From NCBI GenBank assembly GCA_030694935.1, contig JAUYUA010000009.1, forward strand, positions 1 to 38,384: DNA of 38,384 bases, in the 5' to 3' direction. Made by a program: the position numbers and the translations under genes. The notes beneath the pieces are model-generated. The model made no database searches and was not told the origin of the DNA. It saw only the letters and a list, made by a program, of their open reading frames with translations. How positions within the stretch are numbered: the stretch's first letter is position 1; each line of letters opens with the position of its first letter. Source of the DNA: Lutibacter sp. (lineage in GTDB: Bacteria; Bacteroidota; Bacteroidia; Flavobacteriales; Flavobacteriaceae). Shown one piece after another: positions 1-38,384 of the stretch.

Positions 1-9
1 TGAGAGGAC

Positions 10-44
10 GACAAAGTTAAATGAATATTTTATTTAACTTTGTC
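10..44 (-). terminator. Hairpin terminator after the esterase gene
   Basis: A perfect 13-bp stem (10-22 pairs with 32-44) with a 9-nt loop lies 7 nt beyond the minus-strand stop of the esterase gene. Any T-tract that would complete a minus-strand terminator falls at or outside the window edge, so its direction is inferred from the adjoining gene. Confidence 0.55.
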
Positions 45-51
45 TCCTACT

Positions 52-984
52 TTAATTGTGATTTTCCAACAGCCAATTGTAAATATCGTCTCCGGCATAA
101 ATGCGTCTCCAAGCACCATCGTGTCCCATATCTTCATGATTGGTGAATCGGATATTGTAATGGCCCAACGCTTCCAATTTATTCAATCCTTCATAAAAAT
201 ATTTTGAGGGAATCACCTGATCCCTTCCGCCTGAAAATGTCCATACCGGAATTTTATATTTGGCGATAGAATCCATGAGCTCTGGATGCCCGTAAGCGAC
301 AATCGGGTTGATGGCCGCAAATCGTTTCGGATTTTTGCTCGCAATGTACCAGGTTCCAAATCCGCCATAACTGATTCCGCTGAGGTAAACGCGATTTTCA
401 TCGGTGTTGTAGACTTGCAAGGTTTTGTCTATCATAGCCAATACATCGGTTTCAACCGCATTCCAGCCTCCGTTAAAATAGTTTGTTTTTGATGGAATTG
501 TATCTGAAGCGGAACCTAGCATCTGTTCCTCAATAATATAATTTTTAGGCCTTTCCGGCACACCGTTTTCCAGTCTTTTCGGAATCCAATCAGTAACCCT
601 ATTGTCGATATATCCCAATCCCAAAGTGTCACGCCCAAACATGTGCAATTGCGGAATAACCATCACAAAGGGCAAATCCCTTTTTTGAATCCATGCTTCA
701 TAAAGCGGACCGTGAATTAACACGTAATCCAACTCATTTTGGCCATTTCCGCGTTCACCATTTCCATGTAAAAACACAAGTACAGGCCATTTTTTATCCT
801 GTTTTTGATCATATCCTTTTGGAAGGTACACAAAATAATTGCGATCGGATTGGTCAACTGTTGATAAATAAGGAATACGCAATAATTGGGCATCCGAAGA
901 AATTTTATTTTTTGAACCACAAGAAATCATGGTCACAATAAAAAGCAATAGAAACGATTTGGCAATGTAATTAATGGACAGCAT
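52..984 (-). CDS. Alpha/beta-hydrolase (esterase D/PHB depolymerase-like) lipoprotein
   Basis: The 310-residue protein starts with a hydrophobic leader and a lipobox-like cysteine near residue 22, so it is probably anchored in an outer or inner membrane. The alpha/beta-hydrolase triad is readable: Ser205 in GISYGGFG, Asp255 in SGGRDQVIP and His288 in MGHDG. An oxyanion-type FLHGNGERG motif lies near residue 71. This layout is typical of the secreted prolyl-oligopeptidase-like or carboxylesterase proteins that Bacteroidetes annotations call predicted peptidase or phospholipase. The substrate cannot be read from sequence; a carbohydrate ester is plausible. It is followed by a hairpin and preceded by a 70-nt gap from another minus-strand gene, so it may be co-transcribed with that gene. 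Confidence 0.85.
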   Translation of the reverse strand: MLSINYIAKSFLLLFIVTMISCGSKNKISSDAQLLRIPYLSTVDQSDRNYFVYLPKGYDQKQDKKWPVLVFLHGNGERGNGQNELDYVLIHGPLYEAWIQKRDLPFVMVIPQLHMFGRDTLGLGYIDNRVTDWIPKRLENGVPERPKNYIIEEQMLGSASDTIPSKTNYFNGGWNAVETDVLAMIDKTLQVYNTDENRVYLSGISYGGFGTWYIASKNPKRFAAINPIVAYGHPELMDSIAKYKIPVWTFSGGRDQVIPSKYFYEGLNKLEALGHYNIRFTNHEDMGHDGAWRRIYAGDDIYNWLLENHN

Positions 985-1054
985 GCGGAAAATCTTTTTT
1001 CAAAGATACCGAATTTTGCATTGATGACTATTGGTAATAAAATGAAATGATTTC

Positions 1055-1468
1055 CTAAAACGAAAATATAATAGGCCTAAAATCTTTTGGCTCTTCTTGA
1101 CGGTGCTCTTTTAAAATATTGTAGCCGTAATGTGTTTTTACCAATTTTTGAAAGTCGAATTTTAAGCGTGGAAATTCACGCAATAATTTCTCAAAATTTT
1201 TGGTATTTGATTTTGTCATAAAATAATGCAAAATTTCCACATAAGCCCTGCTCAAAGTTTTGTTAAACTTATCGCTGTTTAAAGCTGTTTTAAAATATTT
1301 TTCCTTAATATGGCTGTTTTTCACGATAGCGACATCCAGCCCGTGTTTTTGGATTAAGATCCAAGCCAGTCGCAACATAACATCGTGGGTAAATAATTCC
1401 GGACTTAAAGAACAATTTTCTATTTGCTCCAGAAGTTCATTGTCTGTTAATTGATCAGGGGTAATCAT
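1055..1468 (-). CDS. Small helical protein of unknown function
   Basis: This 137-residue, lysine-rich protein has no signal peptide and is mostly helical by composition. Its N-terminal pattern (LTDNELLEQIENCSL, then F-T-H-D-x-x-L-R-L-A-W around residues 26-36) resembles a small cytoplasmic family I have seen in Bacteroidetes, usually with a THEAHLRLAW-like motif, but I cannot name the family or its function. Here the motif has lost the Glu-Ala-His part (HDVMLRLAW), so any catalytic or metal-binding role of that histidine may be altered. The gene is divergent from cinA with about 105 nt between the starts. Confidence 0.7.
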   Translation of the reverse strand: MITPDQLTDNELLEQIENCSLSPELFTHDVMLRLAWILIQKHGLDVAIVKNSHIKEKYFKTALNSDKFNKTLSRAYVEILHYFMTKSNTKNFEKLLREFPRLKFDFQKLVKTHYGYNILKEHRQEEPKDFRPIIFSF

Positions 1469-1573
1469 AGCTGTAGTTGGTTTTTCTAGTTGTTAGTATA
1501 TGCATTCAAGATGCAAATTTTCTTAAAAGGTTGCGTGTTAATTGCTATATTTATCGCAAATATAGTAAAAGAA

Positions 1574-2818
1574 ATGCAAGCAGAGATAATTACCATTGGC
1601 GATGAAATTTTAATTGGCCAAATTTTAGACACAAATTCAAAATGGATTGCAGAAGCATTGAATAAAATAGGCGTTTCCGTGTATCAAATCACTTCCGTTC
1701 AAGATGATCGGCAGCACATTTTAAAAGCCATTAAAGAAGCGCAGTCAAATGCTGATATCGTGATTATTACCGGAGGTTTGGGTCCTACAAAAGACGACAT
1801 CACCAAATTGACCTTGGCCGAATATTTTCAAGATACCTTGGTTTTAAATGACGAAATTGTTTCGCATATTGAACAAATGTTTGCAAAGATCAATTATCCG
1901 TTCACCGAAGTAAACAGACATCAGGCTTTGGTGCCATCAACCTGCACTGCTTTAAAAAACGAATATGGAACCGCGCCGGGAATGTGGTTTTACAAAAATA
2001 ACAAAGTGGTTGTTTCGCTACCTGGAGTTCCTTTTGAAATGATTGGCCTCATGGCGCAAAGCGTGTTGCCCAAATTGCAAGCAACTTACAACTTACCTTT
2101 TATTCTTCATAAAACAATCATCACCTACGGAATGGGTGAAAGCATGCTTGCAGAAAAAATTGAAGATTGGGAAAATAATTTACCAGCATTCATAAAGTTA
2201 GCTTATTTACCATCATTTGGAAGCGTCCGTTTACGTTTAAGCGCAAAAGGGGCAACTTATGAAATGCTTGATAAAGGCATTATAAGTGAAATGGAAAAAT
2301 TGGCGAAATTGATTCCCGATATCATTGTTGGTTTCGACGAAAATGAAACGATTGAATCGGTTATTGGACAATTGTTAACGGAAAAAAAGCAGACATTGGC
2401 GGTGGCTGAAAGTTGCACAGGCGGAAATATCGCTAAAATAATCACTTCGGTTCCCGGTGCATCCAACTATTTTGTGGGAGGAATCGTAGCTTACAGCAAA
2501 ATAATCAAGATAAATGAGCTGCTTGTGGCTGAAAAACTCATTGCCGAAAACACCGTGGTGAGTGCGCAGGTCGCTGAGGCTATGGCGAAGGGAATTCAAC
2601 AAAAATACCATACCGATTACGCCATAGCAACCACAGGAAACGCTGGGCCAACTGCCGATGACACTGATAAAACGGTTGGAACGGTTTTTATCGCTATCGC
2701 CACGCCAACCACCATTTTTTCAGAAGAATTTTTCTTTGGAAAACCACGTGAAAAAGTGATTGGCCGTGCTTCAAATAAAGCATTGGAATTGCTGAGGAAA
2801 GAAATTTTAAAAAACTAG
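1574..2818 (+). CDS. cinA: CinA family protein (nicotinamide-nucleotide amidohydrolase type)
   Basis: CinA joins an N-terminal MoCF-like domain to a C-terminal amidohydrolase domain that deamidates nicotinamide mononucleotide in NAD salvage. The N-terminal domain shows ITIGDEILIGQ at the start and GGLGPTKDD near residues 67-75. The C-terminal domain shows AESCTGGNIAKIITSVPGAS near residue 280. I chose ATG 1574 because family members begin at MxAEIITIGDE. The open frame extends to 1490, but the extra 28 residues are hydrophobic, unrelated to the family and overlap the divergent promoter region. That gives 414 residues, the usual length. It leads a cinA-rpmB-rpmG-ftsY neighbourhood common in Flavobacteriaceae. 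Confidence 0.93.
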   Translation: MQAEIITIGDEILIGQILDTNSKWIAEALNKIGVSVYQITSVQDDRQHILKAIKEAQSNADIVIITGGLGPTKDDITKLTLAEYFQDTLVLNDEIVSHIEQMFAKINYPFTEVNRHQALVPSTCTALKNEYGTAPGMWFYKNNKVVVSLPGVPFEMIGLMAQSVLPKLQATYNLPFILHKTIITYGMGESMLAEKIEDWENNLPAFIKLAYLPSFGSVRLRLSAKGATYEMLDKGIISEMEKLAKLIPDIIVGFDENETIESVIGQLLTEKKQTLAVAESCTGGNIAKIITSVPGASNYFVGGIVAYSKIIKINELLVAEKLIAENTVVSAQVAEAMAKGIQQKYHTDYAIATTGNAGPTADDTDKTVGTVFIAIATPTTIFSEEFFFGKPREKVIGRASNKALELLRKEILKN

Positions 2819-2827
2819 CAAAATAAG

Positions 2828-2859
2828 TTTGTGTATTCGAGTTTAAAGATTTAATTTTG
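2828..2859 (+). promoter_or_regulatory. Bacteroidetes-type sigma-A promoter of rpmB operon
   Basis: TTTG at 2828-2831 and TAATTTTG at 2852-2859 are separated by exactly 20 nt. This matches the Bacteroidetes primary-sigma consensus TTTG / TAnnTTTG. The transcript would start near 2865 and carry a leader of about 30 nt with a small TCTC-GAGA hairpin before rpmB. Confidence 0.75.
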
Positions 2860-2897
2860 CATCTCGTTTTGAGAACACACTAAAAAGTCACAAAAAT

Positions 2898-3137
2898 ATG
2901 TCAAGAGTTTGCGAACTTACTGGAAAAAAAGCAATGGTAGGAAACAATGTTTCACACGCATTGAATAGAACTAAAAGAAAATTTGACGCTAATTTAATTA
3001 AAAAGCGTTTTTATATTGCTGAAGAAGACAAGTGGATTGTTTTAAAGATAGCCACATCTACTTTAAAAAATATCAACAAATTAGGACTGACTGCAGTCTT
3101 AAAAGATGCAAGAGAAAAAGGTTTTTACAAAAAATAA
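2898..3137 (+). CDS. rpmB: 50S ribosomal protein bL28
   Basis: This 79-residue basic protein begins [20 protein letters not shown] and continues NRTKRKF, the hallmark N-terminus of bL28. Its length is normal for Bacteroidetes. It is the first gene after a strong promoter and is followed by rpmG after 10 nt and by a DUF4295 gene, forming a compact ribosomal operon. It binds 23S rRNA in the large subunit. Confidence 0.97.
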
Positions 3138-3147
3138 TCACTAGGAA

Positions 3148-3333
3148 ATGGCAAAGACAAAAGGAAATAGAATTCAGGTAATTTTAGAGTGTACTGAACA
3201 TAAAGGTACTGGAATGCCAGGAACTTCAAGGTATATCACCACAAAGAACAAAAAGAACACACCAGACAGGATGGAAATCAAAAAATTCAATCCTATCTTG
3301 AAAAAAGTGACCGTTCATAAAGAAATTAAATAA
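3148..3333 (+). CDS. rpmG: 50S ribosomal protein bL33
   Basis: The 61-residue product starts [19 protein letters not shown] and has the typical [21 protein letters not shown] core of bL33. Only one cysteine of the zinc-binding type remains, so this is a zinc-independent (C-minus) form. It lies between rpmB and the DUF4295 gene with 9-10 nt spacers, so all three are co-transcribed. Confidence 0.96.
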
Positions 3334-3342
3334 TATAAGACC

Positions 3343-3495
3343 ATGGCAAAGAAATCAGTAGCATCGTTACAAACAGGATCAAAAAGATTATCAAAAGCTA
3401 TAAAAATGGTAAAGTCTCCTAAAACCGGAGCTTACACTTTTGTTGAAGCTATTATGGATCCTTTAATGGTAAAAGACTTCTTGGACAAAAAATAA
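3343..3495 (+). CDS. DUF4295 small basic protein, probable ribosome component
   Basis: This 50-residue ORF begins MAKKSVASLQTGSKRLSKAI and ends VKDFLDKK. The sequence is that of DUF4295, a Bacteroidetes-specific short basic protein almost always encoded after rpmG. From memory, a protein of this kind was seen on the large subunit of the Flavobacterium johnsoniae ribosome; I have not verified this. The 9-nt spacing from rpmG and the terminator just downstream make it the last gene of the ribosomal operon. It is easily missed because of its size. Confidence 0.9.
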   Translation: MAKKSVASLQTGSKRLSKAIKMVKSPKTGAYTFVEAIMDPLMVKDFLDKK

Positions 3496-3523
3496 CAATT
3501 TGTTTATAGATTAACGAATAGGG

Positions 3524-3557
3524 CTACTTTCAATCTTTTGAGAGTAGTTTTTTTTTT
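3524..3557 (+). terminator. Rho-independent terminator of rpmB-rpmG-DUF4295
   Basis: CTACTTTCAA (3524-3533) pairs with TTGAGAGTAG (3538-3547) around a 4-nt loop, with one G-U type pair, followed at once by ten T residues. It separates the ribosomal operon from ftsY. Confidence 0.85.
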
Positions 3558-3583
3558 ATATTTACAACAGTAATTTTTAAAAA

Positions 3584-4537
3584 ATGAGTTTATTCAAAAA
3601 ATTTTTTTCCAAAGAGAAGAAAGAAACCTTAGACAAAGGTCTGGAAAAGACCAAAACTACTTTCTTTTCCAAACTGTCTAAAGCAATTGCCGGAAAATCG
3701 AAGGTTGATGACCAGGTGCTGGACAATTTGGAAGAGGTGTTAATTTCTTCGGATGTTGGCGTAGTGACCACGCTTAAAATTATTGATCGTATTGAAGCAA
3801 GGGTTTTAAAAGACACCTATTTAGGAACTGATGAACTGAACTCAATCCTTAGGGAAGAAATTGCGGGTTTATTGGCCGAAACCAACGCGGGAAATGAAAC
3901 AGATTTTACAACGCCTATAGATAAAAAACCTTATGTAATTATGGTGGTTGGCGTTAATGGCGTTGGAAAAACAACCACCATTGGCAAATTGGCGTCACAA
4001 TTTACAAAAAGCGGCAAAAAAGTGGTGCTTGGCGCTGCGGATACATTTCGTGCCGCCGCAATAGACCAATTGCAGATTTGGGCCGACAGGGTAAATGTTG
4101 CAATGGTTCGTCAGGAAATGGGAAGCGATCCTGCTTCCGTGGCTTTTGACACGTTAAAATCTGCCGTGGCACAAAATGCCGATGTGGTGATTATTGACAC
4201 TGCGGGCCGATTGCACAATAAAATCAACTTAATGAACGAGCTGACCAAAATAAAACGGGTTATGGAAAAAGTGGTGCCAGATGCGCCACACGAAGTTTTA
4301 TTGGTGCTCGATGGCTCCACAGGCCAAAATGCTTTTGAACAGGCCAAACAATTTACCAAAGCAACAGAAGTAACTTCACTGGCAGTCACAAAATTAGATG
4401 GCACGGCCAAAGGCGGCGTGGTGATTGGCATTTCTGACCAGTTTAAAATTCCGGTGAAATATATTGGCGTTGGCGAGGGAATCGACGATTTACAAGTCTT
4501 TAACAAAATTGAATTTGTAGATTCTTTTTTTAAGTAA
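3584..4537 (+). CDS. ftsY: Signal recognition particle receptor FtsY
   Basis: FtsY is the SRP-receptor GTPase that docks ribosome-nascent chain complexes at the membrane for cotranslational insertion. The 317-residue protein has a short lysine-rich N-terminus, as in Bacteroidetes forms lacking the long acidic A domain, followed by the NG domain. GTPase motifs are visible: GVNGVGKT at 123-130, [11 protein letters not shown] near 153, DTAGRL at 205-210 and [10 protein letters not shown] from 269. It sits behind a terminator, so it probably has its own promoter within about 30 nt or depends on read-through. Confidence 0.97.
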
Positions 4538-4565
4538 AAAACAAACAAACTTTAAAATAATTGGT

Positions 4566-6182
4566 ATGAAGAATTATCTTTTTTTCGCATTCCTGATTTT
4601 AGCGCTATCCTGTAAAAATTTACCGAGTGAAAGTCAAAAATTAGCAGTAGAGGACTCTGTTTCTGTAAATGATTTTAGAGAATTTAAGGTGTTGGACTCG
4701 AAATATATTGATAATGATGCGTTTTGGGCACCCTTCAACAAAGATTTAAAAGATTTTTCAGAAGCAAATTATACGGATTTAAAACCTTTAATTTTAGAGC
4801 AAAATATACCAACCCTTCAAAAACATATTGCCGAAGGAAAATTGAGTTATGAAAAACTGGTCTTGTTTTACCTATACCGCATCAGAAAATTTGACAGGGA
4901 AAATAAATTATCTTTAAACTCGGTGATTACATTAAATCCAAATGTTGTTAAGGAAGCCAGACAAAAAGACAAGCAGCCAAAACCGTCAAACGAATTCTCA
5001 GTTTTTGGAATGCCAATTTTGTTGAAGGACAATATCAATGCAGCGGGAATGCCAACAACCGCAGGCGCTGTGGCATTGCAAAAAAATATGGCCAACAATG
5101 CTTTTATCGTCAAACAATTACAAAACAAGGGTGCCTTAATTTTAGGAAAAGCAAATTTAAGCGAATGGGCCTATTTTTTCTGTGGTGATTGTCCGAGCGG
5201 CTATAGCGCTGTGGGCGGACAAACATTAAATCCGTACGGCAGAAGAATATTTGATACCGGTGGCTCAAGTTCGGGAAGTGGGGTAGCGGTAGCGGCTAAT
5301 TTTTGTGTGGCTGCGGTTGGCAGTGAAACTTCGGGATCTATTTTGTCTCCTTCAAGCCAAAACTCAGTGGTCGGATTAAAACCAACGGTTGGTTTGTTAA
5401 GCAGAACAGGAATCATCCCTATTTCAAGCACCTTGGACACGGCCGGACCCATCACTAAAAATGTTGTGGACAATGCCATTATGCTTGATGCCTTGATTGG
5501 GTTTGACAAAGAAGATAGCGCTTCAGTTAAATCGGAGCAGAAATCTTTTTCCAACTTTAAAAATTCATCTTTAAAAGGCAAACGCTTTGGGGCTTTTAAA
5601 TCGCTTATGGAAGATTCATTATATTTGGAAGCACTTTCAAAACTTAAAAATGCCGGTGCCGAAATTATCGAAATTGAACAACAGCAGATTAATTTACCCG
5701 GTTTTATTCGCTTGCTGAATTTAGACATGAAAAAAGATTTACCGGAGTATTTACATAAATATGCCAACACGTCTATTGCCGTAAAATCGGTTGAGGATGT
5801 GATGGAATTTAACAGAAAAGACAGTTTAAGAAGAGCGCCTTACGGACAAGCATTGTTTAAAGGCATTGTTGCAGATAAGGGAAGCGCGAAAGATTTGGAA
5901 CATATAAAAGACACTTTAAGCACAAACGGGAAATTGTTTTTTGAGTCACCAATGAAAACACACAATTTGGACGGAATTTTGTCCATCAATAATTTTCATG
6001 CAGGTTTTGCGGCCGTGGCAAAATATCCTGCATTAACGGTGCCGATGGGTTATCAAGCCGACGGAAAACCGAGAGGCTTAACGTTTATCGCAAAACCGTT
6101 TCAGGAACAATCTTTGCTGCAATGGGCTTATGCGTATGAACAAATATCAAAAGCAAGGATCTTGCCGAAGAACTATAATTAA
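4566..6182 (+). CDS. Amidase-signature hydrolase, lipoprotein
   Basis: This 538-residue protein carries a lipobox (ILALSC, Cys16) and an amidase-signature domain. The Ser-cisSer-Lys triad can be assigned: Lys154 in ILLKDN, the GGSSSGSG run at about 232-239 holding the cis-serine, and nucleophile Ser258 in GSETSGSI. The usual arginine after the nucleophile motif (GSIR) is replaced by leucine (GSIL), as in a subset of extracytoplasmic amidases. It hydrolyses an amide bond outside the cytoplasm; the substrate is unknown. It follows ftsY by 28 nt and may share its transcript. Being exported, it is not the tRNA amidotransferase subunit GatA. Confidence 0.88.
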   Translation: MKNYLFFAFLILALSCKNLPSESQKLAVEDSVSVNDFREFKVLDSKYIDNDAFWAPFNKDLKDFSEANYTDLKPLILEQNIPTLQKHIAEGKLSYEKLVLFYLYRIRKFDRENKLSLNSVITLNPNVVKEARQKDKQPKPSNEFSVFGMPILLKDNINAAGMPTTAGAVALQKNMANNAFIVKQLQNKGALILGKANLSEWAYFFCGDCPSGYSAVGGQTLNPYGRRIFDTGGSSSGSGVAVAANFCVAAVGSETSGSILSPSSQNSVVGLKPTVGLLSRTGIIPISSTLDTAGPITKNVVDNAIMLDALIGFDKEDSASVKSEQKSFSNFKNSSLKGKRFGAFKSLMEDSLYLEALSKLKNAGAEIIEIEQQQINLPGFIRLLNLDMKKDLPEYLHKYANTSIAVKSVEDVMEFNRKDSLRRAPYGQALFKGIVADKGSAKDLEHIKDTLSTNGKLFFESPMKTHNLDGILSINNFHAGFAAVAKYPALTVPMGYQADGKPRGLTFIAKPFQEQSLLQWAYAYEQISKARILPKNYN

Positions 6183-6220
6183 GCAATTTAAAATACCTTA
6201 GTTTTCATCTATTGGGTTAA

Positions 6221-7285
6221 TTAATTAATTAGTAAATTAATTTTTTTCCAAAGTGTTTCATCAAATCCAGATAATGCGAAATTTGTGCCTTCTGCGCTTT
6301 CGCCCATTCTGACAATGACCAATTTTTTGCTGGGAACAACGTAAATCTTTTGATCGTTTTTTCCTAAAGCACAATACAAATCATCTGGCGCAGAAGGAAT
6401 CAGTTTTCCTTGAAATTCGAGTTGTGTTTGCGGTAAATGATAACTGTCTTTGCCATTCAACCACCACAAATAGCCATAAGCTTTATTTATATTTTGTGAG
6501 GTAGTAATGGAGTTGTCAAAAAAAGCTTTATTTACAATTTTAGTGGTATTCCAGGTTCCTTTGTTATAAGCCAATAAGCCAAAACGTGCCATACTTCTGG
6601 TGGTGCTCCAAAAAACACTGAGGTCACCGGATTGAATCCAGGTTCCGGTCATGCCAATTTTATTTTTCAAACGGATATCAAAATAATTTGAAAAAGTTTG
6701 TTGTGACGCAGCTGTGATGACATCCTGAAGTTTGACATATACATTGTGATAAGCCCATCGCGTTCCGGCATCTGCTTTGTATTTTAGATTGGCGGGTGCC
6801 ACATCATCGCCTAAACTGTCATCTAAACCGGAAGTCATCGTCAATAAATGTTTGCAGGTAATCAAGTTTTCTTTAGCGATTGGCGCACTTGTCCAACCAA
6901 CACCGAGATAATCTGAAACTTTGTTGTTGCTGTTGAGGAGTCCGTTTTCTTCAGCAATTCCAGTCATTACGGTTGTTAACGTTTTTCCGGCGCTTGCCCA
7001 ATACCAAGGAGTTGTTGCGGAATGCCCATTAAAATAGTGTTCCATTACAATTTTGCCGTTATGCAGCATGATGAATCCTTTTGTGTTTTTTGTCTCCAAA
7101 TAATCCAATAAAGTTGGTATCTGACTTTGGTTCCAATTTAAAGCTTCTGCGGAAGTAGTTTCCCAAGTGTTTCCGGTTAAAGGCGGAAAATATAAAGAAG
7201 TTTCGGGTTCATTAATAGCATCGCTTTTTGAACATGCGCAAAGAAAACTAAAAACAAGCAGAGAAAGAATAAGTTGCTTCATCAT
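6221..7285 (-). CDS. Serine hydrolase of the beta-lactamase/class C fold, lipoprotein
   Basis: The 354-residue product has a lipobox (SFLCAC, Cys18 region) and a class C beta-lactamase-like serine hydrolase domain. The SxxK nucleophile motif is Ser98-Ala-Gly-Lys101 and the YxN motif is Tyr179-His-Asn181. Such proteins act as esterases, D-amino-acid peptidases or cell-wall remodelling enzymes more often than as true beta-lactamases. Resistance should not be assumed. It is convergent with the amidase gene (38-nt gap) and divergent from rimO. An alternative start lies one codon downstream. Confidence 0.88.
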   Translation of the reverse strand: MMKQLILSLLVFSFLCACSKSDAINEPETSLYFPPLTGNTWETTSAEALNWNQSQIPTLLDYLETKNTKGFIMLHNGKIVMEHYFNGHSATTPWYWASAGKTLTTVMTGIAEENGLLNSNNKVSDYLGVGWTSAPIAKENLITCKHLLTMTSGLDDSLGDDVAPANLKYKADAGTRWAYHNVYVKLQDVITAASQQTFSNYFDIRLKNKIGMTGTWIQSGDLSVFWSTTRSMARFGLLAYNKGTWNTTKIVNKAFFDNSITTSQNINKAYGYLWWLNGKDSYHLPQTQLEFQGKLIPSAPDDLYCALGKNDQKIYVVPSKKLVIVRMGESAEGTNFALSGFDETLWKKINLLIN

Positions 7286-7449
7286 ATATATTAAAAATTG
7301 CTTTAAACTAAGATTAAAATTAATTAAAAAGGTTTGATTACTTTTGCAAAATAAATAATTTCATTCTAGTGTTTAAAATTAGAAAATAAATGGGAATTAG
7401 TTATATAAAAATCTTACTGCTAAAAACGAATACTCAAAATTAAAAATCT

Positions 7450-8778
7450 GTGCGAACAAAATCAAAGAAAGAAAATAAAATTAACGTGGTTACCCTTGGG
7501 TGCTCCAAGAATGTTTACGACAGTGAAGTGTTGATGGGGCAATTGGTCGCAAACAATAAAAATGTGGTTCACGAAGATGAAAATGATGACGGAAACATTG
7601 TGGTAATCAATACCTGCGGATTTATTGGCGATGCCAAAGAAGAATCAATCAACACGATTTTGCACTATGTCAACAAAAAAGAATTGGGTGAAGTTGACCG
7701 GGTTTATGTAACGGGCTGTTTAAGCGAGCGTTACAAACCCGATTTACAGAAGGAAATTCCCAATGTGGACGAATATTTTGGCACACACGATTTGCCAAAT
7801 CTGTTAAAAGTGTTGGATGCCGATTACAAACATGAACTTATCGGCGAACGATTAACGACCACACCAATACATTACGCCTATTTAAAAATTGCGGAAGGCT
7901 GCGACAGGCCGTGTTCGTTTTGCGCCATTCCTTTAATGCGCGGAAAGCACGTTTCCACGCCAATTGAAAATTTGGTGATTGAAGCCACAAAACTTGCCAA
8001 AAAAGGAATCAAAGAACTGATTTTGATTGCGCAGGATTTAACGTATTACGGACTGGATATCTACAAAAAAAGGGCTTTGGCCGATTTGTTGACCGAACTG
8101 GCAAAAATAGAAGGCATAGAATGGATTCGTTTGCATTATGCTTTTCCTACGGGCTTTCCTTTGGATGTGTTGGAAGTCATAAAAAATGAGCCGAAAGTCT
8201 GTAATTATTTAGACATTCCGTTACAACATATCAACGACGACATTTTAAAGTCGATGCGAAGGGGAACTTCCCACGAAAAAACGACCAATTTAATTGCGGA
8301 GTTCAGAAAATCAGTTCCCAATATGGCGATAAGAACCACGTTAATAGTTGGTTATCCCGGAGAAACGGAAGCGATATTTCAGGAATTAAAAAAGTGGGTA
8401 GCCGATATGCGATTCGAGCGTTTGGGTGTTTTTGCCTATTCCCATGAAGAAAATACGCACGCAGCCAGTTTAAAAGACAATGTTCCCGAAAAAGTGAAAC
8501 AAAAAAGGGTGAGCGACATTATGGATTTGCAAAGCCAGATTTCTTTTGAATTGAATCAAGAGAAAGTGGGTCAGGTATTTAAATGCATCATCGACAGGAA
8601 AGACGGTAATTATTTTATCGGAAGAACAGAATTTGATTCACCCGACGTTGACAATGAAGTGCTGATTGATGCCACAGAAAATTACGTCCAAGTAGGCAAA
8701 TTTGCACTCATAAAAATCACTTCTGCCACCGAGTTTGATTTGTACGGAGAACCTTTTTTACAAGTTCACAATGAATAA
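7450..8778 (+). CDS. rimO: Ribosomal protein uS12 methylthiotransferase RimO
   Basis: RimO is a radical-SAM enzyme with two 4Fe-4S clusters that methylthiolates the conserved aspartate of ribosomal protein S12. The N-terminal UPF0004 domain shows the three cluster ligands Cys18 (TLGCSKN), Cys56 (NTCGF) and Cys90 (VTGCLSERY). The radical-SAM motif is Cys151-x3-Cys155-x2-Cys158. A TRAM domain closes the protein (DATENYVQVGKFALIKI). The start is GTG at 7450, the only reasonable start before the TLGCSKN motif. A TACTTTTG at 7339-7346 could be its -7 box, but no good -33 partner is visible. Confidence 0.96.
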   Translation: MRTKSKKENKINVVTLGCSKNVYDSEVLMGQLVANNKNVVHEDENDDGNIVVINTCGFIGDAKEESINTILHYVNKKELGEVDRVYVTGCLSERYKPDLQKEIPNVDEYFGTHDLPNLLKVLDADYKHELIGERLTTTPIHYAYLKIAEGCDRPCSFCAIPLMRGKHVSTPIENLVIEATKLAKKGIKELILIAQDLTYYGLDIYKKRALADLLTELAKIEGIEWIRLHYAFPTGFPLDVLEVIKNEPKVCNYLDIPLQHINDDILKSMRRGTSHEKTTNLIAEFRKSVPNMAIRTTLIVGYPGETEAIFQELKKWVADMRFERLGVFAYSHEENTHAASLKDNVPEKVKQKRVSDIMDLQSQISFELNQEKVGQVFKCIIDRKDGNYFIGRTEFDSPDVDNEVLIDATENYVQVGKFALIKITSATEFDLYGEPFLQVHNE

Positions 8779-8933
8779 TCAATATGTTTAAATGGAAAAT
8801 TAATAGGGATCTGACAACCCCAATCAGGGATATTCAGTTTTTATTTTTTAACATTCCATTGAGGTGATTATTTATGTTTATTTAGCACCATTTTATATTT
8901 TATAAGTATTATAAATGATAATTTTGTCCGAAA

Positions 8934-9232
8934 ATGAAAAAATGGGTAATTAGCGGCTTCGGGTTGTTCTTTATGATAACAATTCTTATTGGAATTGGCT
9001 GTGATTTGTATGCTGAATGCAGCTATCATAATGACAAAATAGTTATTTAGGCAGAAGATAATTTAGAAGAAAGCATTTTTATTGCTGATAAGGATTTTAT
9101 TGAAGAAGATCAAATTGTACACAATATTAAGAACGCTGTTTTAGCTAAACTTAATCTTGGGAATTACAATTTCAATAACTTTTTTTAAGGCTAAAGGCTT
9201 CTTTTAGTATTTGGCAACCACCCAAAAATTAG
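8934..9232 (+). pseudogene. Decayed copy of the small membrane protein encoded at 21557
   Basis: Reading from ATG 8934 gives 38 residues up to a TAG at 9048-9050. The same frame then continues with AEDNLEESIF, FIEEDQIVHNI and LGNYNFNNFF until a TAA at 9186. A shifted frame finishes with the IWQPPKN-like ending. Each piece aligns with the intact 101-residue ORF at 21557-21862 (SSEDNSEES, SFEEDQIKHHI, FENYNFKN, IIWQPPKNYS). One nonsense codon and a downstream frameshift therefore inactivated it. About 50 nt upstream is also homologous between the copies. It lies before terC exactly as its intact relative lies before the second terC. Confidence 0.85.
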
Positions 9233-9358
9233 GCTTAAATTTTTAAAAAGCCATAGTTTGGATTCCTTTAAATGAGGTTTAACGATGTTTAATTGGGCTT
9301 TTAATTCAAAAAAAATAGTAATTTTATTATTCAAATTATTTATTATTAAAATAGGAAT

Positions 9359-10288
9359 ATGGTTGTAGATATTTACGTATGGATTGGTTTTTTATTGTTT
9401 GTGTTTTTGATGCTGGCGTTGGATTTAGGGATATTTCACCGCAATTCTCACGAAGTTAAAATAAAAGAAGCACTTATTTGGACCGCAATTTGGGTTTCCA
9501 TAGCAATGCTGTTTAATTACGGTATTTATGTTTATATGGGAGAAGTAAAAGCCCTTGAGTTTTTGACGGGTTATGTTATAGAAAAATCGTTGAGTGTGGA
9601 CAATCTGTTTGTATTTATCATGATTTTTACCTATTTTAATGTTAATCCAAAATACCAGCATAAAATTTTATTCTGGGGAATTTTGGGAGCGCTCATAATG
9701 AGGGCAATTTTTATATTTGCCGGAGTGGCTTTAATCACCAAATTTCATTGGATCATATATATTTTTGGAGGATTTTTAGTATTTACGGGAATCAAAATGC
9801 TTTTTCATAAAGATGAAATCATTGAGCCGGAAAAAAATCCTTTGGTGCGTTTGTTCAAAAAATTTATGCCGGTGACCACAGAAGAAAAAGGAGATAAGTT
9901 TTTTGTGAAAATTAATGGAAAAACATTTGCCACACCACTTTTTGTAGTATTACTTTTGATTGAATTTACGGACTTAATTTTTGCCGTTGATTCAATTCCT
10001 GCAGTTTTGGCCATTACAAATGATACCTTTATTATTTTCACATCCAATGTCTTTGCTATTTTGGGTTTGCGGGCATTGTATTTTGCTTTGGCCGGAATTA
10101 CGCAATATTTTCACTTTCTTAAATATGGCTTGTCAGCGATTCTTGTTTTTGTGGGTGTTAAAATGTTAATCGTTGATTTTTATAAAGTTCCGATTGTTTT
10201 TTCCCTTTCAACAATTTTAGGCATACTGATTATATCAGTGGTGCTTTCTCTTATTTTTCCAAAAAATGAACAAATAACAATTCATTAG
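9359..10288 (+). CDS. TerC family integral membrane protein, copy 1
   Basis: TerC proteins are multi-pass membrane proteins linked to tellurite and general envelope stress and, in several bacteria, to manganese export or metal loading of secreted enzymes. This 309-residue copy shows the family's motifs: LALDLGIFHR near residue 20, EKSLSVDNLFVFIMIF near 76, the second acidic EFTDLIFAVDSIPA near 203, and about seven to nine hydrophobic segments. It is about 93% identical by eye to the copy at 22545, with 119 consecutive identical nucleotides in the centre. Its flanking partners are pseudogenes, but terC itself is intact, which suggests it is still under selection. Confidence 0.9.
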   Translation: MVVDIYVWIGFLLFVFLMLALDLGIFHRNSHEVKIKEALIWTAIWVSIAMLFNYGIYVYMGEVKALEFLTGYVIEKSLSVDNLFVFIMIFTYFNVNPKYQHKILFWGILGALIMRAIFIFAGVALITKFHWIIYIFGGFLVFTGIKMLFHKDEIIEPEKNPLVRLFKKFMPVTTEEKGDKFFVKINGKTFATPLFVVLLLIEFTDLIFAVDSIPAVLAITNDTFIIFTSNVFAILGLRALYFALAGITQYFHFLKYGLSAILVFVGVKMLIVDFYKVPIVFSLSTILGILIISVVLSLIFPKNEQITIH

Positions 10289-10306
10289 TTTTAAAATTTA
10301 CGCAGC

Positions 10307-10369
10307 GTGAATTGTCCAAGTTGTAAAATTCCTTTAGTAATGTCTGAAAGACAAGGATTAGAAATATAG
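10307..10369 (+). pseudogene. Remnant of a zinc-ribbon gene (5' end only)
   Basis: The first 18 codons match the intact zinc-ribbon gene at 23494 almost base for base (NCPSCKIPLVMSERQG). Here the start is GTG and the frame runs into TAG after 20 residues, before the second CxxC knuckle. The rest of the gene is missing. The 45 nt separating it from the Usp gene show that the remainder, plus anything equivalent to the mscS-type gene of the other block, has been deleted. Confidence 0.85.
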
Positions 10370-10414
10370 ATTGCAGTGATAATACCCAACAAAGAAAACA
10401 ATTGTTGCAATTAT

Positions 10415-11254
10415 TTACTCCATTTTGTTAAAAACTAACAAAGGCACTTTGGCATTGAATGCATAGTTTTCAGATTGGCTGCCATAAAATATTTTTTCAA
10501 TAAAGCCTCTATCTTGTTTTGTGAACATAACTAATAAGGAAGGTTTATATAATGTTGTATATTCATTGATTTTTGCAATTAAACGGTCTGTTTTCTTTAA
10601 ATCTTTACAGTAATAATCAACAGACCCTTTTTCGTATTTTTTAACAGCTTCCGCTATTTTAGATTTTTTGTCCAATATTTCTGAAGGAGAATTAAAATGC
10701 AGTAATATAATCTTTGCTCCAAGTGGCTTCGCGAAATCCACCACTTTTTCCAATTCATTATCAACATTGGTAAAGTCTGAAAGATAAAGAAGTTTATGAA
10801 TGCGGCTTGTTCTGTAATTGTGCGGGATTGCAATGATTGGAACCGCTGAAAAATTAATGAGGCTGGAGGTTGTAGTACCCAATATTTTTTTCAGATACCC
10901 TGCACCTCGCGTACTGACACAAATAAAATCAAAATGATTGTTTAAAGCATATTCTCTAATGTTACTGTCCGCAAAGATGCCTTCTTTAACAGCATATTTA
11001 ATATTTTTGGGAATAATTCCTTTATTTTTATAAATGGAATCTACATATTGGTGAAGCTTTTTTAGATTTTTTGCTGCTTCAATTTTCTTATAAGACGCAA
11101 AATCAGCATCGCTCCATTTTGTAGGTTTCATCAGGTGATAAGAATAAAAAAACGTCAGTTCAACATCCTGCTGTGACGCCAATTGAATTGCAAAACGCAG
11201 GCCTTTTTTAGCCCTAATTGAAAAGTCTGTTGTAACAAGAATTTTTTTCATCAT
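10415..11254 (-). CDS. Universal stress protein, two Usp domains, copy 1
   Basis: This 279-residue protein has an N-terminal Usp domain (MKKILVTTDFSIRAKKGLRFA, ending with the STRGAG / GTTTSSLIN / VPIIAIP nucleotide-loop region near residues 115-145). A second, more diverged half ends VPLLVFNK. Such tandem-domain UspA proteins are cytoplasmic ATP-binding or scaffolding proteins induced by growth arrest and stress. It is roughly 60-65% identical by eye to the protein at 24812. It converges on terC copy 1 and has a GATTG-NN-CAATC palindrome about 100 nt upstream, described separately. Confidence 0.88.
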   Translation of the reverse strand: MMKKILVTTDFSIRAKKGLRFAIQLASQQDVELTFFYSYHLMKPTKWSDADFASYKKIEAAKNLKKLHQYVDSIYKNKGIIPKNIKYAVKEGIFADSNIREYALNNHFDFICVSTRGAGYLKKILGTTTSSLINFSAVPIIAIPHNYRTSRIHKLLYLSDFTNVDNELEKVVDFAKPLGAKIILLHFNSPSEILDKKSKIAEAVKKYEKGSVDYYCKDLKKTDRLIAKINEYTTLYKPSLLVMFTKQDRGFIEKIFYGSQSENYAFNAKVPLLVFNKME

Positions 11255-11663
11255 TATATTATTTTTTTAGGTTAATGTTATTGCCTAAAACTTCTAAATT
11301 AAAACAGCTTTATAAATACAAATTGCTAATCCCAAGGAATTAAATGTGTTTATGATTGCCCAATCTAAAAATTGCAATTAATAAATATTCTTAAAACTCA
11401 TCTAAATTTACAAAAAAAGAGGAATATATGAAAGCGCAATTGCGTTTTTAACTAAAAAATATGATAGGAATGTTTGGTCAAATAGGTTAGCCAATTTCCT
11501 ATATCTAGACATTTTTGAAAAATTGTTTATTATATGTTTAATGAATAGCAACATCATTTCAGGTAAAAACGAAAAATGCAATTACGATTTTTAAAAGCTT
11601 TGGAATCCGCAAAAACTAAAATTAAAAATTTAAGCAAGCTTCTTTTTTGCAGGTATTTACAAC
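11255..11663. other. 409-bp AT-rich intergenic region
   Basis: I see no coding potential here. It holds the palindrome at 11354 and a larger two-part inverted repeat at 11464-11502 (ATAGGAA pairs with TTCCTAT, and inside it TTGG at 11474 pairs with CCAA at 11491). It also has a CGCAATTGCG palindrome followed by T residues near 11438. The collinearity of the flanking blocks places the left junction of the inserted peptide-utilisation island somewhere in this stretch, but I see no terminal repeat marking it. Confidence 0.5.
11354..11365 (-). promoter_or_regulatory. Candidate operator GATTG-NN-CAATC upstream of Usp copy 1
   Basis: A perfect 5-2-5 palindrome followed, in the direction of the Usp gene, by ATAAA. 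The same palindrome with the same ATAAA flank precedes terC copy 2 at 22343-22354, also reading towards its gene. Two copies in the two related blocks suggest a shared regulator; no regulator is encoded here. Confidence 0.35.
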
Positions 11664-11694
11664 AAAAAAGGCGAGCATTTGCTCACCTTTTTTG
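11664..11694 (-). terminator. Terminator of the M14 peptidase gene
   Basis: On the minus strand GGTGAGC pairs with GCTCGCC (one G-U pair) around a 4-nt loop and is flanked by A6 and T6. It begins immediately after the M14 peptidase stop codon at 11695. Confidence 0.85.
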
Positions 11695-14160
11695 CTAATT
11701 TAAAAAAACCGCATTGGCAAAAAACAGTTTCCCGTTTTGCCAAAATGACCGGAATAACGGATTGTCCACCATATAAATGAGTTTTCCTTTTCCTTTGTGT
11801 TCTATCCCAAACAATAAAGAATTCGGTACATTTTTTAATGCTTCCGATCCTGCAAATCCGGAATAATTTTTTGTGTTTTCAGGAAAATAAGCAACATTAA
11901 CACCATCTTCCAGCAATTTATAGGAAGTGCCGCTTAATTTTAAGCTGTAGTAAGAATCTGAGTATCCAAAAGCGAGCGGGTGCGTATGATCAACCTTACT
12001 TTTAAAAATACTTCCTGTAATGGTTTTTTTCAAATCATCACGTTCCCATTGATCGTATGGGTTGGTGTTAACTTTAACAGATAAACTGTCCTTTTTTTCT
12101 TTATTTTTCAATGAAAAACCTTCCTTGTCGGCGAAATTTGAAACTGAATTTCCAATCGCAATTAAGGTTCCTTTATTGGTGATATAGGATGAAAGCAGCG
12201 CCAAAGTTTCTTTATCTGCTTTATAGTCTTCCGGTAAAATTAACACATCATATTGAGACAAATTTAATTGGTTGAAGTTTCTGGTATTAAGCACATGAAG
12301 CGGATATTTTAGTTCCGTTTCGAAAAAATGCCAAATTTCCCCAAAATTTAAAGTAGAAGTGCCTTCACCTGATAAAACTGCCACTTTTTTATTGAGGATT
12401 AGAGCCATATTTCCGGAACCAAAATCAAAGCCGGAATCTACCATCCCCGAATTTACGGCAGTCACTTTTTTATTCAAATTGTTGGCGATTTTGACAAGAG
12501 TTTCATCAAAATTTTGGATTTTTTTGTTTTCGCCCCTCATCACAATTATGGAGCCTTTGGCATATTTGCTTCCTTCAATGGTAAACGCTGCATTGCTAAA
12601 ACGAACGTTAAAACCGGCCTCCAATAAATCTCCCAACAATTGCACATCGGAAATTTCACTGTATTTACTGATATACGCATAGGCTTCTTTGTTTACAGTA
12701 TTGCTAAAAATAGTTGTTTGAAGCTGGTTGTTTTCTTTGAACAAAATTTCCGTCTCTGAAGCAAACCCTTGCAATCCGTAAGCAAATGGCAAACTCCACG
12801 CCGTAATGTCGTAGGTTACGGAATCCGATAATTTTGATTCTGGTTCTAAAAGGGCAGTCACCATTTTTCCTTTTGGTTGAAGGACTGAAACAATCAAGTC
12901 GGTTTTTAGGGTTTGAATTAATTTTCTGGTTTTGGAATCATAATCATAAGCTGTCACCTTTTTTCCTTCTGAAGCAAAACTTTTAATGTCATGGGTGTCA
13001 AATAATGCTTTAAGTTTTACTATTTTTTCTGAATCACCCCTTAAAATGTAGCTTTTGTATTTTAGGCTTGTATTGTCGAAAAACTTTTCAAATTCAGCAA
13101 TCAGTTTTGGGGCATTTTTTGAAGTAATTTCTACGGTGGAAATTCCGCTGGTAAAGTGATGCTCCACCCTGTCATTTAACGTAAGAATGGTTTCATTTTC
13201 AAGAGTGACGCCCAATCCGCCTCTTCCGCCTCCTGCCTGTTCATAGGTCATACCAATCGCACCCATATAAGTTGGATAAGTGTCGCCATAACTTGGATAT
13301 AACAAATCAAATCGCTCTTTGGTAAAATAAGCCCAGCCGTTTTTATCAAAATAATGGGCATTGTTTTTTCCTATTTGTGTTTGAAAATCGCGTTGCCAAG
13401 GAGTGATAATTTCGTGAAACGGTTCTGCGGCTGGCGCAAAATAATACGGACTGTTGATGCCTTGTTCGTGAAAATCCACGTGTACTTGCGGCAACCATTT
13501 ATTGTAGATTTTTAACCGCTGTTGGGTTTCAATTTGTGTTGCCCAAGCCCAATCCCGGTTTAAATCAAACAAATAATGATTTGCTCTTCCTCCCGGCCAA
13601 GGATCTTGGTGTTCCGTAGTTTCCGGATTTGGATTGAAGGGTGTGCTTTTATTTTCATTATACCAATTTACATAGCGATCGCGTCCATCTGGATTTAAAC
13701 AAGGATCTATAATGACCAAGGTATTTTTAAGCCAATCTTGTTTTTTTGTGACCAATTCGTACAATGTTTGCATAGCGGCTTCAGAACTTGATGTTTCGTT
13801 GCCGTGAACGTTATAGCTCAGCCATATTATCGCAATTTCCGTGCTTGGGTTTCCCTTTAAAATCCCTGTTCGCTTTAAATTGTCTTCACGTATCGTTTCC
13901 AGATTTTTGATGTTTTCTTCCGAAGAAATATAGGAAACATACAAAGGCCGTTGCTCATAAGTTTCTCCATATTTTTCAAGCTGCATACTTTTTGAATTTT
14001 CACTGACATAGGTGAAATAATCCACCACTTTATGATGTCTTGTGAATTGAGATCCCAATTCATAGCCCAAAAATTCGGCAGGTGATTTGAGGGTTTGGGA
14101 GATGATTGCGGAAAAGGTAAATGCGGTGAATAAAATGGTAAAAATGCTGTTTTTTTTCAT
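11695..14160 (-). CDS. Secreted M14 family zinc carboxypeptidase
   Basis: This 821-residue protein has a Sec signal peptide and an N-terminal M14 metallopeptidase domain. The zinc ligands His119 and Glu122 lie in VHGNETSSSEA, followed by IDPCLNPDGRDRY near 151-163. The third ligand is probably His231 in VDFHEQG, and a late Glu in TLENETI fits the catalytic base. A long C-terminal region (about 400-821) resembles the glutamine-amidotransferase-like domain found in large Bacteroidetes M14 peptidases (GMVDSGFDFG, ILPEDY, AYFPENTKN). It probably trims C-terminal residues from peptides in the periplasm or at the surface. It is the last gene of a minus-strand peptidase/SusCD set, but hairpins on both sides suggest its own transcript. 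Confidence 0.9.
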   Translation of the reverse strand: MKKNSIFTILFTAFTFSAIISQTLKSPAEFLGYELGSQFTRHHKVVDYFTYVSENSKSMQLEKYGETYEQRPLYVSYISSEENIKNLETIREDNLKRTGILKGNPSTEIAIIWLSYNVHGNETSSSEAAMQTLYELVTKKQDWLKNTLVIIDPCLNPDGRDRYVNWYNENKSTPFNPNPETTEHQDPWPGGRANHYLFDLNRDWAWATQIETQQRLKIYNKWLPQVHVDFHEQGINSPYYFAPAAEPFHEIITPWQRDFQTQIGKNNAHYFDKNGWAYFTKERFDLLYPSYGDTYPTYMGAIGMTYEQAGGGRGGLGVTLENETILTLNDRVEHHFTSGISTVEITSKNAPKLIAEFEKFFDNTSLKYKSYILRGDSEKIVKLKALFDTHDIKSFASEGKKVTAYDYDSKTRKLIQTLKTDLIVSVLQPKGKMVTALLEPESKLSDSVTYDITAWSLPFAYGLQGFASETEILFKENNQLQTTIFSNTVNKEAYAYISKYSEISDVQLLGDLLEAGFNVRFSNAAFTIEGSKYAKGSIIVMRGENKKIQNFDETLVKIANNLNKKVTAVNSGMVDSGFDFGSGNMALILNKKVAVLSGEGTSTLNFGEIWHFFETELKYPLHVLNTRNFNQLNLSQYDVLILPEDYKADKETLALLSSYITNKGTLIAIGNSVSNFADKEGFSLKNKEKKDSLSVKVNTNPYDQWERDDLKKTITGSIFKSKVDHTHPLAFGYSDSYYSLKLSGTSYKLLEDGVNVAYFPENTKNYSGFAGSEALKNVPNSLLFGIEHKGKGKLIYMVDNPLFRSFWQNGKLFFANAVFLN

Positions 14161-14334
14161 AAATGATAAATTTTAGACGCTGGTATATTTAAGGTAAATG
14201 ATGACAATATTTTTAGGATGCTGTTTTCTGTTGAATTCTGAAACCAATAAAAAAACAATGATACAAAAATTATTTAAGGCTTTTAAAAATAATATCAGGC
14301 TGCTTTTATATCTGATGATTACCGATATAAATTT

Positions 14335-14369
14335 ACAAAGGAGCTAAGTAAAACACATAGCTCCTTTGT
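14335..14369 (-). terminator. Terminator after susD
   Basis: A perfect 12-bp stem (ACAAAGGAGCTA with TAGCTCCTTTGT) around an 11-nt loop lies 22 nt after the SusD stop codon on the minus strand and is followed by AT-rich sequence. It separates susCD from the M14 gene. Confidence 0.75.
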
Positions 14370-14391
14370 TTATTAATTAATTAAAATAAAA

Positions 14392-15750
14392 TTAATAGCC
14401 CTCATTTTGGGTTAAATTTGGATTTACATCCATTTCCCTAAGTGGAATAGGCAGTACCAATCGGTTAGCGCTATAGGGAATACTTCCCACATTTTCACCA
14501 AGTCGTTTTGCGTCAAATAAAGCAAATCCTTCAAAAGCCAACTCTCTTTTTCGTTCCATTAAAATGGTTGTTAAATTTATGGAATTGTATAAGTTTGCAT
14601 TGGCTCTGGCTCTTAACAAATTGATATCATTAAGTGACGTAGCCCCAATTGAAGTTCCTTTTCTGAAATTGCTTTCAGCACGCACCAAATACATTTCCGC
14701 CAAACGCAAGAATGAAATATTTCCAAATTGGTTTTGCCACTTGGTTGTTGCTGTTCCTCTTGCGGTTACATAAAAATAAAGTGCACGATCATCATTTGGG
14801 TCATTATAAATAGCAAAATGTTGTTCTTTTATGGAAACGTCAGGGTTTCCATTACGTCCACCAAATTCAGAACCCGCCCAAAATACATTAAAATCATTTG
14901 AACTGGCATCTTGGCTAGTAACTTGCCATGCAAAAAGGTCTTCAACAGAATTTTCTTCATTGTTAAACGCACCATCAAAAGTAGCGGTTAATTCAGCGCC
15001 GCTGTTGTTAATAACATCATTTGCCATAGCACGCGCATTATCATAATCGCCCTTTTCCAAATAGACCCTTGCCAATAAAGCGGCTGCACTGTATTTTGTG
15101 GCATAAATATCATTTGAAGAAGGCAGCAAATTGTATGCATCCGTTAAATCTGAGATTACTTGACTATAAACTTCTTCCAAAATATTTCTTGAAGGATATT
15201 CTATAACGGAAGAATTTAATACCGCTGTTAATACAATTGGTACTGCAGGCTGGCTGTTTTGTGATCCGGGCACATAAGTTTTTGAATACAATCTTGCCAA
15301 ATCAAAATAGGCCAATCCCCTTAGAAATTTGGCTTCGCCCTCAACAAGGTCTTTCTCAGAAGTATCAGTGAACACACTTAAACTTGATAAAACAATATTG
15401 GCTTCATTACTTATGTCATAGGCATTTATCCATATACCTTCAACAAAACTATTATCAGATAAAATAGCTTTTTCGTTATATTCTGCCGGTTGAACGTAAG
15501 TGCCATTCCAAGAGATGCCACCGGCATTTCCAATTAACTCTGATGCCAATGCGATTCCGCCACCGTAGCTTGAATTGTCTCTTGCCACGGCATAAATATT
15601 GTTCAAAATTTTCTTGACGTTTGCCGGACTTTCTGTGGCTACCTCAGGCGATAGGTTTTGTTCCGGTTCAATGTTTAAATTGTCATCACATGCCATAAAC
15701 GATATGGTAAGCAGTGACATTATAATTGATATATAGTTAGATTTTTTCAT
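14392..15750 (-). CDS. SusD/RagB family outer-membrane nutrient-binding lipoprotein
   Basis: SusD-like proteins form the lid over a SusC barrel and capture ligand at the cell surface. The protein is 452 residues long from ATG 15750 and has a lipobox (SFMACDD). It shows TPR-rich helical features of the family (EGEAKFLRGLAYFDLARLYS; AALLARVYLEKGDYDNARA) and the C-terminal FLRLAEMYLVRAE and RKRELAFEG motifs of the RagB/SusD signature. An upstream in-frame ATG at 15771 would overlap susC and adds seven residues before the MKKS leader, so I reject it. The stop-to-start distance from susC is about 10 nt, so the two are one operon. Confidence 0.93.
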   Translation of the reverse strand: MKKSNYISIIMSLLTISFMACDDNLNIEPEQNLSPEVATESPANVKKILNNIYAVARDNSSYGGGIALASELIGNAGGISWNGTYVQPAEYNEKAILSDNSFVEGIWINAYDISNEANIVLSSLSVFTDTSEKDLVEGEAKFLRGLAYFDLARLYSKTYVPGSQNSQPAVPIVLTAVLNSSVIEYPSRNILEEVYSQVISDLTDAYNLLPSSNDIYATKYSAAALLARVYLEKGDYDNARAMANDVINNSGAELTATFDGAFNNEENSVEDLFAWQVTSQDASSNDFNVFWAGSEFGGRNGNPDVSIKEQHFAIYNDPNDDRALYFYVTARGTATTKWQNQFGNISFLRLAEMYLVRAESNFRKGTSIGATSLNDINLLRARANANLYNSINLTTILMERKRELAFEGFALFDAKRLGENVGSIPYSANRLVLPIPLREMDVNPNLTQNEGY

Positions 15751-15760
15751 AATGCTTTCT

Positions 15761-18700
15761 TTATAGGTCAATATTTAATCCAATTGTAAATGTTTTTGCT
15801 GGAGGGGAAGAGTAAAATGTTATCCCCTTTTCAATATTCGAATTTCCAAGATTGTCATAGGAAGATTCAGGGTCATAACCGCTGTAATCTGTAAAGGTCA
15901 ATAAGTTTATACCGGTAAAATACAATCTTAGGCGATCCACAGAGAATTTTTGCGTAAGATCTCTTGGAAATGTATAGCCAAATGATAAGTTTCTTAACCG
16001 GATAAAATCCGATTTTTCCAAATAACGTGTTGAAGCCTGTTGTCCGTTTGTGCTGTACATTCTGGCTTGTGGCACATTGGTGATGTCACCAGGATTTTGC
16101 CATCTGTCTAACTGGTCGACGGTTTGGTTGTCTTCGTATCTCGCATTACCCGATTGGAATTTTCCGCCTTCATTATAAAGTGAAGATCCCCATTCTCCTT
16201 GAAGCGTAAAGGAAAAATCAAAGTTGTAAAAAGACAGTGTGTTGGTAAGGCCTGCCATTAATGTTGGGTATGGACTTCCAGAAATTATTCTTTGGGCTTC
16301 ATTGTAATTACTGGTGGTGGTTTTATCTAAACTGCCATCTGTATTTAGGGTGTTTTTATAAAATAAAGCATTACCATTGGCAGGATCCACGCCCGCATAT
16401 TCCACTAGGTAAAAAGAGGAAATGGTTTCGCCTTCTCTCACAATATTTCTGCCTGCCACAATATCGCCGCTTGGCAAATCCGTAACTTCATTTTCCAAAG
16501 TTGAAAGATTTAAAGATGTTTTCCAAGTTAAATTTTCAGAGCTGAAGTTATCTGTATTTAACACAAATTCAAATCCTTTATTGACAAGTGATCCAACATT
16601 ACGAGTAATGGAAGTATAGCCTGATGTGCCAGGAATGGGCTCATTCAATAAAAGGTCGTTTGTTTTTTTGACATAATAATCAACTTCACCGCTGATGCGA
16701 TTGTTTAAAATACCAAAATCTAAACCAATATCAATTTGGTTTGTTTTTTCCCATTTTAAATCAGGATTTCCTAGTTGAACCGGTGACAATCCAGATTTCT
16801 GGTTATAGGCTGTTCCGCCAAAAAGACCTAAGCTTGCAAAGTTGCCAATGCCGGCGTTTCCGGTTACCCCATAACTTCCTCTCAATTTTAATAAGGAAAT
16901 TGTTTCAGAATCTTTGATAAAATCTTCTTCTGAAATTATCCAGCCCACAGAAGCGGCAGGGAAAACACCATATCTGTTGGCTGCTCCAAATCTGGAAGAA
17001 CCATCATAACGCAAACTGCCTTTTATCAGATATTTATCCATGATGGAGAATGTTGCCCTTCCAAAATAAGAAAGGAAATTGTATTTGGTTCTGCTTGAAG
17101 TTCCCGCAGTTATTTCAGATGCGCTTTCAACTGTTTGCAAATCGTCTGAAGGAAAACCTGTTCCCGCAACATATTGTCTTTTTCGGGAACTTTCCTCAAA
17201 ACTCATACCGCCAACAAATTCAAAATCGTAATCTTCGTTAAAAGTTTGAATATATGTAAAATAATTGCTGATATTGTATTTATCTGATTGAATAGCATTT
17301 GCATCGGCGTATCCGTTGGTGGAAGCTGATTGGGTTAAGCTTCCCGCAAAATATTCTTCAGTCTGGTTGTTATTGTCATATCCAAATTCTGTCTTGAAAC
17401 TTAATTCAGGAAGCAGTTGATACTCCAAATAAGAATTGAGCAAAACCCTGAAAATATTAACGTCCCAATTGCCATTAAATTCTTCCATCAAAAAGTTATA
17501 ATAAATACTGGTTTCATTATTGGGTGTAATGCCATCATCCAAATAGGCGGGGGTAAGCGGAGATTGCGCGATGGCTTGCAATGGTGTAGAGAAAGAATTG
17601 TCTGTTCCTATTCTTGAAATTTTTGTTTTACTTAAACCCGTATTGAGTCCAACCCTAAATTTATCTGAAATTTTATGGTCTAAATTGCCTCGAAAAGAAT
17701 AACGGTCTAAACTGTTTCCACGAACAATTCCTTCGGTATTGTTATAGCCGCCGGAAATAAAGGATAACGTTTTTTCGTTTCCTCCTGAAATTGAAAAATT
17801 ATGGTCTTGGACAGAACCCTTTACTAAGGCGTAATCTTGCCAATTGGTATCCACTTCGCCTGTTCTCCAATCCTTTCCGTTAGACATCCAGTCAAAATAA
17901 CCGCCTGCTTCTGTTAACCACGTGTCTTCAGCTCCATAACTATTTGCGGAAGCTTCCGTAAAAAGTTCTACATACTGCTCAGCATTTAACCATTTAACTT
18001 TGTTGGTGGCTTCACTCCAACCTGTAGAGGTATTCAAAGAAACCCTTGTTTTGCCTGACTTTCCTTGTTTAGTTGTAATCAAAACAACCCCGTTTGTTCC
18101 TCGAGCACCATATATGGCGGCAGAAGAGGCGTCTTTTAAAATTTGGATAGATTCAATATCGTTAGGGTTCAATGAAATTAAAGGGTTAATTGGTGCTTCA
18201 GAAACACTTTCATCATCATTGATCAATGGCATTCCGTCAATTACATACAAAGGTTCTTGCGATGAAGAGATACTGGAAACCCCTCTAATTCTCATTTTTA
18301 CACCACCTTCAACCTTCCCGTTTATTTGGGTAATTTGCACGCCGGCAGCTTTTCCGGTAAGTGCTCCCTGCATACTGGCAATAGGAATTTGATTAATGTC
18401 GCTTGAAGAAACCGAAGCAATGTTATCGGTAACTTTCCGTTTGGATTGTTTACCGAAACCTACAACCACAACTTCTTCCAGCGTGGTATCTGAAATCAAT
18501 TCCACATTAATGGTTGTTTCCTGGCCCACAGTTCTTTTGATGTTTTTAAAGCCCACAAAAGAATAGACTAACACATCTTGAGGACTCGCCATGATGGTAT
18601 AGTTTCCGTCAAAATCTGTTTGAGTTCCTTTATTGGTATTTTCAATAAAAATGTTTACGCCCATTAAAGGCAATCCGTCTTCACCCTTAACAACCCCGGA

Positions 18701-18781
18701 AATTCTCTTTTCCTGCGCCATTAATAAGGATGAAACAAAAAATAATCCTAAGAAAAAGTAAGTTTTAATTTTCATACACAT
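15761..18781 (-). CDS. SusC/RagA family TonB-dependent transporter
   Basis: This 1006-residue protein has a signal peptide ending LLMAQ. A carboxypeptidase-D-like beta-sandwich domain follows (ISGVVKGEDGLPLMGVNIFI, about 26-105), then a TonB-box-like EEVVVVGFGKQ, a plug domain with YVIDGMPL and SSAAIYGARGTNGVVLITTK, and a long beta-barrel ending FTIGLNIDL. It imports large solutes through the outer membrane with TonB energy. No sugar-active enzyme lies nearby. The neighbours are an M14 and an S9 peptidase, so the likely ligand is an oligopeptide, as in RagAB-type systems (inference). ATG 18775 is an alternative start two codons in. Confidence 0.95.
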   Translation of the reverse strand: MCMKIKTYFFLGLFFVSSLLMAQEKRISGVVKGEDGLPLMGVNIFIENTNKGTQTDFDGNYTIMASPQDVLVYSFVGFKNIKRTVGQETTINVELISDTTLEEVVVVGFGKQSKRKVTDNIASVSSSDINQIPIASMQGALTGKAAGVQITQINGKVEGGVKMRIRGVSSISSSQEPLYVIDGMPLINDDESVSEAPINPLISLNPNDIESIQILKDASSAAIYGARGTNGVVLITTKQGKSGKTRVSLNTSTGWSEATNKVKWLNAEQYVELFTEASANSYGAEDTWLTEAGGYFDWMSNGKDWRTGEVDTNWQDYALVKGSVQDHNFSISGGNEKTLSFISGGYNNTEGIVRGNSLDRYSFRGNLDHKISDKFRVGLNTGLSKTKISRIGTDNSFSTPLQAIAQSPLTPAYLDDGITPNNETSIYYNFLMEEFNGNWDVNIFRVLLNSYLEYQLLPELSFKTEFGYDNNNQTEEYFAGSLTQSASTNGYADANAIQSDKYNISNYFTYIQTFNEDYDFEFVGGMSFEESSRKRQYVAGTGFPSDDLQTVESASEITAGTSSRTKYNFLSYFGRATFSIMDKYLIKGSLRYDGSSRFGAANRYGVFPAASVGWIISEEDFIKDSETISLLKLRGSYGVTGNAGIGNFASLGLFGGTAYNQKSGLSPVQLGNPDLKWEKTNQIDIGLDFGILNNRISGEVDYYVKKTNDLLLNEPIPGTSGYTSITRNVGSLVNKGFEFVLNTDNFSSENLTWKTSLNLSTLENEVTDLPSGDIVAGRNIVREGETISSFYLVEYAGVDPANGNALFYKNTLNTDGSLDKTTTSNYNEAQRIISGSPYPTLMAGLTNTLSFYNFDFSFTLQGEWGSSLYNEGGKFQSGNARYEDNQTVDQLDRWQNPGDITNVPQARMYSTNGQQASTRYLEKSDFIRLRNLSFGYTFPRDLTQKFSVDRLRLYFTGINLLTFTDYSGYDPESSYDNLGNSNIEKGITFYSSPPAKTFTIGLNIDL

Positions 18782-18976
18782 GTTTTTAAATTATAGTTTG
18801 ATTAATGTTTGTGAATCTTGAGTTTAAATTTATGCTTTATTTATTTTTCCATAAGGAAAATTCAAATAGAGTAATAACTCACTAATTATTAAGTGATAAT
18901 ATTGACAATAGTACAAAAAAAAACATACTAATAAAAATAATACATAATTATTTTTAAAATTTTAAATAAAGAAAGG

Positions 18977-19013
18977 GGGTGTGTTATTTTCTTTAAAAGA
19001 AAACAGCACACCC
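18977..19013 (-). terminator. Terminator of the S9 peptidase gene
   Basis: GGGTGTG (18977-18983) pairs with CACACCC (19007-19013). The stem extends inwards through ATTTTCT/AGAAAA-type pairs with wobbles and has a short loop. On the minus strand the stem is followed by a T-rich run. It sits 66 nt after the S9 stop and about 200 nt before susC, so S9 and susCD are separate transcripts. Confidence 0.7.
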
Positions 19014-19078
19014 TATAAATGAATACCAAACCTTCAGCAATTTCTGACTTTAAGAAGTTTTAAAAAATCATAAACGCA

Positions 19079-21079
19079 CTATTTTACATGGCTGTCAAAC
19101 CATTTTAGATATCTTTCATACCTGTCTTTTATAAATGAAGGTCGTTCCAGACCGTGGGATTCTTCCGGATAAACAACCAATAATGTTTCTCTGCCCAAAC
19201 GTTTCATAGCCTGATACATTTGTTCGGAATTAAGAATGGGTACATTCCAGTCATTGCTGCCGCCCATCCACAAAGTGGGTGTGGTAATATTTGCAACATT
19301 ATTAAACGGAGATAGTTTTTCCCATAATTCAGCATTCTCCCAAGGAAGCCCCAATTCAAGTTCCCAGGTTAATTGATAATGGTCGTGACCATAATTTGCT
19401 CGGTAAAGTGACTCACTAGCGCCTGAAACAGCACCCTTAAATCGGTTTGTTTTTGTGATCACATAGTTTGTTAAAATACCTCCATATGACCAGCCGCCAA
19501 CACCTAAACGGTTTGGATCTGCATAACCTTGGGCAATCACATAATCTACGCCGGCCATCACATCTTGGTAATCTTTGTTTCCCCAATCGGCAAATAAAGC
19601 CTCAGAAAATGGTTGTCCATAACCGGAAGAACCTCTTGGGTTTATAAGAAGGGTTACATAGCCATTTGCCGCAAACAATTGAGGTGATTCATTAAAATCA
19701 AACTCATATTGGCTAACCGGCCCTCCGTGAAGCCATAAAATCACCGGGTATTTTGTTTTTGGGTTAAACCCTAAAGGTTTTACCACAAAACCTTCAATGT
19801 TGGTGCCGTCCTCACTTTTAAAATGAATTTTCTCAACACTTGGTTTCTGTACTTTATTTAATATTTCATCGTTAACAGCTGTTAATTTTTTAAGGTCATT
19901 ATTTTTGAATAAATAAATCTCAGATGGTTGATTGCTTTTTGCCAACAAGGGTGCAATCATTGTACTTTCTAATGAATAATCAGAAATGCTGAATTCTCCT
20001 TTGATAACACTTTCCAATTTCTCTCCAGAAGGGTCTATTGCGCCAATAATGCTTGTACCATTTTCCTCAATCAGAAAATAAATTAACTTACCGTCTTGTG
20101 AAAATTTTGGTTTATTGATGTTTCTGTCAAGTTCGTTTGCAAGTAACGTATAAGCACCTCCTGCAGTTGGTAAAACGGCTAATTTTTGCGTGGCGTACCA
20201 CATAGCTTTTGCATCAATAATTGTTGTGTATGCAATCAGTTTTCCATCCGGACTCCAAGCTGGGGATTCATCTGCATTTGGGTTTGTGGTCAATTGTTTT
20301 AATGTTTTTCCTTTGTCTAAATTGTCCGTCGCAACAATCCAAATGTCTGTGTTGGAATTACCATCAGCATTGTCAGTTCTGTTGCTTACAAAGGCAATGG
20401 ATTTTCCATCGGGACTCCAAGCCGGACTTTTTTCATCAAAATCGCCTGAAGTTATTTGGACCGGAACAGAGTCTCCTGGTGTAAAAATATAAAGATGGGT
20501 TCTGTAACGGTCAAGATAGCCAGCATTATCCCTTTTAAATTGCAAGCGATCTATAACTGCAGGTTTAACTTTTTTATCATCTTCTTTATCTGGCGTTAAC
20601 TCTTCGGGTTTTGGGTCTTTTATGCTCAATAATAGTCTTTTGCCGTCAGGCGCCCATTCGTATCCGGAAACCCCTTGTTTTATTTTTGTTAATTGTTGTG
20701 CATCTCCGCCATTTCTGTTAAGTAGCCAAACCTGTGCTTTTTCTTCGGGCTGTTTTGCAATAAATGACAAATATTTGTTGTCTGGACTCCAGCGTGGCTG
20801 GCTTGCGCCGTAAAATTCTTTGGAAGTCATTGGGATGGCTTCTCCTCCTTGCGCAGGAATCATCCAAAGTTGCGTCTCGGCTTTGTCTTTTTTTAGGTTG
20901 GCTTCTGAGGTGGTGTAGGCAACCCATTTTCCGTCCGGACTAATTTGAGAATTGCTGACCGATTTTAATTTCATCAGGTCATCAATGGCAATCAACTTTT
21001 TTGTTTCTTGTGAATAACCTTCAAAATAAATTAAAAAAAGCAAAAGGAAGCAGGAGAATTTTAAAATTTTAGAAGTCAT
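19079..21079 (-). CDS. S9 family prolyl-oligopeptidase-like serine peptidase, exported
   Basis: This 666-residue protein has an N-terminal signal sequence. A beta-propeller of WD40/TolB-like repeats covers about 40-400, shown by repeated P-x-W-S-P-D-G-K motifs (SPDGKWVAY, WSPDNKYLSF, WSPDGKSIAF, WSPDGKLIAY). The C-terminal alpha/beta-hydrolase domain holds the triad Ser531 (GGWSYGG), Asp610 (GGSNDWNVP) and His642 (ESHGL). This is the dipeptidyl or acylaminoacyl peptidase architecture. It cleaves short peptides, probably in the periplasm. Together with the M14 enzyme and SusCD downstream it forms a coherent peptide-scavenging set. Its own promoter region (21080-21260) abuts the methyltransferase pseudogene. 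Confidence 0.93.
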   Translation of the reverse strand: MTSKILKFSCFLLLFLIYFEGYSQETKKLIAIDDLMKLKSVSNSQISPDGKWVAYTTSEANLKKDKAETQLWMIPAQGGEAIPMTSKEFYGASQPRWSPDNKYLSFIAKQPEEKAQVWLLNRNGGDAQQLTKIKQGVSGYEWAPDGKRLLLSIKDPKPEELTPDKEDDKKVKPAVIDRLQFKRDNAGYLDRYRTHLYIFTPGDSVPVQITSGDFDEKSPAWSPDGKSIAFVSNRTDNADGNSNTDIWIVATDNLDKGKTLKQLTTNPNADESPAWSPDGKLIAYTTIIDAKAMWYATQKLAVLPTAGGAYTLLANELDRNINKPKFSQDGKLIYFLIEENGTSIIGAIDPSGEKLESVIKGEFSISDYSLESTMIAPLLAKSNQPSEIYLFKNNDLKKLTAVNDEILNKVQKPSVEKIHFKSEDGTNIEGFVVKPLGFNPKTKYPVILWLHGGPVSQYEFDFNESPQLFAANGYVTLLINPRGSSGYGQPFSEALFADWGNKDYQDVMAGVDYVIAQGYADPNRLGVGGWSYGGILTNYVITKTNRFKGAVSGASESLYRANYGHDHYQLTWELELGLPWENAELWEKLSPFNNVANITTPTLWMGGSNDWNVPILNSEQMYQAMKRLGRETLLVVYPEESHGLERPSFIKDRYERYLKWFDSHVK

Positions 21080-21266
21080 AATTGTTGATTTAATGCGGAA
21101 TGATTAATAATTAATATTTTATAAGAACAATTTTAGTAAAATAAATTCAATTTACTATAACAAATCCAATTAAAATTTTATTCGTTAAAATATTGTTAGA
21201 TTTTTAAGGATATTTCAACAAACAAGCTTAATAGTTTACTTTTATAAAAATTAAATCAGCAATATA

Positions 21267-21430
21267 ATTGACGAAAATTATGGCAACGAATAAAAAACAA
21301 GATTCGACCACGAAAAACATTGGAATGCGGCCTACCAGAAATCGCCCATCGCCATTTTAGGGAGGTACAAGGAAAATTATGCAGCATCCATCACATTGAA
21401 AAGCCATTTACCTGCAATTTTGAATAAAAT
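21267..21430 (+). pseudogene. 5' fragment of a SAM methyltransferase gene
   Basis: Forty consecutive bases at 21313-21352 are identical to 25974-26013 inside the intact methyltransferase gene (codons for KHWNAAYQKSPIA). Weaker similarity extends through GGTA-AGGAAAAT to about 21430. Upstream similarity includes the promoter-like TTTACTTTTATAAAAAT (21236 and 25902). The original ATG is mutated to ATT, the frame is broken and the rest of the gene is missing. It is the last recognisable piece of the left stress block. No function is expected. Confidence 0.85.
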
Positions 21431-21556
21431 TGTTAGGTTTCAAGTTTATATTTTTTATTTCAACCTTTTCAGGGTATTTTGCCAGCTTAATTATTTGTAA
21501 TTATTTAACACTTATTTTTATTTATTAGGTTTTATAATTGATAACTTCGCCGGCAA

Positions 21557-21862
21557 ATGAAAAGAAAATTAAATAGGGTGTTGCAGTTGTTCTTTATCGC
21601 AACAATTCTTATCGGAATTGGGTATAATTTACATGCTGAATACAGTGGTCATTCTGATAAAATAGTGCTTTCATCCGAAGATAATTCTGAAGAAAGCTTT
21701 TTTGTTTTTGATATGGATTCTTTTGAAGAAGATCAAATTAAGCATCATATTGAGAACAACATTTTAGTGACACTTAATTTTGAAAATTATAATTTCAAAA
21801 ACTCCTTTTTAATTCTGCAGGTCTCTTTTATTATTTGGCAACCACCCAAAAATTACTCTTAA
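21557..21862 (+). CDS. Small membrane or exported protein of unknown function
   Basis: This 101-residue protein has an N-terminal hydrophobic segment (about 9-25, FFIATILIGIGYNLHAE), an acidic middle (SSEDNSEES, DSFEEDQ), a second hydrophobic stretch (FLILQVSFIIW) and the ending WQPPKNYS. I do not recognise a family. Duplication of the whole gene (pseudogene at 8934) shows that it travels with terC. Sequence upstream (21504-21556) is also conserved between the copies and contains TAACTTCG here versus TAATTTTG in the other copy, a possible -7 box very close to the ATG. It may be a helper or sensor of the envelope block, but that is a guess. Confidence 0.65.
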   Translation: MKRKLNRVLQLFFIATILIGIGYNLHAEYSGHSDKIVLSSEDNSEESFFVFDMDSFEEDQIKHHIENNILVTLNFENYNFKNSFLILQVSFIIWQPPKNYS

Positions 21863-21980
21863 ATTTAATTTTTTACAAATTCGAGATCAATTATGTCCCC
21901 AAATTAAGAATTTGTGAATCAAAGTGAATCTTGTTTGGTTTACGCAATTTACCTTTTTATTAATTTTAAGACTTTAGATT

Positions 21981-22292
21981 ATGGGATTTGACCATTATAA
22001 TAAACCTAAGAGAAAGTATCGCAATGATTATGATTATCAAGTAAATTCTGATTTTAGACCCAATAGGAGTGAAATGGGACTAAATATATTAAAAAAGATT
22101 TTAAACAACAGAAAGCTAAAAACTATCCTTATAATAGGAGTTTCAATTTTGCTGATTATTATAATAGGATTAATTGTGCTGCTATTTCCTTTACTTGTAA
22201 AAATAGTCAATTATATAAGTGAAAATGGGGTTCATGGCATAGTGGAACTTGTAACGGAAATTATTAACAAAATTTGGACAGGTACAAACTAA
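21981..22292 (+). CDS. Small single-pass membrane protein, unknown
   Basis: This 103-residue protein has a polar, tyrosine- and arginine-rich N-terminus (HYNKPKRKYRNDYDYQ). One strong transmembrane segment covers about 48-72 (TILIIGVSILLIIIIGLIVLL and following), and an amphipathic C-terminus follows. Basic residues before the membrane segment suggest the N-terminus is cytoplasmic. I recognise no family. It lies between the small protein at 21557 and terC, all on the plus strand, and has no counterpart in the left block, where only about 125 nt separate pseudogene and terC. Confidence 0.65.
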   Translation: MGFDHYNKPKRKYRNDYDYQVNSDFRPNRSEMGLNILKKILNNRKLKTILIIGVSILLIIIIGLIVLLFPLLVKIVNYISENGVHGIVELVTEIINKIWTGTN

Positions 22293-22342
22293 TGATGATT
22301 CACAACAGATTATATTTCAAAAAAGCAATGGTTTTTAATTGG

Positions 22343-22354
22343 GATTGCACAATC
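22343..22354 (+). promoter_or_regulatory. Candidate operator GATTG-NN-CAATC upstream of terC copy 2
   Basis: A perfect 5-2-5 palindrome followed by ATAAA, about 190 nt before terC and reading towards it. It matches the element before Usp copy 1 (11354-11365). The surrounding 22293-22544 has no convincing gene; a TAATTTTG near 22518 could serve as the terC -7 box. Confidence 0.35.
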
Positions 22355-22544
22355 ATAAAATCTTATTCCTTTAATCAAAACACTGACTTAAAAGCCGTCG
22401 TCACAGTGATGCTTTTACAAAGTTTGTTTATTTTGCTTGAGTATTTTTTTATCGTTTAAAAGGTTTCATGAATTTGAAGTTTGCTGATTTTTAGTACTTT
22501 ATATTCAGAAAAAATATAATTTTGTTATCATTTAAAATTTAAAT

Positions 22545-23471
22545 ATGGTTGTAGATATTTATATATGGATTGGTTTTTTGGCGTTCGTGCTTATAATGCT
22601 GGCATTGGATTTAGGGGTATTTCACCGTAAATCACATGAAGTAAAAATTAAGGAAGCGCTTATTTGGACCGCAATTTGGATTTTCATGGCGATGCTGTTT
22701 AATTACGGTATTTATGTTTTTATGGGCGAGGTTAAAGCGCTTGAGTTTTTAACTGGTTATGTTATTGAAAAATCATTGAGCGTGGACAATCTTTTTGTTT
22801 TTATCATGATTTTTACCTATTTCAATGTGAATCCAAAATACCAGCATAAAATTTTATTCTGGGGTATTTTGGGCGCATTGATTATGAGGGCAATTTTCAT
22901 ATTTGCCGGCGTGGCCTTAATTACCAAATTTCATTGGATCATCTATATTTTTGGAGGATTTTTGGTGTTTACGGGAATAAAAATGCTTTTTCATAAAGAT
23001 GAAATCATTGAGCCGGAAAAAAATCCTTTGGTGCGTTTGTTCAAAAAATTTATGCCGGTGACCACAGAAGAAAAAGGAGATAAGTTTTTTGTGAAAATGG
23101 ACGGCAAAACATTTGCCACGCCACTTTTTGTAGTGTTGCTTTTGGTTGAATTTACCGATTTAATTTTTGCCGTTGATTCAATTCCGGCAATTTTGGCCAT
23201 TACAAACGACACTTTTATTATTTTTACATCCAATGTTTTCGCTATTTTAGGGTTGCGGGCATTGTATTTTGCGTTGGCCGGAATTACACAATATTTTCAC
23301 TATCTTAAATATGGGTTGTCGGCAATTCTTGTTTTTGTTGGCATGAAAATGTTGGTGGTCGATTTTTATAAAGTCCCGATTGTTTATTCTCTTGCAACAA
23401 TTTTGGGCATCCTAATTATATCGGTGGTGTTTTCCCTTCTTTTCCCTAAAAATGAACAAATAAACAGTTAA
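22545..23471 (+). CDS. TerC family integral membrane protein, copy 2
   Basis: This 308-residue multi-pass protein is a close paralogue of the product at 9359 (about 22 differences, concentrated in the first 60 residues and the last 70). The conserved acidic motifs LALDLGVFHR, EKSLSVDNLFVF and EFTDLIFAVDSIPA are intact. The region 22980-23098 is identical to 9794-9912 at every base, including third positions. It is followed after 22 nt by an intact zinc-ribbon gene and a strong terminator, forming a terC-zinc ribbon operon. Metal homeostasis or envelope stress is the usual family role; tellurite resistance itself is not implied. Confidence 0.92.
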   Translation: MVVDIYIWIGFLAFVLIMLALDLGVFHRKSHEVKIKEALIWTAIWIFMAMLFNYGIYVFMGEVKALEFLTGYVIEKSLSVDNLFVFIMIFTYFNVNPKYQHKILFWGILGALIMRAIFIFAGVALITKFHWIIYIFGGFLVFTGIKMLFHKDEIIEPEKNPLVRLFKKFMPVTTEEKGDKFFVKMDGKTFATPLFVVLLLVEFTDLIFAVDSIPAILAITNDTFIIFTSNVFAILGLRALYFALAGITQYFHYLKYGLSAILVFVGMKMLVVDFYKVPIVYSLATILGILIISVVFSLLFPKNEQINS

Positions 23472-23493
23472 ATAATTTTAAAATTTACTTATT

Positions 23494-23775
23494 ATGAATT
23501 GTCCAAGTTGTAAAATTCCTTTAGTAATGTCTGAAAGACAAGGTATAGAAATAGATTATTGTCCACAATGTCGTGGAATTTGGCTTGATCGTGGAGAGCT
23601 TGATAAACTGATTGAAAAATCAAATGCAGCTGAAAACCAGCAAGAATTTAGTGCTGGCCCTTCTCAACAACAACAACAACAACAACAACCGCCATCTTAT
23701 TATGATCAGCAAAATAATCAGGCTTATCATAATAAGTACAGGAAAAAGCACTGGCTTAACGAGTTGTTTGATTAA
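23494..23775 (+). CDS. TFIIB-type zinc-ribbon protein with polyglutamine tract
   Basis: The 93-residue product has a zinc ribbon with ligands Cys3, Cys6, Cys23 and Cys26 (CPSC ... CPQC), then the conserved RGIWLDRGELDKLIE of the bacterial zf-TFIIB family. A low-complexity linker with eight glutamines encoded only by CAA (23665-23688) and a basic tail follow. Function in bacteria is unknown; the ribbon may bind nucleic acid or a partner. It follows terC by 22 nt and ends at a terminator. The pure CAA run is prone to slippage and could vary in length between strains. Confidence 0.88.
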   Translation: MNCPSCKIPLVMSERQGIEIDYCPQCRGIWLDRGELDKLIEKSNAAENQQEFSAGPSQQQQQQQQPPSYYDQQNNQAYHNKYRKKHWLNELFD

Positions 23776-23780
23776 GTTTT

Positions 23781-23810
23781 ATGGGACAGGGAAACCTGTC
23801 CCATTTTTTT
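23781..23810 (+). terminator. Rho-independent terminator of terC-zinc ribbon operon
   Basis: A perfect 10-bp stem (ATGGGACAGG with CCTGTCCCAT) around a GAAA tetraloop is followed by T7. It lies between the convergent zinc-ribbon and mscS-type genes. Confidence 0.93.
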
Positions 23811-23819
23811 AGCATCTAA

Positions 23820-24662
23820 TCACTTTTTGCTTGAAATAAAATTAAACACTTCGCGAATGGTTTTCTTTCTGATTTTTCGTTGCAAATCCATATCAACAAG
23901 AATGAGCGTGTATTGAAATTTGACTTCCAGATAATCCATTTTCATTTCAACCACTTTTAAATTATAAGATTTTGGTTCTATATACGCGCTGAAACTTTCA
24001 AGCGACAGAATAATCTCTTTTTCAAGTTGTTCAATGCTGTCAATATATTTAAGCGCTATTTGAAAATCAACAGTCATCAATCTTACGTCTCTTTTCGTAT
24101 AGTTAATAATTTCACTGTAATAAACTTTAGAATTCGGAATAATGACGATGTCATCATCATCATTAAGAATTTTAACCTTCAGCATGCCAATTTCAACTAT
24201 TTTCCCTTTTTGGTTATCAATTTTAACAAAATCATTTATTTCGAAAGTGTTTGAAAAACTTAAATAGACACCGCTTAAAAAATCTACGATATATTCCTTT
24301 GTCAATATTGCAAAAGCCGCGGCAACAATGGTTAACGAAGTGATTAACTCAGACGGGTTTATGCCAAAAATGCTTAAGAACATAATGAACAGGCCAGCGC
24401 CGATAGTAAAATTGGCGATGTTTTCTATGCCAAAATGGACATTGTTTTTTTTGTTTACCGGGATATTATTTTTTTTGGAATAGAAATATTTGGCGGCATT
24501 TGAAAAAAAGTTAATGGCAATGTAAAAAATCACGAATGCCAATACTGATTGCAATTGATAATAATCTGTTATTATTTCAGACGTTACGGAATTGAAAAAT
24601 TTCAAATAAATGACGCCAAATAACAGTACTGCATTGATGATAATGATCCAATATTTTTTCAT
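23820..24662 (-). CDS. MscS-type mechanosensitive channel family protein
   Basis: This 280-residue protein has hydrophobic segments at about 4-23 and 38-56. A pore-like pair spans about 82-135 (FTIGAGLFIMFLSIFGI; ELITSLTIVAAAFAILTKEYIVDFLSG). The MscS beta domain follows (FEINDFVKIDNQKGKIVEIGMLKVKILNDDD ... IPNSKVY) and then an alpha/beta C-terminal domain. The motif order fits the MscS superfamily, which releases solutes on hypo-osmotic shock or acts in signalling. It sits between terC and Usp genes on the opposite strand to terC and is absent from the left block. Confidence 0.88.
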   Translation of the reverse strand: MKKYWIIIINAVLLFGVIYLKFFNSVTSEIITDYYQLQSVLAFVIFYIAINFFSNAAKYFYSKKNNIPVNKKNNVHFGIENIANFTIGAGLFIMFLSIFGINPSELITSLTIVAAAFAILTKEYIVDFLSGVYLSFSNTFEINDFVKIDNQKGKIVEIGMLKVKILNDDDDIVIIPNSKVYYSEIINYTKRDVRLMTVDFQIALKYIDSIEQLEKEIILSLESFSAYIEPKSYNLKVVEMKMDYLEVKFQYTLILVDMDLQRKIRKKTIREVFNFISSKK

Positions 24663-24811
24663 TATTTTAATTTAATTATTTACGATTCCTATTTATATAA
24701 CAACATAAAATCTGGTCAATGATTAATTCAACCACTCATTATGACTATGGTTGTTAAATCGTTTTAAAGATAGGTAAATATTAAATTCAATTTTAGGCAT
24801 TATTGCTTTAT

Positions 24812-25648
24812 TTAAGCTGTTTTATTAAAAACCAACAAAGGGATTTTTGCGCTGAATGCATAAGATTCGGATTTGCTGCCATAAAAAATTTTCTCAATAA
24901 AGCTTCTGTTTTGTCTGGTGAACATTATTAACAAGGAAGGTTTCAATAATGCCGCAGATTCATTAATTTTTGAAATCAAACTATCTGTGCTGTCGCAATC
25001 TATAAAGCGTAAATCAATACTGCTTTTTGGGTATTTATTTACAGTTTCCTCCATTTCAGATTTTTTGTATGATATTTTAGAAGAAAAATTAAAGTGCAGC
25101 AATTTAACCTTTGCGCCTAAAGGATTTGCAAACGCCACTACTTTTTTCAATTCTTTATCAAGATCGTCCAGATCCGAAAAATATAGCAGGTTTTTAATGC
25201 TTTTCGTTCTGTAATTGTTTGGAACTACGATTACCGGAACAGTTGAAAAATTAATAAGGCTGGAGGTGGTTGTTCCCAATATTTTTTTAAAATACCCAGC
25301 ACCCCGTTTGCTTATGCAAATATAATCGAAGTTACTGTTTAAGGCATATTCCCGAATGGCGCTGTCGGCCATGATGGCTTCCTTAACAACATATTTAATG
25401 TTTTTAGGAACTTGTTCTTTATTTTTATAAATCGAATTTACATATTGGTTAAGTCTTTTTTGGTTCTTTACTGCCTCACTTTTTTTATAAGCTGCGAAAG
25501 CAGCATCGCTCCAAGAAGTAGGTTTCATAAGATGATAAGAATAAAAAAACGTTAAAGCAACTGGGCTCTGTGTGGCCAACTGAATTGCGAAACGCAAACC
25601 TGCTTTTGCATTCTTAGAAAGATCTGTGGTAACAAGCATTTTTTTCAT
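24812..25648 (-). CDS. Universal stress protein, two Usp domains, copy 2
   Basis: This 278-residue tandem Usp protein starts MKKMLVTTDLSKNAKAGLRFA. It retains the SKRGAG / GTTTSSLIN / VPVIVVP loop in the first half and IEKIFYGSKSESYAFSAKIP in the second. Most of the first domain aligns without gaps to the product at 10415 (for example FFYSYHLMKPT, SIYKNK, REYALN). Overall identity is much lower than for the terC pair. It converges on the channel gene's upstream side and has a 285-nt upstream gap before the methyltransferase. Confidence 0.9.
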   Translation of the reverse strand: MKKMLVTTDLSKNAKAGLRFAIQLATQSPVALTFFYSYHLMKPTSWSDAAFAAYKKSEAVKNQKRLNQYVNSIYKNKEQVPKNIKYVVKEAIMADSAIREYALNSNFDYICISKRGAGYFKKILGTTTSSLINFSTVPVIVVPNNYRTKSIKNLLYFSDLDDLDKELKKVVAFANPLGAKVKLLHFNFSSKISYKKSEMEETVNKYPKSSIDLRFIDCDSTDSLISKINESAALLKPSLLIMFTRQNRSFIEKIFYGSKSESYAFSAKIPLLVFNKTA

Positions 25649-25933
25649 CGGGTTATTTTTTTATGTTGCTGTTAGGTCATAAAACTTTAAGTATAAAATA
25701 CATTGTCGTTTCGGTAGCAATTAGAAAATAATACTATTTTATTGCCTTCACCCTAATTTGGTAATTATTTTCTCTATCATTTAAATATACAAAAAAATGA
25801 CAAATATAATAATGTAACCCCATATTTATCAGTGAAATAAGAAAGCCATCCGTTTAAAAAAAAAACAGTTTCTTTATTAATTTCAACAAACGATTTGAAT
25901 TGTTTACTTTTATAAAAATAAATTTCCAGTAAA

Positions 25934-26587
25934 ATGAACGAAAATCCTGACGAAAATGAAAAGGTCGATTTCAAAAAACATTGGAATGCGGCCTACCAGA
26001 AATCGCCCATCGCAAATTTAGGCTGGTATGAGGAAAATCCTACTCCTTCCATAGAATTGATAGAAGCCTGCAGCCTGCCAAAAGATGCCTTAATTTTTAA
26101 TGCCGGCGCCGGCGCAACCACTTTAATATCGGAATTGTTGGCGAAAGGTTATGAAAATTTGGTGGTGAATGATATTTCTCCAGTGGCTTTAGCCGAATTG
26201 AAAAACAACTTATTGGTGTCTAAAAACGCACATATTAAATTTATTGTGGACGATTTAACCAATTCTGATGAATTATTGAAATTAAAAAACATTGATTTGT
26301 GGCATGACAGGGCGGTGTTGCATTTTTTTACGAAAGAAAAGAATCAAAAAACCTATTTTGATTTGCTGAAAAGCGTTTTAAAACCAAAAGGATTCGTAAT
26401 TTTGGCTGAGTTTAATTTAGAGGGCGCTAAAAAATGCAGCGGATTGGACGTTTTTAATTACAATGAAGAAATGCTGCAAGAACGATTGGGAAACGATTTT
26501 GAATTGCTGAAATCATTCAATTATACCTACACGCAACCTTCAGGAAATACAAGAGAATATGTATACACATTGTTTCAGAAAAAATAA
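25934..26587 (+). CDS. Class I SAM-dependent methyltransferase
   Basis: This 217-residue Rossmann-fold methyltransferase has motif I modified to FNAGAGATTLISELL (about 50-64), an acidic VVNDIS at the end of strand 2 and DLWHDRAVLHFF in the motif IV region. Its N-terminal HWNAAYQKSPIANLGWYEENP is typical of the thiopurine/TehB-like small-molecule methyltransferases, so a thiol, chalcogen or similar substrate is possible (inference). It precedes bshC by 9 nt and is surely co-transcribed with it, which hints at thiol metabolism. A broken 5' copy lies at 21267. Confidence 0.85.
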   Translation: MNENPDENEKVDFKKHWNAAYQKSPIANLGWYEENPTPSIELIEACSLPKDALIFNAGAGATTLISELLAKGYENLVVNDISPVALAELKNNLLVSKNAHIKFIVDDLTNSDELLKLKNIDLWHDRAVLHFFTKEKNQKTYFDLLKSVLKPKGFVILAEFNLEGAKKCSGLDVFNYNEEMLQERLGNDFELLKSFNYTYTQPSGNTREYVYTLFQKK

Positions 26588-26596
26588 TAAAGGTTC

Positions 26597-28192
26597 ATGA
26601 GCGTGCATCACATTCCTTTTTCAGCTACCGGATATTTTTCGCAGCTAATTTGTGATTATTTAGACAAAAAGCCTGAATTATCCGAATTTTATGGCAATTT
26701 TCCGGACCTTGAAGGCTTTAAAAATCAGATTGAATCAAAAAAAACAGCGTTTTCTGCACCATCGAGACAATTATTGAGCGATGCGTTGAAACAACAATAT
26801 ATAAATACTATTATTTTAGATGAAGCAGCTCAAAATTTGGAGTTGCTTTTAAATGAAAATACGTTTACGGTGACTACCGGACATCAATTGAATATTTTTA
26901 CCGGACCCTTATATTTTTTGTATAAAATTGTGACCGCCATAAATTTGGCCGACAGGTTGAAAAAGGAGTTTCCGCAACAAAATTTTGTGCCCGTGTATTG
27001 GATGGCAACGGAAGACCACGATTTTGAGGAGATACAATATTTTAATGTCGATAACACTAAAATAAGCTGGAGCACGGAAAGTGGCGGCGCTGTGGGCCGA
27101 TTAAAAACAAGCGGATTTGATGCTGTTTTTAATGAATTTTCTTCCATTTTGGGAACTTCCAAAAATGCCGATGCCTTAAGGGAATTGTTTAAAAATGCGT
27201 ATTTAAATAACGATAATCTGGCAGAAGCTACCCGCTTTTTGGTGAATGAACTTTTTGGAGTTTATGGATTGGTGATTGTTGATGGAGATGATGTAAAATT
27301 AAAAAAACAGTTTGCGCCTTTTGTGAAACAGGAATTGCTTCAAAACACATCTTTCAATATTGTTTCCAAAACGGATCAGCTTTTGTCAGCCGAATATAAA
27401 ATTCAGGTAAATCCGAGAGAAATTAACTTATTTTACTTGAAAGATGCGCTAAGGGAACGCATTATTTTTGAAAAAAATCATTTTACAATTAACAATACGA
27501 ATCTCACTTTTTCTGAACAAGAAATGATGAAGGAAGTTGAAGAACATCCCGAACGTTTTAGCCCAAATGTAATAATGCGTCCGCTTTACCAGGAAATAGT
27601 GTTGCCAAACTTGGCATATATTGGCGGAGGTGGAGAATTGGCGTATTGGTTTCAGCTAAAAAATTATTTCAACGCTGTAAATGTGCCTTTTCCAATTTTG
27701 GTTTTGCGAAATTCAGTATTGCTGGCCACTAAAAAACAGTTGCATAAATTGGATAAATTAAACATTTCGGTCACTGAAGTTTTTTCCAAACAAGAAATCT
27801 TAATTGCCAATGTCATTAAGGAACATTCTGAAATAAAAATAGATTTTTCTGAACAAAAAAATACCTTGCAGCAACAATTTTTTGCTTTAAAGGAGCTTGC
27901 CAAAAAAACCGACAGTACCTTTTTAGGCGCCGTAAATGCACAGGAAAAAAAGCAACTAAACGGACTTGATAATCTGGAAAAACGATTGTTGAAAGCGCAA
28001 AAACGCAAACTTTCTGGCCTGGTTGACCGCATTAAAGAAGTGCAAAATGAGTTGTTTCCCAACCAAAGTCTGCAGGAACGCAATCAAAATTTTTCTGCAT
28101 TTTATAAATTAATGGGAGCAGACCTTATTCCCACATTACTAGCAAATACAGATCCGCTGAAATTTGAGTTTACGGTTATTGAATTTGAGTAG
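26597..28192 (+). CDS. bshC: Bacillithiol biosynthesis cysteine-adding enzyme BshC
   Basis: BshC joins cysteine to glucosaminyl-malate in the last step of bacillithiol synthesis. The 531-residue length is normal. Diagnostic stretches include FTVTTGHQLNIFTGPLYFLYKI (start near residue 93; quoted in parts as TTGHQLNIFTGP), VYWMATEDHDFEEI, and RPLYQEIVLPNLAYIGGGGE. A lysine-rich coiled coil covers about 415-490. It is the second gene of an operon with the methyltransferase and overlaps the convergent 28176 gene by 17 nt tail to tail. bshA and bshB are not in the window. Confidence 0.94.
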   Translation: MSVHHIPFSATGYFSQLICDYLDKKPELSEFYGNFPDLEGFKNQIESKKTAFSAPSRQLLSDALKQQYINTIILDEAAQNLELLLNENTFTVTTGHQLNIFTGPLYFLYKIVTAINLADRLKKEFPQQNFVPVYWMATEDHDFEEIQYFNVDNTKISWSTESGGAVGRLKTSGFDAVFNEFSSILGTSKNADALRELFKNAYLNNDNLAEATRFLVNELFGVYGLVIVDGDDVKLKKQFAPFVKQELLQNTSFNIVSKTDQLLSAEYKIQVNPREINLFYLKDALRERIIFEKNHFTINNTNLTFSEQEMMKEVEEHPERFSPNVIMRPLYQEIVLPNLAYIGGGGELAYWFQLKNYFNAVNVPFPILVLRNSVLLATKKQLHKLDKLNISVTEVFSKQEILIANVIKEHSEIKIDFSEQKNTLQQQFFALKELAKKTDSTFLGAVNAQEKKQLNGLDNLEKRLLKAQKRKLSGLVDRIKEVQNELFPNQSLQERNQNFSAFYKLMGADLIPTLLANTDPLKFEFTVIEFE

Positions 28193-28613
28193 GAATTGGA
28201 GTGAATGCTAGCATTTTGTCCTTAAAGGTATATTGAATTTCCAACACTTGTTCACTGCTTATTTTAGCCGATTCTTCTTCGGTTAATTCAAAATCTATTT
28301 CCGTATAATAGGCCGGTGTATTTTTAATTTGATTGGATTCAACATCATTATTGTCTGAACTCAAAACCAAAGAATCATTTTCAAAAATAAAAGAAAGCGT
28401 GCAACCTGTCCGTTTTATTTTGGTGGAAAATTCACCAATGATAATGGTTTTGATAAAAGGAAATCCGCCCAACTCTTCAATATCCAAATACACCGTATTA
28501 TTGCTGTTTTCCGCATATTTTGTTCCGCCTTTGAAATCAATTTCAGAAATTATTTCGGCAATACTGATGGTGTTTTTATTTGGTTTTAAAAGATTTAAAA
28601 AGGAAAATGCCAT
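28176..28613 (-). CDS. Hypothetical protein, beta-rich
   Basis: This 145-residue soluble protein has alternating hydrophobic strands (TVYLDIEEL, FIKTIIIGEF, CTLSFIFENDSLVLSS, YYTEIDFEL, LEIQYTFKDKMLAFTPI) and no signal peptide. I recognise no family. It begins 12 nt after the stop of the metal-binding lipoprotein gene (28626-29048), so the two are an operon. Its 3' end overlaps that of bshC. Confidence 0.7.
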   Translation of the reverse strand: MAFSFLNLLKPNKNTISIAEIISEIDFKGGTKYAENSNNTVYLDIEELGGFPFIKTIIIGEFSTKIKRTGCTLSFIFENDSLVLSSDNNDVESNQIKNTPAYYTEIDFELTEEESAKISSEQVLEIQYTFKDKMLAFTPIPTQIQ

Positions 28614-28625
28614 ATTAATTGTTTT

Positions 28626-29048
28626 CTAGTTGTGATATACTTGATTGTGCGCTAAAGGTTCTCCGCAATTTGTGCAATTAGAAGCGGTACCAGATCCTCC
28701 ATAGCAACCTTTGGTGCAACTGTAATGATAAATTCCTTTGGCATTTTGCGCAGGAGACGGTGCTGCTGGCGTGTTGGCTGCCGGCGCCTGAATATTTGTA
28801 GGGACATTTAAAGGTCCGTTTTTCAATAAATCCTGGCTGTGAAAAGCGTCATTGTGCAAATATGGATTTTTACAAACCGGACAAGCGCCTTGAACATCGC
28901 TGCCGCTGTTTTCGCATTTATTGGCGCAAATATAATGCTTCACGGAAGCGGTCTGGGTGTTTTCCTGTAATACAGGTTTTGGTTTTTCTTCTTTACAAGA
29001 AAATGAAATGGCCAAAACAAAAAACAACAAAATTTTAATAGTTTTCAT
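28626..29048 (-). CDS. Lipoprotein with two Cys/His metal-binding repeats
   Basis: This 140-residue lipoprotein has lipobox Cys18 and two copies of a Cys/His module. Module 1 has HY-I-Cys41, Cys45, Cys56-x2-Cys59, His65 and His70. Module 2 has HY-S-Cys111, Cys115, Cys125-x2-Cys128, His134 and His139. A Pro/Ala-rich linker (about 80-106) joins them. The spacing HYxCx3C...CxxC-x5-H-N-x3-H is kept in both, so the protein arose by internal duplication. The module resembles the short heavy-metal-binding (YHS-like) domains found in Bacteroidetes efflux lipoproteins, but is zinc-ribbon-like. A periplasmic metal buffer or sensor is plausible; unproven. Confidence 0.75.
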   Translation of the reverse strand: MKTIKILLFFVLAISFSCKEEKPKPVLQENTQTASVKHYICANKCENSGSDVQGACPVCKNPYLHNDAFHSQDLLKNGPLNVPTNIQAPAANTPAAPSPAQNAKGIYHYSCTKGCYGGSGTASNCTNCGEPLAHNQVYHN

Positions 29049-29132
29049 AGTAAGAGATATTTCTTTTTAAATGACGATAGCCACAAATATAAGAAAATTT
29101 AAATGAAGGCAAAATTAGTTGTTTTTTGTTGG

Positions 29133-29167
29133 TTTAATATTTCAAGTTTCAAGTTTCAGGTTTCAGG
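29133..29167 (+). repeat. Heptamer tandem tract 1
   Basis: Five 7-nt units run without gap: TTTAATA, TTTCAAG, TTTCAAG, TTTCAGG, TTTCAGG. All begin TTT. Related tracts lie at 29226, 30686 and 33191. Confidence 0.8.
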
Positions 29168-29181
29168 CAAATTTTTACCAT

Positions 29182-29223
29182 AAAAAAAGACAATTTTTAA
29201 TTTATTAAAAATTGTCTTTTTTT
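29182..29223 (-). terminator. Strong hairpin terminator after lpdA
   Basis: A perfect 19-bp stem with a 4-nt loop is flanked by A7 and T7, so it can act in both directions. It lies 43 nt past the lpdA stop on the minus strand. Confidence 0.85.
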
Positions 29224-29225
29224 AA

Positions 29226-29260
29226 AATAACATTTAACGTATAACATTTAACGTATAACA
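29226..29260 (+). repeat. Heptamer tandem tract 2
   Basis: Five 7-nt units run without gap: AATAACA, TTTAACG, TATAACA, TTTAACG, TATAACA. It begins 3 nt after the terminator stem and ends just before the lpdA stop codon. Confidence 0.8.
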
Positions 29261-29266
29261 TTGTTA

Positions 29267-30655
29267 TTACAAATGAATCACTTCGCCATAAGCATCGGCA
29301 ACGGCTTCCATCACAGCTTCACTCATGGTTGGATGCGGATGTATGGTTTTAAGCACTTCGTGTCCTGTAGTTTCTAATTTTCTTCCTAAAACCGCTTCAG
29401 CAATCATATCGGTAACGCCGGCGCCAATCATATGGCACCCCAGCCATTCTCCATATTTTGCGTCGAAAATCACTTTTACGAATCCGTCTGGCGTTCCTGC
29501 AGCTTTCGCTTTTCCGGAGGCAGAAAACGGGAATTTTCCAATTTTAAGCTCATAACCTTTTTCCAAGGCCTGAGCCTCTGTCATACCCACACTTGCAATT
29601 TCAGGCGTTGCATAAGTACATCCCGGAATGTTTCCGTAGTCGATGGCTTCGGTGTGCAAACCTGCAATTTTTTCAACGCAGGTAATGCCTTCTGCTGAAG
29701 CGACGTGCGCTAGGGCAGGACCCGGAACAACATCCCCAATGGCGTAATAGCCAGGAATATTGGTTTGGTAAAAATCATTCACGATGATTTTATCTCTGTC
29801 CGTTACGATACCTACTTCTTCCAGCCCGATATTTTCTATATTCGATTTAATGCCCACGGCAGAAAGCACGATGTCGGCTCTCAATATTTCCTCTCCTTTT
29901 TTGGTCTTCACCACAGCTTTAACGCCATCGCCTGAAGTATCTACAGATTCCACAGAAGAACTGGTCATCACTTTAATACCCGATTTTTTAAAGGAGCGTT
30001 CAAATTGTTTAGAAACGTCGATATCTTCCAAAGGCACCAAGTTTGGCAAAAACTCTACAATAGTTACTTCCGTTCCCATCGCATTATAAAAATGGGCAAA
30101 CTCAACGCCAATAGCGCCAGAGCCCACTACAATCAATTTTTTAGGTTGCACAGGCAAGGTCATCGCTTCTCTGTATCCTATCACTTTTTTTCCGTCCTGC
30201 GGCAAACTTGGCAGTTCACGGGAACGTGCGCCTGTGGCAATAATGATATGGTCAGCACTGTACTCAGTCACTGTTCCTTCTGCATCCGTCACGTCTATTT
30301 TTTTGCCGGTTTTCAATTTTCCGAAACCGTCAATAACCTCAATTTTGTTTTTCTTCATCAAAAACTGAACGCCTTTGCTCATACCGTCAGCCACATTTCT
30401 GCTGCGTTTAATCACGGCGCCAAAATCTTTGTCGATGGCCTCGGCTTTTAAGCCGTATTCATCCACATGTTTTAAATAGTCATACACCTGGGCGCTTTTT
30501 AACAAGGCTTTGGTAGGAATACAACCCCAGTTTAAACAAATGCCGCCTAAATTTTCCTTTTCTACAATAGCCACTTTAAAACCTAGTTGTGATGCTCTAA
30601 TTGCGGTAACGTATCCTCCCGGACCACTTCCTAAAATGATGATGTCGTATTTCAT
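29267..30655 (-). CDS. lpdA: Dihydrolipoyl dehydrogenase (E3)
   Basis: E3 reoxidises the lipoyl groups of the pyruvate, 2-oxoglutarate and branched-chain dehydrogenase complexes, using FAD and NAD. The 462-residue protein shows the FAD-binding GSGPGG (9-14), redox disulfide Cys40-x4-Cys45 in GGICLNWGCIPTK, NAD-binding GSGAIGVEFA near 179 and the C-terminal active-site His441/Glu446 in HPHPTMSEA. All catalytic residues are present. No other complex subunits are adjacent. Confidence 0.96.
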   Translation of the reverse strand: MKYDIIILGSGPGGYVTAIRASQLGFKVAIVEKENLGGICLNWGCIPTKALLKSAQVYDYLKHVDEYGLKAEAIDKDFGAVIKRSRNVADGMSKGVQFLMKKNKIEVIDGFGKLKTGKKIDVTDAEGTVTEYSADHIIIATGARSRELPSLPQDGKKVIGYREAMTLPVQPKKLIVVGSGAIGVEFAHFYNAMGTEVTIVEFLPNLVPLEDIDVSKQFERSFKKSGIKVMTSSSVESVDTSGDGVKAVVKTKKGEEILRADIVLSAVGIKSNIENIGLEEVGIVTDRDKIIVNDFYQTNIPGYYAIGDVVPGPALAHVASAEGITCVEKIAGLHTEAIDYGNIPGCTYATPEIASVGMTEAQALEKGYELKIGKFPFSASGKAKAAGTPDGFVKVIFDAKYGEWLGCHMIGAGVTDMIAEAVLGRKLETTGHEVLKTIHPHPTMSEAVMEAVADAYGEVIHL

Positions 30656-30685
30656 GTTTTATTTGTTTAATCGTTTACTAAAACT

Positions 30686-30713
30686 TTTAATATTTAACTT
30701 TTAACTTTTCAAA
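30686..30713 (+). repeat. Heptamer tandem tract 3
   Basis: Four 7-nt units: TTTAATA, TTTAACT, TTTAACT, TTTCAAA. The first unit is the same as the first unit of tract 1. It lies just upstream of lpdA. Confidence 0.75.
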
Positions 30714-30743
30714 GCCCATCGCGCCGGCTGGCCCATTCGCTAA

Positions 30744-30762
30744 AAATGTTCACTGAACATTT
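30744..30762. repeat. Palindrome AAATGTTCA-C-TGAACATTT
   Basis: A perfect 9-bp inverted repeat with a single central base lies between lpdA and argS. It is embedded in GC-richer sequence (CATCGCGCCGGCTGGCCC before, CTTTACGCTCTGTCC after) that I believe recurs in flavobacterial intergenic regions; that memory is unchecked. It could also be an operator. Confidence 0.55.
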
Positions 30763-30776
30763 CCTTTACGCTCTGT

Positions 30777-30798
30777 CCCCCCTTCGGGGGTTAGGGGG
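30777..30798 (-). repeat. Gene-end palindrome after argS
   Basis: On the minus strand the sequence after the argS stop reads CCCCTAACCCCCGAAGGGG with extra C and G at the ends. The CCCCC-GAA-GGGGG hairpin can compete with the first C-run. The same element follows the permease gene at 37653 in the same orientation relative to its gene, and a variant lies at 33267. Confidence 0.75.
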
Positions 30799-30801
30799 CT
30801 T

Positions 30802-32571
30802 TTACATTCTCTCCGGAACTTCAATCCCCAATAATTTAAAAGCGGCTTTAATAATTTCGCCCACTTTTGCTGAAAGTTGTGTTCTCAGTATTTTTTCTTT
30901 TTCGTTTTCGCTTCCTAAAATGGGCAGACTTTGGTATAACGAATTGTATTCTTTTACCAAATCATACGTGTAATTTGCGATCAGGGCCGGACTGTGATTT
31001 TTGGACGCATTTTGTATGATTTCAGGAAACTGCTGAATTTGTTTGATCAATTCCCGTTCCTTTTCGTGCAAGGAAATAGCCGAAATTTCTTCTGAAAAAT
31101 CAAAATCTGCTTTTCTGATGATGGATTGAATTCGGGCGTATGTGTATTGGATAAACGGACCTGTGTTTCCGTTAAAATCGACAGATTCTTCAGGATCGAA
31201 CAAAATACGTTTTTTTGGATCCACCTTCAAAATATAGTATTTCAAGGCACCCAAACCGATTATTTTATACAATGCTTCTTTTTCCGGTTGTGAATAGCCT
31301 TCCAGTTTTCCCAATTCCTGTGAAATCTTTCTGGCAGTATCTACCATTTCTTCCATTAAATCGTCGGCATCCACCACGGTTCCTTCACGCGATTTCATTT
31401 TTCCGCTAGGCAAATCGACCATGCCATACGACAAATGGTATAAATTATCAGCCCATTCAAAACCCAGTTTTTTCAGAATCAGGAACAATACTTTAAAATG
31501 GTAATCTTGCTCATTTCCAACCGTATATACCAATTCGCTTAAATCAAAATCTTTAAAACGTTCAATGGCGGTTCCAATATCTTGTGTCATATACACCGCG
31601 GTGCCATCCGATCGTAATACGATTTTTTCATCCAGTCCGTCGGCGGTTAAATCGATCCAAACCGAGCCATCTTCCTTTCTGTAAAAAACACCTTTTTCAA
31701 GTCCGATAGTAACCACATCTTTTCCCAATAAATAGGTCGTGCTTTCGTAATAATTTTTGTCGAAATCTACCCCAAGCGTGGCATAAGTTTGTTCAAAACC
31801 AGCATAAACCCATTGGTTCATTGTTTTCCAAAGAGAAACGACTGCTTCATCCCCGGCTTCCCATTTAAGCAGCATTTCTTGGGCTTCCAACAAAATGGGC
31901 GCCTGTTTTTTTGCTTCTTCTTCGGTTTTTCCTGCCGCAATTAACAGGGCAATCTCTTCTTTATAGGCTTTGTCGAAGGCCACATAGTAGTTTCCTACCA
32001 ATTTGTCTCCTTTTAAACCGGTGCTTTCTGGCGTTTGGCCATTTCCAAATCGTTGCCAGGCCAGCATACTTTTGCAAATATGGATGCCTCGGTCGTTGAT
32101 GATTTGCGTTTTATATACTTTTTTCCCTGAAGCCTTTACAATTTCAGCCACAGAATATCCCAATAAATTATTTCTGATATGCCCCAAATGCAATGGTTTA
32201 TTGGTATTTGGCGAAGAATATTCCACCATCACCGCTTTTTCGGCCGGATTGGGTGTTACAAATCCGAAGTTTGGCGTTTTGTAAATTTCATTGAAGGCAT
32301 TCAGGAAGAATTCATCGGAAATCACCAGATTTAAAAAGCCTTTCACCACATTAAAATCTTTGACTTCCGGTACGTTTTCCTTTAAATAGGTGCCCAGTTT
32401 GGTCCCAATTTCAACAGGATTTCCTTTGATGGAACGCAAAAATGCAAAAATAACAACAGTGACATCACCTTCAAAGTCTTTGTTCGTTGCCTGAAATTCC
32501 ACTGATTCTATAGAGATATCGTAAATTTCTTTTAACCCTTTTTTTATGGCGTTTTCTAAACTGTTTTGCAT
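30802..32571 (-). CDS. argS: Arginyl-tRNA synthetase
   Basis: This class I synthetase charges tRNA-Arg. From ATG 32571 it has 589 residues. The HIGH-type motif is His128-Leu-Gly-His131 in SSPNTNKPLHLGHIRNN, and the KMSKS-type motif is SGKMKSREG. An N-terminal additivity domain and a DALR anticodon-binding domain (from about 465) are recognisable. The open frame extends upstream to 32643, but that segment is hydrophobic, non-conserved and overlaps the divergent gene's promoter region, so I reject it. It is divergent from the cysteine-cluster gene. Confidence 0.95.
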   Translation of the reverse strand: MQNSLENAIKKGLKEIYDISIESVEFQATNKDFEGDVTVVIFAFLRSIKGNPVEIGTKLGTYLKENVPEVKDFNVVKGFLNLVISDEFFLNAFNEIYKTPNFGFVTPNPAEKAVMVEYSSPNTNKPLHLGHIRNNLLGYSVAEIVKASGKKVYKTQIINDRGIHICKSMLAWQRFGNGQTPESTGLKGDKLVGNYYVAFDKAYKEEIALLIAAGKTEEEAKKQAPILLEAQEMLLKWEAGDEAVVSLWKTMNQWVYAGFEQTYATLGVDFDKNYYESTTYLLGKDVVTIGLEKGVFYRKEDGSVWIDLTADGLDEKIVLRSDGTAVYMTQDIGTAIERFKDFDLSELVYTVGNEQDYHFKVLFLILKKLGFEWADNLYHLSYGMVDLPSGKMKSREGTVVDADDLMEEMVDTARKISQELGKLEGYSQPEKEALYKIIGLGALKYYILKVDPKKRILFDPEESVDFNGNTGPFIQYTYARIQSIIRKADFDFSEEISAISLHEKERELIKQIQQFPEIIQNASKNHSPALIANYTYDLVKEYNSLYQSLPILGSENEKEKILRTQLSAKVGEIIKAAFKLLGIEVPERM

Positions 32572-32655
32572 CTTTTTTTGCTGAAATCTGTTAAGGAGCA
32601 AAAGTACGATAATTTTTAAAAGTTTAAATTGTATTTTTGCCAATAAATTAAATAA

Positions 32656-33153
32656 ATGGAAGCGTTTTTAAAAGAATTGCCGGGTTTAGCGAAAGAAAAA
32701 CACCTGGAAACAAAAAAATATTTTGAAAAATTGAAAAAGCGTACGCCTAACAATTTGGATTTTGTGGTGCAGGAATTACACAACAGTGAGTTTAAACGAA
32801 CGGATTGCTTAACCTGCGGTAATTGCTGCAAAACCACCAGTCCTATTTTTACCGAGAAGGACATTCAGCGTATTGCCAAGTATGTTAAAATGAAAGAGCA
32901 TCAGTTTATTTCGACGTATTTGGAAAGGGATCAAGACGATTTTTATGTGTTAAAAACCGCTCCTTGTTCCTTTTTGGATTTAAATGACAATATGTGCATC
33001 ATTTACGATGTGCGGCCAAAAGCCTGCAATGAATATCCGCATACCAACCGACGAAAATTTATCCAGCTCACCGATTTATCAATGAAAAATACGGAAATCT
33101 GTCCGGCCGTCTACAACATTGTGGAAGCTTTGAAAAAGAAATTGCCGCTGTAG
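32656..33153 (+). CDS. YkgJ-type cysteine cluster protein
   Basis: This 165-residue protein carries the CxxCxxCC motif (Cys51, Cys54, Cys57, Cys58) and later Cys104, Cys114, Cys124 and Cys149 in the pattern CSFLD...CIIYDVRPKACNEYP of the YkgJ / UPF0153 family. Members bind zinc or an Fe-S cluster; their role is still poorly defined. Length and all family cysteines are normal. It is transcribed away from argS, with 84 nt between starts. Confidence 0.92.
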   Translation: MEAFLKELPGLAKEKHLETKKYFEKLKKRTPNNLDFVVQELHNSEFKRTDCLTCGNCCKTTSPIFTEKDIQRIAKYVKMKEHQFISTYLERDQDDFYVLKTAPCSFLDLNDNMCIIYDVRPKACNEYPHTNRRKFIQLTDLSMKNTEICPAVYNIVEALKKKLPL

Positions 33154-33190
33154 AAATTGTTGAACTGTTTAATCGTTGATGTGTGTAATT

Positions 33191-33254
33191 ATTTAACTAT
33201 TTGCTTTCACCTTTCTCCTTTCAGCTTTTAACGTATAACGTATAACATTTAACC
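33191..33254 (+). repeat. Heptamer tandem tract 4 (longest)
   Basis: The units are TTTAACT, ATTTGC, TTTCACC, TTTCTCC, TTTCAGC, T, TTTAACG, TATAACG, T, TATAACA, TTTAACC. This is nine units with two single-base slips and one 6-mer. It lies downstream of the cysteine-cluster gene and mixes the TTTCAxx and TTTAACx variants seen separately in tracts 1-3. Confidence 0.75.
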
Positions 33255-33266
33255 AAACCTTTAAGT

Positions 33267-33290
33267 TCCCTCTTCGGGGGCTAGGGGGGC
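33267..33290 (-). repeat. Variant gene-end palindrome
   Basis: The minus strand reads CCCCCCTAGCCCCCGAAGAG followed by GGAA, a diverged copy of the element at 30777 and 37653. Here it is not next to a stop codon; the nearest upstream minus-strand ORF ends at 33750. Confidence 0.65.
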
Positions 33291-33305
33291 TATTAAATGA
33301 AGAAA

Positions 33306-33369
33306 GGGAAGCCAGTAATACCGCTTGTAACCCCTTACAATCGATATTTTAGTAGCTTCCCAGTTTTTT
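33306..33369 (+). other. Structured, GC-richer element with terminal T-run (possible ncRNA end)
   Basis: GGGAAGC (33306-33312) pairs with GCTTCCC (33355-33361). Inside it TTGTAA (33325-33330) pairs with TTACAA (33335-33340) around CCCC, and a T6 run follows at 33364. A further GCAAT/ATTGC hairpin follows at about 33376-33402. No ORF is present, and the gene upstream ended 150 nt earlier. It could be the end of a small RNA or a relic of an element; I cannot assign a family. Confidence 0.4.
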
Positions 33370-33500
33370 AAGCAGCGCAATATGGCGCGATTGCCTATGG
33401 TGAGTTATAATCCTAAGATCTCCAATAGATAAAACTGTTTTGCAAAACAATTTTTAAACGTTTGATAAAAGGGAATTTAATATTTAAATGCCTTTTGATT

Positions 33501-33716
33501 ATTAAACCGTTGTGGGGACAATGATTTTTTTTGTTTTTGACTGAACTTAATCTGTATTTTTCTTTACAATATTAAACCGTTGTGGGGACAATGATATTTT
33601 TTTTTTTTGGACTGAACTTAATCTGTATTTTTCTTTGCAATATTAAAACCGTTGTGGGGACAACTTTTAAAAAACCGTTGTGGGGACAACTCTTGATTAA
33701 AACCGTTGTGGGGACA
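33501..33716. repeat. Cluster of five AACCGTTGTGGGGACA repeats in 70-bp and 26-28-bp periods
   Basis: The core CCGTTGTGGGGACA starts at 33507, 33577, 33649, 33675 and 33703. The first two intervals are 70 and 72 bp and share the filler (ACTGAACTTAATCTG, then TATTTTTCTTT). The last two are 26 and 28 bp. The core contains a small hairpin: GTTGT and ACAAC around GGGG, perfect in copies 3 and 4. T-rich tracts of varying length follow copies 1 and 2. It lies beyond the 3' end of the 62-residue ORF. It is not a CRISPR by spacing. Confidence 0.85.
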
Positions 33717-33749
33717 GCGCGGATTTATAATTTATTTTTTTAATTGATA

Positions 33750-33938
33750 TTAAAGTAAAACGCATTTTTGCGGAGTCACAACTTCACCTAATTTGTTGAT
33801 GTAGTTGAAACCAGGCATCATAGTGTTGATGTATATTCTATTTACTTTTTTAGTTAAAGCAGTTGCGTTATTGAGGCTGTTATTTACTACTTTTAAAAAG
33901 TTGATACTTTCGATTTGTTGTAATTGTGTTGCTTTCAT
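33750..33938 (-). CDS. Possible small protein of 62 residues
   Basis: The ORF encodes MKATQLQQIESINFLKVVNN and continues to a C-terminus with PQKCVLL. It has no signal peptide; the first half is predicted helical by composition (SLNNATALTKKVNRIYI). The start is preceded on the minus strand by an A-rich TTAAATAAG leader and by AACCCCTAA, which also occurs in the leader of the CAP gene. It begins 66 nt after the CAP stop and could be its operon partner. I recognise no family, and the size makes a chance ORF possible. Confidence 0.45.
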   Translation of the reverse strand: MKATQLQQIESINFLKVVNNSLNNATALTKKVNRIYINTMMPGFNYINKLGEVVTPQKCVLL

Positions 33939-34004
33939 CTTATTTAATTTAGGGGTTTAAAAATTGCCTTCCGTTTGATGTGGGAAATTGCTAATAATTT
34001 TTGT

Positions 34005-34508
34005 TTATTTTTTTATGAAAATATTTGTAAAGTAATTTCTGTTGTCAGAATTTTTTTCCATAGAAATCCCGAAATGTGTATAATCTGGATTTTCAATAAC
34101 TTTTCTGTGCCCATCACTGTTTAACCAACCTTTAACCACACCTTCAGCTGTGTTAAATCCGTAAGCTACATTTTCGCCAACAGTTTTTGCGCCAGCTTCA
34201 GACATTAAGGTTTGGGCTCTTTGTGCAAAATTGTCGTGGCTAATTTGACCAACTTCAATCATATAATTGGTATGGCCGTCTGCCACTCCCGAAACAATGT
34301 TTAAAGTGTTTAAGGTGTTTAGGCCTAAGCTTGATCTGTGTGCGTTTACCAGGCTAACGATTTCAGATTCTATATCTGAATAAACAACTTTGGCGTTTAC
34401 AACTTCGCTGTTTTCATTGAAATAAACACCGTCGTCTTCTTTTGCGCAGGAAAATAATAGGGTAGTTAAAAGAATTAATGCGAGTAATTTTGGGGCATAA
34501 GTTTTCAT
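34005..34508 (-). CDS. CAP (SCP/PR1-like) domain lipoprotein
   Basis: This 167-residue lipoprotein has lipobox Cys21 (TTLLFSC) and a CAP domain spanning about 45-167. It shows the cavity motifs VNAHRSSLGL, ADGHTNYM, GQISHDNFAQRA, VGENVAYGF, GWLNSDGHRKVIENPDYTHFGI and the final NYFTNIF strand. The family's two histidines and acidic residue are present. CAP proteins are extracytoplasmic; bacterial roles include cell-wall or lipid interactions and are mostly unknown. It has an elaborate upstream region: a minisatellite leader, a promoter-like box and a phased repeat array. Confidence 0.9.
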   Translation of the reverse strand: MKTYAPKLLALILLTTLLFSCAKEDDGVYFNENSEVVNAKVVYSDIESEIVSLVNAHRSSLGLNTLNTLNIVSGVADGHTNYMIEVGQISHDNFAQRAQTLMSEAGAKTVGENVAYGFNTAEGVVKGWLNSDGHRKVIENPDYTHFGISMEKNSDNRNYFTNIFIKK

Positions 34509-34523
34509 TTTTTTTTGGGGTTA

Positions 34524-34606
34524 GGGGTTGATTTATTTTTTTTTGGGTTTTGGGGTTGATTTATTTTTTTGGGTTTTGGGGTTGATTTATTTTTTTTGGG
34601 TTTTGG
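34524..34606 (-). repeat. 26-27-bp minisatellite in the CAP gene's 5' leader
   Basis: Three units of about 26, 26 and 27 bp plus a partial unit have the plus-strand form GGGTTTTGGGGTTGATTTA followed by T7-T9. Read in the gene's direction they give A-run, TAAATCAACCCC, AAAACCC. The last A-run sits directly before the ATG at 34508. A-rich sequence in this position promotes initiation in Bacteroidetes, so the repeated unit is effectively a repeated translation leader. Confidence 0.85.
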
Positions 34607-34626
34607 TTTTTTGCTTTCTTATGATA

Positions 34627-34634
34627 CAAATGTA
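34627..34634 (-). promoter_or_regulatory. -7 box TACATTTG for the CAP gene
   Basis: The minus strand reads TACATTTG, an exact TAnnTTTG match. Nineteen nt upstream is GTTTA, one base off the TTTG -33 box, which would suit a promoter needing an activator. Transcription would begin near 34619, making the minisatellite the 5' UTR. Confidence 0.5.
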
Positions 34635-34656
34635 GGAAGAATATTTTAATAAATAA

Positions 34657-34791
34657 ACTTTTTGTATAAAAAATTTACCATTTGTTGTAAAAAACTTACC
34701 ATTTGTTTATAAAATATGTCAGTTTATCAGTAAACAAAGGGTTTATAACCTTAAAAAAATTACCATTTATTTATAAAAACATACCGTTTGT
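34657..34791. promoter_or_regulatory. Phased direct-repeat array resembling LytTR-regulator sites
   Basis: Nine-bp sites occur at 34657 (ACTTTTTGT), 34677 (ACCATTTGT), 34698 (ACCATTTGT), 34719 (TCAGTTTAT), 34762 (ACCATTTAT) and 34783 (ACCGTTTGT). A poorer site lies near 34738. Spacings are 20, 21, 21, 43 (two times 21 plus 1) and 21 bp. The sites at 34719 and 34783 match the known LytTR pattern [TA][AC][CA]GTTN[AG][TG] fully and the others differ by one or two bases. The array begins about 38 nt upstream of the inferred CAP transcription start. No regulator gene is in the window. Confidence 0.55.
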
Positions 34792-35174
34792 TTATAAAAT
34801 AGATCAAAAAAATTTGAAAAAAAGTAAAATAATGCCTTTTTAAAGATCAATTTTAATGGTAAAAAAGCGTAAAATGTCCCAATTTGTACAATAGGCCAAT
34901 TAATTTGATTTTGATAAGAAATTAAAAGATTATGTATCAATCAAAAATTAGCATTCTTCGATTTGGAAATTCTTCAAGGTAATGGAAATCAATTAGATGT
35001 GTAAAGAAATAAGTATCGGATTGTTAGAAGCGGGTTTGTTTATGGGTGTATAAAATCAAAATAATTTACAATAAATAGAAGGAAACCTTAAAATTTGCGA
35101 AAATTTTGAAAACAGACTTTAGTTTTTGAAAAATCGTAATAATTGATGGCAATCGCTAAAATTTTGTTTGAATA
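34792..35174. other. 383-bp AT-rich intergenic region
   Basis: It lies between the repeat array and the 3' end of the NamZ-type gene. I see no ORF above about 20 codons with family resemblance, no hairpin with a T-tract and no repeat. Confidence 0.5.
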
Positions 35175-36407
35175 TCATTCGTACAACAAATATTTTGACC
35201 TGATTTTTTTAAATGCTTCAATTTCGGGTTGCCAAGAGGACCGAATTCTTTCGGCGGGCATTCCGTTTTTTATTTGGGTTTCAAGTTCGGAGGTTCCGGC
35301 GTGGGCGGTGAATGATGCACCAAAAAATTGTTCTGTTTTGGGCGTTTTTGAATAGGCGTCAAGTATCCATGAAATATTAACGTTGCTTAATCGTTCCGTA
35401 TTTTTTAAATCGACACCGTAACATAATTTACCTAGGTGTTTAGGCGATTTGGCACCTACATTGGGTTGTGGGGTGTAATTAAACGCAGTTCTCGGAAAAA
35501 ATGGTGCGCCATATTGCTGAAATTGGTTTTCAGTTCCCCTTCCTTCGTTGATGATGGTTCCTTCAAAAAATCCCAAACTCGGATATAAATTAATCGCCTT
35601 ATCGTTTGGCAGGTTTGGTGAAGGTTTAATAGGAAGGTGGTATTCGCTTTGGTGGGTATAGTTTTTCAAAGGAATTACCGTCAGATTACACAATGCTTTA
35701 TTTTTTAACCAATGTTCCCCGTTAATCATTTGGGCATATTCTCCAATGGTCATTCCATAAACCAGCGGAACAGGATGCATTCCCAAGAAACTGCTGTGTT
35801 CCATTTTTAAGGTTGGGCCGTCAATATAATGTCCGTTCGGATTTGGCCGATCCAAAACAATGAGCGGAATGCCATTTTCGGCGCAGGCCTCCATTACATA
35901 ATGCAGGGTAGATATATAGGTGTAAAATCGCACCCCAACATCCTGAATATCAAAAATAACAAGTTCAATTCCTTTAAGTTGTTCCGTTGTTGGCTTTTTG
36001 TTTTTTCCATATAAAGAAACAATGGGCAACCCCGTTTTTACATCAAATCCATCATTTACCGTTTCGCCGGCATCAACATCGCCCCTAAATCCGTGCTCCG
36101 GAGAAAATACTTTTGAAATATTTATTTTATGGGAAAGCAGGGAATCAACCAAATGCAAAGAGCCATTTTTTTTGAAAATAACGCTGGTCTGATTCGCCAC
36201 AACGGCAATATTTTTACCCGCCAATAAAGGCAAGTAGGCCGCTGTATTGTTTGAGCCAACCACAATTTTCTGCTGTTGGATTTGTGCAATAGTTTCTGGT
36301 TCAGGTATGGGGTTCAAGGCCCTATTTTTTGCCGAGCAGGAATTCAAACAAAAAAACAATGTTAAAACCGATAAGAAATATGTATTTTTGAACCGTATAG
36401 AAATCAT
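35175..36407 (-). CDS. NamZ/DUF1343 family exo-N-acetylmuramidase-like lipoprotein
   Basis: This 410-residue protein has lipobox Cys24 (FFCLNSC) and the DUF1343 domain: LAGKNIAVVANQTSV, KVFSPEHGFRGDVDAGE, LPIVSLYG, IFDIQDVGVRFYTYISTL, LDRPNPNG, PSPNLPN and LGFFEGT followed by NEGRGT. Family member NamZ releases terminal MurNAc from peptidoglycan fragments (GH171), so it probably recycles wall fragments in the periplasm. The conserved acidic and histidine positions (SPEHGF, EGT, NEGRG) are intact. It is divergent from the permease gene with almost no gap between starts. Confidence 0.92.
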   Translation of the reverse strand: MISIRFKNTYFLSVLTLFFCLNSCSAKNRALNPIPEPETIAQIQQQKIVVGSNNTAAYLPLLAGKNIAVVANQTSVIFKKNGSLHLVDSLLSHKINISKVFSPEHGFRGDVDAGETVNDGFDVKTGLPIVSLYGKNKKPTTEQLKGIELVIFDIQDVGVRFYTYISTLHYVMEACAENGIPLIVLDRPNPNGHYIDGPTLKMEHSSFLGMHPVPLVYGMTIGEYAQMINGEHWLKNKALCNLTVIPLKNYTHQSEYHLPIKPSPNLPNDKAINLYPSLGFFEGTIINEGRGTENQFQQYGAPFFPRTAFNYTPQPNVGAKSPKHLGKLCYGVDLKNTERLSNVNISWILDAYSKTPKTEQFFGASFTAHAGTSELETQIKNGMPAERIRSSWQPEIEAFKKIRSKYLLYE

Positions 36408-36414
36408 AGACCAA

Positions 36415-37650
36415 TTGAATTACGAGTTATTTATTGCAAAACGCATTATTGCCGCAAAGCAATACAAAAGTAGCATTTCATCACCAATAATAAAAATAGC
36501 GATTATAGCAATTGCGATGGGCATGATGATTATGATGGTTTCCGTAGCCACCGGCATAGGACTTCAGCAAAAGATTCGCGAAAAATTATCAGGCTTTAAC
36601 GGCCATATACAAATCACGAATTTTGACGACAACAATTCGGAGATCACTTTAAATCCGGTTTCAAAAAAACAAGATTTTTATCCGAAATTCACCAACATAG
36701 ACGGCGTTAAAAATGTGCAGGTTTTTGCTACCAAAGCGGGTATTATCAGGACCAAAACCGATTTTGAAGGCATTATTTTTAAAGGTGTGGCGCAGGAATA
36801 CGACTGGACTTTTTTTAAAGAATACCTTATTAAAGGCAGGTTGCCCGATTTTTCTAAGGAAGTTTCCAATGAAGTGCTCATTTCCGAAGAAATTTCTAAC
36901 AGGCTCAACATACATTTGGGTGATGAATTTAACATTCTTTTTGTAAAAGATGATCCGGCAAAAGCGCCTTGGATTCGTGTGGTGAACGTGGTTGGCATTT
37001 ACAATTCTGGCTTTCAGGAGTTTGACGAAAATTTTGTGATTGCCGATATTCGGCATATTCAAAAAATGAACCGTTGGAATGATGATGAAGTAGGCGGATT
37101 TGAAGTGTTGCTGAATAATTTCGATGAGATTCAGCAAAAAAGTGATCAGGTGTATTTGCAAACAGCTTCTACACTAAACAGCAAAAGTGTTATTGAAAAA
37201 TACCCTTCCATCTTTGAATGGATTAGTTTGTTCGACAATAATATGTACTTGATTATCGCCATTATGATTTTGGTTGCCGGCATCAATATGATTACCGCTT
37301 TATTGGTGCTTATTTTAGAAAGAACACAAATGGTAGGCATTTTAAAGGCGCTTGGCGGGTCCAATTTCAGCATCAGAAAAATCTTTTTGTACAATGCGGC
37401 CTACCTTATTATAAAAGGCTTGTTTTGGGGAAACCTTATTGGGCTCACACTGTTATTTGTTCAAAAATATTTTAGTGTTTTAACCTTAAACCCTTCAACA
37501 TACTACGTAAATACCGTCCCGGTCTATATCGATTTTGGATATATTGTGCTTCTAAATGTTGGAACATTGTTACTTTGCTTGTCTATGCTAATTATCCCTT
37601 CCATCATCATCGCAAAAATAAGTCCGGCGAAATCCATTAAGTTTGAATAA
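36415..37650 (+). CDS. FtsX/MacB-type ABC transporter permease (LolC/LolE-like)
   Basis: The protein has an N-terminal transmembrane segment (about 30-50, IIKIAIIAIAMGMMIMMVSV), a large periplasmic MacB-like domain (about 60-270) and three C-terminal transmembrane segments of the FtsX fold. It ends IIAKISPAKSIKFE. These are features of the permeases that extract lipoproteins from the inner membrane. I start it at TTG 36415 (LNYELFIAKRIIAAKQ, where homologues begin M-N-[YF]-E-x-F-I-A-x-R), giving 411 residues. The open frame runs back to 36247, but that part is antisense to the NamZ coding region. No ATPase gene is adjacent. Confidence 0.88.
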   Translation: MNYELFIAKRIIAAKQYKSSISSPIIKIAIIAIAMGMMIMMVSVATGIGLQQKIREKLSGFNGHIQITNFDDNNSEITLNPVSKKQDFYPKFTNIDGVKNVQVFATKAGIIRTKTDFEGIIFKGVAQEYDWTFFKEYLIKGRLPDFSKEVSNEVLISEEISNRLNIHLGDEFNILFVKDDPAKAPWIRVVNVVGIYNSGFQEFDENFVIADIRHIQKMNRWNDDEVGGFEVLLNNFDEIQQKSDQVYLQTASTLNSKSVIEKYPSIFEWISLFDNNMYLIIAIMILVAGINMITALLVLILERTQMVGILKALGGSNFSIRKIFLYNAAYLIIKGLFWGNLIGLTLLFVQKYFSVLTLNPSTYYVNTVPVYIDFGYIVLLNVGTLLLCLSMLIIPSIIIAKISPAKSIKFE

Positions 37651-37652
37651 TG

Positions 37653-37675
37653 CCCCCTAACCCCCGAAGGGGGAA
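37653..37675 (+). repeat. Gene-end palindrome after the permease gene
   Basis: CCCCTAACCCCCGAAGGGG with extra terminal C and G begins 2 nt after the stop codon. It has the same sequence and orientation relative to its gene as the element after argS. The CCCCC-GAA-GGGGG hairpin has no strong T-tract, so classical termination is uncertain. Confidence 0.75.
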
Positions 37676-38042
37676 CTGTTAAGGAAAATAAACTAAATAG
37701 AATTATATAAAAGCATAAGATATTTAGAACTATTAATCAATAACCCCGAATCAAAAAGAAACCGTCATATGAGTTTTTTCGTTGTAAAATAGGTTGTTTT
37801 TTTAGCGTTGGCTGAAGGAGCAACCCAAAGAGCCTCGAGGCTGGGGAAGCGGGGCAAAGGCGGTCTGGGTGATGTGGTGAAAAAATTGGACTAATTTTAC
37901 AGAAAAAAATCAGTAGACTAGATTTTTTGTTACTTTTTTATCAATGAAAAAAGTAAAAAACATCCAATAGGATTACTAATTGATTAAAGAAATTGTAATT
38001 TAAATATAAAAATATAATTAATTGCTAATTTTTTTTCTTTTA
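37676..38042. other. Intergenic region without recognisable gene
   Basis: It holds a GC-richer patch (about 37805-37890) with the palindrome AGCCTCGAGGCT and a TTTTTT-GTTACTTTTTTATC stretch near 37924. It then becomes very AT-rich. Short frames exist, but none shows a family. It may be a decayed gene end. Confidence 0.45.
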
Positions 38043-38231
38043 CCCCAACCCTATCTTCGACAAAAACTCAGGATGATATAGGCGAGAAAAAAACTATTTA
38101 TGAATCAGATGAAAAAGACAGAAACTGTTTTGGCTAAATAATATATTTTTGACAACCAACTCTAATAAAAGTTATAATTATCAAATTTTACTCTAGACCT
38201 TTGCAGAGCGGAGCCGAAGTAGGGTTAGGGG
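38043..38231. repeat. Imperfect terminal inverted repeats around about 190 bp (MITE-like)
   Basis: CCCCAACCCTATCTTCG at 38043-38059 and CGAAGTAGGGTTAGGGG at 38215-38231 are inverted copies with two single-base slips. The 155 bp between them have no coding potential. The arms resemble the CCCCTAACCCC part of the gene-end palindromes. It could be a non-autonomous element or two independent repeats. Confidence 0.4.
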
Positions 38232-38246
38232 TTTGTAAAATTCAAC

Positions 38247-38384
38247 TAGTGTTAAGTTAATTTTGATATGACGGTTAATATTTGTATCTTAGCATCAAAA
38301 ACGGCAAATGGCACACTACACAATCAAGCTAAGCAAAATTGAGGTTGAAGATTTCAATAAAATTATTAACAAAGGGAGACACAG
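38247..38384 (+). mobile_element. Left end of an IS630-family element (truncated by window edge)
   Basis: The transposase start at 38308 is preceded by about 60 nt of non-coding sequence. A TA dinucleotide at 38247-38248, the usual IS630 target, is followed by GTGTTAAGTTAATTTTG, a plausible terminal repeat. The right end is outside the window, so the boundary and completeness are inferred. Confidence 0.5.
38308..38384 (+). CDS. IS630-like transposase, N-terminal 25 residues only
   Basis: The frame opens MAHYTIKLSKIEVEDFNKII and continues NKGRH to the window edge. The pattern 'L(S/T)K.E...L..IINKG.H' is the start of IS630-type transposases in Bacteroidetes, ahead of their helix-turn-helix domain. 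Only 77 nt are available, so the assignment rests on this N-terminus. Confidence 0.6.
   Translation, partial: MAHYTIKLSKIEVEDFNKIINKGRH

What the first reader, a model, noticed from the sequence alone, without database searches (positions are those of the whole stretch)
8881..26587. Collinear duplication of a stress block, left copy decaying
Order on the left: small-protein pseudogene (8934), terC (9359), zinc-ribbon remnant (10307), Usp (10415), then methyltransferase fragment (21267). Order on the right: small protein (21557), orf103, terC (22545), zinc ribbon (23494), mscS-type gene, Usp (24812), methyltransferase (25934). Every left element has a right partner in the same order and orientation, and promoter-proximal sequence is shared too (8881-8933 with 21504-21556; 21220s with 25880s). 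A tandem duplication with loss of three genes on the left and retention of terC and Usp explains this best.
Basis: partly seen in the sequence, partly recalled or inferred. Interest (0 to 1): 0.75.

Follow-up and report, generated by a model that had tools for sequence, protein, structure and literature searches.

The report
Two-lineage merger mimicking a duplication
A stress-gene block that looks like a tandem duplicate is best read as an old resident copy that is falling apart plus a complete version imported later from a related bacterium, so what looks like gene duplication here is more likely gene transfer.

Summary
In detail: terC, Usp, a broken small-protein gene, a zinc-ribbon stub and a methyltransferase (MTase) stub on the left match right-hand partners in the same order and orientation. 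The tandem-duplication reading does not hold. (1) The genes between the copies are older than either copy: relatives have rimO-M14(-susD-susC-S9)-MTase-bshC with neither block. (2) The left copy groups with genome G004, the right with G029 (a Lutibacter flavus MAG); the two as sisters are rejected (AU p 1.5e-36 terC, 1e-120 Usp). (3) Against G029 the six right-block genes have dS 0.10-0.49, while 15 of 16 other gene pairs have 0.59-1.72 (exception rpmB, 0.16), so the right block crossed lineages after the split. (4) Its right end is a crossover in MTase between 25973 and 25993, donor-like before and resident-like after. The resident MTase front survives as the stub at 21174-21405. Best reading: an in-situ import anchored in MTase, beside an older resident block whose decay had begun before G000 and G004 separated. 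The recombination route is inferred. A known kind of event, unusually well resolved.

The parts
7450..8778 (+). rimO-like gene (UPF0004, radical SAM, TRAM; the name rimO is recalled); left border of the locus; homology to relatives other than G004 ends at 8753-8754
8934..9186 (+). left small-protein pseudogene (in-frame TAG at 9048-9050); G004 also lacks 8997-9159
9359..10288 (+). terC_L, intact here; the G004 orthologue has a TAA
10307..10366 (+). zinc-ribbon stub, shared with G004
10415..11254 (-). Usp_L, intact
11558..11606 (+). decayed MTase 5' stub downstream of Usp_L (49 bp, 82% to the G021-C26 MTase 5' end), also present in G004
11695..14160 (-). M14-family zinc carboxypeptidase; ancestral neighbour of rimO
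14392..21079 (-). susD (14392-15771), susC (15761-18781), S9 peptidase (19079-21079); present between M14 and MTase or block in G029, G001, G026, G023, absent there in G004, G009 and G021-C14
21174..21405 (+). stub of the resident MTase with its own upstream region; start codon lost
21487..25858 (.). right (imported) block: sp 21557-21862 +, orf103 21981-22292 +, terC_R 22545-23471 +, zinc ribbon 23494-23775 +, MscS-type 23820-24662 -, Usp_R 24812-25648 -, Usp-MTase intergenic
25859..25973 (+). donor-like MTase upstream region and first 40 coding bases (36 of 42 diagnostic sites G029-like)
25974..25992 (.). crossover interval without diagnostic sites, inside a 40-bp stretch identical to the stub (21313-21352 = 25974-26013)
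25993..26587 (+). rest of MTase, resident type (55 of 66 diagnostic sites up to 26353 G004-like; beyond that 0.97-0.99 identical to G009)
26597..28192 (+). bshC, resident; right border of the locus

Best explanation
The two blocks are two long-separated versions of one stress block (small protein, orf103, TerC, zinc ribbon, MscS, Usp), brought together by horizontal transfer. Shown: the order rimO-M14(-susDC-S9)-MTase-bshC is older than both blocks. The left block is the version that this genome shares with G004, and its decay (ZR stub, no mscS) began before those two separated. The right block is of the G029 type and is less diverged from G029 than the rest of the locus. The MTase after it is a mosaic with a crossover between 25973 and 25993, and the broken front of the resident MTase is left behind at 21174-21405. 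Inferred: donor DNA carrying the block plus an MTase front end integrated by homologous recombination anchored in the conserved MTase 5' segment, after the split from G004 (whose MTase front is undivided). The other end either joined illegitimately (homology-facilitated illegitimate recombination), or the fragment had circularised and entered by a single crossover. So the import probably supplied a complete block to a cell whose own was already partly decayed, and left the old one free to decay further. What keeps terC_L and Usp_L open is not known.
For: dS G000-G029: block genes 0.10, 0.22, 0.25, 0.49, 0.34, 0.26; 15 of 16 other gene pairs 0.59-1.72. Pooled pS 0.23 over 1162 codons vs 0.51 over 6446; 0 of 5000 codon shuffles reach the difference. 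Block genes are not slow as such: L of G000 against G029's R gives 0.64 (terC) and 1.02 (Usp). L against G004: 0.11 and 0.12, within the 0.11-0.29 of the six other genes compared. Trees: L+G004 98/98 and R+G029 99/99 for terC; AU rejects L+R of G000 (1.5e-36; Usp 1e-120). In a 39-row Usp protein tree the window's R sits in a 12-row clade and its L in a separate 5-row clade, p-AU 2.8e-55 (its bootstrap had not fully settled). Identity to G029 in 150-bp windows is 0.89-0.97 over 21547-25746 except one of 0.80 (23647-23796), then 0.82, 0.95, and 0.69-0.90 after 26046. Mosaic MTase: 25859-25973, 36 of 42 diagnostic sites donor-like (2 resident, 4 neither); 25993-26353, 55 of 66 resident-like (8 donor, 3 neither); stub 39 of 42 resident-like in the first stretch (2 donor, 1 neither). 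Empty sites: S9-MTase without a block gene in G001, G026 and G023; rimO next to M14 without a block gene between in 17 of the 19 other genomes whose fetched stretch holds both.
Against: rpmB (79 codons), outside the block, also has low dS (0.16). At 25847-25857, 8 of 11 diagnostic sites look resident (3 neither), in a badly aligned stretch left out of the counts; the 15 sites before it are 14 donor-like, 1 neither. G034, which has no block here, carries a similar MTase front (37 of its first 40 coding bases), so the donor is only 'G029-like'. Past the crossover the stub is resident-like at 7 of 11 sites (2 donor, 2 neither), which a plain single crossover of a circle does not predict. Classic homology-facilitated illegitimate recombination generally deletes resident DNA (PMC3240628, introduction), whereas here a short resident stretch is present twice. 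G029's contigs end just where its left junction would lie. The clade L+R against G031+G027 in terC has only 84/86 support. The key relatives are fragmented draft genomes (20-540 contigs listed for G004, G029, G027, G031, G009), the two named ones MAGs.
Confidence: 0.85

Rival explanations
1. Tandem duplication of the block in this lineage, followed by insertion of about 10 kb and loss of genes on the left.
For: Same order and orientation, shared flanking sequence; both copies are followed by an MTase 5' segment.
Against: L and R as sister copies rejected. M14-susDC-S9 are ancestral, not inserted. Six block genes far less diverged from G029 than 15 of 16 other pairs. MTase is a two-lineage mosaic.
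Confidence: 0.03
2. Ancient duplication before the species split, then differential loss: G004 kept the left copy, G029 the right, G000 both, all inherited vertically.
For: L-R divergence in G000 (dS 0.52 terC, 0.84 Usp) is of the order of the G000-G029 divergence; each copy has its own clade.
Against: Vertical descent of the right block would give dS of about 0.6-1.2 to G029, not 0.10-0.49. G004 has an undivided resident-type MTase 5' end, and G001, G026 and G023 have no block at S9-MTase.
Confidence: 0.07
3. Assembly chimera: two strains, one with the left block and one with the right block, joined in one contig.
For: The genome is in 107 contigs; relatives' contigs also break near these places.
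Against: The stub is a decayed relic (start codon lost), not a working strain allele. The 40-bp repeat shared by stub and MTase lies inside the stub, not at the stub-block junction, and of the junction spacer only one 12-mer recurs elsewhere on the + strand of the window, at 29660. L and R alleles do not swap along terC: of 144 sites varying among G000-L, G004-L, G000-R and G029-R in 9346-10305, 70 split L from R, 1 is of conversion type and 1 crossed.
Confidence: 0.07
4. Gene conversion between L and R explains the very similar terC stretch and the ZR stub.
For: 119-bp identical stretch from 9794 and 49 bp from 10308.
Against: The terC stretch is also nearly identical in G004 and G029 (2 variable sites, both G029 alone, in 9826-9905); 1 conversion-type site of 144.
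Confidence: 0.04

Closest known systems
Sequential displacement of T6SS effector-immunity modules in Vibrio cholerae (PMC5361080; passages seen)
   Same: A horizontally acquired version of a module is inserted beside the old one, anchored by a conserved stretch; part of the old one stays; copies in one genome have different origins and are not duplicates; homology-facilitated illegitimate recombination is proposed.
   Different: Here it is a stress block, not toxin-immunity; the old copy is 10 kb away at another site; the anchor is the neighbouring MTase gene, whose crossover is placed to within 20 bp; a stub of the resident gene remains.
Homology-facilitated illegitimate recombination (PMC3240628; abstract and introduction seen)
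   Same: One homologous end and one non-homologous end.
   Different: Described as generally with a deletion of similar size, on average 1 kb, and in most cases a 3-10 bp microhomology; here no resident MTase sequence is lost, a short stretch is present twice, the insert is over 4 kb, and the donor's left end is not available.
Single crossover of a circularised fragment (mentioned in PMC3240628; the name Campbell-type is recalled)
   Same: Predicts truncated gene - insert - complete gene, as seen.
   Different: Predicts donor alleles in the stub after the crossover; resident ones are seen at 7 of 11 sites.
Pseudoparalogs / xenologs (term; search listing only)
   Same: Two homologues in one genome that differ by transfer and not by duplication (meaning recalled).
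   Different: Whole collinear block rather than a single gene.

Membership tests
Tandem duplication | Copies in one genome are each other's closest relatives | tested here: not met
   AU test p 1.5e-36 (terC), 1e-120 (Usp), 2.8e-55 (39-row Usp protein tree)
Tandem duplication | Units adjacent, or separated only by later insertions | tested here: not met
   The genes between are ancestral in the genus
Xenologous (horizontally acquired) block | Divergence to a relative much lower than that of flanking genes | tested here: met
   Pooled pS 0.23 vs 0.51; 0 of 5000 shuffles; 15 of 16 flanking pairs above every block gene, exception rpmB
Xenologous (horizontally acquired) block | Gene tree conflicts with the species tree | tested here: met
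   rimO tree puts G000 in a 5-row set with G004, G009, G034, G005 (99), bshC tree with G009 and G021 (100), in neither case with G029; the right block goes with G029
Xenologous (horizontally acquired) block | Empty site in relatives | tested here: met
   S9-MTase without block in G001, G026 and G023 (MTase damaged in G023); resident MTase front undivided in G004
Homology-facilitated illegitimate recombination | Homologous junction at one end | tested here: met
   Crossover between 25973 and 25993
Homology-facilitated illegitimate recombination | Illegitimate junction, mostly with microhomology, at the other end | tested here: inconclusive
   Junction at 21400-21487; the donor's corresponding end lies off the G029 contig
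Homology-facilitated illegitimate recombination | Accompanying deletion of resident DNA (general, not obligatory) | tested here: not met
   No resident MTase sequence appears to be missing; a short stretch occurs twice
Mobile element (transposon, integron, island) | Integrase/transposase, tRNA or plasmid association | tested here: not met
   No such Pfam hit among the 30 window proteins scanned; no tRNA in the window; Usp_R has no match in 72,556 plasmid records

The most novel reading that the evidence does not exclude
The block travels without a transposase: each transfer carries the front of the neighbouring MTase gene as its homology arm and leaves a broken MTase front behind, so the three MTase 5' ends of this locus (11.56, 21.27 and 25.93 kb) record successive arrivals of different versions of the same stress block, like the immunity-gene arrays of T6SS loci but for a TerC-MscS-Usp stress module.
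Probability: 0.2. Interest if true: 0.55.

Novelty: new member of a known kind. Interest (0 to 1): 0.36.

Why it matters
It is a clean case where a collinear block pair would be annotated as a duplication with pseudogenisation, but comparison with relatives points to a merger of two lineages' versions. One crossover is mapped to within 20 bp in a conserved neighbour gene, and a relic marks the insertion. It suggests that a gene next to a stress block can act as the landing pad for its transfer among Lutibacter, which can be tested by genome comparison and by transformation.

Tried and rejected
Gene conversion between terC copies: the identical stretch is equally conserved in G004 and nearly so in G029, and 1 of 144 sites is of conversion type. 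rimO as the left anchor of the left block: the identity profile along rimO shows no break, so the way the left block came in stays open; its right end abuts M14 after an MTase stub, which suggests a unit 'block + MTase front', as in G031 (rimO-terC-Usp-MTase-bshC). Two paralogous M14-MTase loci: G021 has two, but it is listed as 89% complete with 2% contamination, and in G009 the M14/rimO separation looks like an inversion, so I did not build on it. G029 itself as a recipient with a chimeric MTase: undecided, because MTase fronts vary strongly in the whole group. Mobile-element search: nothing. Papers: none of those held contains terC + universal stress protein + mechanosensitive + Bacteroidetes together; three hold Lutibacter + horizontal gene transfer + duplication, with no relevant title (listing only); one listing for xenolog terms, not read.

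Rows dropped before counts: (a recount), the 11 sites at 25847-25857 (8 resident, 3 neither) and the 15 before them (14 donor, 1 neither) are not in the 42. In some searches, sites after 10305 are left out, because the right copy continues there as an intact gene and the left does not. In one search, 18 gene pairs of G029 were computed; one search added the 4 others visible (rpmB, o145, partial argS, partial hydrolase). In one search, 34 of the 120 listed homologues (of 309 found) were given to the tree. In one search, 30 genomes are in each tree because 30 loci were returned (rimO matched in 38 of 38 genomes, bshC in 35 of 38); G004 is not in the bshC tree, having no bshC match. Rows not fetched: by coordinates alone G003 also has M14 beside rimO, while G018 and G036 have 3.0 and 8.6 kb between rimO and M14, content not examined.

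Full report
What is there. The window is contig C51 of a 3.2-Mb genome in 107 contigs. Its nearest named relatives found here are Lutibacter MAGs: the L. flavus record CAMDPE010000116.1 and the Lutibacter sp. record JAUSOJ010000097.1, which have the lengths of G029:C116 and G004:C53 and are taken to be these. Gene order: rimO(+), left block [sp pseudogene, terC_L(+), ZR stub, Usp_L(-), MTase stub], M14 peptidase(-), susD(-), susC(-), S9 peptidase(-), MTase stub(+), right block [sp(+), orf103(+), terC_R(+), ZR(+), MscS-type(-), Usp_R(-)], MTase(+), bshC(+).

The spacer is older than the blocks. tblastn of the window's proteins on fetched loci, with the M14 search of 38 genus genomes, shows rimO next to M14 with none of the window's block genes between them in 17 of the 19 other genomes whose fetched stretch holds both (G005, G006, G007, G011, G012, G015, G020, G021-C26, G023, G024, G027, G028, G029, G030, G032, G034, G035; the gap is 633 bp in G029 and under 250 bp in the rest). 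The other two, G033 and G008, have 1.3 and 6.2 kb of other sequence there. M14-susD-susC-S9-MTase-bshC without a block is seen in G001 and G026, and rimO-M14-susDC-S9-MTase(damaged)-bshC in G023. So 11.7-21.1 kb is not an insertion into a duplicated block; the blocks were added at two places of an older gene string. The left insertion spans 8754 to about 11655: in the loci compared by blastn other than G004's, homology stops at 8753-8754 and resumes at 11655-11696. In other genomes with terC relatives the block is differently placed: G031 has rimO-terC-Usp-MTase-bshC without M14, and G027 has rimO-M14-terC up to its contig end.

Each copy belongs to a different lineage. G004 has rimO | terC_L - ZR stub - Usp_L - M14 - MTase, with 97% and 95% protein identity to the left terC and Usp; between its two contigs 78 bp of the window (9215-9292) are unmatched, and 8997-9159 is missing. 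G029 has rimO-M14-susD-susC-S9 on one contig and sp-orf103-terC-ZR-mscS-Usp-MTase-bshC on another, with terC 98% and Usp 91% to the right copies. DNA trees give L_G000+L_G004 (98/98) and R_G000+R_G029 (99/99) for terC (11 rows) and 100/100 for both in Usp (5 rows); holding L and R of G000 together is rejected (p-AU 1.5e-36, 1e-120). A 39-row protein tree with 34 homologues from the large protein search puts the window's R inside a 12-row clade (95/95) and its L inside a 5-row clade (99/93; p-AU 2.8e-55 for L+R; the bootstrap had not fully settled). Of 395 genomes searched with Usp_R at E 1e-60 or better (own included, at most six candidates scored in each), six match: G000, G004, G029, G031 and two of another family at 39-41% identity. 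In these genomes the block is patchy; in the wider protein database the listing shows 21 other proteins at 79-91% identity, P0002-P0021 and the partial P0025 at 80%, besides a 155-aa piece at 97% (P0043).

The right block crossed lineages after the species split. Synonymous divergence G000-G029 is 0.10 (sp), 0.22 (orf103), 0.25 (terC), 0.49 (ZR), 0.34 (mscS) and 0.26 (Usp). For 16 other pairs it is 0.59-1.72, except rpmB, 0.16. Pooled pS is 0.229 over 1162 codons against 0.511 over 6446; 0 of 5000 codon shuffles reach the difference. The codons are linked and not independent, so this is a description rather than a strict test. The block is not intrinsically slow: G000's L against G029's R has dS 0.64 (terC) and 1.02 (Usp). 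susD, susC and S9 (0.68-0.80) behave as vertically inherited. The rimO tree places G000 in a set with G004, G009, G034 and G005, the bshC tree with G009 and G021, neither with G029 (30 genomes each; the program flags unlike letter make-up in 7 and 8 rows). The left copy's divergence from G004 (0.11, 0.12) is within that of the six other genes compared (0.11-0.29).

The junctions. Where G004 (resident type) and G029 (donor type) differ, the MTase after the right block is donor-like at 36 of 42 sites in 25859-25973 and resident-like at 55 of 66 sites in 25993-26353. The crossover therefore lies between 25973 and 25993, inside a 40-bp stretch (25974-26013) that is identical in the stub (21313-21352). 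The stub is resident-like at 39 of 42 of the first set of sites and has lost its start codon. It ends near codon 45 at about 21405, and is followed by a spacer of about 85 bp that matches nothing else in the loci then held (E 0.01) before block homology starts at 21487. This is what would remain if a resident MTase were split by DNA that brings block plus MTase front. G034, without a block, carries a similar MTase front (37 of 40 coding bases), so the donor is best called G029-like, not G029. The left block also ends in an MTase 5' relic (49 bp at 82% to G021-C26, weaker matches in G015 and G001, present in G004 too). In the four cases where the next gene can be seen (G031, G029, right block, left block), the block lies directly upstream of an MTase or its relic; in G027 the contig ends before that.

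Mechanism. Shown by comparison: transfer, a crossover in MTase, a relic of the resident gene, earlier decay on the left. Inferred: integration anchored at one end in MTase. Homology-facilitated illegitimate recombination is the closest described route; the PMC3240628 introduction says that it generally deletes resident DNA of similar size and mostly shows 3-10 bp microhomology, neither of which I can show. A circularised fragment entering by one crossover gives the right anatomy but predicts donor alleles in the stub beyond the crossover; 7 of 11 sites are resident, 2 donor and 2 neither. Heteroduplex repair could reconcile this (inference). The T6SS module displacement in V. cholerae (PMC5361080, passages) is the nearest published parallel that I found.

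What the block does, from families only: TerC-family membrane protein, MscS-type channel, a Usp-domain protein of 278-279 aa, a TFIIB-type zinc ribbon and two small proteins without Pfam hits. That TerC proteins are linked to manganese export and that MscS channels answer osmotic shock is recalled, not tested here. terC_L and Usp_L show dN well below dS against G004 (0.011/0.11, 0.022/0.12), so both were under constraint at least until recently, although G004's terC_L carries a stop.

Verdict. Observation confirmed; 'left copy decaying' confirmed, with the addition that part of the decay is older than the split from G004 and so, most simply, older than the arrival of the right block; 'tandem duplication' replaced by a merger of two lineages' versions of one block. 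The kind of event is known; the resolution of the case is good. Interest is moderate.

Noticed in passing
L095 (G029:C7), L097 (G004:C141), L100 (G005:C129), L101 (G021:C162), L102 (G034:C320): A third terC type (80-84% to the window's); an orf103-like gene (44-50%) lies directly upstream in 4 of 5, and a beta-lactamase-family gene directly beside it in 3 of 5 (L097, L100, L101). Not found in the window's own genome. It suggests that orf103-terC is an older pair.
   Followed up: partly
L104/L145 (G009), L109 (G021-C14), L147-L156: Beside M14-MTase-bshC, G009 and G021-C14 have a DUF2461-like gene and a his operon, while G009's rimO lies next to secA (names recognised by eye from the translations, no family search). 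Of 10 genomes with the DUF2461-like gene, 6 (G000, G004, G034, G026, G005, G001) have secA beside it, 2 (G009, G021) have M14, 2 (G031, G027) neither: as if an inversion broke between rimO and M14.
   Followed up: partly
G021: L110 (C26) and L109 (C14): G021 carries M14 and MTase twice, once beside rimO and once beside bshC, with different affinities, and its place differs between the rimO and bshC trees: another merger like this one, or contamination of the draft genome.
   Followed up: partly
L127:5187-5663 (G023): The MTase between S9 and bshC is badly degraded in G023 (pieces at 33% and 69%), so this anchor gene is broken more than once in the group.
   Followed up: no
window:6221-7285: A beta-lactamase-family gene beside rimO is present here and in G026, G001, G033, G020, G028 and G008, but absent between amidase and rimO in the close relative G004.
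   Followed up: no
window:29175-29265, 30655-30805, 33200-33300, 37645-37690: Short intergenic repeats: an AT-rich hairpin with a stem of about 20 bp at 29181-29224, AACGTATAACATTT-like units (also beside secA in G000 and G004), and a C-run/G-run palindrome at 30.78, 33.26 and 37.65 kb.
   Followed up: partly
window:33630-33720: Three direct repeats of an AAACCGTTGTGGGGACA unit in an intergenic region.
   Followed up: no
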